From assembly GCF_000311785.1 (NCBI RefSeq), contig NZ_HE978546.1, forward strand, positions 62,001-126,000: DNA of 64,000 bases. Direction: 5' to 3'. The translations under genes were made by a program, and so were the position numbers. Shown in pieces: positions 1-64,000 of the stretch. Below the pieces are notes generated by a model, which ran no database searches, was not told the DNA's origin, and saw nothing but the letters and a program-made list of their open reading frames with translations. This DNA is from Brevibacillus massiliensis (lineage in GTDB: Bacteria > Bacillota > Bacilli > Brevibacillales > Brevibacillaceae). Position 1 is the first letter of the stretch. Every line of letters begins with the position of its first letter.

Positions 1-264
1 CAGTCCGATGTACCCCAAGGCGATTTTTTGTTCAATATAGGTTCCCAGCAAAATTCCGATCCCGTAAGATGCGCTGTAGATAATAATGCCCCAAAACGAT
101 TCGAGGTTGTTCAGCACAAGGGCAAGCCCGTAGATGTACACCAGAATTTCAATCGTGCCGATCATGGCAGCCAGTAGCTTCCGGCCCTTGATCATCAGTA
201 CTACCCGAAAGGAATTAAGCGAAACGTACGTAATTTGAATGAGACCCATCAACACGTAAACCAT
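1..264 (-). CDS. UPF0316 / DUF5698 membrane protein (YebE-like), cut by the window edge
   Basis: The first 88 codons are present; the C-terminus lies outside the window. The start ATG at 264 follows a GAGG ribosome site. The N-terminus is a membrane segment, followed by a conserved-looking stretch with FRVVLMIKGRKLLAA and a second hydrophobic segment containing the small-residue run YGIGILLGTYIEQKIALG. This matches the N-terminal membrane domain of the UPF0316 family (B. subtilis YebE type), which is followed in full proteins by a cytoplasmic DUF2179 domain. Function is unknown for the family. Family assignment is by eye. Confidence 0.75.
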   Translation of the reverse strand, partial: MVYVLMGLIQITYVSLNSFRVVLMIKGRKLLAAMIGTIEILVYIYGLALVLNNLESFWGIIIYSASYGIGILLGTYIEQKIALGYIGL

Positions 265-353
265 TGTCCTCGACCCCAGTCCCTCGTCATTGGTGCAGCC
301 TGTTTTTTTTATCGGATGTTTGAAATCGTTTGCAACATTTCAGTCGTAAACCG

Positions 354-1007
354 TCATGGACATATCATTAAATCAATATGCTCCTTAAGCGCTTGGATCG
401 CTTTGTTCAGATCACCCGTTCGGCAGACTTGCAGCAGCTTCTCATGCGGCTCGACGAACTCGGCCAAGTACTGGTCGGGATTTTTCTGCTCCAAGTGCTG
501 GTAGGCGTAGTGCAGACGGATGCGATTCATGATCGTCTCCCAGACCGTGGTGATGCTCTCCATCCCTGATGACTCAATCATCACCTGGTGGAATTGAAGA
601 TCCAGTTCAACGATCATATACAGTTCCTGCAGGATAACCCCCTTTTTCATCTCCTGGATGATGCTGGCGAGTGTGTCAAACGTTTGCTCATTCCATAAAT
701 GAAGCCCCTTTTTCAGCGCATGCGTCTCCATGTTCCTTCGCATCGGAATCAGCAGTTCGACGACTTCTTCCTCCGATATGGCGGCCACTTTTGTCTCCTT
801 GTACGGGGTCGATATGACGTAGCCTTCCATTTCAAGCTGTTGAATGGCCTCCCGGATCGGCCCCCGGCTCACCCCCAGATCGCTTGCAAGCTGGGTTTCC
901 GTGAGTTTGTCGCCTGGACGCAAATTCCCCTGAAAAATCAACCTCCGAATCTCATTGGCGATACGGTACCTCATGGAGGATTTGGCAATGCTATGTTTCA
1001 AATCCAT
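354..1007 (-). CDS. GntR-family (FadR/FCD type) transcriptional regulator
   Basis: A 217-residue DNA-binding regulator. The N-terminal winged helix shows the GntR signature (LRPGDKLTETQLASDLGVSR, then GPIREAIQQLEMEG); the rest is an all-helical FCD effector domain with His/Asp metal or ligand residues (ELDLQFHQVMIESSG). I chose ATG 1007, which has AGGAAAG five bases upstream; an in-frame ATG seven codons earlier would place that site inside the gene. It lies downstream of the sodium:solute symporter unit but is separated from it by a hairpin terminator at 1135-1180, so it is probably transcribed alone. The symporter is a likely target, by position only. Confidence 0.88.
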   Translation of the reverse strand: MDLKHSIAKSSMRYRIANEIRRLIFQGNLRPGDKLTETQLASDLGVSRGPIREAIQQLEMEGYVISTPYKETKVAAISEEEVVELLIPMRRNMETHALKKGLHLWNEQTFDTLASIIQEMKKGVILQELYMIVELDLQFHQVMIESSGMESITTVWETIMNRIRLHYAYQHLEQKNPDQYLAEFVEPHEKLLQVCRTGDLNKAIQALKEHIDLMICP

Positions 1008-1134
1008 CACTCTTTCCTGACGAAACAAAAATTGTTGTTGCGGTGTAAGTTGTTAGATTGTTAATTGTAGACAACGTTCCGTGTTTCGATATTACAATAT
1101 TACGATTATTTTGTAAACGGTTGATTTCGACAAA

Positions 1135-1180
1135 AAAGGACGTCCCAAGCGGATTGACCGATCCGTTCGGGACATCCTTT
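1135..1180 (-). terminator. Rho-independent terminator of the symporter operon
   Basis: A 20-bp imperfect stem (arms 1135-1154 and 1161-1180, with a few G-U or mismatched positions) with a 6-base loop. Read on the minus strand it is followed by a run of six T. It sits just after the stop of the small symporter partner at 1193. Confidence 0.8.
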
Positions 1181-1192
1181 ATGCCTGCCCTG

Positions 1193-1336
1193 TTACTCCT
1201 CTTGACCCGTCCTGTTCCTGCGCATGCCAAGCTGCCCGATGATTTCCCGAATGGATACCACCGCAATGAACAGCATGCCGGCACCGCCCCAGAGAAAGAC
1301 CAGCCAGTTGTAAAACACATACATCGACAGCGACAT
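1193..1336 (-). CDS. 47-residue single-pass membrane protein, symporter partner
   Basis: ATG 1336 has a strong GGGGGAG site and starts 11 bases after the symporter stop, so the two genes are co-transcribed. The product is MSLSMYVFYNWLVFLWGGAG followed by MLFIAVVSIREIIGQLGMRR and a short charged tail ending in EE. It has one membrane helix (about residues 5-29) and a basic cytoplasmic tail. Several sodium:solute or sodium:neurotransmitter symporters have very small partner subunits encoded next door (MetS beside MetP is the known case). A similar helper role here is inferred from position, size and membrane topology. Confidence 0.72.
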   Translation of the reverse strand: MSLSMYVFYNWLVFLWGGAGMLFIAVVSIREIIGQLGMRRNRTGQEE

Positions 1337-1347
1337 GCTTCTCCCCC

Positions 1348-2847
1348 CTACATCTTGACCCGGTGCTCAGGCTGATAGCGCTTCAGCTTCCCAAAGTCGA
1401 ATCTGCTCGTGGAAAACGGCAGCGACAGCAGGATCAGCAGAAACGGCACGCCCAGCGACAGCATATTGCCGACAAACCAGTTGATGTCGTCATCGGAAAT
1501 GGCAAAGTAAGCAGCCAAACCAGCCGCCAATCCGAGAAAAATGGACGCAAACGCTGCCCGGGTGTGCAGCCTTGGCGACCAAAGGCCGATGATCAGGGCT
1601 GCGGTCGGAGCGGCGAACAAGATCCCGCTGAAGATATCGAGCTTTAACAAGGAGACCCCGTCGAGCAGCATGGCACACAGCCCGATGATGATGCCCGCCA
1701 GCAGGGTAACCCTTTTGCCGAACCTCGTCTGCTCCTTCTCTTCCGCCTGCCGGTTGATATATTTTTTGTAAAAATCGATCGTAAACATCGCCTGGACGCC
1801 GGCCAGGCCGTTGCCGCCCGTAGTCAAGCCCGCCATGAAGATCAGGATGACAAACGCAGCCGCTCCGTAGCTGCCGAGGAAGTGGCTGAAAATATACGGC
1901 GCCGCACCAGTCGAGACAGCCAGTTCTTCGGGTGTCACGCGAAGGGCGAACACGCCGCCGCCCACAACATTTCCGAAGATGATCGGGATGGGCAGCCAGG
2001 CCAGGATCGTGCCGACCAGATACGCCCACATCAAGCTGCGGGAATTGGCCGCTGAGGCTGCTGTCGAGTAGTACCCCTGGCTCAGCAGCACCTGCCCCAT
2101 CGCCACGACCACGGCGGAAAACCCGTAGCGCAATCCGGCGGCGCCAAAGAAGTTCAGCGCCTCCGGGTTGTAGTTGGGATTGGCCGGGTTGCTCTGTGCA
2201 TCAAGCAGCCCGTTGTACATGTTCTCCAGGCCGATTTCCCTGATCAACAGCGGAACAGTGATAAATACCACAAGCATAATGACGAGGAATTGAAAGACGG
2301 AATTAAAAATCGAGCCGCGAAGGCCGGCAACAGCGATATAGCCGGCAAACAGGACCGCCGAGACGAACGCGACCAGCTTGTAGTTCATCCCGAAGGCGTA
2401 TTGAAAGGCGTAAGCGATGCCCACCGACTGCATGACACAGACGTACAGGACGAGGGCAACGCCAAAGGCAAAAAACAGATTGGCCAGCCGCTCTCCAAAA
2501 CGCTCGCGGATAAATTCGATAAAAGTGGTCGTCCGCGGCATCACTTTCCTTAAGCGAAGCGCGACGGGAATAAAGATGACAAACGGAACGATTGCCCCCC
2601 AGCCGTAGTTGAATCCGCCGCTGACGCCGAACCAGATGCCCGCCTCGGACGCGCCCATGATCGTTCCTGTCCAGACCCAGGCAGTAAATACGCTCGCCGA
2701 TATAATCCCAAATGGAACCCGTCTCCCCGCCGCCACCAATTCGTCGACGCTGTCGAGGGGAAACCTCTTGTTGAGAAACCACGCAATGAAAAGAAGCACA
2801 GCACCAAACACGCAAAAGATCAGGTAGCCGGCCGCAGCAGTTGACAT
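1348..2847 (-). CDS. Sodium:solute symporter (SSS family)
   Basis: A 499-residue polytopic membrane protein with about 13 hydrophobic segments, the usual size for the SSS (PutP/DUR3) family. Family-like features include the early SASVFTAWVWTGTIMGASE helix and the later GQVLLSQGYYSTAASAANSR and TTGGNGLAGVQAMFTIDFYK stretches, which match the ion-binding core and the conserved 'D-x-Y' loop. It should import an organic solute with sodium. The helix-1 pattern is closer to DUR3/urea-type members than to proline carriers, but the substrate cannot be fixed. ATG 2847 has a clear AAAGGAGGGG site. The 47-residue gene follows in the same transcript. Confidence 0.9.
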   Translation of the reverse strand: MSTAAAGYLIFCVFGAVLLFIAWFLNKRFPLDSVDELVAAGRRVPFGIISASVFTAWVWTGTIMGASEAGIWFGVSGGFNYGWGAIVPFVIFIPVALRLRKVMPRTTTFIEFIRERFGERLANLFFAFGVALVLYVCVMQSVGIAYAFQYAFGMNYKLVAFVSAVLFAGYIAVAGLRGSIFNSVFQFLVIMLVVFITVPLLIREIGLENMYNGLLDAQSNPANPNYNPEALNFFGAAGLRYGFSAVVVAMGQVLLSQGYYSTAASAANSRSLMWAYLVGTILAWLPIPIIFGNVVGGGVFALRVTPEELAVSTGAAPYIFSHFLGSYGAAAFVILIFMAGLTTGGNGLAGVQAMFTIDFYKKYINRQAEEKEQTRFGKRVTLLAGIIIGLCAMLLDGVSLLKLDIFSGILFAAPTAALIIGLWSPRLHTRAAFASIFLGLAAGLAAYFAISDDDINWFVGNMLSLGVPFLLILLSLPFSTSRFDFGKLKRYQPEHRVKM

Positions 2848-2960
2848 TCACACCCCTCCTTTGAAAACACTCGCGTCAAAAACCAAGCTGTGTCCGAAGA
2901 TATAGTTTAGTATGTGAAGAGAAGCAATTGCAACCCGCTACCGGCATTTTTTTGGTGGAA

Positions 2961-4259
2961 TCACGCTTCACTGGGTGAAACCGACGGCCTGGTTTGGGCA
3001 ACTTTGCGGGGTTCGGGAAGGAAGAGATTGAGTACAGACGCTCCTGCCAGCAAGAGAAACGCAGAGTAAAAAGCCAGATTGTAGTCGCCCGTCGCGTTGT
3101 ACAGCAGTCCCGGAAAGTAAGCTCCCAATGCGGAGCCGATCTGGTGGCTGAAAAACAGCCACCCCAAAATCAAACCGACTGACCCCTGTTTGAAATACTG
3201 GGTTGCCAACATTTGTGTCGGGGCTACCGTAGCAAAGTCAACCATGCCGAACGAAATGGCAAAGATCAGCAGCAGAGATGGATGGTTTACGAAAAAGCCC
3301 AGAAAGTCGACATTGCTTACACATACCGCCAGGACGATAATTGTCGCTGCCCGGCAGGCGTACAAACAAGCGAGAAATTTTCTGCTGCTCCAGCGGTCTG
3401 CGACATAGCCTGACAGCAAAGTGCCCAAAATGTTAAAGGCAGCCAAGAGGCTAACCGCTGTACCTGTTACGGCAGTGGGAAATCCGCACAACTGGGCAAA
3501 GGGAATCAGGTGGGTATCCATTAATCCGGTCGTTGTGTATCCGCAGATAAAAAACGGCAATACGAGAAACCAAAACTGCCGTGTCCGGACAACACTCCAA
3601 TCAGACGGCTTTTGCGGCTGCTGGTGTTTTTCTTGGGGCTGCTCCTCCTCTCGGTAACCGCCAATCGGCTGTAAATTCTTTTCAGCGGGACGATTTCGCA
3701 AAAGCAGCCACGCAGTGGGAAACACCGCAATCAGTAAAAACAACCCCAAGACAATAACCGTCCATTGCCAATCAAACGAATGAATGAAAAACAGGGAAGC
3801 GGGAACCAGGATCAACTGCCCTGCCCCAAAGCCGGCCTCCATAATGCCAAAAGCCAGGCCCCGTTTTTCGTGAAACCAGTTTGTTACCGCGACAGTTGCC
3901 GCTACGTTTGATGCTCCGCCAACGCCAAAAGAGATGACGATTCCGTATAATACAAACATTTGCCACAGAGCGGTTGCCGGGTAGCTTAAGAGGAGACTCA
4001 CGCCCACCAGCAGCGCGCTGACCGACAAAATCATTCGAACCCCAAATCTGTCGATGAGTCTGCCGATAAACGGCTGAGAGAGTCCATAGACGATGAAGCT
4101 TACGGTAGAAATAAGCGAAATGGTCCCTCGGTCTGCTGCAAACTCCTTTTCCCACGGCTCAATAAAGGCGCCAAATGACAGGCGGACTCCCTGCACCGCT
4201 ACTAACGTGAAAAATATGACAACCAAGATCACCCAAGCGTAGTGAATGTTTCTTTTCAT
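2961..4259 (-). CDS. MFS transporter, monocarboxylate/OFA-like
   Basis: A 432-residue protein with 12 predicted membrane helices and a central charged loop (about residues 190-215, rich in Glu and Gln). The N-terminal half carries the MFS loop motif ([11 protein letters not shown]) and [19 protein letters not shown], common in oxalate/formate-antiporter-like and monocarboxylate-type MFS proteins. Its ATG overlaps the TGA of the upstream MarR gene (ATGA), so the two are translationally coupled. That pairing, with a long palindrome in the promoter, suggests efflux or uptake of a small acid controlled by the MarR repressor. The substrate is unknown. Confidence 0.88.
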
Positions 4260-4699
4260 GTTGACTGTCCACCATATCCTTCTTGGTTCAAGCCCAATTT
4301 TGTCAGCATTTTTTTAAACAACCTTACCTCTTCTTCGTTAAAATCAGACATGGCCGCTGCATTTACCTCATCCATGATCTGATTTAACGGAATTTGCAAT
4401 TCCCTCCCTTTTGAAGTCAGGTAAATCAAGTTAATTCGTCGATCCCCGGGGTCAGGACGCCGTTCTACCAGCCCATTTTGTACCAATCGATCCAGCACTC
4501 CCGTCATCGTCGCGCCGTCCAATTGCAGGCGTTTCGCCAGCTCAGTCCCTTTTTGTCCGTCTTTCTCCCACAGCAAATGCAACAAGGTAAACTGTACAGG
4601 GGTAACTCCAAAATGGCTTAATTTCTCTTTTCCGAGATGGGAAACTTTATGAAAGGACTTGCCTAACAAAAAACACAAACAATCCTCAATTTTTTCCAT
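4256..4699 (-). CDS. MarR-family transcriptional regulator
   Basis: A 147-residue dimeric winged-helix protein. The recognition helix region is [20 protein letters not shown] and the wing is [20 protein letters not shown], the classic MarR pattern. It is the first gene of a two-gene unit with the MFS transporter (4-base overlap). A perfect 40-bp palindrome lies 43 bases upstream of its start and is the obvious operator for autoregulation and control of the transporter. MarR repressors usually release DNA when a small phenolic or other acid ligand binds; the ligand here is unknown. It contains a Cys pair near the N-terminus ([10 protein letters not shown]), so redox sensing is possible but unproven. 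Confidence 0.9.
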
Positions 4700-4742
4700 G
4701 AATACCTCCTGTATTTTGGAAAAATGATTTCGCTAAAAATAA

Positions 4743-4782
4743 TAGCACACAAATTATTTGTGCACAAATAATTTGTGTGCTA
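4743..4782. promoter_or_regulatory. Perfect 40-bp palindrome, probable MarR operator
   Basis: The sequence from 4743 to 4782 is its own reverse complement over all 40 bases. The inner core is TTGTGCACAA, flanked by AAATAATTT-type arms and ending in TAGCACAC / GTGTGCTA. The repeat can be read as two overlapping MarR sites. It lies between the start of the MarR-MFS unit (4699) and the end of the acyl-CoA synthetase gene (4814). It is AT-rich, so I prefer an operator to a terminator, although an RNA copy would also fold. Confidence 0.8.
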
Positions 4783-4813
4783 AATACTTATCGTTTACTT
4801 CCTCTCTCTGCCG

Positions 4814-6745
4814 CTACTTTGCCCGAATATTCCCGATCGACTCCGGATTGTCCAGAGAGCTCAGATCACCGGGGTCCTGATTCAGGTAAGCGGCGCGGAT
4901 GGCCCGGCGCATGATTTTGGCGCTGCGCGTCTTCGGCAGTTCTGTGACAAAGTGCAGCTCTTTGGGCCGAAGCGATTTCCCCAGCCGGTCTGTCACCATC
5001 TGCATCAGCTCGTTGTGCAGCTTTCCGCCGGGATCCTGCCCTTCGTTCAAGACGACAAAACAGACGGGCACTTCGCCTTTCAGCTCATCCGGGACGCCGA
5101 TGACGCCCGCTTCCATCACGGCGGGGTGGTCCACCAGAATCAATTCGATCTCTGCAGGCCCCATCCGCTTGCCCGCCACATTCAGCGTATCATCGGAGCG
5201 TCCGATGATGGTCCAAAAATCATCGGCGTCCCGCAGCACGGCATCGCCGTGAATCCACGTGTCGTCCCACACCGTCCAGTAAGTGTTTTCGTAGCGTTCG
5301 GGCTCCTGCCAAAACCCGTGCGTCATGCCCAGCCAGGGCTGCCTGATGACCAGTTCACCGGCAGCTCCCCTGACCGGACGCTTCTGCGGGTCGTAGACAT
5401 CGGCATCCATGCCGAGCAGAGCGGAGTTAAACCCGCCGGGGGCGATTGGCTTCAAGAGAGTGTTGCTCACAATGCCTCCGCCAATCTCCGTGCCGCCGGA
5501 GATGTTCAGGATGGGCACCTTGCTGCGGCCCACTTTTTCGAACAGCCACATCCAGGCCCGCGGATCCCACGGCTCGCCCGTCGAAGCGATCCCCTGCAAG
5601 CTGGACAGGTCGAAACGGCCGGGCAACTCCTCCCCGTACTGCATGATGGAGCGGATCAGCGTGGGGGCAATGCCCAAAAGCGAGACCCGATGCTTCTCCA
5701 ACGCCGCCCACAGCCGGTCGGGGCGGGGATAGTCCGGAGCGCCTTCATAGAGCATGACGGCCCCGCCATTTGCCAGCGCACCGAATACGACGATCGGCCC
5801 CATCACCCAGCCCATGTCCGTGAGCCAAAAGAGCGTTTCGCCGGGATGCAGGTCGAGATTGTACCCGATCTCAAAAGCCGCCCGGATGGCGAAGCTGCCG
5901 TGCGTGTGGACGGTTCCCTTGGGCCGCCCGGTAGTGCCCGATGTGTAGATGATCACGAACGGGTCCATGCTGCCCATCCGCTCTGTCGGCGCCTCCCCGG
6001 CGCCTGTCTCCAATTCGGCCCAGTCTACGTCCCTGTCCGGGCGCCAGGATGTTTTCCTGTCGTGGCGGCGAACCACCACGACCTTTTCCACACAGCCGGC
6101 CAGCTCTGCCGCCTGGTCTGCCGCTTCTTTCATTGGAATGAACTTGCCGCGGCGAAGCTGCCCGTCTGCCGTGATTAGCATCTTCGCCTGAGCGCTGGCC
6201 AGCCGCTTGGCGATGGGATCGGCGCCGAACCCCGAATATGCCGCGGTAAATACGGCGCCGATCTTGGCGATGGCAAGTACGGCCACGACCGTTTCGGGAA
6301 TCATCGGCAGGTAGATGCCGATCCGGTCTCCCCGCCGGACTCCCTGGCGCTTTAGTCCGTCGGCCACGCGGTTTACCCGCGCGGCCAACTCCCGGTAGGT
6401 GTACTTCTCCACCGCCCCGTCTTCCCGCTCCCAGACGAGCGCCAGCCGCCCGGCGGACGCGGGATCGCGCAGCCATTTGTCCAGCGCGTTGTGGACGGCG
6501 TTCAGCTTGCCGCCGGCAAACCACTCGGGCCACTTCATCCCGCGGGAGAGGTCGAGCGTCTGCGTGTACGGCTCAAACCATTCCGTCCCGACCGCTTTCT
6601 CCGCTTCTCCCCAAAACCAGGCGATGTCGCCAATCGACGCCTGGTACAATTGATCGTAATCCTGGAACCCCTGCTGCGTCATCCAGCGATACAACCGCGA
6701 TCTTTGCAGGGTCTCCGCTGATGGAAACCACACCGGCTCGGCCAC
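4814..6745 (-). CDS. AMP-forming acyl-CoA synthetase (acetyl-CoA synthetase-like)
   Basis: A 643-residue adenylate-forming ligase that should activate a carboxylic acid to its CoA thioester. Residues about 25-85 form the acetyl-CoA-synthetase N-terminal domain. The phosphate loop is YTSGTTGRPKGT (about 265), the core has a GGTEIGGG motif, and the C-terminal lid ends with LPKTRSAKIMRR, which carries the catalytic Lys. The GTG start at 6745 has a GGAGGGAAGG site, 12 bases after the end of the substrate-binding protein gene. As last gene of a branched-chain-amino-acid-type ABC operon it probably activates the imported acid. Length and layout resemble acetate, propionate or acetoacetate ligases; the acid itself is unknown. 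Confidence 0.88.
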   Translation of the reverse strand: MAEPVWFPSAETLQRSRLYRWMTQQGFQDYDQLYQASIGDIAWFWGEAEKAVGTEWFEPYTQTLDLSRGMKWPEWFAGGKLNAVHNALDKWLRDPASAGRLALVWEREDGAVEKYTYRELAARVNRVADGLKRQGVRRGDRIGIYLPMIPETVVAVLAIAKIGAVFTAAYSGFGADPIAKRLASAQAKMLITADGQLRRGKFIPMKEAADQAAELAGCVEKVVVVRRHDRKTSWRPDRDVDWAELETGAGEAPTERMGSMDPFVIIYTSGTTGRPKGTVHTHGSFAIRAAFEIGYNLDLHPGETLFWLTDMGWVMGPIVVFGALANGGAVMLYEGAPDYPRPDRLWAALEKHRVSLLGIAPTLIRSIMQYGEELPGRFDLSSLQGIASTGEPWDPRAWMWLFEKVGRSKVPILNISGGTEIGGGIVSNTLLKPIAPGGFNSALLGMDADVYDPQKRPVRGAAGELVIRQPWLGMTHGFWQEPERYENTYWTVWDDTWIHGDAVLRDADDFWTIIGRSDDTLNVAGKRMGPAEIELILVDHPAVMEAGVIGVPDELKGEVPVCFVVLNEGQDPGGKLHNELMQMVTDRLGKSLRPKELHFVTELPKTRSAKIMRRAIRAAYLNQDPGDLSSLDNPESIGNIRAK

Positions 6746-6757
6746 AGCCTTCCCTCC

Positions 6758-8008
6758 TCACTTCCCGTAAATAAAGGTCTTGGTACCGGGATCGTACTTG
6801 ACGGGCCCTTCTACCTTCTCCAGCTTCCCGTCTTTTGCCTGGGTCAAGAACAGCGTCGTCTGTCCGTAGCGTGTATCGGGCGTGTAGAACACGTCGTGGT
6901 ACAGAGAACCGTCCCAATCCTTCAACGTCTCCATCTGGGCGATGAAGTTGTCCCAGGTGAGGTTGTCGCCGCTGCGTTTGATCCCTTCCACGAGAATTTG
7001 CGCCGCCGCCCATCCCGCCTGGGCGCTGCCGTTCGGGCTGGAGTTCGGGAAATCCTTTGTAAACTGATCGAGGAATTCCTTCAGCTTGGGATTGTCTGTC
7101 TCGTCGATGGTGGGCATGGACAGCGTCGAATAGACACCGTTCCAGCTTTCCCCCGCCAGGTCGAACATCACCTTCTGGTCCATCCCGATGGCGTAGGTGA
7201 CCATCAGCGGAATATTGGTGGCGTCGATTTTGGCCAGCTGGGTTCGCAGCGCGGCGGCCGGCTTCTGCACGCCTGTCATGATGATGACATCGGGACTTAG
7301 CTGCTTGAGCTTCTGGGCGTGCGAGCTGAAGTCGACATCCTGCACGTTGTAGGGAAGCTCCCCGGCGATTTCTACTCCGCCCAGCGCCTGCGCATACTCT
7401 CTGGCCCCGTTCAGTCCTTCTTTTCCGTAGTCGTCATTCTCGTAGATGATCGCGATTCGCTTGGCGCCCATTTTCCTGACGGCGTAGTCGACGAAGAACT
7501 GCCCTTCGATCTTGTAGTTCATCTGCGCGCCGAACCAGTTCTTGCGGATCGGCTCAAGAAAGGCGCTGGTGGATGCCGGAGACGGCCCGACCATCGGGAT
7601 TTCCGAGAACAGCGATTCCGCCGCCTGGTGGCAGGGCGTGCAGGTCGTCGCCACGATGGCAAACACTTTGTCTTCCTGCACCAGTTTGGTCGCCACCGGC
7701 ACGGTTTTGCTCGGCTGGTATTCGTTGTCGTAGGCGATCAGCTTCAACTTCCGGCCGTTTACACCGCCCTGCGCATTCACCAGGTTGACGTATGACTGAA
7801 TCCCCTGCCGGATGGTGTCGTAGTTGGCGGCAAACCCGGTCTGCGGACCAAAGTGGCCGATCAGAATCTCGCTGTCTGTCACCCCTTGGGCATACTTGCC
7901 ATCGCCGGAAGTCGGCGATGTTCCGCTCGTGCCGCACCCGGCCAATCCGATTGCCAACAGGGAAGCGGCCAGCATCGTTCGAAACCGAAACATTCTGCTT
8001 TTTTTCAT
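6758..8008 (-). CDS. ABC transporter substrate-binding lipoprotein (LivK-like)
   Basis: A 416-residue periplasmic-binding-type lipoprotein (Peripla_BP_6 fold). The signal peptide is basic at the N-terminus, then hydrophobic, and ends in the lipobox LAGC. The mature protein begins with ILIGHFGPQTGFAANYDTIR and includes GGVNGRKLKLIAYDNEYQP, typical for LivK/amide-binding receptors. ATG 8008 is preceded by AGGAGGG with five bases of spacing; an in-frame ATG five codons earlier overlaps that site and is less likely. In this operon it supplies ligand to LivHMGF, and the following acyl-CoA synthetase suggests that the ligand is a carboxylic acid rather than an amino acid. Confidence 0.9.
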   Translation of the reverse strand: MKKSRMFRFRTMLAASLLAIGLAGCGTSGTSPTSGDGKYAQGVTDSEILIGHFGPQTGFAANYDTIRQGIQSYVNLVNAQGGVNGRKLKLIAYDNEYQPSKTVPVATKLVQEDKVFAIVATTCTPCHQAAESLFSEIPMVGPSPASTSAFLEPIRKNWFGAQMNYKIEGQFFVDYAVRKMGAKRIAIIYENDDYGKEGLNGAREYAQALGGVEIAGELPYNVQDVDFSSHAQKLKQLSPDVIIMTGVQKPAAALRTQLAKIDATNIPLMVTYAIGMDQKVMFDLAGESWNGVYSTLSMPTIDETDNPKLKEFLDQFTKDFPNSSPNGSAQAGWAAAQILVEGIKRSGDNLTWDNFIAQMETLKDWDGSLYHDVFYTPDTRYGQTTLFLTQAKDGKLEKVEGPVKYDPGTKTFIYGK

Positions 8009-8057
8009 GAGAACCCTCCTCATATTGGACCGTTGCTGAATGGGGAAATCCCGATCA

Positions 8058-8759
8058 TCACCCTCCCAGATAAAGCCGCTTGATCTGTTCGCTCTGCTTC
8101 AGTTGATCACTGCTCCCTTCCAGCTCGATTCGCCCGTTTTCCAGCACGTAGGCGTAATCGGATATTTCCAACGCTTTATGGGCGTTCTGCTCCACCAGGA
8201 GGATGGCAGTGCCCTCGTCGTTGATCTGCTTGATGATGCCGAAGATGTCCCGCACAATATTGGGAGCGAGGCCGAGCGAGGGTTCGTCCAGCAGCAGCAG
8301 CTGCGGTTTTGCCATCAGCGAACGGCCGATGGCGAGCATCTGCTGTTCTCCGCCGCTCAACGTTCCCGCTATTTGGCTCCGCCGCTCTTTCAGCCGGGGA
8401 AAATAGCGGAACACCTTTTCAAAATCTGCTTTGACCATCTCGTCGCGGCGGGTGTAAGCGCCAATCTGCAGGTTTTCCTCGACGGTGAACTTGGGGAAAA
8501 TCCGCCTGTTCTCCGGGCAGTGGATGATCCCCTTTTTCACGACATCGCTGGCGCTTTGCTGCAAGAGCGATTCCCCGGCAAACTGAATCGCCCCTTCCTT
8601 CGGCTGCACCTGTCTTGATATCGCTCGCAAGGTCGTCGATTTCCCCGCCCCGTTTGCCCCCAGGAGAGCCACGATGCTCCCCGGCTTTACCCGGAGCGAA
8701 ACGCCGCGCAGGGCATGCACATATCCATAATGGACAGACAGGTTTTCAATGGCCAGCAC
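8058..8759 (-). CDS. livF: Branched-chain-type ABC transporter ATPase LivF
   Basis: A 233-residue ATPase. Walker A is GANGAGKST, the signature motif is LSGGEQQ, Walker B is LLLLDEPSLGLAP, followed by the switch His region VEQNAHKAL. The short size and the 'SLGLAP' after Walker B are typical of LivF. The GTG start at 8759 has a GGGGGAGG site and overlaps the end of livG by 14 bases. It pairs with LivG to energise LivHM. Confidence 0.93.
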   Translation of the reverse strand: MLAIENLSVHYGYVHALRGVSLRVKPGSIVALLGANGAGKSTTLRAISRQVQPKEGAIQFAGESLLQQSASDVVKKGIIHCPENRRIFPKFTVEENLQIGAYTRRDEMVKADFEKVFRYFPRLKERRSQIAGTLSGGEQQMLAIGRSLMAKPQLLLLDEPSLGLAPNIVRDIFGIIKQINDEGTAILLVEQNAHKALEISDYAYVLENGRIELEGSSDQLKQSEQIKRLYLGG

Positions 8760-9519
8760 CAGTCTCCACCTCCCCCAAGTACGCCTCGATCACTTCCTGG
8801 TTCTGCTGGACCTCATGGGGCAAGCCCTCGGCAATCTTTCTCCCGAAGTTCATCACCGTAATGTAGTCGGATATATTCATCACCAGCGACATATCGTGTT
8901 CGATCAAGAGAACGGTAATCCCCATCTCCTCCCTAAGCCGCCTGATCAGCCCACCCAGGTGTTCCGTTTCTGTCGGATTCATCCCGGCAACCGGCTCATC
9001 CAGCAGCAGCAGTTTGGGCTTGGTCATCAGCGCCCTGCCGATATCCACCATTTTTTGATAGCCAAAAGGAAGATTCCTCACCTCTTCACCGGCCATCTGC
9101 GACAGGCCGAGCAGCTCCAAGACTTCCTCCGCCCGGTTCCGGGCCGCTCTTTCCGATTTGCGAAACGACGGCAGGCGAAACGCGATCGCAAACGGATTTT
9201 GCTTGATCGCGGGATGCAGGCCGGTCAACAGGTTGTCGATCACGGACATTTTCGAGAACAGTTCGACGTTTTGAAAGCTGCGGGCGATTCCCAGGGAAAT
9301 GATCTGGTACGGCTTGTATCCGCCGATGTCCTCCCCTTGAAAACGGATGTGCCCAAAATGGGGAGTGTACAGTCGATTGATGCAGTTAAACGTGGTCGTT
9401 TTGCCCGCTCCGTTGGGGCCGATCAGCGAGTAAATCTGCCCTTCCCGCACCGTAAATGAAAGCTGGTTGATCGCCGTCAAGCCGCCGAAGGCAAGGGTCA
9501 CGTTCTCAAATGTTAACAA
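8746..9519 (-). CDS. livG: Branched-chain-type ABC transporter ATPase LivG
   Basis: A 257-residue ATPase with Walker A GPNGAGKTT, Walker B LLLLDEPVAGMNPTE and the LivG-specific C-terminal region ending in VIEAYLGE. The signature region is FGYQKMVDIGRALMTKP. The start is TTG at 9519, with GAGGTGA six bases upstream; no ATG gives an equally good site. It overlaps livM by 14 bases and livF by 14 bases, so the three are translationally coupled. Confidence 0.93.
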   Translation of the reverse strand: MLTFENVTLAFGGLTAINQLSFTVREGQIYSLIGPNGAGKTTTFNCINRLYTPHFGHIRFQGEDIGGYKPYQIISLGIARSFQNVELFSKMSVIDNLLTGLHPAIKQNPFAIAFRLPSFRKSERAARNRAEEVLELLGLSQMAGEEVRNLPFGYQKMVDIGRALMTKPKLLLLDEPVAGMNPTETEHLGGLIRRLREEMGITVLLIEHDMSLVMNISDYITVMNFGRKIAEGLPHEVQQNQEVIEAYLGEVETGAGH

Positions 9520-10474
9520 ATGGGCTCACCTCGCCTTCCTCTCCGGTTTGCGCCGCTTGTGCCTGCCTTCTCCGCCGCTTCCACAGCGAGGCCAGCCCAT
9601 GCGGCAAAAACAGGATGATCGCCCCCATCGCAAGGCCAATGACTGCATTGGTGACACCGATCCACCTATCGGTCATGTACGGCAAAAGCGTCAGCAGCGC
9701 CGCACCGAGGATCGATCCCGGCAAAGAAGCAAGGCCGCCGACGACAATCATCGCCAGGATCAAAAACGACGTCGTCAGGGTGAAGTCGTTCGGACTGATA
9801 AAGCCGACCATGAAGACGTAGAGTCCGCCGGCCAAGCCGGTGAAGAAAGCGCTGAGGGCAAACATGAACGCCTTGTACAAGGGAACGTTGATGCCCATGA
9901 CCTCGGCTGCGATCTCGCTTTCACGGATCGCGATAAACGCTCTGCCCAAACGGCTGTGGATCAGGTTGTAGATGATCCAGGCCAAAAATGCGGTGACGAA
10001 GACGACCAGATAGTAAAACGGCGTGCTGCCGGCAAATAAACCCGGCTTTTTGACCGATATCCCGGCAAACCCGCCGGTCAAGGAGTCCCATTTCATCGCG
10101 ATCAGCGGAATCGACACGGCAAATCCCAGCGTGGCGACGGCGAGAAAGTGTCCTTTTAGTCTGACAGCCGGAATCCCGATGAGCAGCCCGATCACCCCTG
10201 TCACCACGCCGCCGAGCGGCAGGGCAAGCCAGAATGCGACCCCCAGCTTGGTGGAAAAAATGGCCGCGGCATATGCTCCGATAGCCAAAAACCCGGAGTG
10301 GCCGACGGAGATTTGGCCCCCGTACCCGGTCAGGAGGTTAAGCGCCATCGCCGATATGGCGTTGATGCCCACCATGTTGATCAGGATGATGTAGTAGTTG
10401 GAGCCGCCGACGATCACCGGATAGAGAAGAATCAGGATCGCCGGCAGCCAGAGCCATTTATGCTGCAGGAGCAT
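9506..10474 (-). CDS. livM: Branched-chain-type ABC transporter permease LivM
   Basis: A membrane protein of about 322 residues with 8-10 helices. It contains MALNLLTGYGGQISVGHSGF and the EAA-like cytoplasmic loop SRLGRAFIAIRESEIAAEVMGIN, both diagnostic of LivM. The C-terminus is very basic (LWKRRRRQAQAAQ). I place the start at ATG 10474; a GTG two codons upstream (10480) is nearly as good. It begins 11 bases after livH ends. The open frame extends much further upstream but there it runs antisense to nothing conserved and overlaps livH, so it is not coding. Confidence 0.9.
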   Translation of the reverse strand: MLLQHKWLWLPAILILLYPVIVGGSNYYIILINMVGINAISAMALNLLTGYGGQISVGHSGFLAIGAYAAAIFSTKLGVAFWLALPLGGVVTGVIGLLIGIPAVRLKGHFLAVATLGFAVSIPLIAMKWDSLTGGFAGISVKKPGLFAGSTPFYYLVVFVTAFLAWIIYNLIHSRLGRAFIAIRESEIAAEVMGINVPLYKAFMFALSAFFTGLAGGLYVFMVGFISPNDFTLTTSFLILAMIVVGGLASLPGSILGAALLTLLPYMTDRWIGVTNAVIGLAMGAIILFLPHGLASLWKRRRRQAQAAQTGEEGEVSPFVNI

Positions 10475-10485
10475 TTTCACGCGCT

Positions 10486-11355
10486 TCACACCTTTCTTGC
10501 CTGGCTGACGCCAAATAAGCCATTGGGGCGAACGTAGAGAATCAGGACGATCAGCAGAAAGACAAACGGAGCTTTCAGTTCCGCAGATACATAGGTAGCG
10601 ATCAGATTTTCCAGCACGCCGATGCACAAGCCTCCGGCGACTGCCCCGGGCAGGCTGACAAATCCGCCCAGTACGGCAGCGGCAAACGCCAAAATCGCAA
10701 TTTCCTGCATCATATTGGGATCGAGGAAGGTGATCGGCGCGATCAGCATGCCGGCTACTCCGCCCAAAACAGCGCCAATGGCCCAGGTCCAGGTAAAGAT
10801 CCCCGTCACCTTGATGCCCATCAATTCGGATGTCTGCATGTCCTGGGCCGCCGCCCGCATCGCCAGTCCCGTCCGCGTGTACTGGAACAGTACGTAAAAA
10901 ACACCCATTAATAGCAGAGAGACACACAAGACGAATATCTCGTTAGGCTTGATGTACACCTGTCCCAGTTGCAGCGGCTCCCCCGATATCGCCTCCGGAT
11001 AGCCGACGGGAACATATCCCCAGATGATTCCCGCCACCCCGCGGATCACCATGTAGAGCGCCAGCGTCAGCACCAGTTGATTCAACAGCGGCGCCCGCTG
11101 CACGGGCTTCATGATGAACCGCTGGATCACGGTGCCGAGCACAGCCGCAAACAACAGGGCGAGCAGGAAGGCAGCGTAGTAAGGAAGTCCATATCGTTGA
11201 AGCAAGATGTAGCTGACGAACGTCGTCAACATCGCCATTTCTCCTTGGGCAAAATTCACGACGTCTGTCGTTTTGTAGATCAGCACCAGCCCCAGTGCCG
11301 CCAAACCGTAGATGCAGCCAATGGTCAATCCGCTTGCAATGGTTTGCAAAAGCAT
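10486..11355 (-). CDS. livH: Branched-chain-type ABC transporter permease LivH
   Basis: A 289-residue permease, first gene of the operon livHMGFK plus acyl-CoA synthetase. It starts MLLQTIASGLTIGCIYGLAA and has the LivH loop (TRTGLAMRAAAQDMQTSELM). ATG 11355 has GGGGAAGG just upstream. The whole set spans 4814-11355 on one strand with overlaps or gaps under about 50 bases. Clusters of Liv-type ABC genes with an acyl-CoA ligase are known for uptake and activation of aromatic or aliphatic acids in other bacteria; which acid applies here cannot be read from the sequence. Confidence 0.9.
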   Translation of the reverse strand: MLLQTIASGLTIGCIYGLAALGLVLIYKTTDVVNFAQGEMAMLTTFVSYILLQRYGLPYYAAFLLALLFAAVLGTVIQRFIMKPVQRAPLLNQLVLTLALYMVIRGVAGIIWGYVPVGYPEAISGEPLQLGQVYIKPNEIFVLCVSLLLMGVFYVLFQYTRTGLAMRAAAQDMQTSELMGIKVTGIFTWTWAIGAVLGGVAGMLIAPITFLDPNMMQEIAILAFAAAVLGGFVSLPGAVAGGLCIGVLENLIATYVSAELKAPFVFLLIVLILYVRPNGLFGVSQARKV

Positions 11356-11505
11356 TCCCGGCCTTCCCCTCCCCGTCTTTTCTCCTCGATTTGTACTATG
11401 TATATGGAGGCACGTCCCAAAAATATGCCTGCAGCAGTCATGGTGTTCAGCATGATACATATGTGCTATTATACTAATAACCAATCATCCTATGTTTGGA
11501 GGTAT
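11356..11505. promoter_or_regulatory. Divergent promoter region, liv operon / GntR regulator
   Basis: About 150 AT-rich bases separate livH (minus) from the GntR gene (plus). For the plus strand TATACT-like bases near 11470-11476 fit a -10 box. The CATATGTATC and GATACATATG segments (around 11400 and 11454-11463) form related repeats that could be GntR sites. No experimental support; boxes were picked by eye. Confidence 0.4.
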
Positions 11506-12210
11506 ATGTTTTTGGCACTGCAAAAACCAAATCGATTGTCCCTGGTTGAACAAGTGGCAGCACAACTGGAATCCCTGATTGAATCGGGACAGTGGTATGT
11601 AGGCATGCGCATTCCGGCTGAACCGGAGCTGGTCGCCGAGCTGGGCGTCAGCCGCAACACATTGCGCGAAGCGATCAGGGCCCTGGTTCATGCCGGGCTG
11701 CTTGCGACAAAACAGGGCGATGGCACGTACGTCTGTTCCGCAAGCGCTCTGGGAGCCGTACTCAAGCGACGAATTAGACAGTCAAATATCCTGGAGACGC
11801 TGGAAGTCCGGTATGCGCTGGAACGGGAAGCGGCATGTCTGGCCGCGGCAAGACGCACGGAGGAAGACATCGAAGCGATGCGTTCCCATTTGCTCGTCTG
11901 CGATACCGCCATGAAAAGCGGGGATCTCCAGGCTTATACGGAATCGGACATCAGGCTGCACCAAGCGATTGTACAGGCCGCGCACAACAGCGTACTGATC
12001 GAACTGTACGAGCACATGACAGAGGCTTTGCACCTGTCGATCAACAGTCAGTCGGAATGTACGCTGCATCTTGAAACCCATCAAAACATCCACCAAAAAC
12101 TGGTGGAAGCGATCGTTGAAAAAAATGCAGCCGAAGCAATGGAAGCTGTACATGAGTACATCGAAAAAGTCAAGGGAGAAATACAACTGGAGTTGGAGGA
12201 AGAATCATGA
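11506..12210 (+). CDS. GntR-family (FadR/FCD type) transcriptional regulator
   Basis: A 234-residue regulator. The winged helix contains MRIPAEPELVAELGVSRNTL and REAIRALVHAGLL, then the wing TKQGDGTYV; the C-terminal FCD domain has YTESDIRLHQAIVQAAHN. ATG 11506 lies close to a GGAGG site, and a TTG two codons later (11512) has better spacing. It is divergent from the liv operon, which it probably controls, and its stop overlaps the start of the CynX-type transporter gene (ATGA). It could also govern that gene, which is now broken. Confidence 0.88.
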   Translation: MFLALQKPNRLSLVEQVAAQLESLIESGQWYVGMRIPAEPELVAELGVSRNTLREAIRALVHAGLLATKQGDGTYVCSASALGAVLKRRIRQSNILETLEVRYALEREAACLAAARRTEEDIEAMRSHLLVCDTAMKSGDLQAYTESDIRLHQAIVQAAHNSVLIELYEHMTEALHLSINSQSECTLHLETHQNIHQKLVEAIVEKNAAEAMEAVHEYIEKVKGEIQLELEEES

Positions 12211-13422
12211 GTGCTCCAGCAAAAATGCAATCTGCCGCCAGGACTGACGCCTGCGAAAAACGATGGCTGCTGGTCCTTGGCATTTTATTTATCGGAGCAG
12301 TCCTGCGGGCGCCGCTCACATCTGTCGGGCCATTGGCAGGATCGATTCGCGATAGCCTGGGGATCTCCAATGCGATGGCCGGGATCCTGACGACTTTGCC
12401 CTTGCTTGCTTTTGCGCTGCTTTCGCCGTTTGCTCCCAAACTGTCCCGCCGCTTTGGGATGGAGCCGGTGCTGTTCGCCGCTTTAGCCTTACTGACCGTC
12501 GGGATCGGCCTTCGGTCCCTGGCCGGAATCGGAACCTTGTTTCTCGGCACCATCCTGCTTGGCCTGGCCATCGCCGTCTGCAATGTCCTTTTGCCCGGCT
12601 TGATCAAAAGAGAGTTTTCGGACAAAATCGGAATGATGACAGGCGTCTATTCGGTATCGATGAATCTCTGCGGCGCCATCGCTTCCGGCATCAGCGTTCC
12701 CATTGCCTTGGAACTGGGCCTCGGCTGGCACGGAGCACTTGGGTTCTGGGGAATCCTGTCCATCGTCTCTCTCCTCTTCTGGCTGCCGCAGATGCGTTCC
12801 CGCCGCCAACCGACGGCCGCGGCCGTGAGCGCGAAAGGGACGGAGACAGTCAATCTCTGGCGGTCGGGGTTGGCTTGGCAGGTAACGCTCTTTATGGGCC
12901 TGCAATCCCTGCTCTTTTACACGGTAATCGCCTGGCTCCCGGAAATTATGAAACAGCAGGGACTCGCCGCCGATTATTCCGGATGGATGCTGTCGCTGAT
13001 GCAGTTTTCCGTACTGCCGTTTACATTCCTCGTCCCGATCGTCGCCGGCCGTCTGGCCAATCAGCAGTTATTGGCTGCGTTTACCGCGGCGCTGTTTTTT
13101 CTTCGGGGTACTGGGCGTGCTCTACGGCAGTACGGCGCTGATGCCGCTGTGGGTGATCATGATGGGAATTGGCGCGGGATCCGCCTTTAGTCTGTCGATG
13201 ATGTTTTTCGGCCTTCGCACCAGGACGGCGCACCAATCGGCAGAGCTGTCAGGCATGGCGCAATCATTCGGATACCTCCTGGCTGCCGTGGGACCGACGC
13301 TGTTTGGCTACCTGCACGATGCCACACACGGTTGGACGGTGCCGCTGCATATGCTCGGCGCAGTGGCGATCCTCCTCTTCATCTTCGGCCTTGGCGCAGG
13401 CAGAAATCGCTATGTAAGTTGA
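12207..13422 (+). pseudogene. CynX/NimT-type MFS transporter, frameshifted
   Basis: The first frame gives 12 to 13 kb of good MFS sequence (LRAPLTSVGPLAGSIRD, then GLAIAVCNVLLPGLIKREFS), typical of the cyanate/2-nitroimidazole transporter group (CynX, NimT, YycB). Near 13095-13100, within a run of six T, the reading moves by one base. The rest (GVLYGSTALMPLWVIMMG to the stop at 13422) continues in the next frame. Removing one T would restore a protein of about 404 residues, the normal family length. It is therefore either a recent mutation or a homopolymer sequencing error. It is translationally coupled to the upstream GntR gene. Confidence 0.82.
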
Positions 13423-13522
13423 AGAAAAAACCATCGCAAATTGGTATGACGAGGGAGTGCATACAGTTATCCTGGCAGGTTTGCGATTTTCGGACATCCT
13501 AAAATAGAAAGGAAGAGAAGAG

Positions 13523-13730
13523 ATGTTCAACAAAATACTCGTCCAAAGCTGGCGGCTTTGGGCTGATTGTCGTCGGCAGCCGGGGGCTTAGCGGCATCAA
13601 GGAAATGATGCTCGGCAGCGTCAGCCATAAGGTTTCCCAGTTGGCAAGCTGTCCGGTGTTGATCGTGAATTTACAGGTTTTTACAGGTGGTCCGTTTGCG
13701 AAAAACCATCCCGCGTGCCTTCATGGGTGA
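13523..13730 (+). pseudogene. Universal stress protein gene with internal deletion
   Basis: A GAAAGGAAGAG site precedes an ATG that encodes MFNKILV, the usual start of UspA-family proteins. Immediately afterwards, in another frame, comes a typical UspA C-terminus: FGLIVVGSRGLSGIKEMMLG, then SVSHKVSQLASCPVLIVN, including the G-2x-G-9x-G(S/T) ATP-binding pattern. Roughly 80-90 central codons are missing, so an out-of-frame internal deletion joined the two ends. Literal translation from the ATG stops after 22 codons. A terminator hairpin follows. Confidence 0.8.
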
Positions 13731-13748
13731 TTCGGGATGTCCTTTTTC
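13705..13748 (+). terminator. Terminator of the deleted universal stress gene
   Basis: CATCCCG at 13707-13713 pairs with CGGGATG at 13733-13739, followed by CCTTTTT on the plus strand. Confidence 0.6.
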
Positions 13749-13766
13749 CATCGTTATTATCTCTAG

Positions 13767-15315
13767 AAGTCCGGTGAAAAAGTCCGCCTAAGCAGGCTTT
13801 TCCCACGGTGTTGCCGAATTATACGGTAACAATGAATTGAAAGAGTGATGGAATATGAAAGCTCATAAGTCATCGGCCATCCAGCCTCAGATGTTTCAAT
13901 TTGTGGACATGGATGAACTTGTGCCAAAAAAGCATATCCTGCGTCAAATCAACGAAGCGCTTGATTTTTCCATCGTCCATGATTGGGTGGCGCCGCTATA
14001 TACGGAACGTACCGGCCGCCCGGCCGCTGACCCGGAGCGAATGGTTCGACTGATGCTGCTTTCGTATCTGTTCAACCACTCCGAACGCGAATTGTATCAG
14101 CTGCTGCCCATGCATGCGGGCTATTTGTGGTTTTGCGGATTGGACTTCGAATCCGTCCTGCGCCCGGATCCATCGCGGCCGTCCCTGCCGGATCGGACGA
14201 CCTTGGTGAAGACCCGGAAATTATGGCGAAAACACGGCATTTTCGACAGGCTCATGAAACATGTCGTCGACCAGTGCATTGCTGCCGGATTGGTTCAGTC
14301 CGATGTGCACGTAGGCGTCGACGGCACCCAGGTACGGGCTAACGCGTCCATCCACAGCTTGAAAGAAATCACCCTGGCCCCGGTGGAGTCGATTGAGGAT
14401 TACCTGACCCGCATGGCCCGGCAAGATGAAGAGACTGATTGCGCCGCCCATGATTCCGATGATGACAGACAGCCGCCCGCACCGCCCGCGCGAAAAGAGC
14501 GGCGGCTGGAAGACGAAGCGACGCATGAAGATTTTCATGGCAAAACCTTCTCCAACAAGACCCACCGCAGCGTGACGGACCCGGATGCCCGCTTGTACAA
14601 AAAGAGCAATGGTTAGGAAGCGCATTTGCGGTATTTGGTGCACCATGTAACGGATGTCCAGTCCGGCGTCATTTTGTCTACGCAAGCGAGCATCGCGTCC
14701 GGGACGGCTGAGCGCGAGACGAGTTTGCAGCAACTGGCCGCGATTCGCTTTGCCCATCCACAAATCCGGATTCGTACGCTCTCTGCCGATAAAGCCTATG
14801 GAACGACCGATTATCTGCAAGCACTGTGCGAGCAAGGGATTGTTCCCTTGGTGTCGCTCCGCAATCTGATACTGGAAGATACACCTGCCTGGAAACGTCA
14901 AACGAACGATCCGGAACGACAACGCAAGCGGTTGGCGAAAATCCAGGAAGTACACATCCGAAACAGAGCCAAACGGATTCAGCTAACGGGTTCTTACCGT
15001 CATCTGCAAAAGTTACGAACCCGCTGTGAGCATGTGTTTGCTGAAAGCAAAGTGGCGCATGGCATGGATCGTGCACGGAGCCGCGGACTCGACTGCATGC
15101 AAGAACAGGCGCTACTGACGGCGATCGTTCAAAATCTGAAAAGACTATGCCGGTTTGGAAAAAAGCGACCTCAAACTGGTATGTCGGCATGCCAAAAAAC
15201 GAAATCCGTGATGACAGAGGCGTTGTCACGCCTACTCATTTCAGCGCTGGCTGAGTTGTTTTACTCGTTTTGCATGTCGATCAGACGGCTACAACTGCAC
15301 TAATTCACCGGACTT
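13767..15315 (+). mobile_element. IS1182-family insertion sequence
   Basis: An element of about 1549 bp. The ends carry the inverted repeat AAGTCCGGTGAA (13767-13778) and its reverse complement (15304-15315). Both ends are flanked by CTAG (13763-13766 and 15316-15319), a possible 4-bp target duplication that is itself palindromic; because CTAG also continues the inverted symmetry (TCTAGA), the exact outer boundary is uncertain by 4-5 bases. It carries one transposase gene, which has an in-frame stop. It inserted just beyond the terminator of the deleted universal stress gene. Confidence 0.85.
13855..15303 (+). pseudogene. IS1182-family transposase interrupted by an amber codon
   Basis: The N-terminal DUF772-type domain (QMFQFVDMDELVPKKHILRQ; RPAADPERMVRLMLLSYLF; NHSERELYQLLPMH) is followed by the DDE catalytic region (HVGVDGTQVRANAS; RIRTLSADKAYGTTDYL; RTRCEHVFAESKVAHGMDRA). 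All 482 codons stay in one frame, but codon 254 (14614-14616) is TAG in GG-TTAG-GAAGC, where relatives usually have a Gln or Lys codon in a KKSNGxEA-like stretch. A single CAG to TAG change would explain it. The split lies between catalytic residues, so the copy should be inactive unless the stop is read through. Confidence 0.85.
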
Positions 15316-15460
15316 CTAGACATTTTCCTGCAATTTTGCCTGGACATTCTTAAGCTGGAAGACTTGGCGACAGGTCATGTGCTTATCGCCAGTAAACAAC
15401 CGGAATCAATAAGGCTCCGCCAAAAGATGGGCAGAGCCTCAAGCTTGCAAGACGATTATT

Positions 15461-15628
15461 TCAGGCCAACGGCTTTTCTAACTGCGTGAGGGATACCCCG
15501 GGCGCCACTTCCACCTCCGTAACCTCAATAAAACCATTCTTGCGATATAAATTTTACGCCGGAACACTTTTGGAACCGGTGGAGACTGTTATTTTCAAAT
15601 GATTGGCAATTCCTTCACGAATTTTCAT
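15461..15628 (-). pseudogene. GNAT acetyltransferase remnant
   Basis: About 56 codons of the C-terminal part of a GNAT N-acetyltransferase: LKITVSTGSKSVPA, then stop TAA, then NLYRKNGFIEVTEVEVAPG. The pattern (…V-STGN…A-NLYRKNGF…E) is the acetyl-CoA-binding end of this family. The in-frame stop lies between two conserved parts and no N-terminal half was found upstream, so it is a relic. The flank 15321-15460, between the IS end and this relic, holds an imperfect hairpin (about 15410-15440) and nothing else I recognise. Confidence 0.6.
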
Positions 15629-15745
15629 CATCTTCGTGCTGCCTCCCCATCGCTGTCGCAAACGTATTCTTCCATATCTGCAGCAGCTATTAGCAATCAT
15701 CTGAGCCTCCAATCTTCACTTGAAGGAAAAAGAAAACGGTTCATC

Positions 15746-17191
15746 CTAATGAAGCCAATGATACATCACTTCTGGCGTTTCTTCCTTTGGACCGGCAGGC
15801 AGCAGAAAACGGCCAGGATTGGACCATGAACGGATCGGGACGGATTTATCGGAAATGATCACCTCGGTACCCAGTGAGACAAAAGAGTACAATTCCTCCA
15901 CATCCTCGTTGGACAGGCGAATGCATCCGAGCGACACTGATTGCCCAATGCTTTTCGGATTGTTGGTTCCGTGTATGGCATATCCCTCATTGTCAAAAAT
16001 GAATCCGCGCGAGCCATAGATATGATCGTGTCCGCGGGGCCGGTTGATCTTTTGCAGGATGGTAAAATAGCCCTCCGGTGTGGCATTCTCTTTGCCGATG
16101 CCGATCGCAAATCGCCGCACCGGATGGGAGCCGCTCACCAGCGACAAGCTGTACGAGCCTTGGTGAATGTATATTTGCAGCGGTTGAAGCGGCACAGCCG
16201 GTTCGGGATAAGCGGGTAACGGCAAAACCTCGCTCATGCTTGCCCACGCTTGCTCGGGGCGAAACGCTTCAGGACGATAGGTCCAAGCCGGGCTGCTGCC
16301 GTTTTCCTCAACGATGGATGGCTGAGGGATGGCTGACAATATGTTGTCTGGGTATCCGGCTGCCAAGTCCTGCAATTGGAGCGGCAGGCGGCCTTTGCGC
16401 TGGTAGGTGCGGTATAGCGCGTTTCGCAGCGTGAGAACTTGTTCCAAAGTGCGCTGCTCTGTGGCGAGCGCCTTTTTCGCCGTCTGTATGAGCGGCTCTT
16501 TATCGCATGTCGGACAATTCCGAGGATACCATTTCTGCCCCAATATGCTGTGATTGTCCGGGTTGTACTCCATAATGCCTTTGATCCGTGTCGGTTGATA
16601 AAACAACAAAGGCGTATAGAGCGGTACGCCCTCCGTTTCCGGTACGAGAATCACGGAATACGGTTTGTGCAAAGCCGGACGGCGGGAACGCAAATACTGC
16701 AGCACCTGCTCTTTTACCTGTGTGTCAGGCATTTGATCGGGGACGGCTATCACCTCTACGTGTTTGCTTTGCGAAGGTTTTTCTGTCGCAGGCGGCCGCA
16801 TTTCTGCCGTCTTTGCATTTTGCGGCAGCTGCTGAACGTGTTCGCCAACGGAAACCGGGAAACAAAGGATCGTAGCAACAACGGCTAATAGTCCGCTAAT
16901 CGAGCGAAACAGACCGGGAATCAACCGCTTTTTTTGTTTGCGCAGCAGGTTTTGGTAAGCTTCCCGCGCTTCCTCGCTAAATTCGCCAGGTTTGGTATGC
17001 AGCGCTTTGCGATAGGCTTCGAGTGCTTCCTTTTCTTTCCCCCGTTTTTCCCATTCACGGCCAAGAAACAGCCAGCCCACAGTCTCTTCAGGATGTTGTT
17101 TCACGAAAGATAGATGAAAAACCAGATCATCATGATCGGGATAGGTTAACAAAAAGGTAGCTTTTTCCTGCAGAAATTGGGCTTTGTTCAC
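15746..17191 (-). CDS. Membrane-anchored L,D-transpeptidase (YkuD domain)
   Basis: About 481 residues. The first ~110 residues resemble a tetratricopeptide-like helical repeat (GWLFLGREWEKRGKEKEALE; AYRKALHTKPGEFSEEAREA), followed by one membrane helix (ISGLLAVVATILCFPVSVG). The long extracytoplasmic part ends with a YkuD catalytic domain: IHGTNNPKSIGQSVSLGCIR contains the HGT and the SxGCIR active-site Cys. It should cross-link peptidoglycan outside the membrane, 3-3 style, or anchor proteins. The start is GTG 17191 with GGGAGG upstream; a TTG two codons earlier is possible. An N-terminal TPR domain inside the cell is unusual for this family and may bind a partner. Confidence 0.85.
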   Translation of the reverse strand: MNKAQFLQEKATFLLTYPDHDDLVFHLSFVKQHPEETVGWLFLGREWEKRGKEKEALEAYRKALHTKPGEFSEEAREAYQNLLRKQKKRLIPGLFRSISGLLAVVATILCFPVSVGEHVQQLPQNAKTAEMRPPATEKPSQSKHVEVIAVPDQMPDTQVKEQVLQYLRSRRPALHKPYSVILVPETEGVPLYTPLLFYQPTRIKGIMEYNPDNHSILGQKWYPRNCPTCDKEPLIQTAKKALATEQRTLEQVLTLRNALYRTYQRKGRLPLQLQDLAAGYPDNILSAIPQPSIVEENGSSPAWTYRPEAFRPEQAWASMSEVLPLPAYPEPAVPLQPLQIYIHQGSYSLSLVSGSHPVRRFAIGIGKENATPEGYFTILQKINRPRGHDHIYGSRGFIFDNEGYAIHGTNNPKSIGQSVSLGCIRLSNEDVEELYSFVSLGTEVIISDKSVPIRSWSNPGRFLLPAGPKEETPEVMYHWLH

Positions 17192-17273
17192 CTGCAATTC
17201 CTCCCTACTGTTGTTTATCGGAAAATTTAGGGAATGGTGTTAGATGGCCGGGATTGCAGGTGCACGAAAATAG

Positions 17274-17303
17274 AAAAAGCCGGCGATCACCAAACCGCCA
17301 GCT
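17274..17303 (-). terminator. Terminator of the dehydrogenase-aminotransferase-ABC operon
   Basis: On the minus strand AGCTGGCG pairs with CGCCGGCT across a 10-base loop, followed by TTTTTC. It closes the five-gene operon that starts at 22252. Confidence 0.75.
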
Positions 17304-17324
17304 TCCAAACTTGTTTAAACAAAA

Positions 17325-18107
17325 TTACGGCTTTACAACCTTCAAGCTTTCTTCCCTGATCAACTCCAACAGTTCCATCTTCAACTCAAAGAAGGCAGCG
17401 CTGTTTTTGACACTGTATTCCCGGGGGCGCGGCAGGGTGACCGGGATGCTCTTCTTCAAACGCCCCGGACGGGCAGTCATCACGTAGACCGTGTCGCCCA
17501 AAAAGACCGCTTCCTCGACGTCGTGCGTGATAAAAAGGATCGTCTTCTTGGACTCTTCCCAGACCTTCAGCAGGATCTCCTGCATGATCGCCCTCGTCTG
17601 GGCATCGAGCGCTCCGAACGGCTCGTCCATCAGGAGAATTTCCGGGTCGTTGGCGAGCGCCCGCGCGATCGCGACGCGCTGCTTCATTCCCCCGGACAGC
17701 TGTATCGGGTAGTGCTTCTCAAAGCCGGCCAGGCCGATCAGTTCCAGGTAATGCCTGGCCACTTCCAGCCGCTCGGCTTTGGAGACGCCTTTTAACTGCA
17801 GACCAAACGCGATGTTGTCCTCGACAGTCAGCCACGGGTAAAGCGTATAGGACTGAAACACCATCCCCCGGTCCGGGCCAGGTCCGTGGATTTCCCTGCC
17901 ATCCAGGCGGACTCTGCCGGAAGAAGGTTCTTCCAGACCGGCGACGATCCGCAGCAGGGTGGACTTGCCGCAGCCTGAGGGGCCGAGGATGGTGATAAAT
18001 TCGCCCTCCTTGATCTCAAAGGAGGTCTTGTCCAGTGCAACCGTCTCCCCTGACTTCGTAGAGAATACTTTTCCGACCTGATCGATGACGAGTTTTGCCG
18101 TTTCCAT
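17325..18107 (-). CDS. Nitrate/sulfonate/taurine-type ABC transporter ATPase
   Basis: A 260-residue ATPase of the SsuB/TauB/NrtD group: Walker A GPSGCGKST, signature LSGGMKQR, Walker [16 protein letters not shown]. It also has FITHDVEEAVFLGDTVYVMT, the hallmark of this group. ATG 18107 follows AAGG with eight bases of spacing and comes immediately after the permease gene; a GTG three codons earlier would overlap it. It energises the permease encoded next to it. Confidence 0.9.
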   Translation of the reverse strand: METAKLVIDQVGKVFSTKSGETVALDKTSFEIKEGEFITILGPSGCGKSTLLRIVAGLEEPSSGRVRLDGREIHGPGPDRGMVFQSYTLYPWLTVEDNIAFGLQLKGVSKAERLEVARHYLELIGLAGFEKHYPIQLSGGMKQRVAIARALANDPEILLMDEPFGALDAQTRAIMQEILLKVWEESKKTILFITHDVEEAVFLGDTVYVMTARPGRLKKSIPVTLPRPREYSVKNSAAFFELKMELLELIREESLKVVKP

Positions 18108-18108
18108 C

Positions 18109-18906
18109 TTAGGCACCTTCCCTTCTCATCCAGGTGAACGACGCCCGGTAAATCGCTTTGAAAATGATGTCCGTGATCAGCCCCAGCAGGCCGATGATCA
18201 GGATCCCGACGATGATCTTGTCCGGCTTCAGAAAGCGGGAAGACTGCATAATCATGTAGCCGAGCCCGTTGGCTGCCCCGACGATCTCGGCGACGACCAG
18301 GTAGGTCCAGGCCCAGCCGAACGTAATCCGCAGCGTATCGACAATCCCAGGCAGGGAGGCGGGCAGGATCACTTTGTAAAAAATCTGCGAACGGCGCGCC
18401 CCCAGCGTATAAGAGACTTCAATCAAGTCGTTCTGTACGTTTTTCGTCACGTCCATGACCATCAGGGTCATCTGAAAAAACGTACCGAAGAAGATGACGG
18501 CCATTTTTTCCGTTTCGTCCAGACCCAGCCACAGGATAAACAGCGGAATAAAAGCGGAAGCCGGCATGTAGCGGATAAAGCCGATAAACGGTTCAAAGGC
18601 GCCTTCGGCGATCCGCAGCGTACCCATCAGGGTGCCGAGCGGGACGGCGATCACAGCCGCGGCGACAAAGCCGAGGAACACCCGGGTAAAGCTGATTCCG
18701 ATATCGGAGAAGATCTCGCCGTCGCTAAACAGCGCGATCGCCGTTCTGACGATCTTGTCAGGAGGCGGCAGGAACAGCGGATTGACCACCCCGCCGTAGG
18801 TCAGCGCTGACCAGATCGCCAAAAAGACGAGGAAGACGACTACCCCGGCAAGGACGTACACTTTCCGGGGGATCTCTTTTTTAGGAGCAAACAAATGGTT
18901 CCTCAC
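18109..18906 (-). CDS. Nitrate/sulfonate/taurine-type ABC transporter permease
   Basis: A 265-residue BPD_transp_1 permease with six membrane helices and the EAA loop (LIEVSYTLGARRSQIFYKVI-type, residues about 165-185). It is in the SsuC/TauC/NrtB group. GTG 18906 has a GGGAGG site. A strong stem-loop without T-run lies between this gene and the binding-protein gene. Confidence 0.9.
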   Translation of the reverse strand: MRNHLFAPKKEIPRKVYVLAGVVVFLVFLAIWSALTYGGVVNPLFLPPPDKIVRTAIALFSDGEIFSDIGISFTRVFLGFVAAAVIAVPLGTLMGTLRIAEGAFEPFIGFIRYMPASAFIPLFILWLGLDETEKMAVIFFGTFFQMTLMVMDVTKNVQNDLIEVSYTLGARRSQIFYKVILPASLPGIVDTLRITFGWAWTYLVVAEIVGAANGLGYMIMQSSRFLKPDKIIVGILIIGLLGLITDIIFKAIYRASFTWMRREGA

Positions 18907-18930
18907 GATTTTTCCTCCCTATTTGCAAAT

Positions 18931-18957
18931 GAGGGAGGCCCCTTCGGGCACTCCCTC
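18931..18957 (-). promoter_or_regulatory. Intercistronic stem-loop after the binding-protein gene
   Basis: GAGGGAG at 18931-18937 pairs with CTCCCTC at 18951-18957, with an inner GCCC/GGGC extension around a CTTC loop. No T-run follows on the minus strand. Such hairpins often protect the upstream binding-protein message or damp permease expression; that role is inferred. The palindrome ATTTGCAAAT adjoins it (18921-18930). Confidence 0.6.
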
Positions 18958-18984
18958 TGACCGCGTTTTGACTAGAAGCTATGC

Positions 18985-20004
18985 TTACAAACCTTCTACA
19001 AAAGACGGGTTAATCATCTCTTCCGGAGCAGGGGCCTTATCAATCTGTTTTTGTTCGAGGTAGAAGTCTATGGCGTTTTTGGCTGATTGATAGAGCGGCC
19101 CAGGGCTGCTGCTGGTTCCCAATATCTGTTTGTTCTCCTCTTTATCGTGGAATTTCAAGCCTTTGGCCGTATCGACAAACTCATTTACGTCAATTTTCAA
19201 GCCTTTTGCCATAATTTCATGGGATTCGTCTTCATGCTCTTTCCAATAGTCCATCGCTTCCGCCATGGCGGCGACGAACGCCTTCACATCTTCCGGCCGC
19301 TTGTCCACGACATCTTTCCGGAAGCCGACCGCATCGACGATAATCCCCGGCAGGTCTTTTGTCGACAGAAGCACTTTGCCGTCAGCGGCGGACCCTTTCG
19401 ACAGCCACGGTTCCCAGGTGACCGCAGCGTCTACCTTCCCGGCAGTGAACGCTGCACCGGCATCCCCGGCCGTCATATTGATCGCTTCGATGTCCTTCTC
19501 TGTCAGTCCGGCCTGCTTCAACGCCGTGAGCACCAGCAGGTGGCTGGTCGTGCCAATTTCAAACGCCACCTTCTTGCCTTTCAAGTCTGCAATGGATTGA
19601 AACTCTTTTTTTGCCAGAATGCCGTCGCCGCCGTAAGAATCGTCCAGCACCCAGACCACCTGATTCGGCACGTCGGATGCGGCTAGCGTAGCCAGTACGT
19701 CCAAAGCGGTAGCCATGCCGTCCACTTTGCCGCCGGCCATCGCCTGTTTGCGCTCCGCCAGCCCTTCGATGATCGACAGCTCTACCTTGACGCCGTGTTT
19801 CTCGAAGAGGCCTTTTTCTTGGGCCAGGAACAGCGGTCCATACCCGGTCCAGGTGGGCAGTGTTACCCGGAGCGGTTCAGCATTCCCGGCTTCCTTGGGC
19901 TGATCGGCCGCCGTCTGCTGATTCTGCTGGTCTCCCGCGCCGCCGCAAGCGGCCAGGCTGAGTGACAAGACAAGTGAACATATGATTGCCAGTAGCTTTT
20001 TCAT
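18985..20004 (-). CDS. ABC transporter substrate-binding lipoprotein (SsuA/TauA/NMT1-like)
   Basis: A 339-residue lipoprotein with signal peptide and lipobox (LSLAACGG), followed by an NMT1/SsuA-type receptor: LRVTLPTWTGYGPLFLAQEK, then GLFEKHGVKVELSIIEGLAE. ATG 20004 has GGAGG with seven bases of spacing; an ATG two codons earlier is too close to that site. Receptors of this fold bind sulfonates, nitrate, pyrimidine precursors or aromatic and amino compounds. Here the two upstream enzymes are an aminotransferase and a 2-oxoacid-reducing-type dehydrogenase, so an amino-group-bearing substrate is plausible. Confidence 0.88.
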   Translation of the reverse strand: MKKLLAIICSLVLSLSLAACGGAGDQQNQQTAADQPKEAGNAEPLRVTLPTWTGYGPLFLAQEKGLFEKHGVKVELSIIEGLAERKQAMAGGKVDGMATALDVLATLAASDVPNQVVWVLDDSYGGDGILAKKEFQSIADLKGKKVAFEIGTTSHLLVLTALKQAGLTEKDIEAINMTAGDAGAAFTAGKVDAAVTWEPWLSKGSAADGKVLLSTKDLPGIIVDAVGFRKDVVDKRPEDVKAFVAAMAEAMDYWKEHEDESHEIMAKGLKIDVNEFVDTAKGLKFHDKEENKQILGTSSSPGPLYQSAKNAIDFYLEQKQIDKAPAPEEMINPSFVEGL

Positions 20005-20030
20005 CGTCATTCCTCCGTGTTGTATGTTCG

Positions 20031-21137
20031 CTATAAGATTTGCTTTAACGCCTGTACAAACGTTTTGACTTCTTCTTCTTTCCCGACCGAGATTCTGAGC
20101 GAGGTGGTCAGTCCGTAGCCGGTCAAGGGGCGAACGATTATGCCGTATTCTTTCGCCAGCCGGTCAAACATCTCCTGGTTATCCCTGCCGGTGTCTACGT
20201 AGACAAAGTTTCCGTTGCTTTCGAGGTAAGTGAGCCCCAGCTCTTGAAAAGCTTCGTACATGAGCTGTTTGCCTGCTTCGTTTATCTGCTTGGAACGAGC
20301 GGCGTGCTCCTCGTCGTCAAGGCTGGCCAAGGCTCCGGCCTGGGCGATCCCATTTACGTTGAAGGGAAGGCGAACGTGCCTGAGCGCCTCGATCAGCTTG
20401 GCCGAACCCATTGCGTAGCCGATCCGGGCCGACGCAAGAGAATGAATCTTGGAAAACGTCCGGACGACCAAAACGGGCTTGTGATCTGCAATAAACTCTA
20501 CTGCGGTGCGATACTCAGGGGAGACGGCGTAGTCGTGATACGCCTCGTCGATCGCCACCAGGACACTGCTTGGTACCTGCTCCAAGAAGGCTGCCATCTC
20601 GTCGCGCGGGATGACTTTTCCCGTCGGGTTGTTCGGATTGCACAGGAAAATGATTTTCGTCTTGTCGGTTACGCTGTCCAAAATGGCCGCAAGATCAATC
20701 GAAAAATCCTGCTTCATCGGCGTGATGACAGGTGTCGCTCCCATCAGGTGAGCAGCGCTGAGATAGGAGGAAAATGTAATTTTTGGAATAATCGCTTCAT
20801 CTCCGGGCTCTAAAAACGTCTGGGCGATCATCTGAATGGCTTCATCCCCGCCGTTGGAGAGTATCACCTGTTCAGGCGAGATTCCATCGATTTCCGCAAT
20901 CCGCGCTCGCAGCGGTTCCCCGTCCGAGTCCGGGTAAAATTGCAGCTTCTCCACTTCCCGACGCATCGCTTCCAGCGCTTTCGGAGACGGGCCGAGCGGA
21001 TTTTCGTTAAAAGAAAGCTTCATGACCGTTTCCTTGCCCAAAACCTTCTTGATTTCTTCAACCGGAAGATCGGGAAGGCCGCAGTTGTAAGGAGTCAAAT
21101 TGGGAAATACCCGACGAACCATCTGCTCTAGTCTCAT
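20031..21137 (-). CDS. PLP-dependent aminotransferase, HisC-like (fold type I)
   Basis: A 368-residue class I/II aminotransferase. Features include SFNENPLGPSPKALEAM, the CNPNNPTGKVI cofactor-binding loop, AIDEAYHDYA, the PLP Lys in RTFSKIHSLASARIGYA, and the C-terminal Arg in TSLRISVG. This is the histidinol-phosphate aminotransferase family. The his pathway is absent nearby, and the gene sits between a dehydrogenase and an ABC transporter, so a catabolic role on another amino acid is more likely than histidine synthesis. ATG 21137 has GAGGAAGG; the GTG five codons earlier overlaps that site. Confidence 0.88.
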   Translation of the reverse strand: MRLEQMVRRVFPNLTPYNCGLPDLPVEEIKKVLGKETVMKLSFNENPLGPSPKALEAMRREVEKLQFYPDSDGEPLRARIAEIDGISPEQVILSNGGDEAIQMIAQTFLEPGDEAIIPKITFSSYLSAAHLMGATPVITPMKQDFSIDLAAILDSVTDKTKIIFLCNPNNPTGKVIPRDEMAAFLEQVPSSVLVAIDEAYHDYAVSPEYRTAVEFIADHKPVLVVRTFSKIHSLASARIGYAMGSAKLIEALRHVRLPFNVNGIAQAGALASLDDEEHAARSKQINEAGKQLMYEAFQELGLTYLESNGNFVYVDTGRDNQEMFDRLAKEYGIIVRPLTGYGLTTSLRISVGKEEEVKTFVQALKQIL

Positions 21138-21163
21138 CGTATCCTTCCTCACGTTTCTTGGAG

Positions 21164-22252
21164 TTATTGTTGCGCTCTGCCCAAACCGTCCGCCTTCTGC
21201 ACCGCCTCGATGACCATCTGGGGCGACACGGCAAACGGCATGTTGGCCATATCTTCGATGGTCACAGTCACTTCGCCCAGGCGCTGCCAGTCCTCGGCTG
21301 CAAGCGGGCGGACCCCCATCTCCGGCAAGCTGGCAGGCAGCTTGACCTCGCGGTAGTAGGAGATAAGCTCGCGAATCTCCTGCTCTTCCCTGCCCTCCAG
21401 CGCCAGTTGGGCGAGAATCCCAAAGGCGACAATTTCTCCGTGGTAGGTTTCATGGATTTCCGGAAAAATCGTCAGTCCGGAGTAGATGGCGTGAGCTGCA
21501 GCCGTCCGGCAGTCATCCCCGCCGTAGCCGCTGACACTGCCGCTGAGCAGAATAATCGCGTCGATCACATCTTCGAGCACCGGAGTGATCTGCCCCTGCT
21601 CCAAAGCCGCCACGGCTTCTTTTCCCGACTCCAGCAAAAGCTCGTAAACGACTTTGGCCAACCCGACGGCACTTTTGACTCTGGCGCTCGGCACCGCTTT
21701 CTGTGAAGTGGCGCGAGATTCGAACCACTTGGCCAGCGTATCGCCAATGCCCGCAATCAAAAAGCGGACAGGCGCCTTGCTGATGACCGTCGTATCGACC
21801 AGTACCAATTCCGGGGCTTTCGACCGGCGGCTGATCTCTGTAAAGGTACCGTGATCGTCATAAATAATGGCGATAGATGTAGTCGCTGCACATGTGGCCG
21901 CAATCGTCGGGATCGCGATGACCGGCAGGCCGACCCGATAAGCCGCCGCTTTCACCGTGTCCATGACTTTCCCGCCGCCGACTGCGATCAGCATATCCGG
22001 CTTGCGCTGCCCGACCTCTGCCGCCAGGCGATCGATATTCGTCCAGGACGATTCTCCGCCGTACCAGAACGGGGTACCTGCCTCGATTCCTTGTTCGGCC
22101 AAGCTGGCGGTGATTTTCTCGGCCGCGACAGACAATGCGGTATGTCCTCCGACCAGGAGGGCTTTCGTCCCGTATTGTTTGCCATGCTGCCCGACTTCCG
22201 ATAAAATTCCGGCTCTTCTGATGTATTTCCCTGGTCCTACAACCACTTCCAT
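21164..22252 (-). CDS. Iron-containing dehydrogenase, HcxA/YbdH-like hydroxycarboxylate dehydrogenase
   Basis: A 362-residue member of the GldA-like iron alcohol dehydrogenase family. It has VVVGPGKY at the start, the dinucleotide motif AVGGGKVMDTVKA, AIPTIAATCAATTSIAIIY, LIAGIGDTLAKWFES, and metal-ligand His residues in AAAHAI and ETYHGEIVAFG. These stretches match, from memory, E. coli HcxA (YbdH), which reduces 2-oxo acids such as 2-oxoglutarate to 2-hydroxy acids, more closely than glycerol dehydrogenases. E. coli hcxA sits beside the methionine aminotransferase gene ybdL; here too an aminotransferase follows. First gene of the operon. ATG 22252 has a GGTGAG site; an upstream in-frame ATG lacks one. 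Confidence 0.82.
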   Translation of the reverse strand: MEVVVGPGKYIRRAGILSEVGQHGKQYGTKALLVGGHTALSVAAEKITASLAEQGIEAGTPFWYGGESSWTNIDRLAAEVGQRKPDMLIAVGGGKVMDTVKAAAYRVGLPVIAIPTIAATCAATTSIAIIYDDHGTFTEISRRSKAPELVLVDTTVISKAPVRFLIAGIGDTLAKWFESRATSQKAVPSARVKSAVGLAKVVYELLLESGKEAVAALEQGQITPVLEDVIDAIILLSGSVSGYGGDDCRTAAAHAIYSGLTIFPEIHETYHGEIVAFGILAQLALEGREEQEIRELISYYREVKLPASLPEMGVRPLAAEDWQRLGEVTVTIEDMANMPFAVSPQMVIEAVQKADGLGRAQQ

Positions 22253-22452
22253 GCTTCTCACCATTTTCTATGCAAGATTATGCAAAAATCCGTATATCGT
22301 ATTCGACATCATTCAATTTTATAGAGGATACTGAACAATGTCAACATTCGATTTCAGGCTTTTTATGTCTCCCTTATAGCGGCTATGGCCGCTACCCTCG
22401 GTCGATAAACGCGAACGAGAGGATGCTGCCGCCGGGCAAGCTGCATAAACGT

Positions 22453-22485
22453 CACAAAAACAGCCCACTCATCTCCTGAGTGGGC
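22453..22485 (-). terminator. Terminator of the gntR-dct-gab-glc operon
   Basis: A perfect 9-bp stem (GCCCACTCA at 22463-22471, TGAGTGGGC at 22477-22485) with a 5-base loop, followed on the minus strand by TGTTTTTG. It follows the stop of glcF. A second small hairpin, TAGCGGC/GCCGCTA, lies at 22377-22394. The gap 22253-22498 otherwise holds the promoter of the hcxA-like operon. Confidence 0.85.
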
Positions 22486-22498
22486 ATAAAAGCTTCCT

Positions 22499-23791
22499 TT
22501 ATGATGTCACAGCCAGACCGGCAGACTCTGCCAACAGTTCGACGAGATGGAGCGTTCGGACCTCGTGGGACAGCCCTTCGCGCTGCACCCCCAGCTTCAT
22601 CTGCAGCAGACAGCCCGGATTGGTCGTCACGATGACCGTCGCCTTCGTCGCTTTCATCGTTTCCATCTTCACGTCGAGGATTTCCATCGACTCTTCGTAA
22701 TTGACTACGTTATAGATGCCGGCCGACCCGCAGCACTGGCCCGGATTGGCCATTTCCCTGAACGTAATCCCCGGAATCCGCTTGATCAGATCCAGCGGCT
22801 CGCGCACGACCTTCTGCACGTTGGACATGTGACAGGAGCGCTGGTAGGTGACCACCTCGTCGATCGGGTGCTTCAAGGGCAGCTCGCACTGTGCCAGCAC
22901 CTGGCTGATATCACGGGTTTTCGCCACGAAGCGGCGAGCTCGCTCCTCCCATTCGGGGTCGCCGTGGAACAGGTGATGGTACTCGACCAGCAGAGCGCCG
23001 CAGCCCCCGGCGTTATTGACGATAAAATCGACATCCAGCTGCTCAAACGCCTCGATATTTTGTTTGGCCAGCAGCACCGTGTCGTCGCGTCGACCGGCGT
23101 GGGCGTGCAGCGCGCCGCAGCAGGTCTGCCCGCTGGCGACGTGTACTTCGCAGCCGGCCAAGGCCAAAAGCTCCATGGACAAGCGGTTGATTTTTTCAAA
23201 CATCGCATCCATGATGCAGCCGGTGAAAAAGGCCACTTTAAACCGCACGGCCGTGCCGGCAGGCGGCTGAAAAGCAGCGGGCCGCTTCCGCCGGGCTGCC
23301 GGCGAGCTCACTTCCGGCAGCACCTCTTCAAACGCGGAGAGGTTTTCCGGCAGGATTTTCGTCAGCCTGCCTTTCTGCGCCACCTTCTGCAAGCCTGAGG
23401 ACTGGTACAGCCAGATCAGGTCGGCAGCTGTGCGCAGCTTTTTGGGATCCGGAAAGACTTTTTGAAACATCACGTCCTGCATCCATTTCACCGGTTTGGA
23501 GGTGCTTTGTCCCTTGTGCTCGTGCAGCACCTCTCTCGCTTCCTCCAAAATTTTTCCGTACTGCACTCCCGACGGACAAGCAGGCTCACAGGCGCGGCAG
23601 CCCAGGCAGAGATCGAGCGGCTCCTGCAGTTCATCGAGCGAAATCTGCCCTTCTGCCGCCATTTTCACCAGGTTGATTCTCCCGCGGGGAGAGTGAGTCT
23701 CCTTGCCCATCGTCATGTAGGTCGGACAGGCGGGCAGGCAGTACCCGCACTGTACGCATTGGATCGTTTTATCGTAAGGCAGTTTTTTCAT
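22499..23791 (-). CDS. glcF: Glycolate oxidase iron-sulfur subunit GlcF
   Basis: A 430-residue electron-transfer subunit with two [4Fe-4S] ferredoxin motifs, CVQCGYCLPACP (near residue 12) and CLGCRACEPACPSG (near 64). Two CCG domains (CCGALHAHAG and CCGSAGIYN) follow in the C-terminal half. It forms a complex with the FAD subunit GlcD, six bases upstream, and passes electrons to the membrane quinone pool. The pair oxidises a 2-hydroxy acid (glycolate, D-lactate or similar) to the 2-oxo acid. A separate GlcE subunit is absent, as in many Bacillales GlcDF systems. Last gene of the large operon. Confidence 0.9.
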   Translation of the reverse strand: MKKLPYDKTIQCVQCGYCLPACPTYMTMGKETHSPRGRINLVKMAAEGQISLDELQEPLDLCLGCRACEPACPSGVQYGKILEEAREVLHEHKGQSTSKPVKWMQDVMFQKVFPDPKKLRTAADLIWLYQSSGLQKVAQKGRLTKILPENLSAFEEVLPEVSSPAARRKRPAAFQPPAGTAVRFKVAFFTGCIMDAMFEKINRLSMELLALAGCEVHVASGQTCCGALHAHAGRRDDTVLLAKQNIEAFEQLDVDFIVNNAGGCGALLVEYHHLFHGDPEWEERARRFVAKTRDISQVLAQCELPLKHPIDEVVTYQRSCHMSNVQKVVREPLDLIKRIPGITFREMANPGQCCGSAGIYNVVNYEESMEILDVKMETMKATKATVIVTTNPGCLLQMKLGVQREGLSHEVRTLHLVELLAESAGLAVTS

Positions 23792-23797
23792 GGCGCT

Positions 23798-25222
23798 CTA
23801 TCCTTCCGTCAAAACGAGCCGTTGGCCGGGCTTTGGAAAAATCTTGCCGGGATTCATAATGTTTTTCGGATCCAGACTCTCCTTGATCCGCTTCATCACG
23901 TCCAATCCGGCAGCGCCGAGCTCCATCTCCATAAACGGCGCTTTCATATTGCCGATGCCGTGTTCCCCGGAAAGGGTGCCGCCCAGCGCGATCGCTGCCT
24001 CAAAGATTTCCGCTACAGCCTTCTCGACACGCTTCATTTCTTCTTGATCACGTTTGTCGGCGATGATGTTGGGATGCAGATTGCCGTCCCCGGCATGGCC
24101 AAAGACGACGAGATTCACCTGGTACTTGTCGCGGATTTGCTTCAAGCGGGCGAACATCTCCGGAATCTTGCTCCGCGGAACCGTCGCATCCTCGGAGATT
24201 TTCGTCGGTTTCATCCGCACGATCGCCGGGGACACCATTTTCCGCGCCTTCCACAAGGCCTCCCGCTCTGCTTCCGTATTGGCAATCTCTACCCGGCTCG
24301 CTCCGATGCTTTCACAGATCCGCGCCGCTTCCTTGATCTCTTCTTCTACCGCACGAGGATGGCCGTCCACCTCGATCAGGATGATCGCCTCTGCCTCCAC
24401 AGGGAGTCCGCATGGCTGGTAGGCTTCTACCGCCTTGATGCAGGCTTGATCCATGATCTCCATCTTGGCCGGCAGAATTCCCGACGTCAGCACGCGCGAA
24501 ATCGCTTCCCCCGAGGTGACGATGTCGTCGAAGATCGCCATCAGCGTAGCCGTGGCGGGCGGCTTGGGGATGAGCTGCAGGATCGCCTCGGTGATAATCC
24601 CGAGCGTCCCCTCCGAACCGACGATCAGCTTGGTCAGATCGTAGCCGGTCACGTTTTTGACCGTCCGTCCTCCGGTGCGGATGACCTCCCCCTGGGGCGT
24701 AACCACCTCCAGGCCGAGCACGTAATCCTTGGTCACCCCGTACTTCAGCCCTCTGGGGCCGCCGGCGTTTTCCGCCAGGTTGCCGCCGATCGTGGCCACT
24801 GCCGAACTGCTCGGGTCAGGCGGATACATCAGCCCCACTTGCTCCGCCGCCTGGTGGATATTCGCCGTAAGCACACCGGGTGACACGATCGCGATCAGGT
24901 CGTCCGGGATGATCTCCAGCCGCTGGTTCATATGGGACATGTCGAGCGCGATCCCTCCCTCGACAGGGAGGGGGCCGCCCGACAGCGAAGTGGAACGTCC
25001 CCGCGGGTAGATCGGGATCGTCTCCTCGTAAGCCAGTTTGACGATGGCAGCCACCTCTGCCGTGGTTTTGGGCTGCACCACCAGCTCCGGAAAGTGCGTC
25101 CCGAAGGAAGCGTCAAAGGAGTAGCTGGCAAGGTCTGTCCGCTCCGTCAGGACCCGCTTGGCATCGGGGACGATCTCCCTGATCCTGCCCAGAATCTCTG
25201 CATCAACCTGTTTGTACTTCAC
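23798..25222 (-). CDS. glcD: FAD-linked 2-hydroxy-acid oxidase subunit GlcD
   Basis: A 474-residue FAD_binding_4 / FAD-oxidase_C protein. The PP-loop region has YPRGRSTSLSGGPLPVEGGI and the C-terminal half contains FGHAGDGNLHPNI and SGEHGIGNMK, both conserved in GlcD, D-lactate and D-2-hydroxyglutarate dehydrogenases. I take GTG 25222, which has GAAGGTGA five bases upstream; a GTG three codons earlier is the alternative. In this operon a D-2-hydroxyacid dehydrogenase and omega-amino acid enzymes are present, so D-2-hydroxyglutarate is as plausible a substrate as glycolate. Confidence 0.88.
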   Translation of the reverse strand: MKYKQVDAEILGRIREIVPDAKRVLTERTDLASYSFDASFGTHFPELVVQPKTTAEVAAIVKLAYEETIPIYPRGRSTSLSGGPLPVEGGIALDMSHMNQRLEIIPDDLIAIVSPGVLTANIHQAAEQVGLMYPPDPSSSAVATIGGNLAENAGGPRGLKYGVTKDYVLGLEVVTPQGEVIRTGGRTVKNVTGYDLTKLIVGSEGTLGIITEAILQLIPKPPATATLMAIFDDIVTSGEAISRVLTSGILPAKMEIMDQACIKAVEAYQPCGLPVEAEAIILIEVDGHPRAVEEEIKEAARICESIGASRVEIANTEAEREALWKARKMVSPAIVRMKPTKISEDATVPRSKIPEMFARLKQIRDKYQVNLVVFGHAGDGNLHPNIIADKRDQEEMKRVEKAVAEIFEAAIALGGTLSGEHGIGNMKAPFMEMELGAAGLDVMKRIKESLDPKNIMNPGKIFPKPGQRLVLTEG

Positions 25223-25243
25223 CGCATTCACCTTCGTTCAACC

Positions 25244-26677
25244 TTACATCTCTAACTGAAAGGACATGAATTTGTAATCCAGGTAATCCTCGATGCCGTA
25301 CTTGCCGCCCTCACGGCCCACACCCGACTCCTTGACTCCGCCAAACGGCGCCTGCGCGACCGTCGGAACCGGATCGTTGATGCCGACAATGCCGTAATCC
25401 AGCGCTTCGGCGACGCGGAACATGCGGGATCCGTCTTTGGTGAAGACGTAGGAAGCCAGGCCGTACACCGTATCGTTGGCGCGGCGGATCGCTTCTTCCT
25501 CTGTTTCAAATGTAAAAATCGGCGCGACCGGACCAAAGGTCTCTTCATAGGATATTTTCATCTCATGGGTAGCGTTCAACAGCACGGTCGGCTCGAAGAA
25601 GCAGCCATTGGCATACGCGCCCTGCTCCAGCTTGCTGCCGCCGCATACGACCTTCGCCCCCTTGCTGACGGCGTCGTCGATGTGCTCCTGGGCTTTCTCG
25701 ACAGCCTGGCGGTCGATCATCGGTCCGATGTTGACACCCTCCTCCAGGCCGTTGCCCACGACGAGCCGGCTTACTTTTTCCGCCATAATCGCAGCGAATT
25801 TCTCCGCTACCGATTTTTGCACATAGATGCGGTTCGTGCAGATGCAGGTTTGCCCCGCGTTGCGGAACTTGCTGGCGATCGCTCCCTCCGCCGCCTTCTC
25901 CAGGTCGGCATCTTCGAAGACGATAAACGGAGCGTGGCCGCCCAGCTCCATCGATACCTTTTTCATCGTATCGGCCGATTGGCGGACCAGTTCCTTGCCC
26001 ACCTCGGTAGAGCCGGTAAAGGTGATTTTCCGGACGACTGGGCTTGCCATCATCGCGCCGACCACTTCAGCAGCGGAGCCGTTCACCAGGTTGGCGACGC
26101 CTTTGGGCAGCCCGGCCTCGTGCAGCGCCTTGAACACTTCGATTGCGGCAAGCGGCGTGGCCGAAGCTGCCTTCAGGATGATCGTGCAGCCAGCCGCCAG
26201 CGCTGGCGCCAGTTTGCGGGTGATCATCGCAATCGGGAAGTTCCACGGCGTAATCGCTCCGACGACCCCTACGGGCTGGCGGGTGACGATGATCCGCTTG
26301 CTCGGCGAGGAGGCGGGAATCGTGTCGCCGTAGATGCGCTTTCCTTCCTCTGCGTACCAATCGAGGTAGTCGATGGCCAGGCCGATCTCGCCTTTGGACT
26401 CGGCCAGCGGTTTGCCCATCTCGCGGGTGATCAGGGCGGCGATCTCGTCCACTCTGCCGCGCAGGATGTCGGCGGTGTTTTTCAGGTACGTATAGCGCTC
26501 CTTGGCGGTCAGACGGGCCCAGGCAGGAAACGCGGCCTGGGCGGCGTCAATCGCGGCCTGGGTATCAGCCGCTCCTCCTTTGGCGACGGTCGCGATCGTC
26601 TCCCCCGTCGCCGGATTGGTCACCTCAAACGTCTTGCCGGACTGGGCCTGGCACCACTCTCCATTGATGTACAACAT
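25244..26677 (-). CDS. gabD: NAD(P)-dependent succinate/glutarate-semialdehyde dehydrogenase (GabD/DavD)
   Basis: A 477-residue aldehyde dehydrogenase with [29 protein letters not shown], the general-base Glu in MELGGHAPFIVFEDAD and the catalytic Cys in NAGQTCICTNRIYV, all typical of the succinate-semialdehyde class. Length is normal. ATG 26677 has an AAAGGAGGAG site, 17 bases after gabT. It oxidises the semialdehyde made by the upstream aminotransferase. In Pseudomonas the close relative DavD acts on glutarate semialdehyde; the two are hard to separate by sequence. Confidence 0.92.
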   Translation of the reverse strand: MLYINGEWCQAQSGKTFEVTNPATGETIATVAKGGAADTQAAIDAAQAAFPAWARLTAKERYTYLKNTADILRGRVDEIAALITREMGKPLAESKGEIGLAIDYLDWYAEEGKRIYGDTIPASSPSKRIIVTRQPVGVVGAITPWNFPIAMITRKLAPALAAGCTIILKAASATPLAAIEVFKALHEAGLPKGVANLVNGSAAEVVGAMMASPVVRKITFTGSTEVGKELVRQSADTMKKVSMELGGHAPFIVFEDADLEKAAEGAIASKFRNAGQTCICTNRIYVQKSVAEKFAAIMAEKVSRLVVGNGLEEGVNIGPMIDRQAVEKAQEHIDDAVSKGAKVVCGGSKLEQGAYANGCFFEPTVLLNATHEMKISYEETFGPVAPIFTFETEEEAIRRANDTVYGLASYVFTKDGSRMFRVAEALDYGIVGINDPVPTVAQAPFGGVKESGVGREGGKYGIEDYLDYKFMSFQLEM

Positions 26678-26694
26678 GCTTGTCTCCTCCTTTT

Positions 26695-27975
26695 TTAGGC
26701 TAATTCCGCGAGCGACGACTTGATGATGGTCATGGCTTCATCGATTTCCGCTTTCGTGACGGTCGTCGGCGGGATAAACCGGATCACGTTTTTATCCGTA
26801 CCGCAGGTGAGCAGAATCAGCCCTTTCTCCAGCGCTTTCTTCTGCAGGGCGCTGACAGTAGCGGCATCCGGCTTGCCGTCGGCGGCGATGAATTCCACCC
26901 CGATCATCAATCCCAGACCGCGGATGTCCTTGATAGTGGGAACATTCGCCTGAAGCTTCCGCAATTCCTCCATGAAGTACGCCCCCATGTTGACGGCATT
27001 TTCAAGCAGACCGCCTTCGAGCAGTTCGATCACAGCCAGCGAAGCCGCACAAGCAACCGGATTGCCGCCGTAGGTGCCGCCGTGCGTACCGGCTGTCCAC
27101 TGATCCATCAGGTCGGCGCGGGCCACCAGTGCACTCAGCGGGAAGCCGTTGGCGATCCCTTTTGCCAGCGACAGGATATCCGGCTTCACATCAAAGTGCT
27201 GCCAGGCAAACATTTTCCCGGTGCGTCCGAAGCCGGTTTGAATTTCGTCGAAGATCAGCAGGATGCCGTGCTGGTCGCAGATGCGGCGAATTTCTTCGAC
27301 GAACGCTTTTGGCGGCACGATGTATCCGCCTTCGCCCTGGACCGGTTCCATAATGATCGCGGCGACCTGGTCAGGAGCGATCAGGAAGCGGAAGATTTCC
27401 TCCAGGGAGTGCAGGCAGCGCTTGACCTCTTCTTCCTCAGACAGGCCCGTGCGCAGGGCATAGGGGTATTCCGCGTAGTAGACGCTTGGCAAAAGCCCTT
27501 CGTAATCTTTGCGATACAGCGAGTTGGAAGCCGTCAGCGTCGTGGTGGCCAGCGTGCGTCCGTGGAAGCTGCGCTTGAACGAGATGATGCCGGGACGCTT
27601 GGTCACTTTTTTCGCCATTTTGATGGCCCCTTCATTTACCTCTGCGCCGCTGTTGGAAAAGTACACCTTGCAGTTGCCGCCGTTCAGCTCGCTTAGTTTT
27701 TCGGCCAGCTCGACGTAGACCGGGTAGTACACGACGTTGTGACCGCCGTGGATCAGCGCGTCCATCTGCGCCTTGGCCCGCTCCACGACCAGCGGATGAT
27801 TGTGTCCGACGTTCGTCACGGCTACGCCGCTGGCAAAGTCCAGGTATTTCTTGCCGTCTTCGCCCCACAGGTAGGAGCCTTCTCCCTTGACGACACCAAG
27901 CGTGGTCGCTCTCGACGCTACCGGAGGCATTACGGCGTTGGCCCGTTCGAATAAAGATTTGGTTTGTGCTGTCAT
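26695..27975 (-). CDS. gabT: 4-aminobutyrate / 5-aminovalerate aminotransferase (GabT/DavT)
   Basis: A 426-residue class III aminotransferase. It has YLDFASGVAVTNVGHNHPLV, the FSNSGAEVNEGAIKMA cofactor loop, LIFDEIQTGFGRTGKMFA and the PLP Lys in DILSLAKGIANGFPLSALVA. ATG 27975 has GGGAGAGG with good spacing; an in-frame start 13 codons upstream lacks a site. It moves the omega-amino group of GABA or 5-aminovalerate to 2-oxoglutarate. The linked CoA-transferase and glutaryl-CoA-dehydrogenase-like genes across the divergent promoter make 5-aminovalerate worth testing. Confidence 0.9.
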   Translation of the reverse strand: MTAQTKSLFERANAVMPPVASRATTLGVVKGEGSYLWGEDGKKYLDFASGVAVTNVGHNHPLVVERAKAQMDALIHGGHNVVYYPVYVELAEKLSELNGGNCKVYFSNSGAEVNEGAIKMAKKVTKRPGIISFKRSFHGRTLATTTLTASNSLYRKDYEGLLPSVYYAEYPYALRTGLSEEEEVKRCLHSLEEIFRFLIAPDQVAAIIMEPVQGEGGYIVPPKAFVEEIRRICDQHGILLIFDEIQTGFGRTGKMFAWQHFDVKPDILSLAKGIANGFPLSALVARADLMDQWTAGTHGGTYGGNPVACAASLAVIELLEGGLLENAVNMGAYFMEELRKLQANVPTIKDIRGLGLMIGVEFIAADGKPDAATVSALQKKALEKGLILLTCGTDKNVIRFIPPTTVTKAEIDEAMTIIKSSLAELA

Positions 27976-28026
27976 GGTTACCTCTCCCTTGAAAATTTTT
28001 ATATATGTGTCCATGCTTCCGGCGGT

Positions 28027-29682
28027 TTACGGCTTCAGCCAGCTGCCCGCCATGTCCCGGATCATCCGCGGCACCGTCTCAAACGAATACGGTTTGTAGA
28101 CCCGCTCCGTCCAGCGGTGGGCATCCAGTCCGAATACCCCGACATTGATCGCGGGCACATTCAATTCCCTGATTTTTTTCACCGGCACCGGATAGATTTT
28201 GTCCCACTCCGGGAAGTTGTCGATGAGCGAAGCCACTTCTTCATCGGTATCGTGCAAAGACAGGTAACTGCTGTCCGTCAGGTACGGGAAGAAGCGTTTG
28301 ACTGCAAAGATCTCACCGGTCTTGCCTTCCCACCGGGCGATGACATCGGAAATGACGCGAAGCACTTCCTCGTCTCTGGCGCTGTCCCCTTTCAGGTAGT
28401 TGTGGGGGCAGTACGGCGGGGCAAAGAATATCACGATGGACGGTTTGCCGCTGTGATCCAGCTTCCGCAGCGTATCGACAATCTCGAAGCAGAGCTCGCG
28501 AAGCTCCATCCCCTGATGCTCTGCCACGGCCCGGGCTGTAACGGCCTTGACGTCAACGCCCTGTTTGCCGAGCTTCTGGCAATACTCCTCGTAGGTGTAC
28601 ACCTCCATCTCCCAGTCCGGTCCCTCCTCCGGAAAGGCATTGACCCGGGCAAAGGTGCGGTATTGTTCCTCGTAGTAGTTTCTGATATTTTCCGCAGCAG
28701 CGGTTGCGACCTTTTTCAGCTTGCTCATGACCTCTTTCGGAGAAGCCTCCAGGACCATCAGGTTAAAGTAGAGATGGCTTGTCACCGCTGTCTGCACGTT
28801 GTAAAACGCCTTGGTATCCCGCTGGTACAAGGCGGATGGGGGCGTCATCATCTCCCCCTCCACCTGCTCCGCAAGCTCCATGTTGTTGTTGATCAGCCTG
28901 TTGAGCTCAGAGGTGACGAGTGTCGGATCCAGCCCGAACAGCGTCTGCCCCACGTGCGTTTCTCTGCCGTAGACGTAAAAGCACGGCAGCAGCTTGCCGC
29001 CTGCCCCGGTGTAGATGTACTTCTTGGGATCTCCCGGGTAGAGCGGAGAAATGTAGTCATTGTTGATCGCCACGACGTACTCCAGCTGCTCTTCCTTCCG
29101 CAGACGCAGGAGTTCGTCCACAGAGGCAATCACGCCTGTATGCTGATTTTCCTCAACCGGGTTGGCCATAAAGATGATCTCGCCGTCCCATTCGTCGCAG
29201 TGTTCGCTGAAGTACAGGACGTTGGCCAGATGGACGGCGACCCCGCTCTTCATGTCGACGGCGCCGCGGCCAAACATCCAGTCGCCGGATAAAGCGTGCT
29301 CCCGGACCTCCTTATTCCCATCCCACTGTTGAAAAAAGCGCAGCAGTTCCTCAGGATCATTGGCGATGCCCTCCTGCTGGCCAAAATCTTCGATCCCGAC
29401 CGTATCGATATGGCTGTGGAAAATCACTGTCTTCTTTGCATTTCCTCTGCCTTTTACCCGGGCAAACACGTTTTTCCGGCCCAACTGGTCGCCCGGCAGG
29501 AACTGCGTCCAGACGCGATCCGGATGTTTTTGAAAGTAAGGAAAGGTTCGCAAAATGGCTTCAACTTTATCGGCGATCTCTACTTCACCGCTCGTGCCGT
29601 TGATACTCAGTGTCTGAACCAGAGCAGTCGTCAGCTTCTCCACCTGTTCAAACAATGAGCAGTCCTTTATTTCGAGATACAC
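28027..29682 (-). CDS. rocB: RocB-like M20-family peptidase/deacylase
   Basis: A 551-residue zinc hydrolase of the M20 family, close in length and layout to B. subtilis RocB, an arginine-utilisation protein of unclear reaction. Metal-site pattern: VIFHSHIDTV (His, Asp), GRGAVDMKSG (Asp), MANPVEENQ (Glu pair). It ends DMAGSWLKP. GTG 29682 has an AGGAGG site. In this operon it may hydrolyse an amide or acyl bond to release an amino acid for GabT. A role in arginine use is less obvious here because rocD, rocF and rocA are absent. Confidence 0.85.
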   Translation of the reverse strand: MYLEIKDCSLFEQVEKLTTALVQTLSINGTSGEVEIADKVEAILRTFPYFQKHPDRVWTQFLPGDQLGRKNVFARVKGRGNAKKTVIFHSHIDTVGIEDFGQQEGIANDPEELLRFFQQWDGNKEVREHALSGDWMFGRGAVDMKSGVAVHLANVLYFSEHCDEWDGEIIFMANPVEENQHTGVIASVDELLRLRKEEQLEYVVAINNDYISPLYPGDPKKYIYTGAGGKLLPCFYVYGRETHVGQTLFGLDPTLVTSELNRLINNNMELAEQVEGEMMTPPSALYQRDTKAFYNVQTAVTSHLYFNLMVLEASPKEVMSKLKKVATAAAENIRNYYEEQYRTFARVNAFPEEGPDWEMEVYTYEEYCQKLGKQGVDVKAVTARAVAEHQGMELRELCFEIVDTLRKLDHSGKPSIVIFFAPPYCPHNYLKGDSARDEEVLRVISDVIARWEGKTGEIFAVKRFFPYLTDSSYLSLHDTDEEVASLIDNFPEWDKIYPVPVKKIRELNVPAINVGVFGLDAHRWTERVYKPYSFETVPRMIRDMAGSWLKP

Positions 29683-29710
29683 TGTATTGCCTCCTGACTG
29701 TAATTGTTGT

Positions 29711-30658
29711 CTAGTATCCTCTCAGCGTCTCTACCACGTTTTTCATCGGCTTATCTTTTCGGTACGAAAGCAAATTCTCGATAAAGATCTCGACACAGCG
29801 ATCGACGTAATAGATCGACTTGGCCGACATGTGCGGCGTCAGGATCAGATTGTCGCATTCCCAAAGCGGACTTGATTCGGGGAGCGGCTCCTGCTGAAAT
29901 ACGTCAAAGGCCGCTCCTTTCAACCTGCCCGTGGCGAGCATTTCCGCCACGTAATGTTCATCTACGACGTCTCCGCGGCCGATGCTGATAAACACGGCGT
30001 CCGGTTTGAGCAGATCCAGGCGTTCCGGCGAAAAAAGGCCGCTGGTCAGCGGAGTAGACGGCAGAATCGAGATGACATAATCTGCCGTTTGCAGCCTGTC
30101 CAGCTCATCGCCGATGCGGAAGGTCTGCAGAAACGGCTCGACCGGCCTGCCGCTCGTATTGACGCCGTAAACCTTCGTCTCAAACACGCTGAGAGAACGG
30201 GCGACTGCCTGGCCGATGACGCCTGTTCCGTAAATCAGCACCTCGCGTCCCGGCAGCTCGCCTACCAGCTTTGTCCGGTCGTACACTTTTTGCCGTTTTA
30301 GCGCGTTGTAGCGATGCATGTCTTTCTCAAAGTGGAGCATGCACATGATCACGTATTCGCTCATCGGCCTGACGTGGATTCCTGCCGCATTGGTCAGGCG
30401 AATCTGCCTTTCGTGCAGATCTTGAAGCGGCAGATCCTCCAAACCGGCGCTAAACAGTTGAATCCACTTCACATTTTCAAACAGCCGAATATTGTCGCAC
30501 GTCAAATCGTTTCCATAGGTAAGCAAAATTTCCGTTTGTTTCGCTATTTCTTGGGGTATCTCTTCAATGCTTGCAAAAACTGCTGGCTCTTCTCCGGTCT
30601 TTTCGACAATCTCTTGTACGTGTCTTGGCAAAAGTTCATCTGTAGTCGAGACAATCAT
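29711..30658 (-). CDS. D-isomer-specific 2-hydroxyacid dehydrogenase (NAD-binding)
   Basis: A 315-residue D-2-hydroxyacid dehydrogenase. The Rossmann motif is YGTGVIGQAVA; catalytic residues are the Arg in SIGRGDVVDE, the Glu in DVFQQEPLPE and the His in ILTPHMSA. ATG 30658 has AGGAGGA. It should interconvert a 2-oxo acid and a D-2-hydroxy acid. Together with GlcDF, which oxidises 2-hydroxy acids to the quinone pool, it could form a 2-oxo/2-hydroxy shuttle within the same operon. Confidence 0.88.
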   Translation of the reverse strand: MIVSTTDELLPRHVQEIVEKTGEEPAVFASIEEIPQEIAKQTEILLTYGNDLTCDNIRLFENVKWIQLFSAGLEDLPLQDLHERQIRLTNAAGIHVRPMSEYVIMCMLHFEKDMHRYNALKRQKVYDRTKLVGELPGREVLIYGTGVIGQAVARSLSVFETKVYGVNTSGRPVEPFLQTFRIGDELDRLQTADYVISILPSTPLTSGLFSPERLDLLKPDAVFISIGRGDVVDEHYVAEMLATGRLKGAAFDVFQQEPLPESSPLWECDNLILTPHMSAKSIYYVDRCVEIFIENLLSYRKDKPMKNVVETLRGY

Positions 30659-30668
30659 TGCTATCCTC

Positions 30669-31955
30669 CTATTGTTGCAGGATTGAAGGCAGCCAGGTGG
30701 ACATTGCCGGGATGTATGTGATCACCAACAGGGTGAAAATCATCATGAACAGGAACGGCATAATCGCCATAACAATTTTTTCCAGCTGCGTTCTGCTCAC
30801 GCTGGAGGCAACAAACAAGTTGACGCCAAGCGGCGGAGTAATGAAGCCGATCGCCAGGTTTGCCACCAAAATGACGCCAAAGTGCACCGGGTCGACCCCT
30901 ACTTTGGTCACGATCGGCAGCAGGATCGGGGCCAGTACGACCAGGGCCGAGATCGTATCGATAAACATCCCGACGATTAACAGGAAGATGTTGATTACCA
31001 GCAGGATGACGTATTTGCTGTCGGACAGCGAAGTGATGAAATCGGCGATCGCTTGCGGAATCTGCTCCAGTGTCATGATGTAGGCAAACGATATCGACAG
31101 CCCGATGATGATCATCGTGGAGGCGTTGATCACGACGGATTCGACGATGCTATCGTAGATGTCTTTCCAGGTCAGCTCGCGGTGCACAAACACCCCGATG
31201 ATAATCGCGTAGACAACAGCGACGACCGCCGCTTCGGTCGGGGAGAAAATCCCGCCGTAGATCCCCCCGAGAATGATCACGGGGATCATCAGCGCCCATT
31301 TGGAGTCGTAAATGGCTCTGAGAACGCGCATAAATGTAACCTTTTCCGTGGAAGCCGCTACGTAGTTGCGCTTCTTGGCGATCGCATAGGAGACGATCAT
31401 CAGGCCGATCCCGATGACGATCCCCGGGATGACCCCTGCGAGGAACATGCTGCCGACGGATACACCGGCGACGACCCCGTAGAGGACGAACGGAATGCTC
31501 GGCGGAATGATGACGCCAATCGAACCGGCCGCGGCCGTCAATGCCGCCGCAAATCCGGAGCCGTAGTTCTTCCCACGCATTTCCGGGATCATAAACGACC
31601 CAATCGCAGCTACTGTAGCCGGACCCGAACCGGAGATGGCTGCAAAGAACATGCAGGAGACGACCGTCACCATCGCCAGCCCGCCGACCATCCATCCGAC
31701 GAGCACCGTGGCGAGATCAAGCAGGCGTTTGGAGACGCCGCCTTTTCCCATCAGGATGCCGGCCAGCATGAAGAACGGGATGGCCATGAGCGGAAAAGAG
31801 TCAAGCGAGGTGAACGCTTTTTGCGTGATGATGCCCAAAGGCAGGTCAGTCGTAAAGAAAATCGTTATCAGCGCGGCCAGCCCAAGGGCGATGGCAACCG
31901 GAATATTCAAGATAATGAACAGGAACAGACTTCCGAATAATGTAAGAACGGTCAC
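30669..31955 (-). CDS. dctM: TRAP transporter large permease DctM
   Basis: A 428-residue protein with about 12 helices, typical DctM/SiaM. It has FFMLAGILMGKGGVSKRLLD, AAISGSGPATVAAIGSFMIP and the late GFITPPLGVNLFVASS motif. GTG 31955 has AAAGGGGG. It is the sodium-coupled transport subunit that works with the small DctQ and the DctP receptor. Confidence 0.93.
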   Translation of the reverse strand: MTVLTLFGSLFLFIILNIPVAIALGLAALITIFFTTDLPLGIITQKAFTSLDSFPLMAIPFFMLAGILMGKGGVSKRLLDLATVLVGWMVGGLAMVTVVSCMFFAAISGSGPATVAAIGSFMIPEMRGKNYGSGFAAALTAAAGSIGVIIPPSIPFVLYGVVAGVSVGSMFLAGVIPGIVIGIGLMIVSYAIAKKRNYVAASTEKVTFMRVLRAIYDSKWALMIPVIILGGIYGGIFSPTEAAVVAVVYAIIIGVFVHRELTWKDIYDSIVESVVINASTMIIIGLSISFAYIMTLEQIPQAIADFITSLSDSKYVILLVINIFLLIVGMFIDTISALVVLAPILLPIVTKVGVDPVHFGVILVANLAIGFITPPLGVNLFVASSVSRTQLEKIVMAIMPFLFMMIFTLLVITYIPAMSTWLPSILQQ

Positions 31956-31983
31956 GTTTTGGTTCCCCCTTTCCCATCAAACG

Positions 31984-32460
31984 CTATTGTTTTTCTGGTT
32001 TAAACAAGAAATACAATTGTTGTATCAGCCTGATCGACATCAGCAATCCGCCTAGCGGAATGGCAGAATAGACCAACCACATCGGAAGCTGCATTGCGGG
32101 GGAACTCTGACCTTTTGACAAGATCGTCGTCACCAGGCTTGTACCGGCAACCGCCAGGAAAACAGCAAGACAAAACCAGAGGATAATGGCAATAAAATCG
32201 ATACATTTTCTACCTGTTTCGTTAAACAGATTTTTAAACGCTTCTACCTTGATGTGTTCGCGCTTGCGAACGGCAAAACTGGCTCCGATCCAGATCTGCC
32301 AAATGTGAATGTACCTCGCCAATTCTTCTGACCAGGATAAAGAGGATTCGAAGACATAACGACAGAGGACCTGCGCAAAAATCAGCACGACCATGGCGAC
32401 CATCGTCAAAACGAGAAAAACTTCTTCCAGCCTTTCGTCCAGCAGCTTTTTGAGTGACAC
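31984..32460 (-). CDS. dctQ: TRAP transporter small permease DctQ
   Basis: A 158-residue protein with four helices. It contains SSLSWSEELARYIHIWQIWI and GASFAVRKREHIKVEAF, the standard DctQ motifs. GTG 32460 has AAAGGAAGTG upstream. Alternatives are a GTG three codons earlier and a far upstream ATG that would run through the stem-loop at 32497-32539. Confidence 0.9.
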   Translation of the reverse strand: MSLKKLLDERLEEVFLVLTMVAMVVLIFAQVLCRYVFESSLSWSEELARYIHIWQIWIGASFAVRKREHIKVEAFKNLFNETGRKCIDFIAIILWFCLAVFLAVAGTSLVTTILSKGQSSPAMQLPMWLVYSAIPLGGLLMSIRLIQQLYFLFKPEKQ

Positions 32461-32496
32461 GCGTTTCACTTCCTTTTCCCAGTCAGTAGAAAATCG

Positions 32497-32539
32497 ATTC
32501 CTTATGTCCTGCCCATCAATCTGGCAGAACATAAGGAAT
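32497..32539 (-). promoter_or_regulatory. Intercistronic stem-loop between dctP and dctQ
   Basis: ATTCCTTATGT (32497-32507) pairs perfectly with ACATAAGGAAT (32529-32539), and an inner TGCC/GGCA adds four pairs. There is no T-run in either direction. It probably stabilises the dctP message so that the receptor is made in excess over the permease. The role is inferred. Confidence 0.65.
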
Positions 32540-32555
32540 GGCTGTAATTATGCTA

Positions 32556-33596
32556 CTATTCGTTCGCTTTTCTGGCAGCGTCGATCAAGTCTTGGCCAAT
32601 ATCGCCGGCAAATTGATCGTATACGCTCTTGGACGCTTCAATGAACGCATCCTTCTGCTCTGACGTCAGTTCGTTGACCTGCATGCCTGCTTCTTTCAGC
32701 TTGCCAAGGAACTCATCGTCTTGCTGGGTGGCCAATTGTCTTTGGTAATCGCGGTACTCCACGCTCGCGTCGTCGATGACCTTTTTCAGATCGTCCGGAA
32801 GCGAATTGTACCAGTCGAGGTTTGCCAGCAGAGCCGTTGCCTGGTAAACGTGTCCGCTCAAGGTCAGATACTTTTGCACCTCGTAGAACTTGTTGGTGTA
32901 GTAGAGCGAGATCGGGCACTCCATGGCGTCATACACCTTTTGCTGGAGAGCAGTGTAGAGCTCGCCAAAAGCGAATGGCGATGCGTTTGCGCCAAATGCG
33001 TTAAAGGCAGCGGTGTGAACCGGGCTTTCCAGCGTTCTGAATTTTTGCCCTTTCAGATCGGCTGGGGAGTTGATCGGCCCTTTGTTGTTGGACATGTGGC
33101 GGAAGCCGTTTTCGGCAAAGACCAGTCCTTTGAAACCGTTTTTCTCCAAACCTGTCAGGAGCTGCTTTCCTACGTCGCCGTCAAGCGCTTTGTACGCGGC
33201 TTCTTTTGTCTTGAACAAAAACGGCAAATCCAGCACCATGAACTGCTTGTTGAAGCCGGCGAGCGGAGCGACCGCAGGAATGGTCATCTCGACGTTTCCG
33301 AGCTGGACAGCCTCAATCGCCTCGCGGTCGGAAGGGAACAGCGAACCGTTCGGATACAGCTGGACCTTGATTCTTCCTTGGGATTTTTCTTCGACCGTCT
33401 CTTTAAACTTTACCGCTGCAATATGTGTGGATTGCTCTTCCGGAACGAGATAGGCAATCCGCAGCGTGTACTCTTTTCCGTCTGATTTGCCTGCATCTGC
33501 ACCCGAGGATGCCCCTGCCTCCGTGCCGCCCTTGCCGCCGCAGGCGGTGACCAGCATCATCGTGGCAGCGCACAAGATCGCTAACAACTTTTTCAT
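32556..33596 (-). CDS. dctP: TRAP transporter substrate-binding lipoprotein DctP
   Basis: A 346-residue extracellular receptor. The signal peptide ends in a lipobox-like VTACGG. It has LRIAYLVPEEQSTHIAAVKF, KSQGRIKVQLYPNGSLFPSD and GLVFAENGFRHMSNNKGPI, the usual DctP elements, including the conserved Arg of the FRTLESPVH segment that binds the carboxylate. The ATG overlaps the TGA of the upstream GntR gene. The ligand should carry a carboxylate; its identity is unknown. Confidence 0.92.
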   Translation of the reverse strand: MKKLLAILCAATMMLVTACGGKGGTEAGASSGADAGKSDGKEYTLRIAYLVPEEQSTHIAAVKFKETVEEKSQGRIKVQLYPNGSLFPSDREAIEAVQLGNVEMTIPAVAPLAGFNKQFMVLDLPFLFKTKEAAYKALDGDVGKQLLTGLEKNGFKGLVFAENGFRHMSNNKGPINSPADLKGQKFRTLESPVHTAAFNAFGANASPFAFGELYTALQQKVYDAMECPISLYYTNKFYEVQKYLTLSGHVYQATALLANLDWYNSLPDDLKKVIDDASVEYRDYQRQLATQQDDEFLGKLKEAGMQVNELTSEQKDAFIEASKSVYDQFAGDIGQDLIDAARKANE

Positions 33597-34261
33597 GGAT
33601 GACTCCCCCCTGAACCTTGTTTTGTTCTGATTTCGACGTTCCTTATGTGTTTTCTCATTGCTGCACCTGCCAAGCTGACGTCGCGGTCTTGAAGGGCCTT
33701 GACGATCTCGTGGTGTTCTAGCAGCGCCTTGTCAGCACTGTTTTCCAGAGTGCCGGACAGGATGAGGTACCGGTGAAGATGGTTGTTGATCTGCTCAATA
33801 AAGTCCTTCAATTTTGCGTTTTGCGTCATTTCGGCGATCATGACGTGAAACTGGGCATCCAGTTCGATATAGGCGTAAAAGTCCTTGCTTTCAATCGCCA
33901 CCTTTTGTGCCTCTGCATTCTGTTTCAGCGCATCGATAAATTCAGCGGTGACAAAAGGCACGGCTTGCTCTGCTGAGAAACCTTCAAGCAGTTCTCGCAG
34001 CCTGAGAAAATTCTCCATATCTTGGGATGTAAAACTCGCTACTCTGGCGATCTTCCCGGTCTCAAGTTCTACCAATCCCTCATAGGCCAGTCGAGTAACC
34101 GCTTTGCGCAGCGGCGTTCGACTAATGCCGAGCATGGAAGCGATAGATTCTTCCGGCAGCAAGTCCCCAGGCAAGAACTGACTCTGCAGGATCGCCTTTT
34201 TTATCTCTTTATACGCTCGGTCTGCCAATGTCTCAGGCTGGGCCAGCTTTTTAAGCATCAT
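33593..34261 (-). CDS. GntR-family (FadR/FCD type) regulator of the TRAP/gab/glc operon
   Basis: A 222-residue regulator. The winged helix contains LLPEESIASMLGISRTPLRK and AVTRLAYEGLVELET; the FCD domain includes YIELDAQFHVMIAEM. It is the first gene of the operon and its TGA overlaps the dctP ATG, so it is autoregulated with the transport genes. Two adjacent ATGs (34261 and 34258) follow a GAGGGGGG site. The palindromic repeats at 34279-34310, just upstream, are the probable operator; the divergent CoA-transferase unit is also likely under its control. Confidence 0.9.
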   Translation of the reverse strand: MMLKKLAQPETLADRAYKEIKKAILQSQFLPGDLLPEESIASMLGISRTPLRKAVTRLAYEGLVELETGKIARVASFTSQDMENFLRLRELLEGFSAEQAVPFVTAEFIDALKQNAEAQKVAIESKDFYAYIELDAQFHVMIAEMTQNAKLKDFIEQINNHLHRYLILSGTLENSADKALLEHHEIVKALQDRDVSLAGAAMRKHIRNVEIRTKQGSGGSHP

Positions 34262-34278
34262 ATCCCCCCTCTCTTTTT

Positions 34279-34310
34279 CCTGTATACAGGATACTAGGTA
34301 CTGTATACTA
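34279..34310. promoter_or_regulatory. Candidate GntR operator (paired GTATAC repeats)
   Basis: CCTGTATACAGG at 34279-34290 is a perfect 12-bp palindrome. A second, slightly degenerate copy with TACTGTATACTA lies at 34299-34310, so the centres are 20 bases apart. It lies 18-49 bases upstream of the GntR start, overlapping the expected promoter on the minus strand. Confidence 0.65.
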
Positions 34311-34437
34311 CTAGAGTATAAGAAACAGTCAGATAAATGTAAAGAAAAAAAACAGCTTGTTTTTTCACTAAAAATAGTTTTATCGAAATGTTCTTCTTTG
34401 GCGAAAAGCGTCCTTGAGAAACAGCCTTCACTCCCTA

Positions 34438-34469
34438 TTGACAACCTTTTTTGAATAATGAAATAATAT
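34438..34469 (+). promoter_or_regulatory. Candidate sigma-A promoter for the CoA-transferase unit
   Basis: TTGACA at 34438-34443 is followed after 18 bases by AATAAT (34462-34467), with TAATAT overlapping. The leader of about 200 bases to the GTG at 34677 includes a hairpin CAGAGAG/CTCTCTG (34484-34508). The whole gap 34262-34676 holds this promoter, the GntR operator and no other gene that I can see. Confidence 0.55.
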
Positions 34470-34676
34470 AGGTGGTTCACGGACAGAGAGCCGCACAAAA
34501 CCTCTCTGCCACTCTGAACCCGCTTTTCTCGACAGCTTGATACTGATACTGCCTTCACTTCGTCTGATCTTCTTACCGGAAGACATTCCACGAACGAAAG
34601 CCAGTTGAACTGCAATGATTTTTTGTGGTTTGGCTGGCTTCTTTATGTTCACGGGCAAAAAAGGAGGGAGAATATT

Positions 34677-35864
34677 GTGACCGGTGCTTTGCAGGGCATC
34701 ACGATCCTGGATGTATCGAGGGTGCTGGCTGGGCCTTTCTGCACGATGATTTTGGCTGATCTGGGGGCGGAAGTCATCAAAGTGGAAAGCACTGCGGCAA
34801 AGGATGACACCCGCGCATGGGGGCCTCCGTTTGCAGGAGGCGAAAGTGCCTACTACCTCTGCGCAAACCGGAACAAACGGGCCATCACGCTCAATCTGAA
34901 GTCGGGCAAGGGAAAAGAGGTTTTTAAAAAACTGGCCGCCGGTGCCGACGTCGTCGTGCAGAACTTCAAGACGGGCACTCTGGATAAGCTGGGGCTGGGA
35001 TATGATGTGCTCCGTGAACGCAATCCCCGGATCATCCTCGCCTCGATCACGGGCTTTGGCTTGAGCGGCCCTTACAAGGACGAACCGGGATACGACTACA
35101 TCGTCCAGGCGATGAGCGGGCTCATGAGCATCACCGGCGATCAGCAGTCCGGCCCGCTGAAAGTCGGGGTGGCCATCGCCGACGTCCTGACCGGTCTGTA
35201 CACGGCAATCGGAATTTTGGCCGCCCTGCACGAACGCGACCGCTCCGGCGAGGGGCAGCAAATCGACATCTCCTTGTTTGACTCCCAGATTTCCGCGCTG
35301 GTCAACGTCGCCAGCAATTACCTCGTCTCCGGCAGCATCCCGCAGCGGTTGGGCAACCAGCATCCCAACATCGTGCCCTATCAAGTCTTCCCCACGCTGG
35401 ACCGGGAGATGGTGGTGGCCGTCGGAAACGACAAGCAGTTTGAAAAATTCGCGGCAGCGCTGGGATTGCCCGAATTGGCCGCGGACGAAAAATTCGCCAC
35501 CAACCCGAGCCGCCTGACACACAAGGAAGAGCTTCTGGATATCATCTGCCAGGCGATGCGGACCAGACCGGCAAGCGAATGGCAGCAGCGGTTCAAAGAG
35601 GCCGGCATCCCCAACGGGCCGATCAACGACCTCGAAGCCGTATTTGCCGACCCGCAGGTGCACGCCCGCGAGATGGTGCGCGAAATGGCCCATCCTACCG
35701 CCGGCACGATCAGGTTGGTCGGAAGCCCGCTCAAGCTGTCCAGAACCCCGGTGGACATGAGGCGGCATCCGCCGCTCTACGGAGAGCACACCGAGGAGAT
35801 TTTGTCTGAGATGGGTTACTCCAGGCAAGAAATCGAAGCGATGAAACAAGAAAAAGCGATATAA
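34677..35864 (+). CDS. Class III CoA-transferase (CaiB/BaiF family)
   Basis: A 395-residue family III CoA-transferase: ILDVSRVLAGPFCTMILADL, GAEVIKVES, then the catalytic Asp region EPGYDYIVQAMSGLMSITGD. The C-terminus has SRTPVDMRRHPPLYGEHTEE. GTG 34677 follows AAGGAGGGAG with eight bases of spacing; an upstream in-frame ATG has no site. It should move CoA from a donor thioester to a carboxylic acid. Human SUGCT, which activates glutarate, belongs to this family. With the acyl-CoA dehydrogenase that follows, it could activate the dicarboxylate produced by the gab genes. Confidence 0.9.
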   Translation: MTGALQGITILDVSRVLAGPFCTMILADLGAEVIKVESTAAKDDTRAWGPPFAGGESAYYLCANRNKRAITLNLKSGKGKEVFKKLAAGADVVVQNFKTGTLDKLGLGYDVLRERNPRIILASITGFGLSGPYKDEPGYDYIVQAMSGLMSITGDQQSGPLKVGVAIADVLTGLYTAIGILAALHERDRSGEGQQIDISLFDSQISALVNVASNYLVSGSIPQRLGNQHPNIVPYQVFPTLDREMVVAVGNDKQFEKFAAALGLPELAADEKFATNPSRLTHKEELLDIICQAMRTRPASEWQQRFKEAGIPNGPINDLEAVFADPQVHAREMVREMAHPTAGTIRLVGSPLKLSRTPVDMRRHPPLYGEHTEEILSEMGYSRQEIEAMKQEKAI

Positions 35865-35879
35865 GGGAGGAATGTTCCA

Positions 35880-37076
35880 ATGATGAATTTTGCTCTGACG
35901 GAAGAACAAGAAGCCGTCCGGAAGATGGTCCGCACCTTCGTAGACCGGGAAATCAATCCGCATATTCAAGAGTGGGACGCCAAAGGCCACTTTGAAACGT
36001 CGATTTTAAAACGGCTGGCCGAGCTGGACCTGATGGGCGTATGCATTCCGGAAAAGTACGGCGGCTCCGGCATGGACTACAATACGCTGGCCATCGTCTG
36101 CGAAGAGCTGGAGAGGGGCGATACGGCGTTTCGCACAGCGGTGTCCGTTCATACCGGATTGAACAGCATGACGATCCTGCAGTGGGGAGACGAATTTCAA
36201 AAGGAAAAGTACCTGGTTCCCCAGGCGCGCGGGCAAAAAGTGGCCGCTTTTGGCTTGACCGAGCCGAACGCCGGTTCCGATGTGGCCGCCATGCAGACAA
36301 CAGCCAGGCGCGAAGGCAGCGAATACATTCTGAACGGCTCCAAGACTTGGATCTCCCTGTGCGACGTGGCCGACAACTTCCTGATCTTTGCCAAAACAGA
36401 CAAAGAGAAGGGGCATCACGGCATTAGCTGCTTTATCGTGGAGCGCACTTTCCCCGGCGTTACGACCAAAGCGATCAAGGGCAAGCTGGGGATCCGCGCC
36501 GGAAACACCGGCGAGGTCTTTCTCGAAGACGTCCGTGTACCGGCAGAAAATCGGCTGGGCGAAGAGGGCGAAGGTTTTAAAATCGCCATGTCGGCGCTGG
36601 ACAACGGCCGATTCACCGTCGGCGCGGGCGCTTGCGGCCTGATCAACGCCAGCCTGGAGGCGAGCCTGAAGTACTGCCACGAGCGGAAGACATTTGGCAA
36701 GGAGATCGGCAAACACCAATTGGTTCAGCAGATGATCGCCAAAATGACGGCCAATCTGGAGATCTCCCGACTGCTGGTCTACCGGGCCGGATGGCTGAAA
36801 AATCAGGGCAAGCGCAACACCAGGGAAACCTCTCTGGCGAAGTGGTACGCCTGTGATGCCGCCTTCGAAGCGGCCAATGACGCCGTCCAAATCCACGGCG
36901 CGTACGGCTACTCCAACGAGTACCCGGTCGAACGCTTCCTGCGCAACGCCAAGGCGCCGGTCATCTACGAGGGCACCCGGGAGATCCACACGATCATGCA
37001 AGGAGAATACGCTCTCGGCTATCGGGTGGATAAACCGCTGCGCAAGATGCTGCCCGCCTGGCCGTTTGAAGAGTGA
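35880..37076 (+). CDS. Acyl-CoA dehydrogenase, glutaryl-CoA dehydrogenase-like
   Basis: A 398-residue FAD acyl-CoA dehydrogenase. It has the AFGLTEPNAGSDVAAM signature, the TWISL flavin contact and IHGAYGYSNEYPVERFLRNA. The catalytic Glu is in YEGTREIH (about residue 364). Arg 85 in FRTAVSVHTG aligns by eye with the arginine that holds the free carboxylate in glutaryl-CoA dehydrogenases (RSAMSVQ-type). This hints at a dicarboxylyl-CoA substrate, but many uncharacterised relatives share it. ATG 35880 has GGGAGG with nine bases of spacing and lies 15 bases after the CoA-transferase gene. It needs an electron-transfer flavoprotein, not encoded here. Confidence 0.88.
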   Translation: MMNFALTEEQEAVRKMVRTFVDREINPHIQEWDAKGHFETSILKRLAELDLMGVCIPEKYGGSGMDYNTLAIVCEELERGDTAFRTAVSVHTGLNSMTILQWGDEFQKEKYLVPQARGQKVAAFGLTEPNAGSDVAAMQTTARREGSEYILNGSKTWISLCDVADNFLIFAKTDKEKGHHGISCFIVERTFPGVTTKAIKGKLGIRAGNTGEVFLEDVRVPAENRLGEEGEGFKIAMSALDNGRFTVGAGACGLINASLEASLKYCHERKTFGKEIGKHQLVQQMIAKMTANLEISRLLVYRAGWLKNQGKRNTRETSLAKWYACDAAFEAANDAVQIHGAYGYSNEYPVERFLRNAKAPVIYEGTREIHTIMQGEYALGYRVDKPLRKMLPAWPFEE

Positions 37077-37149
37077 ACATTTTGAATTGACGTATCAGCC
37101 GTTCTTCGATATATTCTTGTCAACAGACCATGGCAGGGGGGATTGCGCG

Positions 37150-37479
37150 ATGGCGTCTCTCAATACGTATTTCATCGCCGGCCACGCCAGGCTTCCTCAG
37201 GGAATGGCGGCGAAAAGCATCTTTGACTCCCTGACGATCACGGTTGAAGTTGACAAGAAATACGGCGTTATTGTCGATGCTTCATGCACGTTGGCGACGG
37301 AACACGGCCGGGATTTCGTCGGAAGGATCCTGAAGGGGTTCTGCCTGCAAGACGGGGTGGATGAACTGATTGGACATCTGCAGGTGCATTACCGCGGAAA
37401 GGCGGCGAACGCCCTGACCGCGGCGCTGAAGGATTTGCACCAGCAGTACGAACAGCTTCATGTGGCGAAAGCGAAATGA
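37150..37479 (+). CDS. DUF3870 domain protein
   Basis: A 109-residue soluble protein, MASLNTYFIAGHARLPQGMA, with the family-like centre VDKKYGVIVDASCTLATEHG, and RILKGFCLQDG. It has no catalytic signature I recognise. ATG 37150 follows GGGGGGAT; longer in-frame readings overlap the acyl-CoA dehydrogenase. It is the third gene of the CoA-transferase/acyl-CoA dehydrogenase unit (73-base gap), before a strong terminator. DUF3870 genes are, as I recall, often found near CoA-dependent catabolic genes in Firmicutes, but no function is known. Confidence 0.8.
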   Translation: MASLNTYFIAGHARLPQGMAAKSIFDSLTITVEVDKKYGVIVDASCTLATEHGRDFVGRILKGFCLQDGVDELIGHLQVHYRGKAANALTAALKDLHQQYEQLHVAKAK

Positions 37480-37487
37480 GTGTTTAA

Positions 37488-37524
37488 GGAAAACAGGTGG
37501 GGATTTTAGCCCCACCTGTTTTAA
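37488..37524. terminator. Bidirectional terminator (DUF3870 / rhodanese)
   Basis: A perfect 11-bp stem, AACAGGTGGGG (37492-37502) with CCCCACCTGTT (37510-37520), and a 7-base loop. T-runs or A-runs occur on both sides. It lies between convergent genes. Confidence 0.88.
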
Positions 37525-37536
37525 CGCCTGCTCCGT

Positions 37537-37923
37537 TCACTTCACGATCTTGCCTTCCCACCCGAGAATCCCGCCGTGCAGGTGCGCAACCTCGGCGAAG
37601 CCGTTCTTGAGAAAGATGCGGCCCGCCGTCCTGCTGCGCATGCCGCTGCGGCAGTACAGGAAAATGCGCGTCTCCTTGGGAATCCCGCCGAGCTGCGACT
37701 TCAGCTTGGAGACGGGAATATTGACCGCTCCCTCAAGATGGCCGCTCTTGTACTCGTGCGGCTCGCGGACGTCGATCACCATTTTGTTCGGACTTGCTTT
37801 CGTCTGCTGGATAAATTCGACCGGGGTCAGTTTTTTCAAGCCCTTGATCGGCGCCAAAATCCGAAACAGCAGGATGGCTAAAAATACATAGACGATCATG
37901 TAGACAACCGTTGTCGGTTCCAC
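37537..37923 (-). CDS. Membrane-anchored rhodanese-like sulfurtransferase
   Basis: A 128-residue protein with one N-terminal membrane helix (about residues 6-24) and a single rhodanese domain: VIDVREPHEYKSGHLEGAVN, then the active-site loop YCRSGMRSRTA with the persulfide-carrying Cys. It lies 33 bases after a CstR-type repressor gene, in the same transcript. CstR systems control enzymes that clear sulfane sulfur, so detoxification or transfer of persulfide at the membrane is the likely role. Confidence 0.88.
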   Translation of the reverse strand: MEPTTVVYMIVYVFLAILLFRILAPIKGLKKLTPVEFIQQTKASPNKMVIDVREPHEYKSGHLEGAVNIPVSKLKSQLGGIPKETRIFLYCRSGMRSRTAGRIFLKNGFAEVAHLHGGILGWEGKIVK

Positions 37924-37956
37924 CTGTTCCCACCTCCATTGCGCAATAAACTGTAT

Positions 37957-38214
37957 TTATCTGCTTTTTACCAAAAGCTCGATCGCTTCTTTTACCAGTT
38001 TGCTCGTATCTCCGCCTGCATCTCGCTCTTCGACGATGCATTTCTCCAGGTTGGCCGCTACAATCGTCGCGATCGCTCGATCTGCCGCATTGCGGACCGC
38101 AGCCAATTGGCTGACGACCTCTTTGCAGTGTTTTTCTTCCTCCATCATGCGGAGAATCCCTCGTACCTGGCCCTCCAGCCGCTTCAGGCGGTTTTTGACT
38201 TCCTCCGTGTACAC
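37957..38214 (-). CDS. cstR: CsoR-family repressor, CstR-like persulfide sensor
   Basis: An 85-residue DUF156 repressor. The first conserved Cys is in EEEKHCKEVVSQLAAV, the second in AANLEKCIVEE. Copper sensors of the CsoR type have a His four residues before the second Cys; here that position is Asn, as in S. aureus CstR (ENLIEC), which senses persulfides by cross-linking the two Cys. The neighbouring rhodanese supports this. GTG 38214 has a GAGAGGTG site; an ATG nine codons earlier has none. Confidence 0.82.
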   Translation of the reverse strand: MYTEEVKNRLKRLEGQVRGILRMMEEEKHCKEVVSQLAAVRNAADRAIATIVAANLEKCIVEERDAGGDTSKLVKEAIELLVKSR

Positions 38215-38237
38215 TTCCCAACACCTCTCTTGTGTGA

Positions 38238-38263
38238 CCATACCTGTATACGTATATTATACC
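38238..38263 (-). promoter_or_regulatory. Promoter/operator of the cstR-rhodanese operon
   Basis: On the minus strand a TATAAT box (38256-38261) overlaps a dyad centred on TATACGTATA, flanked by GGTAT and AGGTAT half-sites. The layout, a dyad over the -10 box, fits self-repression by CstR. The -35 box is weak. Confidence 0.55.
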
Positions 38264-38298
38264 TTATCCGATGGTGCAGCAACAGGTAGTTACAAGCC

Positions 38299-38334
38299 AA
38301 CAGGCTGTTGACTAAGAGACGTCAACAGCCCGTT
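38299..38334. terminator. Terminator-like hairpin downstream of the MFS gene
   Basis: AACAGGCTGTTGAC (38299-38312) pairs with GTCAACAGCCCGTT (38321-38334), one mismatch, 8-base loop. The T-run is good only on the plus strand (AAGCTTTTTT), yet the adjacent genes run on the minus strand, so efficiency is uncertain. Confidence 0.5.
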
Positions 38335-38356
38335 AAGCTTTTTTCCGAAAAACAAA

Positions 38357-39610
38357 TCAAACTTCCACAGGCCGCTTCCATTCCATCCTCAGGGGCAGCC
38401 GGAAGGAAACCAGGCTTGCCAGCACCAGTACGACCGTAGCCATCCCGAAGGAGTACAAATGTGTCCCAAACGTCTCGTACCCCCACCCGCCCAGAAAAGA
38501 GCCTAGCGCTCCGCCGATCTGGTGGCCAAAGTACCCTAACCCGTATAGTACCCCCAGATGGCGGACGCCGTATAAATCTCCCAGGATGGCAGAAGAGAGT
38601 GCAGTGCTGCCCGCCCAGACGAACCCCCCAATCGCCGAGACGAGAAAGAGCTGCCAATTCGTCATGACCAGCACCAAGGAGAGAAAACCCAGTCCGCGAA
38701 TCAAATAGATTAAGGAAAGCATGTTTTTACGGGGAATCCGGTCGGAGATGACGCCCAGCATAACAGTGCTGAACATGGCGACGATCCCGATCAACCCGAT
38801 GCCAAACGAGGCCGAAACCTCCGCAAAACCGTGGTCTGTCAGCATCGGCACGCCATGCGATGCCAATAAATTCATGCTGAACCCGCAGGCAAACAGTCCG
38901 ATGCAAATCTGCCAAAACGGGCGGGTTTTTAACGCTTCCGTCCAGGCGTGAAGCGCTCTTTCCGCCATCGGCGGCCGGCTCGGGCCAGGCTTCCCCTGCT
39001 CGGTCCCTTCATCCGTCCCCGCCGGCGGGTCATCGCGGATCACAAAGATCGCCGCAGGCACGATCATCGCGACGAACAGGACGGCCAGCCAAATAAGTGT
39101 CTGGCGCCAATCTGTCATCTGGATCATCAAGGTGAACAGCGGCGTCATCACCGCGATCCCGGCCATCGAGCCGGTCGCGAGATAGAACAGCGCCTGGCCG
39201 CGCCGACGGGTAAACCAACGGCTGGTAACGGGCGTCAACACGACCGGGCTGGTAAAGGAAAGCCCCAGTGAAAGCAGAATCCCGTAAGACAACAGGAAGT
39301 TGACAGGATCATTGGTCAGCACGGTCCAGACGATCGATACAGCCACCATGCCCACTCCCATCAGCAGAACAGAGCGGGTGCTGAAGCGATCGAGCAGCCG
39401 CCCCGCGACAGGCATGCCGATCCCGTATACCAGCATGCTGACAGCCACAATGGCAGACAGCATGGTGCGGCTGATCTGCAAATCCTCTGCCATCGGCTTC
39501 AAAAACGGCCCGATTCCCAGCCGCGTCCCCACCGTCAACAACGTAATAATCGAGGATACAACGACAATATTCCAGCCAAAATACCATTTTCCGATACGTC
39601 GGGATCTCAT
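38357..39610 (-). CDS. MFS transporter
   Basis: A 417-residue, 12-helix MFS protein with an acidic central loop (around residues 195-215). The N-terminal motif is VYGIGMPVAGRLLDRFSTR. It resembles the oxalate/formate and monocarboxylate-type MFS group, like the protein at 2961-4259. ATG 39610 has GGGAG eight bases upstream; longer in-frame readings lack a ribosome site. No neighbour reveals its substrate. It is transcribed alone. Confidence 0.85.
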   Translation of the reverse strand: MRSRRIGKWYFGWNIVVVSSIITLLTVGTRLGIGPFLKPMAEDLQISRTMLSAIVAVSMLVYGIGMPVAGRLLDRFSTRSVLLMGVGMVAVSIVWTVLTNDPVNFLLSYGILLSLGLSFTSPVVLTPVTSRWFTRRRGQALFYLATGSMAGIAVMTPLFTLMIQMTDWRQTLIWLAVLFVAMIVPAAIFVIRDDPPAGTDEGTEQGKPGPSRPPMAERALHAWTEALKTRPFWQICIGLFACGFSMNLLASHGVPMLTDHGFAEVSASFGIGLIGIVAMFSTVMLGVISDRIPRKNMLSLIYLIRGLGFLSLVLVMTNWQLFLVSAIGGFVWAGSTALSSAILGDLYGVRHLGVLYGLGYFGHQIGGALGSFLGGWGYETFGTHLYSFGMATVVLVLASLVSFRLPLRMEWKRPVEV

Positions 39611-39686
39611 GGTCTCTCTACTCCCTTGCAGCTGAATATTCTTAATTGATTGACTTATTATAGCACAATCCCATCGGAACCATAGA

Positions 39687-39719
39687 AAAAAGAGAAGCAC
39701 CCTCTCACATCTGAGAGGG
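39687..39719 (-). terminator. Terminator of the IclR/M20 remnant
   Basis: CCCTCTCA (39700-39707) pairs with TGAGAGGG (39712-39719); on the minus strand a TCTCTTTTTT run follows. It now terminates only broken genes. Confidence 0.8.
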
Positions 39720-39734
39720 CACATGACCTGCCGT

Positions 39735-40088
39735 TTACCGCCTGTTGTCCACGCGAACATCGAGCAGCTTCAACGCTGATTTCACGAACATCCTGACGGC
39801 AATTTCAAACGAATCCTCATCCAGGTCAAAACGCGGATGGTGGTGGGGGTACACGATGCCTTTTTCCCGATTCCCGGCCCCGACATTAAAGAACGAGCCG
39901 GGCGCCTTCTGCAGGAAGGCGGAAAAATCCTCGCCGCCCATGCTCGGTTTCAGGTGGACCACGGCCTCGTCGCCAAATTCCTCGCGCGCGACCTCCTCCA
40001 GCTTCCGGGTTATTTCTTCGTCGTTGTAGACGGGACGATAGCCGTTTCGGTACTTGAACTCGTAGCCGGCGCCGTGAGCGGCCGTCAC
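39735..40088 (-). pseudogene. C-terminal fragment of an M20-family amidohydrolase
   Basis: About 117 codons of the end of an M20D aminoacylase/amidohydrolase: YEFKYRNGYRPVYNDEEITR, then KPSMGGEDFSAFLQKAPGSF and VYPHHHPRFDLDEDSFEIAV. It has the GGEDF and HHPRFD metal/active-site motifs of the C-terminal part. The N-terminal catalytic residues are gone, so it cannot be active. It is in frame with, and directly downstream of, an IclR fragment, so a deletion probably fused two genes. Confidence 0.82.
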
Positions 40089-40103
40089 ACCCTGGACGAT
40101 TTG

Positions 40104-40286
40104 CTATTTCTTGGTTTGCTCATCCTTAACCAGGAAGACTTGCTTTTCAAATGTGGCAAGGATCCGGTAAACGACAGAGTGGCTCATCCCCAATTCTTTG
40201 GAAAGTTCGCGAACGCCCCATACGGGATTTTCCCGTGTAAAGCTTTTCAGCAATTCAAGAGCGCTGTCCAGAGTTTTTAAAATCAG
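40104..40286 (-). pseudogene. N-terminal DNA-binding fragment of an IclR-family regulator
   Basis: About 60 codons: LKTLDSALELLKSFTRENPV, then WGVRELSKELGMSHSVVYRI and LATFEKQVFLVKDEQTKK, then TAG. This is a complete IclR helix-turn-helix without its effector domain. An AGAGGTGAT site lies upstream of a weak non-ATG start. Beyond the TAG the same frame continues into the M20 fragment, so the effector domain and the start of the peptidase gene were lost. A DNA-binding-only product might still be made, but an effect is speculative. Confidence 0.75.
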
Positions 40287-40308
40287 GAAGTATCACCTCT
40301 AGACCGAG

Positions 40309-40331
40309 ATTGTACCTATAATCGGTACAAT
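40309..40331. promoter_or_regulatory. Inverted repeat upstream of the IclR fragment
   Basis: ATTGTACC (40309-40316) and GGTACAAT (40324-40331) are perfect inverted copies, 7 bases apart; another GTACC follows. The position, upstream of the IclR start, fits an IclR operator that has outlived its regulator. Confidence 0.6.
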
Positions 40332-40502
40332 GTACCTTTCTTTATGTTAATTTATATTATATTCAGTCAATTCTTATTTTTCAATACAAATCTCGCCTAA
40401 GGGAGTCAGGCTGCACAAAAAAACGTTGGGGCCGCTTTGACCCGCAACGTTTTCCGAATGGCAACGTCTACCATGATAAGAGAAAGACGAGGAGGGAATG
40501 CG

Positions 40503-41735
40503 GTGAAGAAAACGGGTTACCAAATGGTTCTCCTTGCATTGTCCCTGCTGATCACCTTGACCGTCCTGCAAGGATATCCCGCTTCTGCCAAAACGGCCAG
40601 CGTAAACAGCAAAGTTTCCTACAAGGCACCGGACAGATACGATTACCAGGAGTATGTTTACCTGCAATGGTACGGGCTGGCACAGGCGACAAAAGCGACG
40701 ATCAAAGCAAAAAATGCAATCCCGGCGGAGGAATTCCAAAAAAATCAGCTGACATACAATTTGGAAGATATTTATGGGGAAAGCGTCTATACGAGACCTG
40801 CCGTCGTCTATTATCACGAAAACTCGAAACGCTCCTTTTTCCTGGCACTCTTCCACTTTATCGGCGTCCTTTCTCCGCACTACCCAGATGGGTATGATCC
40901 AAAAGGACTCGAAGAACAGATCGCTTCGATTGCCGACGAAGGGAAGAAAAGAGAAGCGATGAGAAAGCGCATCGATATTGAAGCCGAAGCGCGGATCCAG
41001 GCACTCATCGATCAGGGGTTTGTTTTAAAAGAGGAGGCGGAAGATCCGGAAGCGGAGCTGACCAAGACGCTGGTCGCTCATGTCCTTTATCGCATGTTTC
41101 AAAACGAGGTTCCTTACCAGAAGCGAAAGGCGGTTGCCAATACGGATGATATCGCTTTGCGCTGGGCTGTCGAGGTAGGCCTGCCCGGGTATCAGTTGGA
41201 CGAAAAGGGGAGGGTATTATCCGATGGCGAAAACTTTGCCGATCTGGAGAGAGCAAGTCTCTTCGATTTCCTCTACCTCTTCTTCCCCAGCCGCTGGACC
41301 GGGGAAGGATGGCAATATTATCAGTTTGATTTACACGAAAAGCCGGACTACAGCCAGTCCGATGTAAACTGGTTCCTGCGCATCAACGGTCAGCCTTACT
41401 ATAAAATGGTCAACTCCCCCTCCATTAACACTGGCGACAAGGCATTTTTGCAGGCGAAAGACAAGGCCGAAAAAGAACTGATCGCTTTCTTGCAAAAGAA
41501 TGTACTGTCGCTGATCAGTGAAGTCAGAACAGAGCTCCTGAAACCCCGGCTCTACAATTGGAAAGAAGATGTGATCGAGGATCCGCGCTTCAAGGGTTAT
41601 GTGACGGAATATCGCAAAAGCAAAAGCGAAAAAACGCTGCAAGCCGCCCATCAAGCGATACGCAAGGCCTATCGGCTTACCAGGGCTGAAGACTCCCTTG
41701 AGGTGATCCGCAGCGTATTTAAAAATATAAAATAA
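40503..41735 (+). CDS. Secreted protein of unknown function
   Basis: A 410-residue protein with a clear Sec signal peptide (KKTGYQMVLLALSLLITLTV, then cleavage after PASA) and no further membrane segment. GTG 40503 has a GAGGAGGGA site. The mature part is rich in charged and aromatic residues. Aromatic stretches include YDYQEYVYLQWYGLAQATKA, LFDFLYLFFPSRWTGEGWQY and WFLRINGQPYYKMVNSP. I do not recognise a family, catalytic motif, repeat or cell-wall anchor. The gene stands alone between remnants of other genes; base composition is slightly lower in GC than its neighbours. Probably exported and soluble. Confidence 0.7.
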   Translation: MKKTGYQMVLLALSLLITLTVLQGYPASAKTASVNSKVSYKAPDRYDYQEYVYLQWYGLAQATKATIKAKNAIPAEEFQKNQLTYNLEDIYGESVYTRPAVVYYHENSKRSFFLALFHFIGVLSPHYPDGYDPKGLEEQIASIADEGKKREAMRKRIDIEAEARIQALIDQGFVLKEEAEDPEAELTKTLVAHVLYRMFQNEVPYQKRKAVANTDDIALRWAVEVGLPGYQLDEKGRVLSDGENFADLERASLFDFLYLFFPSRWTGEGWQYYQFDLHEKPDYSQSDVNWFLRINGQPYYKMVNSPSINTGDKAFLQAKDKAEKELIAFLQKNVLSLISEVRTELLKPRLYNWKEDVIEDPRFKGYVTEYRKSKSEKTLQAAHQAIRKAYRLTRAEDSLEVIRSVFKNIK

Positions 41736-41848
41736 GCAAAACGGGATCCCGCAAGCATGCATATCCTCCCGCAAAAAAAGGGTTTTACGCAGCACGGACA
41801 GAAGCTGCCTGTAAATAGGAAATATTCATTCACCTGAGGGATGCTTAC

Positions 41849-42739
41849 GTGAAACGGGTAGAAGATATGATCCGCGAGAGTTCGATCTGGGCAGGCCTGA
41901 ATCGTCCCGGCATTACGCTTGAAGATGCCGATGTCGCTGTATTCGGAATTCCTTACGATGGAGGCGTAAGCTTTCGCTCCGGAGCCGCGCAGGGACCGCG
42001 GGCCATCCGCCAGATAACCTATACCATCCACCCGACGACGGAAAGATGGGAAAATATAAAAGGGATCGACCGGGCTGTCGAAAAACCGTTCGGGATTATC
42101 CACATCGACGCCCGCTTCGATTTGTGTGACGAGATGGGCGGCGATCCTCTCTCCCACGGCTCTACCGAAAGAAGGGCGCTGGAACTCAAACACGTCAGCG
42201 ACACGGAAAGCATCTTTTTTGTCGGCATCCGCTCGGACGAATTGGAAGAGCTGGAGTTTATCCGCCAGCATAACATCATCGGGGCTATGGACGTCCGCCG
42301 CAATGGCGTCGCCAAAACCCTGGCTGCCATCAAGGAAAAAATGGACTAGTTTGATCACATCTACATTACGGTTGACATCGACTCGATCGACCCCGCTTAC
42401 GCCCCGGGTACAGGCACGCCTCAATTTGGCGGCTTGGACAGCCGGGAATTGCTGGATTTGCTCTACGGGTTGTTTGAACTTCCGGTCATCGGCTTTGATG
42501 TCGTCGAAGTAGCTCCCAAATTGGATGATGCGCATATCGCCGTATTTGCAGCGAGAAAGATTTTGACGGAGTGCGGTCACCACTGGCGAAAAAAGAAACA
42601 GATTCGGGGATCCTATGAAACCGGACCGAGCAGGAAGCAGGCAAAGCTCCCTGTCACCAGCGACAGGGAGCTTTGCCGTTTGTCAATGTCACGCAAGCCA
42701 GGAAGGCTGCGAGATGACAGCTTGTCCGGCGACGGCTGA
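41849..42739 (+). pseudogene. Agmatinase/arginase-family gene, multiply damaged
   Basis: A ureohydrolase by its start (FGIPYDGGVSFRSGAAQGPR, then AIRQ) and end (HIYITVDIDSIDPAYAPGTG, then TPQFGGLDSRELL). There are three defects. About 50-60 residues carrying the GGDHS metal motif are missing between TIHPTTERWENIK and EKPFGIIHID. The second motif reads DARFD instead of DAHFD, losing a manganese ligand. Codon 167 (42347-42349) is TAG, although the frame continues. The literal frame ends at 42739, beyond a terminator at 42640-42677, so the original stop is also lost. It cannot be active. Confidence 0.85.
42640..42677. terminator. Strong terminator between convergent genes
   Basis: A perfect 16-bp stem, GGCAAAGCTCCCTGTC (42640-42655) with its complement at 42662-42677, and a 6-base loop, followed by GTTTGTC. 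It serves the agmatinase remnant (plus) and possibly aconitase X (minus). Confidence 0.85.
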
Positions 42740-44422
42740 CTGGACGCAATCAGCCAAACTTGCGAAGTAAATATCGCGGCCTACCAGTCCCGGCGCATAA
42801 TGGGCGTATTTGGCGGAGTTGGTCATCAACGTCCGGGCCTGTTCAGGAATGACCGGCGCTTGAAGCATGCAGAAGCAGGTGTCGGTAATCACCCGTGCGC
42901 CAAAGCGCTCAATCTCCTCTGCCGCACCGGACCTCATCGCTTCCTCATGGACGTGTCGGCTCGTCGTGATCAGGACTTCGACATCGCTGTGTTTTCGCTT
43001 GTTTTTCGTCAGTTCGGCCAACTGGCGAAACTCGTCCGAGGAAAAATGCGGATTGCCCAGGGCGACCAGCTCAATCTGCCCGGAGCGGGCGGTCGATAAT
43101 CGCCGCCAAGCATCGGCAAGCTCGTCACGGGTGACCTTCCACACCTCTTGCGGCTCAGCTCCGCCAAACGCCTCTTCCAGCGAAGCAGCCTCTGGCGTTA
43201 CTCCGACGACGTGAAACAGAGCGACGGCCCCGGATGTGGCGGCCGCCGCGCCGAGCATTTTCAGATCGTCCGGGGTAGGCTTGCCGGTCAGCCCGGCGAT
43301 GACCGGCACACCCGTATCGACCCGGCCCCCGATGAGATAGCCGAGTACAGGATAAAACGATGAATCGACCGGGCCGAGGTCGGGCAGTTCTACCAGGACG
43401 GTTCCCCGGCGATTTTCATCCAAATGGTATCCGGCGTACGGTACCCGGCCGGTCAGTGCCGCGCAGATATCCATCAAATCCCCGTAGCGATTGGTTCTGG
43501 CACCCAAAACGCTGTTGGCGAATACCACGGCATTGTATTCCGCCCAGGCGATCTGTTCGCCAAAAACGGGGCTGCCTGGCAGTTGGTAGGGAGCGCAGGT
43601 AAATGTCGGTTTTGCCCCCATCCGGACGTACGCCTGGGCCAGCCGATCGGCCATCGCCGCCCAGTCCGGGTCGACGCCAAGCTCTCTCCAGCGCCTTTGA
43701 TCGATGGAAATCGCATTCATCGTCGTCGGCACGCATACCTGCCCCCCAAGATCGGCCAGTAATTCCGCAAAGCGCAGGCTTGCTTCCCCGGTGTAGATGC
43801 AGCCGTCGATATGTGCCTTTTGGATGTCAAGGAAACACGGCGCCCCTTGCAGTTCGGCCATTCTGACGAGGATTCGCATTGCTGTTTGCCGCGCCGGGCC
43901 TTCAGCTCCGGCCAGCAAGCTTCGATCGCGCTCTGACAGCTGCAAGTCGCCCATCATATCCGCTGAAGACAGGGATTGCTGCTGCAGGATCACGCTGCCA
44001 TCGGCTTTTACCTTGGCATACACGGCCCTTAGAGCTTTTTCGAAGGTATCGGCATCGAGGACCAGCAGCGGGATGTGCCTGGCAAAAATCTCTTGGGCTG
44101 CGATCGCTCCCAGGGCAATGATTTCATCCACCTTCGACAGCAGAATGGCACTGGGAGCCCGCTCATTGACAATCGCCTCCAGCAAAACCCCGCTCGCACT
44201 GCTGGAGCCGCGCCCGAACGGCATGACCAGCACTCGTCCGGACACATGGGAGCCGCATAGCGGGTGGTGGCCGTCGACGATCTCGCCTGTATGCGGGTTA
44301 AGTCCTCCCCAAAAGCTTAGCGGCACGGTGGTCGCCAGTACGGCTCCCTCCCCTTCGCCACTGACCACAATTCGATGTGCACGACAGGTTTCTTCCGCGA
44401 TGCCAAAGCTTGCCTGCTCCAC
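42689..44422 (-). CDS. Aconitase X, fused small and large domains
   Basis: A 577-residue protein. Residues about 1-140 are the swivelling DUF126 domain (VPLSFWGGLNPHTGEIVDGH; GRVLVMPFGRGSSSASGVLL); about 160-575 are the catalytic DUF521 domain (GGQVCVPTTMNAISIDQRRW; EYNAVVFANSVLGARTNRYG; ITDTCFCM, with cluster Cys). Bacterial aconitase X of the single-chain type has been reported as cis-3-hydroxy-L-proline dehydratase; archaeal two-subunit forms act on a mevalonate intermediate. No proline-pathway gene lies next to it, so the substrate is not confirmed by context. GTG 44422 has a GGGGAGGG site. Confidence 0.88.
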   Translation of the reverse strand: MEQASFGIAEETCRAHRIVVSGEGEGAVLATTVPLSFWGGLNPHTGEIVDGHHPLCGSHVSGRVLVMPFGRGSSSASGVLLEAIVNERAPSAILLSKVDEIIALGAIAAQEIFARHIPLLVLDADTFEKALRAVYAKVKADGSVILQQQSLSSADMMGDLQLSERDRSLLAGAEGPARQTAMRILVRMAELQGAPCFLDIQKAHIDGCIYTGEASLRFAELLADLGGQVCVPTTMNAISIDQRRWRELGVDPDWAAMADRLAQAYVRMGAKPTFTCAPYQLPGSPVFGEQIAWAEYNAVVFANSVLGARTNRYGDLMDICAALTGRVPYAGYHLDENRRGTVLVELPDLGPVDSSFYPVLGYLIGGRVDTGVPVIAGLTGKPTPDDLKMLGAAAATSGAVALFHVVGVTPEAASLEEAFGGAEPQEVWKVTRDELADAWRRLSTARSGQIELVALGNPHFSSDEFRQLAELTKNKRKHSDVEVLITTSRHVHEEAMRSGAAEEIERFGARVITDTCFCMLQAPVIPEQARTLMTNSAKYAHYAPGLVGRDIYFASLADCVQSAVAGQAVISQPSWLA

Positions 44423-44519
44423 GGCTCCACACCCTCCCCGTTTTTGAAAATTCTGTCATGCATCACACTTCCACGTATTTCGGGAAAATCCTTTTCCGCA
44501 CGGCAGATTTTCGCCAGAG

Positions 44520-45044
44520 TCAGGGATTCCGGCCAGACCTGGAGATTTGGATCATCTTCAAGACATCGATCGGCTGCCTTGTCTGCTGATGGAAGAGATC
44601 TCCTGGTTTGACGTGGTCAATATACAAAATCCCGTCCAGATGGTCGATCTCGTGCTGCAGGCATACGGCAAGAGACCCTTTTCCTTCGATCATGATTTCC
44701 TCGCCTGCCCGGTTCAGCGTTTTGACCGCAACGTACTCTGCCCTTTTGACGATCCCGGCAGCTCCGGGGATCGAGAGACAGGCCTCCGCTCCGGTTTGGG
44801 AGCCTTTCTGCTTCACAATGACCGGATTGATCAACTCGATCAGCCCGTCTCCCACGTCCAGCACCGCTATCCTTTTGGGGATGCCCACCTGCGGCGCTGC
44901 CAATCCGGCCCGATCCGGTGCCGCATACAGCGTGTCGACCAGATCGTCAAGCAATTTATTCACGTTGGGCGTGATTTCGGAAATCGGTTTGCAAACCCTT
45001 CGGAGAACCGGGTCTCCCAGCTGACGGATGGTTCGTTCTGCCAT
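44520..45044 (-). CDS. def: Peptide deformylase
   Basis: A 174-residue metal-dependent deformylase with the three family motifs: GLAAPQVGI, EACLSIPG (an EGCLS variant) and QHEIDHLDG, whose Cys and two His bind the metal. It removes the formyl group from nascent proteins. ATG 45044 has AGAGGTGA eight bases upstream; a GTG four codons earlier is possible. Most Bacillales carry more than one def; a second essential copy usually lies near fmt, so this may be an accessory copy. The variant second motif (Ala for Gly) fits that view. Confidence 0.93.
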   Translation of the reverse strand: MAERTIRQLGDPVLRRVCKPISEITPNVNKLLDDLVDTLYAAPDRAGLAAPQVGIPKRIAVLDVGDGLIELINPVIVKQKGSQTGAEACLSIPGAAGIVKRAEYVAVKTLNRAGEEIMIEGKGSLAVCLQHEIDHLDGILYIDHVKPGDLFHQQTRQPIDVLKMIQISRSGRNP

Positions 45045-45198
45045 CGCATAGGTCACCTCTTGTATTTCATCACTTTCATGTTTGAGTATATAATGCAGAG
45101 AGGAGCAATCGATTGAACGAACGGCGCTTCCTTTTGAACAAAATGCGCCTCTTTTTTGGCCGGATATGGGAAATAAAAGCGCAAGGGAGGCAGAGACG

Positions 45199-46068
45199 AT
45201 GGGCGATTTGATGGTCAGTCAGGCAGAAATGGTGATGAACAGCAAACATCTCGGCTGGAGCCACCTCGATTTCTCCGTATACAACGGCGTCCCCCCGCAA
45301 AAGCTCTGCTGCCCGGCCGCCGGCAAGCACCGCATTCTGATCCATAAAAGCCCCGCTCCGGTGCGAGTGACGGAACAGGACGGCAGTCAGCGCTGCACGG
45401 GCTGGGTCAAGTCCGGGGACACCTACCTGCTTCCAGCCGGAACAGCGTTTACCTTTTGCCCGGAGGACACCTTTTCCTTTATGTGGTTGGAACTCACCCC
45501 TGATTTTTTGCGACAGACAGCCGCTCAATCCGGGAGTTTTCCTGCCGGCTCCGAGAAGCTTTCCCAGGAAATCCGGTTTCGCGACCCCAAACTGCTGCAG
45601 ATAGGCTCCTGGTTGGCAGACGAACTTCACGGAAATCCGGGCGGTGCACAGTTCGCAGATTCGCTTGCAAACATCCTGGCGATTCATTTGCTGCGCCATT
45701 ATGCGGAGAATAGTCCCAAACAGGTTTTGGCGCCGGAGCATCTGACCCATTTCCAGTTTGCCGATGTATTCGACTACATGAACGCCCATCTGGACCGGGA
45801 TATCTCCCTCTCGGAGCTGGCGCAGGCCGCCAATGTATCGCCGCCCCATCTCGTTCGTTTGTTCAAGCGGTCAACGGGTTTTTCCCCGCACCAGTATCTG
45901 ATTCACCTCAGAGTCCAGCGGGCCAAGGATTACCTGATCCGCGGCAAGCATTCGCTCAGCGAGATCGCGGCCCTGACAGGGTTTGCCGACCAGAGCCACT
46001 TTTCCCGCCACTTTAAGCGGATCGTCGGCTGCACGCCAAAGGCTTTTCTCAACCAGCTGACCTTTTAA
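45199..46068 (+). CDS. AraC-family transcriptional regulator
   Basis: A 289-residue regulator with an N-terminal cupin-type sensing domain (SPAPVRVTEQDG; WVKSGDTYLLPAGTAFTFCP) and a C-terminal double helix-turn-helix (DISLSELAQAANVSPPHLVR; SEIAALTGFADQSHFSRHFK; GCTPKAFLNQL). ATG 45199 has GGGAGG eight bases upstream. It is divergent from def and next to capA, but neither suggests a ligand. Sugar or siderophore-type signals are common for this layout. Target unknown. Confidence 0.88.
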   Translation: MGDLMVSQAEMVMNSKHLGWSHLDFSVYNGVPPQKLCCPAAGKHRILIHKSPAPVRVTEQDGSQRCTGWVKSGDTYLLPAGTAFTFCPEDTFSFMWLELTPDFLRQTAAQSGSFPAGSEKLSQEIRFRDPKLLQIGSWLADELHGNPGGAQFADSLANILAIHLLRHYAENSPKQVLAPEHLTHFQFADVFDYMNAHLDRDISLSELAQAANVSPPHLVRLFKRSTGFSPHQYLIHLRVQRAKDYLIRGKHSLSEIAALTGFADQSHFSRHFKRIVGCTPKAFLNQLTF

Positions 46069-46216
46069 AAGGGCAGGTGCCTCGTTTGGCATCTGCCCTG
46101 TCGTACATTTTATGAACAAGTGTCCCGACGATAGTACCCGCCTCAACCGAATGAACGGGTAACCGGCAGACGTCTTTTCTGGTAAAATGGAAGCAAGAGC
46201 AAAATGGGGGAGAGCC

Positions 46217-47383
46217 ATGAATCAGACCAGAACGGAACGGGTAAAACTGGAGCGGAAACGGAGGCGGCGCATACGGAGTTCGTACCTGCTGCCACAAATT
46301 ATGCTGCTGGGTGCGGTTCTCTTGACCGCGGGCTTTTTGCTCCAAGCTCAGGATGCGTTTACCGCCATTGCTCGTCTATTTCAGCCGGACGATAGCGGGC
46401 AGCCCGCAAAGCATACAGCTGAACCGGACAGCGAAGATCCTGCAGTCAACTTGACCTTCGTCGGGGACGTGATCTTTTCCGGACATGTAGAACGGATGCT
46501 GAAAGAAAACGGCTACGACTATCCATATACCCATGTGAGCTCGCTGCTCGGGCAGGATGACTATACGGTCGCCAACCTGGAAACACCTGTGACCAAACGC
46601 GGGGTGCCCGCCCAAGACAAGGATTTCGTGTACAAATCGCCGCCGGAAGCGATCCCGGCCCTGAAAGCGGCGGGCGTCGATCTCGTCAACCTGGCGAACA
46701 ACCACTCCATGGACCAAGGTGTGGAAGGCTTGCTGGACACGTTTGCCGTGCTTCAAGAGAACGAGATCGAATACGTCGGCGCCGGTGCCGATATCGACCG
46801 GGCGTACGCACCCGTATACGTGGAACGAGGCGGCATCAAGCTGGCTTTCCTCGGGTTCAGCCGCATCGTTCCGGAGGTCAGCTGGTACGCAGGCAAAAAC
46901 AAGCCCGGCGTTGCTGCCACTTACGACCCGGCGCGCGCCGTACAAGCGATTCGCGGGGCCAAAGAACAGGCGGACCTCGTCATCGTCATCGCGCACTGGG
47001 GCAAGGAACGGGTCGATTTTCCGGTCGATTATCAGAAGGAGTTGGCCCGCGCCTATATCGATGCCGGCGCCGATCTCATCGTCGGCGGACACCCGCATGT
47101 ACTGCAAGGATTTGAATCTTACAAGAATAAATGGATTGCGTACAGTTTGGGCAATTTTATTTTCACCCGCGCCACGGTGCCAAAGACGTGGGAGACGATG
47201 GTGCTGCAAGCGAAGTGCACGAATGCGGGAGCATGCGAGCTGAAGATGCTGCCCTACTACGCTGAGCTCGGCCGGGCGGTGCCGATGAACGAGCAGGATG
47301 GGGCCGCGCTGCTGCAGCGCATCGAATCGATATCGACGAACGTCCGCATCGAGCCGGACGGAAGCGTGCGGGAGAAGCAGTAA
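46217..47383 (+). CDS. capA: CapA-family (poly-gamma-glutamate type) membrane-anchored phosphoesterase-like protein
   Basis: A 388-residue protein with a basic N-terminus, one membrane anchor (LPQIMLLGAVLLTAGFLLQA) and an extracytoplasmic CapA domain of the calcineurin-like fold. It has LTFVGDVIFSGHVERML, VANLETPVT, VNLANNHSMDQG, IAHWGKE and VGGHPHVLQG, covering the metal-binding Asp, Asn and His. CapA/PgsA takes part in poly-gamma-glutamate capsule synthesis and export; no capB or capC genes are here, so another envelope role is possible. ATG 46217 has a GGGGGAG site. Confidence 0.88.
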   Translation: MNQTRTERVKLERKRRRRIRSSYLLPQIMLLGAVLLTAGFLLQAQDAFTAIARLFQPDDSGQPAKHTAEPDSEDPAVNLTFVGDVIFSGHVERMLKENGYDYPYTHVSSLLGQDDYTVANLETPVTKRGVPAQDKDFVYKSPPEAIPALKAAGVDLVNLANNHSMDQGVEGLLDTFAVLQENEIEYVGAGADIDRAYAPVYVERGGIKLAFLGFSRIVPEVSWYAGKNKPGVAATYDPARAVQAIRGAKEQADLVIVIAHWGKERVDFPVDYQKELARAYIDAGADLIVGGHPHVLQGFESYKNKWIAYSLGNFIFTRATVPKTWETMVLQAKCTNAGACELKMLPYYAELGRAVPMNEQDGAALLQRIESISTNVRIEPDGSVREKQ

Positions 47384-47395
47384 GCTGCCAGCAAA

Positions 47396-47433
47396 AAACA
47401 GGGCAGATGCGGTGAATGCATCGGCCCTGTTTT
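47396..47433. terminator. Shared terminator of capA and xylB
   Basis: AAACAGGGC (47396-47404) and GCCCTGTTT (47424-47432) pair, with an inner GATGC/GCATC arm. Flanked by A-run and T-run, so it can work in both directions between convergent genes. Confidence 0.85.
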
Positions 47434-47435
47434 GT

Positions 47436-48974
47436 TTATTCGCCTTTCCCCACAAGTGCGTGCAAAAGTCCAAAACTCTCTTTCAAATCGCCGTACAGCT
47501 TGCGGTAGACCGGGTAGTAGTTTTGGTAGACCGATACGTGGGCGGGGACCGGGTGCAGTTGATCTGCCGTGCGGATTGCAGCCGCGCAAGCTTCTTCTAC
47601 GCTGTTGAAGACACCTGTTCCGACCCCTGCAAGCAGAGCCGCTCCGAACGCGGGGCCTTCATTGGCTTCGACCGTTCGGACTTCACAGTTAAAGATATCA
47701 GCCATAATTTGTCGCCATACCCGGCTGCGCGCACCGCCCCCGGACGCCCGCAGATGCGAAATCTCGATGCCGAGTTCCCGCATCAATCCCATGCTGTCCA
47801 GCAAACTGTAGGCTACGCCTTCCATTACCGCCCGAATAAAATGCTGCCTTTGATGGCGTGCGGTAATACCGACAAAGGCTCCTTTGGCAGCCGGATCCAA
47901 ATGCGGCGTACGTTCCCCCATTAAATAAGGAAGGAACAGCAATCCTTCGCTTCCTGCCGGCGCAAGGTTTGCCTCTTCGGAGAAGAACTCGTAGGGATCC
48001 TTCTGCAGAAAAGGCGCAACGCTTGTTTCCAAAGCGCCAAATTGGTTGCGGAACCACTGAAGCGAGCCGCCCGCTGCTTGCGTTACCCCCATCACATGCC
48101 ACTTGCCCGGAACGGCATGGCAGAAACTGTGCAATCTCCCTTGCGCATCAGTGACAATCTCGTCCGTATAAGCGAAGACCACCCCTGATGTGCCAAGTGA
48201 ACCGGAGACAATACCGCTCTTGACAATTCCATTGCCAACGGCGCCCGCCGCCTGATCTCCGCCCCCGCCGGCAACCGGTATTCCTGCAGCCAAACCTGTC
48301 TCCTGTGCCGCTATACCGCTGATACGGCCCGATATCTCATACGACTCGTAAACGCGGGGCAGCCACTCCAGACGGATCTCCAAGGATTGAGCCATTTCCC
48401 GGGACCACCTTCGGGCGGCAACGTCCAACAACAGCGTTCCCGAAGCGTCCGAGACTTCGGTGGCAAATTCTCCGGTCAGTTTGTAGCGGATATAATCCTT
48501 GGGCAGCAGTACTTTTGCCACCTTCTCATAGAGATGGGGCTCATGCTTCCTCACCCAAAGCAATTTCGTTGCCGTAAAATTGGGCAGGGGCGGATTTGCT
48601 GTCAAGCGAATGATCTCTTCTTGCCCCAGCTTTTTTCGCATCCACTCTGCTTCCGGTTGGGTCCGCTGATCGCACCAAATGATGGCAGGGCGCAGCACTT
48701 TTCCCGCTTGATCAAGCAGCACCAGACCGTGCATTTGACCAGAGAGGCCGATTCCCGCAATTTCTGTCGCCTGGATTCCCGTTCTCCCCATGATCTCCTG
48801 GATGGTAATCTTTACTGCCTGCCACCAGTCATCCGGATGCTGTTCCGCCCATCCCGGCTTCGGCTGCATCAGTGGATAATCTGCACTTGCTGCAGCAGCC
48901 AGCAGACCGTCGAGATGAAATAAACACGTTTTCACGCCGGAGGTTCCGACGTCAATCCCCAATAAGTACCCCAT
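47436..48974 (-). CDS. xylB: Xylulokinase (FGGY family)
   Basis: A 512-residue FGGY sugar kinase. It has LLGIDVGTSGVKTCLFHLDG, AIIWCDQRTQPEA, PKDYIRYKLTGEFATEVSDA, GGGGDQAAGAVG and the C-terminal ASGGGARSRVWRQI, all typical of XylB. It phosphorylates D-xylulose or a related ketose. No xylA, transporter or xylR neighbours, so other pentuloses remain possible. ATG 48974 follows GAGAGG at about 11 bases; the longer reading lacks a ribosome site. Confidence 0.9.
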   Translation of the reverse strand: MGYLLGIDVGTSGVKTCLFHLDGLLAAAASADYPLMQPKPGWAEQHPDDWWQAVKITIQEIMGRTGIQATEIAGIGLSGQMHGLVLLDQAGKVLRPAIIWCDQRTQPEAEWMRKKLGQEEIIRLTANPPLPNFTATKLLWVRKHEPHLYEKVAKVLLPKDYIRYKLTGEFATEVSDASGTLLLDVAARRWSREMAQSLEIRLEWLPRVYESYEISGRISGIAAQETGLAAGIPVAGGGGDQAAGAVGNGIVKSGIVSGSLGTSGVVFAYTDEIVTDAQGRLHSFCHAVPGKWHVMGVTQAAGGSLQWFRNQFGALETSVAPFLQKDPYEFFSEEANLAPAGSEGLLFLPYLMGERTPHLDPAAKGAFVGITARHQRQHFIRAVMEGVAYSLLDSMGLMRELGIEISHLRASGGGARSRVWRQIMADIFNCEVRTVEANEGPAFGAALLAGVGTGVFNSVEEACAAAIRTADQLHPVPAHVSVYQNYYPVYRKLYGDLKESFGLLHALVGKGE

Positions 48975-49351
48975 CTGTCTGCATACCTCTCTCGTTTGTT
49001 TTCGTAATTTTCTCAATTTATGCATCTATCATATCACTTGGGTCTACGGAAGTGGAGAACGTAATTGGGATTTTTCAACCAACTAAAAAAGCAGAAGGAT
49101 CAGCTCCTCCCGCTTTTGGCATGACCTATCTAGCACAAAATCAAAATTGCCTTTTAAAACAATCGATAAAGCTCTTGAAAACCGAAAACAATGAAAGCCC
49201 TGCCTCTCTTTCATCCTTGCGGCTCCGAAGACCGCGCCAGTGTGAATTGGGCTCAAAAACTATGAAAAACGAATTGCTTATATGTGAAAAGGACAGATTT
49301 TGCTAAGTCAATTAAATTATTATATCTCTTGCCTTTAAAAAATGCAAGATT
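48975..49351. other. Gap of 377 bases between xylB and the racemase-like gene
   Basis: AT-richer than its surroundings. It holds the terminator at 49085-49117, the xylB promoter region (48975-49080) and a small weak hairpin CTTGC/GCAAG near 49325-49346 just after the racemase stop. No convincing gene was seen on either strand. Confidence 0.5.
49085..49117 (-). terminator. Terminator of the SDR-racemase unit
   Basis: AAAAGC (49087-49092) pairs with GCTTTT (49112-49117), and inner AGAAGGA/TCCTCCC partly pairs. On the minus strand a run of six T follows. Confidence 0.7.
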
Positions 49352-49993
49352 TCATTTAGACAGTTGCTGCAAGTAAGCCATGCACCTTCTCACTGAAGCT
49401 TTCGGTGCCGCTAAGAGGGGAACAGAAGGTTGAAGCTGCTCTGCGAGATGCTCCATACTGTACTGAGAAAGGACGATGACATCCACTTTCCCGTCTAATT
49501 GATGAACCATTTTGCGAACCCGCTCGTCATGTTCTTCTTTCTTGCCCTGAAAGAGCAGGTAAATCAGCCCCGGCTCCACCAGCGATTCAACCTGAACATC
49601 AGGTTTCTTTTCTTTTAAGTAGCTGAGTAAGGCAATTGGAGTTTCTCTCACAGTAGAGACCAAACCAATCCGTTCATAAGACAGCGCCTCATCGAGCATC
49701 GCCTCGTCTGAACGAAATATTTTCGCGCTGTAAAGTGGTTGCAGGACAGCCGTCACATTGTTGAAAGCTGAACAAGTAAGCTGAATGCAATCCACCCGCG
49801 ACTCTGCAGCCAAGTTAAGCAGCAAGGAAAACCGGCGAATGATATCCGGCGTAAGCTCTCCCTTTTCCTCCATCAAAGCAAGCAATCCCGTGTCCATCAA
49901 ATGAAGCAGTTCGACGTCAGCCGCTGCTTCGCGGAAGGCATTCTCAATCGGCGCAACCGCCGTTGTCGTCGCGTGAATGCAGGCGATTTTCAT
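49352..49993 (-). CDS. Aspartate/glutamate/hydantoin racemase-like protein
   Basis: A 213-residue protein of the Asp/Glu racemase fold. The two expected Cys regions are present: CIQLTCSAFNNVTAVL (first) and, in the second half, only VIVLSQYSMEHLAEQL, where the usual Cys is replaced by Ser or Gln. With one catalytic Cys lacking, true racemisation is doubtful; such proteins are also decarboxylases or isomerases. Its ATG overlaps the stop of the SDR gene. Substrate unknown. Confidence 0.72.
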   Translation of the reverse strand: MKIACIHATTTAVAPIENAFREAAADVELLHLMDTGLLALMEEKGELTPDIIRRFSLLLNLAAESRVDCIQLTCSAFNNVTAVLQPLYSAKIFRSDEAMLDEALSYERIGLVSTVRETPIALLSYLKEKKPDVQVESLVEPGLIYLLFQGKKEEHDERVRKMVHQLDGKVDVIVLSQYSMEHLAEQLQPSVPLLAAPKASVRRCMAYLQQLSK

Positions 49994-50738
49994 ACCAGCG
50001 TTCTCCCTCCGTCAACATAAAGGACATGTCCGGTAATAAATTTGGCCAAGTCTGAACAAAGGAACAAGGTAGGCCCGACTACCTCTTCAACTGACCCGAG
50101 TCTGCCGTAAGGAACCAGTTTACTTAACTTCTCGCGGGTATTTGCCTGATCCAGGTAATCCTTTGTCAAAGGAGTTTCGATATATCCAGGAGCGATGGCA
50201 TTGACGGTAATCCCCCTGTCGGCCCATTCATGCGCCATGACTCTCATCAACTGATTGATTCCCCCCTTGCTTGCTGCGTATGGTCCATGATGCTTGTGGG
50301 CCAGATTTCCGGAGACGGATGAAAAGAAAACGATTCGGCCATAGCCTTGTTTCCCCATCCATGCACCGGCTGCTTGCCCAAGGGCAAATGCGCTGGACAA
50401 ATTGACGTCAATAATGTCCTGCCACTCGGCATCGCTAAATTCACTGATCGGCTTGCGCCTGCCAGATGGATCAGGATATCGAGACCTCCAAGTTTGTGGT
50501 ACGCCTTTTCCACCAGATGGCGACATTCAGCGGGATCAGTTATATCGCATTGCAACGCAAATGTTTCTTCCTTGAATGGAAGCGAATCCAACCTGTCTTG
50601 ATTGATATCTGCGATGGCCAGCTTTGCTCCTTGGCGCAGCAATTCCCGGGCACAAACCTCGCCGATCCCCCCAGCCCCCACGACTAAAGCTCTGCGGCCT
50701 TGCAGCCCAAGAGATATGTCCCCAGCTTGAATCTCCAT
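49990..50738 (-). pseudogene. Short-chain dehydrogenase/reductase, frameshifted
   Basis: The N-terminal part (LQGRRALVVGAGGIGEVCAR; LGGLDILIHLAGA) is in one frame, and the rest (RRKPISEFSDAEWQDIIDVN; FSSVSGNLAHKHHGPYAASK with Tyr and Lys; GHVLYVDGGRTLV) in another. The switch is near 50450-50465, where a few bases of a NAGxNRRKP-like motif seem lost. The cofactor loop GAGGIG is also one residue short of the usual TGxxxGIG. Whole it would be about 250 residues, the normal SDR length. Either pseudogene or assembly error. Confidence 0.8.
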
Positions 50739-50940
50739 AGTCTATCCCCACTTTCACCTGTCAACTTAGCCCGATGGCTAAAGCGGCAGCAACAACCCGC
50801 TCTCGCCAGGTACCGTGACCTTTGCCTAATGAAAGTGTATATTTTGGAGAGATAATTTACAATAGTCTGAATTTAATATCCGTTTTGCGGCCGCCCTCCC
50901 GATTTCCGTTCTGCGTCGTAGGGCTCTGCCGCGAAACCTA

Positions 50941-51999
<1,059 letters not shown>

Positions 52000-52005
52000 C
52001 GTCTG

Positions 52006-52890
52006 TTACTCTCCTCCCGCCAGATTGTATGTTGATTCGTTTCTGGCTGCTTTCCACTCCACCAAGCTTTTCGCGGCCAGGGTGACCAGCGCCAGCACGG
52101 CCAGCAGTGACGCCGCGGCGAAGGCGGCGGTAAAATTGTACTCGTTGTAGAGAATTTCCACGTACAGCGGCACCGTATTCGTCAGCCCGCGAATGTGGCC
52201 GGACACGACCGACACCGCGCCAAACTCGCCCATCGCCCGGGCGTTGCACAAGATGATCCCGTAGAGCAGGCCCCATTTGACATTCGGCAGGGTCACCCGG
52301 AAAAAAGTCTGCCAGCCCCTTGCACCCAGCGACATGGCCGCTTCTTCCTCCTCGCTGCCCAGCGCCTGCATCACCGGGATGAGCTCGCGGGCAACAAACG
52401 GAAAGGTCACGAACAGGGTGGCGAGCACGATCCCCGGCACTGCAAAGATGATTTTGAAATCGTACTGCGCAAGCCAGGGTCCGAGCACCCCCTGGGAGCC
52501 AAACAGCAGCACGAAGACAAGTCCCGAAATCACCGGAGAGACGGCAAACGGCAGGTCGATCAGCGTAATCAGCAGATTCTTGCCGCGAAACCGGTACTTT
52601 GCGATCAGCCAGGCCGCGGCCACTCCGAATGCGGTATTCAGCGGAACGGCGATCCCGGCAGTGAGCAGCGTCAGCTTGATCGCGGCCCAGGCATCCGGCT
52701 CCCGCAGGGCGGATACGTAGGCAGTCCAGCCTTTTTGGAAGGCTTCGGCGAAGACGGCGATGAGCGGGACGAATAAAAACAGGGCGAGAAACGCGATGGC
52801 AGCGCCGATCAGGAGCCATCTTACCGCGGCAGGCTCGGCGATGGCGGAAGCAGTCCGCCTGATCGGGACGACAGCGTAATCATCCGACAT
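52006..52890 (-). CDS. cysW: Sulfate ABC transporter permease CysW
   Basis: A 294-residue permease with six helices, the EAA loop SLGARGWQTFFRVTLPNVKW and the CysW-type NARAMGEFGAVSVVSGHIRG. ATG 52890 has AAGGAGG at about 11 bases; a GTG four codons earlier overlaps that site. It pairs with CysT. Confidence 0.92.
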   Translation of the reverse strand: MSDDYAVVPIRRTASAIAEPAAVRWLLIGAAIAFLALFLFVPLIAVFAEAFQKGWTAYVSALREPDAWAAIKLTLLTAGIAVPLNTAFGVAAAWLIAKYRFRGKNLLITLIDLPFAVSPVISGLVFVLLFGSQGVLGPWLAQYDFKIIFAVPGIVLATLFVTFPFVARELIPVMQALGSEEEEAAMSLGARGWQTFFRVTLPNVKWGLLYGIILCNARAMGEFGAVSVVSGHIRGLTNTVPLYVEILYNEYNFTAAFAAASLLAVLALVTLAAKSLVEWKAARNESTYNLAGGE

Positions 52891-52908
52891 GACAAGAGGC
52901 ACCTCCTT

Positions 52909-53745
52909 TTAGCCCAACCTGTGTAATTTATTGCTTCGCCACTGCAAGAAATTGATCACCAGCAGCATGAGAAACGACGCGATCAGCATGACCGCCGCGA
53001 TCGCGGTCGCCCCGGCGTAGTCGTACTGTTCCAGCTTGGTCATGATCAAAAGCGGCACGATTTCCGTGCTCATCGGCATATTTCCGGAGATGAAGACCAC
53101 CGAGCCGTACTCCCCCAGGCCGCGGGCAAAAGCGAGCGCAAAGCCGGTGATCAGCGCCGGCAGCAGCTGCGGAAAGATGACCCGCCGAAACGTCTGCCAA
53201 CGGTTGGCACCAAGCGTGGCGGAGACTTCCTCGACCTGCTTCTCCAGGTCCAACAGCACCGGTTGGACAGTCCTGACGACGAACGGGATGCCGATAAAGG
53301 TCAAGGCGACGACCACCCCGATCGGGGCAAACGCGACCTGAACCCCAAGCGCCTCAAGATACCGGCCAATCCAGCCGCCCGGTGCATAGACCGCCGTCAG
53401 GACGATGCCGGCGACCGCTGTCGGCAGGGCAAACGGCAGATCGACCAACCCGTCTACCAGTCGTTTCCCGGGAAAGGAATAACGCGTCAGCACCCAGCCG
53501 ACCAGCAGGCCGAACACCGTATTGATCACGCCAGCCAGCAGGGCGGCGGCAAAGCTGAGGCGGAAAGCGGCAAGTACGCGAGGGTTCGAGATGATCTCCC
53601 ACCACTGGCCCGGGCTCAGGCTGGCGGCCTTGAGAAACAGCAGGGACAGGGGAATGAATACGATCAAGCAGAGATAGACAAGCGTATAGCCCATCGTCAA
53701 TCCGAAGCCGGGCAGGATGCCGCGCGGCTTGATACGCTTTGCCAT
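52909..53745 (-). CDS. cysT: Sulfate ABC transporter permease CysT (CysU)
   Basis: A 278-residue permease. It has SATLGANRWQTFRRVIFPQL, ARGLGEYGSVVFISGNMPMS and the CysT-type start GFGLTMGYTLVYLCLIVFIP. ATG 53745 has AAAGGAGTG six bases upstream. A hairpin CGCACT/AGTGCG (53791-53815) overlaps the sbp stop, upstream. Confidence 0.92.
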   Translation of the reverse strand: MAKRIKPRGILPGFGLTMGYTLVYLCLIVFIPLSLLFLKAASLSPGQWWEIISNPRVLAAFRLSFAAALLAGVINTVFGLLVGWVLTRYSFPGKRLVDGLVDLPFALPTAVAGIVLTAVYAPGGWIGRYLEALGVQVAFAPIGVVVALTFIGIPFVVRTVQPVLLDLEKQVEEVSATLGANRWQTFRRVIFPQLLPALITGFALAFARGLGEYGSVVFISGNMPMSTEIVPLLIMTKLEQYDYAGATAIAAVMLIASFLMLLVINFLQWRSNKLHRLG

Positions 53746-53807
53746 GATGGACACTCCTTTCGCATCTTTCAAGAGTCGGCCCGGAAGGATCGCACTGCGC
53801 TAGCAGG

Positions 53808-54872
53808 CTAGTGCGGCTGGTAGATCTGGTCAAACACGCCGCCGTCGGCAAAGTGGACCTGGTGAGCGTTTTTCCACCCACCGAACACTTCGTCGATCGT
53901 AAACAACTTCAGTGCCGGAAACTGGCTTTCGTACTTCTTCGCCACCGTCTCCGACCGCGGCCGGTAGTAGTGTTTCGCCGCCAACTCCTGCCCTTCTTCC
54001 GTGTACAGGAACTTCAGATAAGCTTCGGCCACCTCTCGCGTACCGTGTTTGTCCGCGAACGTATCGACGACGGAGACAGGCGGTTCGGCCAGGATGCTGA
54101 GCGACGGGGCGACGATTTCAAACTTGTCTTGGCCAAGCTCGTTTACCGCCAGGAACGCTTCGTTTTCCCAGGCGATCAGCACATCGCCGATGCCTCTTTC
54201 GACAAACGTCGTAGTCGAGCCGCGCGCGCCCGAATCCAGCACTGGCACGTTCTTGTACAGCTGGGTTACAAATTCTTTCGCCTTTGCCTCGTCTCCGCCG
54301 TTTTTCTCCAGGGCGTATCCCCAGGCCGCCAGGTAGTTCCACCTTGCCCCGCCGGAGGATTTGGGGTTGGGGGTGATGACGGACACGCTCGGTTTGATCA
54401 GGTCATCCCAGTCCCGGATGCCCTTGGGATTTCCTTTCCGCACGAGAAAGACAATCGTCGAAGTATACGGTGAGCTGTTGTATTCCAGGCGCTGCTGCCA
54501 ATCCTGCGGAAGCAGCCCTTTTTCGGCGATGGCGTCGATGTCGTAAGCGAGCGCCAGCGTCACCACATCCGCCTCCAACCCGTCGATCACAGAGCGGGCC
54601 TGTTTGCCCGACCCGCCGTGCGACTGTTTCACCGTGACAGGTTGGCCCGTCTTCTGCTCCCAGTAAGCGGCAAAACGGTTGTTCACATCCTGATACAGCT
54701 CGCGTGTCGGGTCGTACGATACGTTCAAAATCTCAACGGCTGCCTTCCCCCCTTGGGCGGAAGCCGTCTGCTCGCCGCCCGGAGCCGGGCCCCCTGCGTT
54801 TTGGCAGCCTGCAAGCCCTACAAGCAATCCGCCTGTCAGGGCAAGCTTCAGCCAAGATGTTCTGACCAACAT
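53808..54872 (-). CDS. sbp: Sulfate-binding lipoprotein
   Basis: A 354-residue receptor. Signal peptide and lipobox LVGLAGCQN, then [40 protein letters not shown] and [20 protein letters not shown], the standard sulfate-binding-protein motifs. ATG 54872 has AAAGGAGAG. It feeds CysTWA. A terminator-like hairpin lies between yezD and this gene, so it may have its own promoter or be attenuated. Confidence 0.93.
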
Positions 54873-54888
54873 GGTTCCTCTCTCCTTT

Positions 54889-54950
54889 GAAAATAATAAA
54901 AGGCCCCCTGTCCTGCCGCTTTCGCTTTGACAGGACTTGCGGGGGGCCTT
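54889..54950 (-). terminator. Terminator or attenuator between yezD and sbp
   Basis: AAGGCCCCC (54900-54908) pairs with GGGGGCCTT (54942-54950), and an inner TGTCCTG/CAGGAC arm pairs too. On the minus strand TTTTATTATTTT follows. It either ends the Rrf2-yezD transcript or reduces read-through into sbp. Confidence 0.8.
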
Positions 54951-54969
54951 CGGTTGACCGATCGGCTGG

Positions 54970-55170
54970 TTATTTTCTTTTCGGCTTGCTGTCGTGACTG
55001 TAGACGGAGCTGGTTTTTTCCAGCGGAAAGCGATGTTTTTCCGTTCTCTCGATCTGCGTGATTTTCGAGTCGTGTACGACAATTTGGACGGACCCGTACT
55101 CCAGTCCCTGAAGGGCGCGGACAATCCGGCCGAGCGACTCTTCATCAAGGGTTTGATCGGACTGTGACAT
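54970..55170 (-). CDS. yezD: YezD family (DUF2292) small protein
   Basis: A 66-residue soluble protein. It has [20 protein letters not shown] and [13 protein letters not shown], which match YezD/DUF2292. YezD genes typically sit beside sulfate or sulfonate assimilation genes; the role is unknown, perhaps regulatory. ATG 55170 has GGAGGGG and overlaps the Rrf2 gene end by 26 bases. It is rich in Lys and Arg at the C-terminus (SKPKRK). Confidence 0.85.
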
Positions 55171-55603
55171 AGTAATCCCCTCCATCCTTCAAACGGATTC
55201 TTTGCTCCAACAAATCGGCCAACGAGGTCTGGTCAAGCACGTGGGCAACCGTGTCCCGCACCAGCGTCCAGAGCGGCTTTAACAGACAGTCCGCCTCGAG
55301 CTGACAGGGTTCATAGGCGGTGACGCTGGCACAGCTCATCGGTGCCAACGGCCCTTCCAGCTTGCGGATCACTTCGCCGATGTTGATTTGCTCCGGCGGC
55401 AGCAGCAGGGCATATCCGCCCTGAACGCCCCGCTTGCTTTTCACATACCCGAGTACTTTGAGCTGGAGCAGGATTTGTTCGAGGTAACTGACCGGCACGA
55501 GCGTCTTCTCGGCCACTTCCCCGACAGAAAGGATTCTGCTGCCGCTTTGGCCCAACACCAAGAGAGCACGCAAGGCGTATTCGCCTCTGCTCGACACTTT
55601 CAC
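55145..55603 (-). CDS. Rrf2-family regulator with three cysteines
   Basis: A 152-residue winged-helix regulator: [53 protein letters not shown] and [13 protein letters not shown]. Three Cys follow with spacing C-x8-C-x5-C ([10 protein letters not shown], then CQLEADC), close to the Fe-S ligands of RirA, NsrR and IscR. B. subtilis CymR lacks this triad. GTG 55603 has GGGGGGAG. The sulfate genes lie downstream, so it probably controls sulfur assimilation, maybe through an iron-sulfur cluster. The gap 55604-55853 upstream holds its promoter and no recognised gene. Confidence 0.88.
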
Positions 55604-55853
55604 GCAAGCTCCCCCCAATCTCGATAATGTTGAGTGTATTAGTCGACATTTGCACGTTAGGTGTTATAAGGATGAGTTTAATGCCGACTATTCCTACGTG
55701 TCAAGTATGAATTATTTCTATTTTCCAAACTTGCCTCTTTGCGTGTCTTCTGCGGGAACATCAGCATTTGCCCTCCGGTCTAACCCCAAGATATTCAACC
55801 ACTCCAATTTTGTTCCCGCTGCCGAGCTGTCTTTTCTTCCCCTGCTGCCGGTT

Positions 55854-55903
55854 TAAAAAAAGCCGGACACAAACTGCCGTGTTCGGGCAGCCTGTGTCCG
55901 GCT
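55854..55903 (-). terminator. Terminator of adhP
   Basis: AGCCGGACACA (55861-55871) pairs with TGTGTCCGGCT (55893-55903), with an inner CTGCC/GGCAG arm. On the minus strand a T7 run follows. Confidence 0.88.
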
Positions 55904-55930
55904 CTGAACAATGAGAACGCTTGCAAAACA

Positions 55931-56944
55931 TTACTGCAACGTCAGGACGACGCGTCCGTTGATCTGACCTTTTTCCATCCGTTCAAACACTTCGTTGATC
56001 TTTTCGAGCGGCTGTGTCTCGATCATCGCCCTCACCTTTCCGCGGGCGGCAAAATCAAGCGCTTCCTGCATGTCTTTTCTCGTGCCGACAATCGATCCTC
56101 TCACTGTCACTCCGTTCAACACGGTGTCAAAAATCGGGATGGGCAATTCGGCGTTGGGCAGGCCGACGACCACGAGGGAACCTCCACGCCTCACGGATTG
56201 GTACGCCTGCTCAAAAGCCTTTTTCGTTACCGCCACGCTGACAGCCGCATGCGCCCCGCCGACCTGCTCCTGGATGAACGCGGCTGGATCCTGGGCACTG
56301 CTGTTGACGGTCAGATCGGCGCCGAGGTCCTTGGCCAGCGCCAATTTTTCGTCGTGGATATCGACAGCAATCACGTTGTAACCCATCGCTTTGGCGTACT
56401 GCAGCGCCACGTGGCCCAAACCGCCGATCCCGTAGATGGCGACCCACTCCCCTGGCTTGACGTTGGCTACCTTCAATGCCTTGTACGTCGTCACCCCTGC
56501 ACACAAGATCGGAGCTGCCTCGACGTCGCCGATTCCGTCAGGTATTTTGGCTACATACGCGGCTGGCGCCACGCAGTATTCCGCATATCCGCCGTCCACC
56601 GAATAGCCGCCGTTGAGCTGCTGCTTGCACAAGGTTTCCCAGCCGCTTAAACAATGCTCGCACTCCCCGCAGGCGGAGTACAGCCAGGGAATCCCGACGC
56701 GGTCCCCGATCTTGAGCGAGGTGACTCCTTCGCCCAGCTTTTCCACCACGCCGACCCCTTCGTGACCGGGGATCAAAGGCAGCTTGGGCTTGACCGGCCA
56801 ATCCCCGTGGGCGGCATGCAGGTCGGTATGACAGACGCCGCAGGTCTTGATCCTGACCAGCACCTGGCCGGGACCTGCCTCCGGTACGGGTACCTCCTTC
56901 ACTTCCAGTTTTTGTTTAAACTGATTGACAACTGCTGCTCTCAT
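55931..56944 (-). CDS. adhP: Zinc-dependent alcohol dehydrogenase AdhP
   Basis: A 337-residue medium-chain alcohol dehydrogenase. The catalytic zinc site has Cys and His in [20 protein letters not shown] and GHEGVG; the structural zinc site has CGECEHC and a later Cys in LSGWETLC; the cofactor motif is [18 protein letters not shown]. It matches bacterial AdhP/AdhT ethanol dehydrogenases. Two adjacent ATGs (56947, 56944) follow GGGAGG; the second has better spacing. A candidate sigma-54 promoter lies about 50 bases upstream. Likely interconverts primary alcohols and aldehydes with NAD. Confidence 0.93.
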
Positions 56945-56992
56945 CATACTTCCTCCCTCATGAAAAATAAAAAAACCGTTTGCCCATGTCTA

Positions 56993-57009
56993 AGCAAGCT
57001 TCATACCAA
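56993..57009 (-). promoter_or_regulatory. Candidate sigma-54 promoter of adhP
   Basis: On the minus strand TTGGTATGAAGCTTGCT: the GG and GC doublets are 10 bases apart and the -12 element TTGC is exact, while the -24 element is TGGTAT rather than TGGCAC. About 48 bases separate it from the adhP start. Two sigma-54 activator genes lie within 6 kb. Confidence 0.55.
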
Positions 57010-57069
57010 AAGCAAAAGACTGAATGTTTCAATAAAACCTCCGAGTTGCCGGACGAGATTTCGGCCCGC

Positions 57070-57106
57070 GTGACAAATTTTCGGCCGCGGGCCAATCTTT
57101 TGTCAC
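57070..57106. repeat. Long inverted repeat between adhP and the iron ADH gene
   Basis: GTGACAAA (57070-57077) is inverted as TTTGTCAC (57099-57106), with a GGCC/GGCC core between. It could be an activator site for adhP, or a leader hairpin for the divergent operon. A second hairpin, CCCCCAT/ATGGGGG (about 57122-57147), precedes the ribosome site of the iron ADH gene. Confidence 0.5.
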
Positions 57107-57165
57107 CTGTAGGGGAACGCCCCCATTTTGTCGAAATACATGGGGGAGGGAAAGGAGGATGTGGC

Positions 57166-58314
57166 ATGCAGATGTCCAAGTTTATGACGCCTGAAATCAT
57201 CTTCGGGCAGCAGGCGATCTCCCAGACCGGCGAAAGTCTCGTCAGGTTGGGAGCGACGCGCGTCTTTCTGGTCAGCGACCCGGGAGTGGTCAACGCCGGG
57301 TGGGTAGAACAGGTCATCCATTACCTGAAAGCAAGCGGCCTGGATTACAGCCTGTGGACGGAAGTGACGCCCAATCCCAAGGATTACGAAGTCCACGCGG
57401 GTGTCGTCGCATACCGCGATTGCGGATGCAATGCCATCCTGGGAGTCGGCGGGGGCAGCGCGATCGACGCGACCAAGGCGATCGCGCTGCTCGGGACAAA
57501 CGGCGGGAGCATCCACCAGTATGAGGGCGTGGACAAAATCACCCGGCCCCTGCCTCCGATGGTGATGGTGCCGACAACGGCGGGAGCCGGTTCGGAAATA
57601 TCGCAATTTTCCATCATCGGCGATACCGCACGGAAAGTGAAAATGACGATCATCTCCAAATCGCTCATCCCCGACATCGCGATTATCGACCCGCAGACGC
57701 TCACCACAAAAGACAAGCGGCTGACAGCCAACACGGGAATGGACGCGCTGACCCACGCCATCGAATCGTACATCTCCCTGGCAGCGACGCCGCTCACAGA
57801 GGTGTTGTCCCTGCAGGCGATGCGGCTCATCTCCCAGTATCTGCGGCCGTCCGCCGCCAGCCAGTACAATGCCGAGGCCAAACAGGCGATGGCGATGGCA
57901 AGCTTGCAGGCCGGCATCGCTTTTTCCAACGCCATCCTGGGCGCGGTCCACGCCATGTCCCACCAATTGGGCGGGCTGCTCGACCTGCCCCACGGAGAGG
58001 TAAACGCGATCCTGCTCCCCTACGTGCTGGAGTACAATTACATCGCCGCTCCCGAACGCTACAAGAATATCGCCGAAGCGCTCGGCGAGAACACAGCCGG
58101 TCTAAGCCTGCACGACTCGTCCCGCCTGGCGCTGAAAGCAGTGAAGGACTTGGCGCGAGATCTGGATATACCGGAGTCTCTGGCATCGCTCGGCCTGCTT
58201 CCGGAGCACATCGACCTGCTCAGCTCCCACGCCGTGCTCGACGTCTGCATGGCGACCAATCCGCGGGACATGACCGTCCAGGACGTGATCAGCATTTTCC
58301 ACAAAGCGCTCTAG
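57166..58314 (+). CDS. Iron-containing alcohol dehydrogenase, ErcA-like
   Basis: A 382-residue Fe-ADH. It has FMTPEIIFG, VSDPGVVNAGWVEQV, LGVGGGSAIDATKAIALL, VPTTAGAGSEISQFSII, the metal His residues in AFSNAILGAVHAMSHQLGG and LDLPHGEVNAILLPYVLEYN, and MATNPRDMTVQDV at the end. These stretches match, from memory, Pseudomonas ErcA, an Fe-ADH whose gene is paired with sensor kinases that control ethanol oxidation. Here too a histidine kinase follows, its ribosome site overlapping this gene's stop codon. It may therefore help sense alcohol rather than act in bulk oxidation. ATG 57166 has GGAGGAT. Confidence 0.85.
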   Translation: MQMSKFMTPEIIFGQQAISQTGESLVRLGATRVFLVSDPGVVNAGWVEQVIHYLKASGLDYSLWTEVTPNPKDYEVHAGVVAYRDCGCNAILGVGGGSAIDATKAIALLGTNGGSIHQYEGVDKITRPLPPMVMVPTTAGAGSEISQFSIIGDTARKVKMTIISKSLIPDIAIIDPQTLTTKDKRLTANTGMDALTHAIESYISLAATPLTEVLSLQAMRLISQYLRPSAASQYNAEAKQAMAMASLQAGIAFSNAILGAVHAMSHQLGGLLDLPHGEVNAILLPYVLEYNYIAAPERYKNIAEALGENTAGLSLHDSSRLALKAVKDLARDLDIPESLASLGLLPEHIDLLSSHAVLDVCMATNPRDMTVQDVISIFHKAL

Positions 58315-58324
58315 GAGGATGCCG

Positions 58325-59635
58325 ATGCTGCCGAAACAAGAAATCCTGCAAAAACTGACCGGGATTCACTCTTCGCGAAAGACGTATTACGCCGAGCTGG
58401 CATTTCTGATCGAGGAGATGAAAAAGAAGAACAAACAGCTTGAGGTCATCAATCAGCTGACCAAGATACAGATAAGCGCATCCTGGCAGGAGGTGAGCAG
58501 CTACATCGCGGCCCAGTTGTCGCTATTGATTCCATTCGACTCGTTTGCACTCACGCTGGTGAAAGGCTCTACGCTCTCCTCCTACATCTCGACCCTGGAG
58601 CAGTCGGAGTGGCGCTGCCAAACGCTGGTCAAGCCCGTCAAGCATCCCCCTGCCCTGGGGCTTGACCAGCTGGAGAACGTGATGCAGGCCGCCTTCCCCG
58701 CTCACCGCTTCACATCCATCTCCCTGCGCAGCCACCTCAATCAGGTGTTGGGTTTTCTCACCCTGCTGCACCATGGCAAGCAGAAAGCAGATGCGGAGGA
58801 AGTCGCCTTGTTCAGGCTGATCGCCGAGCACGTCGGCGTAGCGATCGAGAATATCATTCTGTTCCAGGATGTGTGCGAAAAGGTAGGGCTCGAAGCCCAG
58901 CTTGTCCAGTCGGCCAAAATGGCCGCCATCGGAGAGATGGCAGCGGGAATCGCCCATGAATTGAACAGCCCGCTTACCGCCATTCTCGGCAACGCCCAGT
59001 TCCTGATGCGGGAAGCCGCTTCAGGGACGCTTCACCCATTGATGAAGGACATCTACCAATGCGGGGTGCGCTGCAAAAAGATCATCCAGAACCTGCTGAC
59101 CTTTTCGCGACAAGAGGAATACGCTTTTGAATGCCTGGCGTTGAACGACCTGATCGACGATGTCCTGGGACTGATCGGCTACCAGCTGGCGGTTTCCGGG
59201 ATTGAGATCCAGCAAAAGCGGTCATCGTCCGCTCTCTCGTTCCACGGCAGCCGCCACCAGATTGAACAGGTGCTGATCAACCTGCTGTTAAACGCGAGGG
59301 ATGCGCTGAACGGGCGTGAGCATCCGCAGATCATCATCGAAACCTTTCTGCTTGAGGAAGAAGCTGCCTGGGTCGGACTGTCGATCCGCGATAACGGCGC
59401 CGGCATCCAACCGGAGCATCTTCCGCAGATCTTTCAACCCTTCTTTACGACCAAGGAGAGCGCCAAGGGAACGGGACTTGGCTTGTCTGTCAGTCTGGGG
59501 ATCACCGAGTCGCACGGCGGCAGGCTGTTTGCCGAAAGTGAACGGAACCGCTACAGCAAGTTTACCCTGCTTTTGCCATTGAAAAAGCCAAAGGAGGATG
59601 CAGATGGCGAGGAACCACGTGCTGGTTGTGGATGA
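58325..59635 (+). CDS. Soluble sensor histidine kinase (GAF, HisKA, HATPase)
   Basis: A 436-residue kinase without membrane segments. It has an N-terminal coiled coil (EEMKKKNKQLEVINQLTKIQ), a GAF-like domain (residues about 50-185), then the phospho-acceptor H in AAGIAHELNSPLTAILG, the N box INLLLNARDALNG, G1 DNGAGI and G2 KGTGLGLSVS. A cytosolic GAF kinase suggests an internal signal, in line with an alcohol dehydrogenase partner. ATG 58325 has AGGAGG at six bases. It overlaps the response regulator gene by 32 bases. Confidence 0.9.
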   Translation: MLPKQEILQKLTGIHSSRKTYYAELAFLIEEMKKKNKQLEVINQLTKIQISASWQEVSSYIAAQLSLLIPFDSFALTLVKGSTLSSYISTLEQSEWRCQTLVKPVKHPPALGLDQLENVMQAAFPAHRFTSISLRSHLNQVLGFLTLLHHGKQKADAEEVALFRLIAEHVGVAIENIILFQDVCEKVGLEAQLVQSAKMAAIGEMAAGIAHELNSPLTAILGNAQFLMREAASGTLHPLMKDIYQCGVRCKKIIQNLLTFSRQEEYAFECLALNDLIDDVLGLIGYQLAVSGIEIQQKRSSSALSFHGSRHQIEQVLINLLLNARDALNGREHPQIIIETFLLEEEAAWVGLSIRDNGAGIQPEHLPQIFQPFFTTKESAKGTGLGLSVSLGITESHGGRLFAESERNRYSKFTLLLPLKKPKEDADGEEPRAGCG

Positions 59636-61055
59636 CGAACAAGAAGTCACGTCTTTTTTCACCTATTTTCTCAAGCAGAAAAACTGCGATGTCACAGCCG
59701 CCAACTCGGGAAGGGAAGTAGACAGGCTGGTAGCCGAGAGGCACGCAAGCTTCGATGCCGCCCTGATCGATCTGAAGCTGCCCGACGCCAACGGACTCGA
59801 CCTGTTGACCCGGATAAAATCGGCATATCCCTCCTGCGGCGTCCTGATCATGACCGGCTACAGCACGATCAAATCTGCCGTCACCGCGATCCAGAGAGGG
59901 GCCAGGGACTACCTGGAAAAGCCGTTTGACGACCTGGACAGCCTGGAGGGCGTGATCGACTCCGTCCTGGACGAACCTTTGAAGCTGGCGGATGAACTGT
60001 CCCGCGAGGCAGCCCACTACGGCATCGTGTACGCCCCCGGCGGACCGATGGAAAAGTTGATCAGCGTCGCCCGCAAGTTGGCCAAAAAGGCGATCAACGT
60101 GCTGATCGAAGGGGAGACAGGCACCGGCAAGGAGCTGTTGGCCCGCTACCTGCACGGATCCAGCCTGCGGGCCCAGTATCCGTTCGTCGCGCTCAACTGC
60201 GGGGCGGTCCCCGAGACCCTGCTGGAGAGTGAGCTGTTCGGATATGAACGGGGGGCTTTTACCGGGGCCCTCAAGCCGCGTAAAGGCTTCTTTGAATTGG
60301 CCAATAACGGCACCCTGTTCCTCGACGAGATCGGCGAAGCTCCCCCCTCCATTCAGGTAAAGCTGCTTCGGGCTTTGGAGACGGGCGAATACATGAAGGT
60401 GGGCGGCGAGCACGTAGCCAAGGCCAATATCCGCTTTCTCTCCGCCACCAACCGGGCGCTCGAACAAGAAGTTACCGCGAAGCGGTTTCGCCAGGATCTG
60501 CTCTACCGCCTCGAAGGGGTAAAACTGACGATTCCTCCGCTGCGGGAGAGAGCCGGCGACATTCCGTTGATCGCTCATTCATACCTGGAAAAGCGATTCG
60601 GCTCTTCGTGCCGGATCGATCCGGCGGCGCTGGCCCTGTTGCAGTCCTACGAATGGCCGGGAAACGTCAGGCAGCTGATCAACGTATTAAACCAGGCCAT
60701 TGCCATCCACGAATGTGAAGTGCTCCGTCCAGAGCATCTTCCCCCGCAGATTGCCAGCCAGACCCCGGCAGCAGGCGGCAGCGCAGCCGGGGCCAAAGCC
60801 GAAGCTGCCGCCGTCTGCGATCGCATCGACCGGGAGTGTGAGCGGTTTGTCGAGGCGATTATCGGAAACATGGGCCCGGTGGAAGAATTTGATTTTGATT
60901 ATGCGGTCAAACGAGTCAAATTGCTGGAGGCGGAAGTCGGACGAAAGGCAATCGAACAGGGGTTGGCAAAGACGAAAGGTGACAGGCAGCTGCTGAGCGA
61001 AACATGGAACATCAGCAAGCGGACGATCCGCTACTTTCTCAATGAAAAGGCGTGA
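59604..61055 (+). CDS. NtrC-type sigma-54-activating response regulator
   Basis: A 483-residue protein. Receiver domain (phospho-acceptor Asp in LIDLKLPDANG, Lys in EKPF), AAA+ domain (Walker A GETGTGKE, sigma-54 contact GAFTGA, Walker B GTLFLDEIGEAP) and Fis-type helix-turn-helix at the end (LSETWNISKRTIRYFLNE). Phosphorylated by the upstream kinase, it should open sigma-54 promoters such as those seen before the aldehyde dehydrogenase and adhP. ATG 59604 has GGAGG at six bases; an ATG two codons earlier overlaps that site. Confidence 0.92.
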   Translation: MARNHVLVVDDEQEVTSFFTYFLKQKNCDVTAANSGREVDRLVAERHASFDAALIDLKLPDANGLDLLTRIKSAYPSCGVLIMTGYSTIKSAVTAIQRGARDYLEKPFDDLDSLEGVIDSVLDEPLKLADELSREAAHYGIVYAPGGPMEKLISVARKLAKKAINVLIEGETGTGKELLARYLHGSSLRAQYPFVALNCGAVPETLLESELFGYERGAFTGALKPRKGFFELANNGTLFLDEIGEAPPSIQVKLLRALETGEYMKVGGEHVAKANIRFLSATNRALEQEVTAKRFRQDLLYRLEGVKLTIPPLRERAGDIPLIAHSYLEKRFGSSCRIDPAALALLQSYEWPGNVRQLINVLNQAIAIHECEVLRPEHLPPQIASQTPAAGGSAAGAKAEAAAVCDRIDRECERFVEAIIGNMGPVEEFDFDYAVKRVKLLEAEVGRKAIEQGLAKTKGDRQLLSETWNISKRTIRYFLNEKA

Positions 61056-61059
61056 AGCG

Positions 61060-62830
61060 CTACTGCTGCATTCTGCCGGGGGATTTCTTATACTGGATCC
61101 CGTATCCCCTGATTTTGCGATAGAGCGTATTCCGGCCGATGTTCAGCAGGCTGGCGGCGCGGGCAATATTGCCGTTCGTCTCCTGCAATACCTCTTCGAT
61201 TGTTTTTCGTTCGTTCTCGCGAAGGGAAAACGTTCCCTCTTCCTGCCGATCCCAGGGAGTGTCGACGACGATATGTTCCGCTTCGATCACTCCCCCCTCG
61301 GCGAGAAACGACGCTTGCAGCAGGACGGAGAGAAGCTCGCGGATATTATGGATGGCGCTCCAGCAGCTGGAGTGCCGCGGGCGACAAGGTTTTGGGCTGT
61401 TCGGCATGTTTTTGCAGCAGGTGCTCCGCCAACTGCCGGATGTCCTTTCGCTGGCGCAGCGCAGGCAGATGTATGGTGATCCCTTTCAAGCGGTAAAACA
61501 GGTCGGCGCGAAAACGACCCGCCTGGACCTCCTCAAACAAATTCCGATGAGTAGCGGCGATGATGCGGACATCTACTCTTCTCGATTTGACGCTGCCGAC
61601 GGGGGTGACGGTTTTTTCCTGCAGGACGCGCAGCAGTGCCGCCTGGGCCCGCACCGACATGTCGCCAATCTCATCGAGGAACAGCGTGCCGCCGTCCGCC
61701 GCCTGAAATTTGCCGATGCCGCCCTCCCTGTTGGCCCCGGTAAAAGCGCCTTTTTCGTAGCCAAACAGCTCGCTTTCGATCAGCGTATCGGGAATCGCGC
61801 TGCAGTTGACGGCAACAAATGGCCCGCGTTCGCTCTGTGTATGTATCGCCTGGGCAAACAGCTCCTTTCCCGTTCCGCTTTCCCCGGTCAAAAGGACCGG
61901 AAGCTGGCTGCAGGAGGCTTTTTTCGCCAATTCCTTTACCTGTACGATCGCCGGGCAAGAACCGAAGATATCGGAAAATGTATAGAGCGGCGGCTGCCGA
62001 CTGCTCGCGGAAGTCGCGGGACTTTCTTTAATCGCGACAGAGCGGTACAGCTTATGGGTGTCGTCTTTGAGCGTGATGATCTGGAAGTTGTGATCAGACG
62101 GCAGTTCTGCTCCCAGGCAATTGCCGAGCAGCCTCATCGCCGACGGGTTGGCCCCTGTTATCCGGCGGTCGCCGTCCAGCGTTAAAAGCGGCAAGGGGTG
62201 GCGCTCTCTGATCGTCTCCAGCTGCTGCAGCGTGATCAAATGCTCTGCCCTCATCTCCTGGACCAGCATGCGGTTTTGGAAGACGTCCGCCGCCAGGGAA
62301 GCAGCACTTGCAAGCACTGGATGAAAGGTCTCCTTGAGGCCGCTGATATTGACGACCCCCAGCAGCTCGCCGGCGCGATCGAAGATGGGAGCGGAAGCGC
62401 AGGTGAGAAAGTGGTTTTCGCGGAAAAAATGTTGGCTTCCTTTGACCAGCGCAGGCCTCTTTTCTTCAATCGCCACCCCGATGGCATTCGTGCCTTTTTT
62501 GGTTTCATGCCAGTTGGCTCCTACCTGAAGCTGCACGCGCGCCGCCCGTGAGGCGAAAGCCGCGTCGCCGCTGGCGTAGAGGATTGTTCCTTCCGGGTCC
62601 GTCAAAAATACGACACTGCCGGATTGGATAATCAGCGGATACAGCTTTTCAAAGACAGCTTCCGCATGCGGAAACAAGAAATCGTACCGGCTTTGCAATT
62701 CCTTGATCGAGGTGCCGGTCAGCAGCTGGTCATCCGCTTTTTCACTCTGCTTCAAGCCGATGTCCCGACATCTCTTCCAGGATTGTTCGATGTAGTCGGT
62801 CGGCTCTGAAAGGGGATCCTGATATGGCAA
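61060..62830 (-). pseudogene. AcoR-like sigma-54 activator broken by a small deletion
   Basis: N-terminal GAF-like and PAS-like sensing domains (GTNAIGVAIEEKRPALVKGS; HFLTCASAPIFD), AAA+ domain (GESGTGKE, GAFTGA, GTLFLDEIGDMS) and a Fis-type C-terminus (GNIARAASLLNIGRNTLYRK). The reading breaks at 61346: CAT CCA TAA instead of the HPWPGNIRE motif. The missing bases fit an 8-nt deletion (GGCCGGGT-like); the C-terminal helix-turn-helix continues in another frame to 61060. The start is TTG 62830 with AAAGGAGG eight bases upstream. Without its DNA-binding end the product should not find its targets, though a truncated activator might act from solution. Confidence 0.85.
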
Positions 62831-62913
62831 GAAAGCAGCCTCCTTTCCTCTTCCTCTCCACATATTACTATATAAGTGAGAATATTTTAAATGTTCCATT
62901 CCGGTTCACCCGA

Positions 62914-62932
62914 CTGCTCCATTATGGAACAG
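62914..62932. promoter_or_regulatory. Palindrome, candidate activator site for the aldehyde dehydrogenase
   Basis: CTGCTCCATTATGGAACAG is a 19-bp palindrome with one mismatched pair. A related half-site TGTTCCAT lies at 62892-62899. The pair sits 50-100 bases upstream of the sigma-54 promoter, a normal place for AcoR/NtrC-type enhancers. Confidence 0.65.
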
Positions 62933-62982
62933 CTGCGTAATAAAATCTCACATGCGGCCCAGGAATGACAGCATCGGCGGCA

Positions 62983-62999
62983 TTGGCACCCTCCTTGCA
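62983..62999 (+). promoter_or_regulatory. Sigma-54 promoter of the aldehyde dehydrogenase gene
   Basis: TTGGCACCCTCCTTGCA contains TGGCAC, five bases, TTGC: an exact match to the -24/-12 consensus. Transcription would start about 63010, 26 bases before the ATG. Confidence 0.88.
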
Positions 63000-63035
63000 A
63001 TGACACATGTCTAAACACGATGAGGAGGTATGTCC

Positions 63036-64000
63036 ATGATCTACGCACAACCGGGTCAGGCCGGGTCTAAAGTCACTTTTAAAAAGCGGTACGACAACTT
63101 TATTGGCGGAAAGTGGGTTCCGCCGGTAAAAGGCGAGTTCTTTGAGAACATTTCCCCGGTGAACGGGGCTGTTTTCTGCGAAATTCCCCGCTCCACGGCA
63201 GAAGATATCGAGGCCGCACTCGACGCCGCCCACGCGGCAAAAGACGCCTGGGGACGAACGTCCGCGGCGGAACGCTCCCGGATCCTGCTGCAAATCGCCG
63301 ACCGCATGGAAGCCAACCTGGAGATGCTCGCCGTCGCCGAAACATGGGATAACGGAAAACCCATCCGCGAAGCCCTGGCCGCCGACCTCCCGCTGGCCAT
63401 CGATCACTTCCGCTACTTTGCCGGGTGTATCCGGGCGCAGGAAGGAACGCTGTCGCAGATCGACAACGATACGGTGGCCTACCACTTCCACGAGCCGCTC
63501 GGCGTCGTCGGGCAAATCATCCCCTGGAACTTCCCGCTACTGATGGCGACCTGGAAGCTGGCTCCCGCTCTGGCGGCAGGAAACTGCGTCGTACTGAAAC
63601 CGGCGGAACAAACCCCGGCCTCGGTGCTCGTCTTCGTCGAGCTGATCGCTGACCTGCTGCCCCCGGGCGTCCTCAACATCGTCAACGGGTTTGGCTTGGA
63701 AGCCGGCAAACCGCTCGCCTCCAGCAGCCGCATCGCCAAGATCGCCTTTACGGGCGAGACGACTACAGGGCGTCTGATCATGCAGTACGCTTCCCAGAAC
63801 ATCATCCCGGTCACCCTCGAGCTGGGCGGAAAATCTCCCAACATATTCTTTGAGGACGTATTCGCCAAAGACGACGCCTTCCTCAACAAAGCGATCGAGG
63901 GATTCGTCATGTTCGCCCTCAATCAAGGCGAAGTGTGCACATGTCCGTCCCGGGCGCTGATCCAGGAGTCGATCTACGACCAGTTTATGGAAACGCCCTG
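63036..64000 (+). CDS. NAD-dependent acetaldehyde/aldehyde dehydrogenase, cut by the window edge
   Basis: The first 321 codons of an aldehyde dehydrogenase of about 506 residues (ExaC/AldA/AcoD type). It has [56 protein letters not shown], the general-base Glu in [15 protein letters not shown] and the catalytic Cys region [12 protein letters not shown]. That class oxidises acetaldehyde to acetate. ATG 63036 has GAGGAGG. The sigma-54 promoter and upstream activator sites place it under alcohol or acetoin-type control. The C-terminus lies outside the window. Confidence 0.92.

Follow-up and report, generated by a model that had tools for sequence, protein, structure and literature searches.

Positions 22499 to 37479 of the window (the whole stretch of 64,000 nucleotides of Brevibacillus massiliensis DNA that was analysed) appear, from gene content and distribution, to be two separable gene sets lying back to back. 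We tentatively read them as two independent catabolic modules: a minus-strand operon for a ureido acid, and a separate plus-strand unit of glutarate type. The operon looks like an undescribed pathway, whose substrate we infer.

Gene organisation

All the genes named in an earlier, sequence-only reading of this DNA are open and full-length, and lie where it had placed them. The minus-strand genes are predicted to form one ten-gene operon in the order GntR, DctP, DctQ, DctM, D2HDH, RocB, GabT, GabD, GlcD and GlcF, which runs from the GntR ATG at about 34262 to the GlcF stop at 22499 with intergenic gaps, in operon order, of -4, 23, 28, 10, 28, 12, 17, 12 and 6 nt. The plus-strand unit consists of CaiB, an acyl-CoA dehydrogenase (ACAD) and a DUF3870 protein; the CaiB start is most likely the GTG at 34677, behind AAGGAGG, rather than 34605, and the DUF3870 gene is corrected to 37150-37479.

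22463..22485, minus strand: terminator-like hairpin, intrinsic type, 9 pairs, 3' of GlcF
22499..23791, minus strand: GlcF-like iron-sulfur subunit (Pfam Fer4 and two CCG domains)
23798..25231, minus strand: GlcD-like FAD D-2-hydroxyacid oxidase subunit (Pfam)
25244..26677, minus strand: GabD-like semialdehyde dehydrogenase
26695..28014, minus strand: GabT-like class III omega-aminotransferase (Pfam Aminotran_3)
28027..29682, minus strand: RocB-class M20 metallohydrolase, proposed ureido (N-carbamoyl) amidohydrolase
29711..30658, minus strand: NAD-dependent D-2-hydroxyacid dehydrogenase, D2HDH (Pfam 2-Hacid_dh)
30669..31955, minus strand: DctM, TRAP large membrane subunit
31984..32532, minus strand: DctQ, TRAP small membrane subunit
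32556..33596, minus strand: DctP, TRAP solute-binding lipoprotein
33593..34262, minus strand: GntR/FCD regulator, operon gene 1 (Pfam GntR and FCD)
34280..34289: candidate GntR operator CTGTATACAG, palindrome
34301..34308: second candidate operator CTGTATAC
34315..34343, minus strand: sigma-70-like promoter match of the operon, TTTACA-17-TATACT (consensus scan 10/12)
34438..34467, plus strand: sigma-70-like promoter match of CaiB, TTGACA-18-AATAAT (consensus scan 11/12)
34677..35864, plus strand: CaiB, SUGCT-like class III CoA-transferase
35880..37076, plus strand: ACAD, with GCDH-type Arg85/Tyr/catalytic Glu
37150..37479, plus strand: DUF3870 protein (Pfam PF12986)

Minus-strand genes 3' of the hairpin (22264-18985; glycerol-dehydrogenase-like, HisC-like and SsuA-like) were excluded as operon members by the terminator-like hairpin and a sigma-70-like match of their own.

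The two units occur independently

G numbers below denote other genomes compared. The operon core was found without CaiB/ACAD in G035, G149 and G400, and CaiB/ACAD without the operon in G026, G032, G033 and others; in one sample of 398 genomes the two occur together only in the window's genome. Relatives of the operon's GntR (35-44% identity) lie at the head or the flank of TRAP operons in G149, G400, G059, G312 and Bhargavaea, and the GTATAC core of the candidate operator also lies 5' of TRAP or other transporter genes in G400, G059, G312 and Bhargavaea. No match to the candidate operator turned up in the 281 nt that precede CaiB or, in four other genomes, ahead of their CaiB genes. Since each unit occurs alone and the operon's operator motif was not found before CaiB, the single pathway that the sequence-only reading had drawn through both units is unsupported, and comparison of gene neighbourhoods links the aminotransferase and dehydrogenase genes to the CoA-transferase and ACAD in the window's genome only. 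Co-regulation of CaiB by the operon's GntR is disfavoured on the same operator result; the putative operator sites lie 130-160 nt from the CaiB promoter and may still serve it.

The CaiB/ACAD unit

The GCDH-type arginine that had been claimed for ACAD is present: Arg85 aligns with GCDH Arg94. This residue is conserved in 13/13 orthologues (59-93% identity), whereas the genome's own paralogues, 12 further acyl-CoA dehydrogenases that were found, have no equivalent. ACAD also carries the GCDH tyrosine and catalytic glutamate (YEGTREIH); the role of Arg94 and Tyr369 (human numbering) in GCDH has been described (PMC3169403). The best solved match of CaiB is human SUGCT, and its best NCBIfam is succinate-glutarate CoA-transferase, at a score of 438.6 under a cut-off of 750. 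ACAD scores 370.3 against a cut-off of 470 for GlutCoADH_Des, its best or near-best family. Elsewhere, DUF3870 genes neighbour ACAD in G306 and CaiB/ACAD in G207. The SUGCT match and the GCDH Arg/Tyr/Glu bear out the proposed resemblance of this pair to glutarate CoA-transfer and glutaryl-CoA dehydrogenation. CaiB and ACAD thus probably activate and oxidise glutarate, and the plus-strand module (34677-37479) would carry out CoA-transfer followed by a glutaryl-CoA-type dehydrogenation.

Enzymes and transporter of the operon

RocB is 49-51% identical to RocB copies that lie beside rocA/rocC or rocG-like genes, and falls with the RocB of rocABC-type loci in a 24-member clade (SH-aLRT 100). Because GabT-linked copies are scattered inside this clade rather than forming one branch, the tree alone defines no substrate group. 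The di-zinc M20 ligands (HxD, D, EE; H91, D93, D143, E177 and E178) are invariant in 14 sequences. The predicted model has an M20 fold (pLDDT 86), whose nearest folds are the deacylases DapE, ArgE and carboxypeptidase G2; no M20 ureidohydrolase was among the matches listed, and the fold search did not separate ureidohydrolase from deacylase. The literature searched gave no enzymatic role for RocB. On the basis of genome context, we propose that it is a ureido (N-carbamoyl) amidohydrolase.

GabT and GabD are closest to the GABA transaminase and SSADH families. GabT falls below the GABA-transaminase equivalog cut-off TIGR00700 (441.7 against 506.65) and GabD narrowly misses that for SSADH, TIGR01780 (645.6 against 646.35). 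GabD is 78% identical to its homologue in G035, and its place is taken by an aldehyde:ferredoxin oxidoreductase (AOR) in G149, G400 and G059. G035 has a separate transaminase a few kb off that passes TIGR00700 (624.6) and differs at pocket-lining motifs. D2HDH retains the family GRGxxVDE, E and H, and has homologues in G035 (66% identity) and Siminovitchia (43%); the best solved relatives of GlcD are glycolate oxidase and D-lactate dehydrogenase.

The TRAP set is complete, with DctP, DctQ and DctM adjacent; G149 and G400 have homologues of all three arranged alike, DctQ being conserved there alongside the other two. DctP is 56-65% identical to DctP of G035, G149, G400 and G312, and DctM 70% identical to that of G035 and about 60% to those of G149 and G400. 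Near solved relatives of DctP include 4p47 and 4p9k/4pak, the latter with ligands that we take to be D-erythronate and (R)-pantoate; a literature search on ligands of these relatives brought up no paper.

GabT neighbourhoods point to ureido chemistry

Six relatives of GabT at 55-78% identity all adjoin RocB or an ADI-OTC-carbamate kinase set. Relatives of at least 58% identity occur in only 4 of the 398 genomes (its own, G149, G400 and G059); those of G149 and G400 are accompanied by RocB, and close relatives without RocB were found only in G059. There the counterpart of RocB is an arginine-deiminase-like (ADI-like) protein with a transcarbamylase and a carbamate kinase, in a locus controlled by a related GntR gene and ordered permease, transcarbamylase, carbamate kinase, ADI-like, LarA-like racemase, D2HDH, GabT, AOR. 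The transcarbamylase belongs to the ornithine-transcarbamylase family (383.9; cut-off 280.85), and the carbamate kinase scores 414.8 (cut-off 358.25). Since the G059 GabT is close to the copies of G149 and G400 (65-69% identity), carbamoyl cleavage appears to stand in for RocB before the same aminotransferase.

The ornithine-contact motif of OTC is DxxxSMG (D231, S235, M236; PMC4581275). Its aspartate is present in 4/4 solved enzymes aligned, and the G059 enzyme reads NTYHSMG, a D-to-N change to NxxxSMG that is known from one genome. The change agrees with a substrate that lacks an alpha-amino group; it would accommodate a 2-deoxy compound too, and the aspartate replaced may also be catalytic. 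Sporolactobacillus, Trichococcus and Sporosarcina have ADI/DDAH-family genes adjacent to RocB or in its vicinity; an ADI gene is absent from the window's operon. Unlike the citrullinase CtlX, with its FPNN/HTN motifs (PMC9007349), the ADI-like proteins of Sporolactobacillus, Trichococcus and G059 retain R/D and HLD motifs. Guanidino and ureido chemistry is what these loci would share with CtlX and the ADI pathway, whose enzymes occupy the place of RocB in G059; they differ in that the ornithine-contact Asp is gone from the G059 transcarbamylase and the window's operon has neither ADI-OTC-carbamate kinase nor CtlX.

2-Hydroxyacid enzymes recur at these loci: D2HDH in G035, Siminovitchia and G059, LarA in G059 and GlcDF in the window, the only copy of the operon that has it. 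The G059 D2HDH is only 25% identical to that of the window, and in G149 and G400 no D2HDH adjoins the operon. In a Lachnospiraceae locus, an iron alcohol dehydrogenase adjoins RocB-GabT. Plasmid records gave distant relatives only (GabT at most 48%, RocB at most 36%). One plasmid neighbourhood was inspected and was uninformative.

Proposed pathway

We propose that the GntR-controlled minus-strand module (22499-34262) would import, by its TRAP transporter, an arginine-like acid with a ureido group at the far end and no amino group on the alpha-carbon. The alpha substituent would most likely be a hydroxyl, making the C5 substrate 2-hydroxy-5-ureidovalerate, the hydroxy analogue of citrulline. 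RocB would release the ureido group as CO2 and ammonia, leaving 5-amino-2-hydroxyvalerate; GabT would convert the omega-amine to an aldehyde, GabD (or AOR) would oxidise this to 2-hydroxyglutarate, and GlcD/GlcF and/or D2HDH would yield 2-oxoglutarate. Retaining the alcohol until the amine is lost would avoid cyclisation of 5-amino-2-oxovalerate. The earlier outline of amide release, transamination and aldehyde oxidation is kept, and 2-hydroxyglutarate may play a part in it; a specific 5-aminovalerate intermediate is not supported, as GabT lies under the GABA-transaminase cut-off, GabD falls just short of the SSADH one and the neighbours favour ureido removal from an arginine-like skeleton. 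Literature searches returned nothing direct on a TRAP/glutarate/5-aminovalerate combination, nor on TRAP with ureido compounds or 2-hydroxyglutarate.

Alternative explanations

Several other substrates would use the same genes. If RocB cut a 4-ureido-, 4-guanidino- or 4-acetamidobutyrate-type compound, GabT and GabD would take the GABA released to succinate, a reading that we consider improbable. It has the nearest families of these two adjacent genes in its favour, as in known GABA catabolism, and the Lachnospiraceae alcohol dehydrogenase recalls 4-hydroxybutyrate routes. However, GabT misses its cut-off, GabD just fails to reach its own, AOR stands in for GabD in three genomes, G035 keeps a separate cut-off-passing transaminase with different pocket-lining motifs, the G059 transcarbamylase retains a C5-type SMG loop, and the hydroxyacid enzymes are left without explanation. 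It is less probable still that the divergent neighbours form one route, that of the sequence-only reading or a ureido/guanidino version of it, in which RocB converts 5-ureidovalerate or an amide to 5-aminovalerate, GabT/GabD give glutarate, CaiB glutaryl-CoA and ACAD crotonyl-CoA. CaiB's nearness to SUGCT, the GCDH residues of ACAD and the G059 D-to-N change, with which a 2-deoxy C5 substrate is compatible, agree with such a route, and the Pseudomonas DavTD and GcdG/GcdH system has the same aminotransferase, semialdehyde dehydrogenase, CoA-transferase and glutaryl-CoA-type dehydrogenase. Against it, each unit is found alone, no operator match precedes CaiB, joint regulation is without support, and D2HDH, GlcDF and LarA have no part to play. 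In contrast to Pseudomonas, moreover, the hydrolase is an M20 enzyme, the transporter is another one, and the two units include no lysine 2-monooxygenase or 5-aminovaleramidase (DavB/DavA-type) gene.

A citrulline/ornithine operon, with RocB as citrullinase, GabT as ornithine delta-aminotransferase and GabD as glutamate-semialdehyde dehydrogenase, is a shade more doubtful again. The RocB subfamily does occur in rocABC-type loci, and citrulline is a signal to which RocR of B. subtilis responds (PMC9245794). In rocABC, RocB keeps company with P5C dehydrogenase and a permease for amino acids; in the window its context is TRAP, GabT, GabD and hydroxyacid enzymes. Against this reading, the hydroxyacid enzymes are left without explanation, the G059 transcarbamylase has lost its ornithine-contact Asp, and citrulline would be an unusual cargo for a TRAP carrier. 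At the position of Tyr85 of ornithine aminotransferases (OAT), GabT carries Val. We give very little weight to a role of RocB in N-acyl hydrolysis, in which it would cleave a pantothenate- or hopantenate-like amide between a D-2-hydroxyacid and an omega-amino acid, sending the acid half to GlcDF/D2HDH and the amine half to GabT/GabD. Deacylases are RocB's nearest folds and the presumed ligands of 4p9k/4pak would suit such an acid, but the ADI/DDAH neighbours and the transcarbamylase-carbamate kinase replacement are then unaccounted for.

Significance

Beyond the preferred reading of a ureido-acid operon in the window, a wider and rather doubtful one is that an undescribed pathway for alpha-hydroxy (or else alpha-oxo) analogues of arginine and citrulline is scattered through Bacillota, with RocB-class M20 ureidohydrolases and ADI/variant transcarbamylase/carbamate kinase interchangeable. 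It would use a dedicated omega-aminotransferase and GabD or AOR, and end in 2-hydroxyglutarate and 2-oxoglutarate. Argininic acid is a metabolite reported by many studies. RocB bears the name of the Bacillus arginine operon, and its neighbours here raise the question of whether it is a ureidohydrolase. Should the pathway hold, bacteria would have dedicated uptake and degradation of hydroxy and keto analogues of arginine and citrulline, hydrolytic and ATP-yielding versions of one step would swap between lineages, and the RocB of the classic rocABC operon would gain a function. For the window itself, a likely glutarate unit is set apart from an unrelated neighbour.

Gene organisation of the two divergent units

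All the genes named in the sequence-only reading were found, intact, in the window. On the minus strand the intergenic spacing from GntR to GlcF is -4 to 28 nt, a terminator-like hairpin follows GlcF, and the gene that comes next on this strand is served by a separate promoter match; given these features, the genes from GntR to GlcF are most likely a single ten-gene transcription unit. CaiB, ACAD (acyl-CoA dehydrogenase) and DUF3870 are oriented opposite to it, and CaiB most likely starts at the GTG at 34677.

34282 and 34303: two GTATAC sites ahead of the GntR operon
22485-22463, minus strand: terminator-like hairpin past GlcF
22344-22316, minus strand: promoter match of the separate downstream unit

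That unit (18985-22264, minus strand) comprises a glycerol-dehydrogenase-like iron alcohol dehydrogenase, a HisC-like aminotransferase and an SsuA-like solute-binding protein. Past DUF3870, on the opposite strand (37537-38241, minus), a rhodanese-like protein and a small CsoR-like regulator were read from the sequence.

Separability of the two units

The operon and the CaiB/ACAD unit are separable. G035, a genome from another genus of the family, carries DctP, DctM, D2HDH (D-2-hydroxyacid dehydrogenase), RocB (an M20 metallohydrolase), GabT and GabD ordered as in the window (56-78% identity); a reading frame of 160 residues occupies the place expected for DctQ. GlcDF had no match within the stretch read, and the genome yielded neither a close CaiB nor a close ACAD. 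In two further genomes (G149 and G400) the set is GntR-DctPQM-RocB-GabT, and the place of GabD is taken by an aldehyde:ferredoxin oxidoreductase (AOR); a close ACAD was found in neither. CaiB-ACAD occurs on its own in G026, G032 and G033; in G037 ACAD is unaccompanied by CaiB. In a co-occurrence sample of 398 genomes, RocB (E<=1e-125) was found in 14 and ACAD (E<=1e-130) in 9, the two together only in the window's genome, which is also their only overlap in the 39-genome family (RocB 2/39, ACAD 5/39). Since each unit is found without the other, the combined pathway from 5-aminovalerate to glutarate proposed earlier is unsupported.

TGTATACA-like sites precede transporter genes of three other genomes (G400, G059 and G312) and are also present, in Bhargavaea, inside the divergent gap between the TRAP and aminotransferase-RocB genes. 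No such site turned up in the 281 nt ahead of CaiB in the window or in front of the CaiB genes of four other genomes.

The plus-strand unit

The solved structure closest to CaiB is human succinate-hydroxymethylglutarate CoA-transferase (SUGCT), and its best NCBIfam model, succinate-glutarate CoA-transferase, scores 438.6, below the cut-off of 750. The solved glutaryl-CoA dehydrogenase 3mpi aligns with ACAD, whose Arg85 lines up with Arg94 of human GCDH, a residue that contacts the terminal carboxylate of glutaryl-CoA jointly with Tyr369 (PMC3169403). Arg85 is kept in 13/13 orthologues examined (59-93% identity), and 0/12 further acyl-CoA dehydrogenases identified in the window's genome have Arg there, bearing out the GCDH-like arginine claimed for ACAD. 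A glutarate interpretation is plausible for this unit only; as one pathway with the minus-strand operon it is unsupported.

Two ACAD orthologues (L177 in G319, L180 in G129) adjoin a 2-oxoacid:acceptor oxidoreductase alpha subunit, which would fit a step from 2-oxoadipate to glutaryl-CoA; in G129 a PrdR-like sigma-54 regulator gene flanks the other side. DUF3870 adjoins ACAD in G306 and CaiB/ACAD in G207. The window's genome has four DUF3870 copies (C6, C8, C12), and the family occurs in 48/348 genomes sampled from the phylum, where its neighbours vary.

A putative ureido-acid route in the minus-strand operon

GabT relatives at >=58% identity were found in only 4 of the 398 genomes, and in three of these RocB lies close by. 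In the fourth, G059, no RocB was found in the stretch read (L188), which has, under a related GntR, a permease, an ornithine-transcarbamylase family protein (TIGR00658 383.9, cut-off 280.85), a carbamate kinase (414.8, cut-off 358.25), an arginine deiminase (ADI)-like protein, a LarA-like racemase, D2HDH, GabT and AOR. The GabT of G059 shares 65-69% identity with its G149 and G400 counterparts. On the simplest interpretation, RocB and the transcarbamylase-carbamate kinase pair perform the same task, carbamoyl removal ahead of the same aminotransferase. In line with this, Sporolactobacillus, Trichococcus and Sporosarcina have, beside RocB or in its vicinity, genes of the ADI/DDAH family, whose enzymes act on guanidino groups; the 282-residue G059 protein is called ADI-like from motif reading and 26-32% identity to the proteins of these genera.

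Ornithine transcarbamylases bind ornithine through D231, S235 and M236 of DxxxSMG and through N167 (PMC4581275). The G059 enzyme (L188:4613-5629) has NTYHSMG instead, an Asp to Asn change at an ornithine contact, and retains SMG, HCLP, STRTR and the Asn of the other contact. In this one genome, the change alongside the retained Asn suggests a substrate of ornithine length lacking the positively charged alpha-amino group, although the Asp may also be catalytic.

RocB is confidently modelled as an M20 fold (mean pLDDT 86), but the nearest structures are DapE, ArgE and carboxypeptidase G2, so ureido and acyl substrates are not told apart by the fold. GABA, 5-aminovalerate or ornithine are kept as rival, plain substrates of the operon. 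GabT scores below the GABA-transaminase equivalog cut-off and GabD just under that for SSADH. A second transaminase of G035, encoded a few kb off, does exceed the former cut-off, and its pocket surroundings are unlike those of the RocB-linked GabTs.

All of the hydroxyacid enzymes would have a use if the substrate were an alpha-hydroxy C5 compound: D2HDH recurs in G035, Siminovitchia and G059, LarA occurs in G059, GlcDF in the window, and an L-lactate/malate-dehydrogenase-type gene in one Sporosarcina locus. RocB would release 5-amino-2-hydroxyvalerate from this substrate, GabT would convert it to the semialdehyde, GabD or AOR would yield 2-hydroxyglutarate, and the hydroxyacid enzymes would form 2-oxoglutarate. 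A class I aminotransferase lies near RocB and TRAP genes in Bhargavaea, Sporosarcina and G312, where it could alternatively aminate a 2-oxo analogue, giving citrulline, ahead of RocB.

Two Sporosarcina loci (L048 and L057) have TRAP genes, D2HDH, a DDAH-like protein (FVED, HLKT) and an aminotransferase-A-like gene near RocB, L057 additionally carrying an Ldh_1 gene; such loci might handle keto or hydroxy acids of methylated arginine. In Rossellomorea and Jeotgalibacillus (L049, L054, L069) RocB adjoins a permease of xanthine/uracil type, the family having been checked for L049 and L069; this context is unlike the rocABC or TRAP settings.

The minus-strand operon probably represents an undescribed type of omega-ureido-acid catabolism, assembled from known families.
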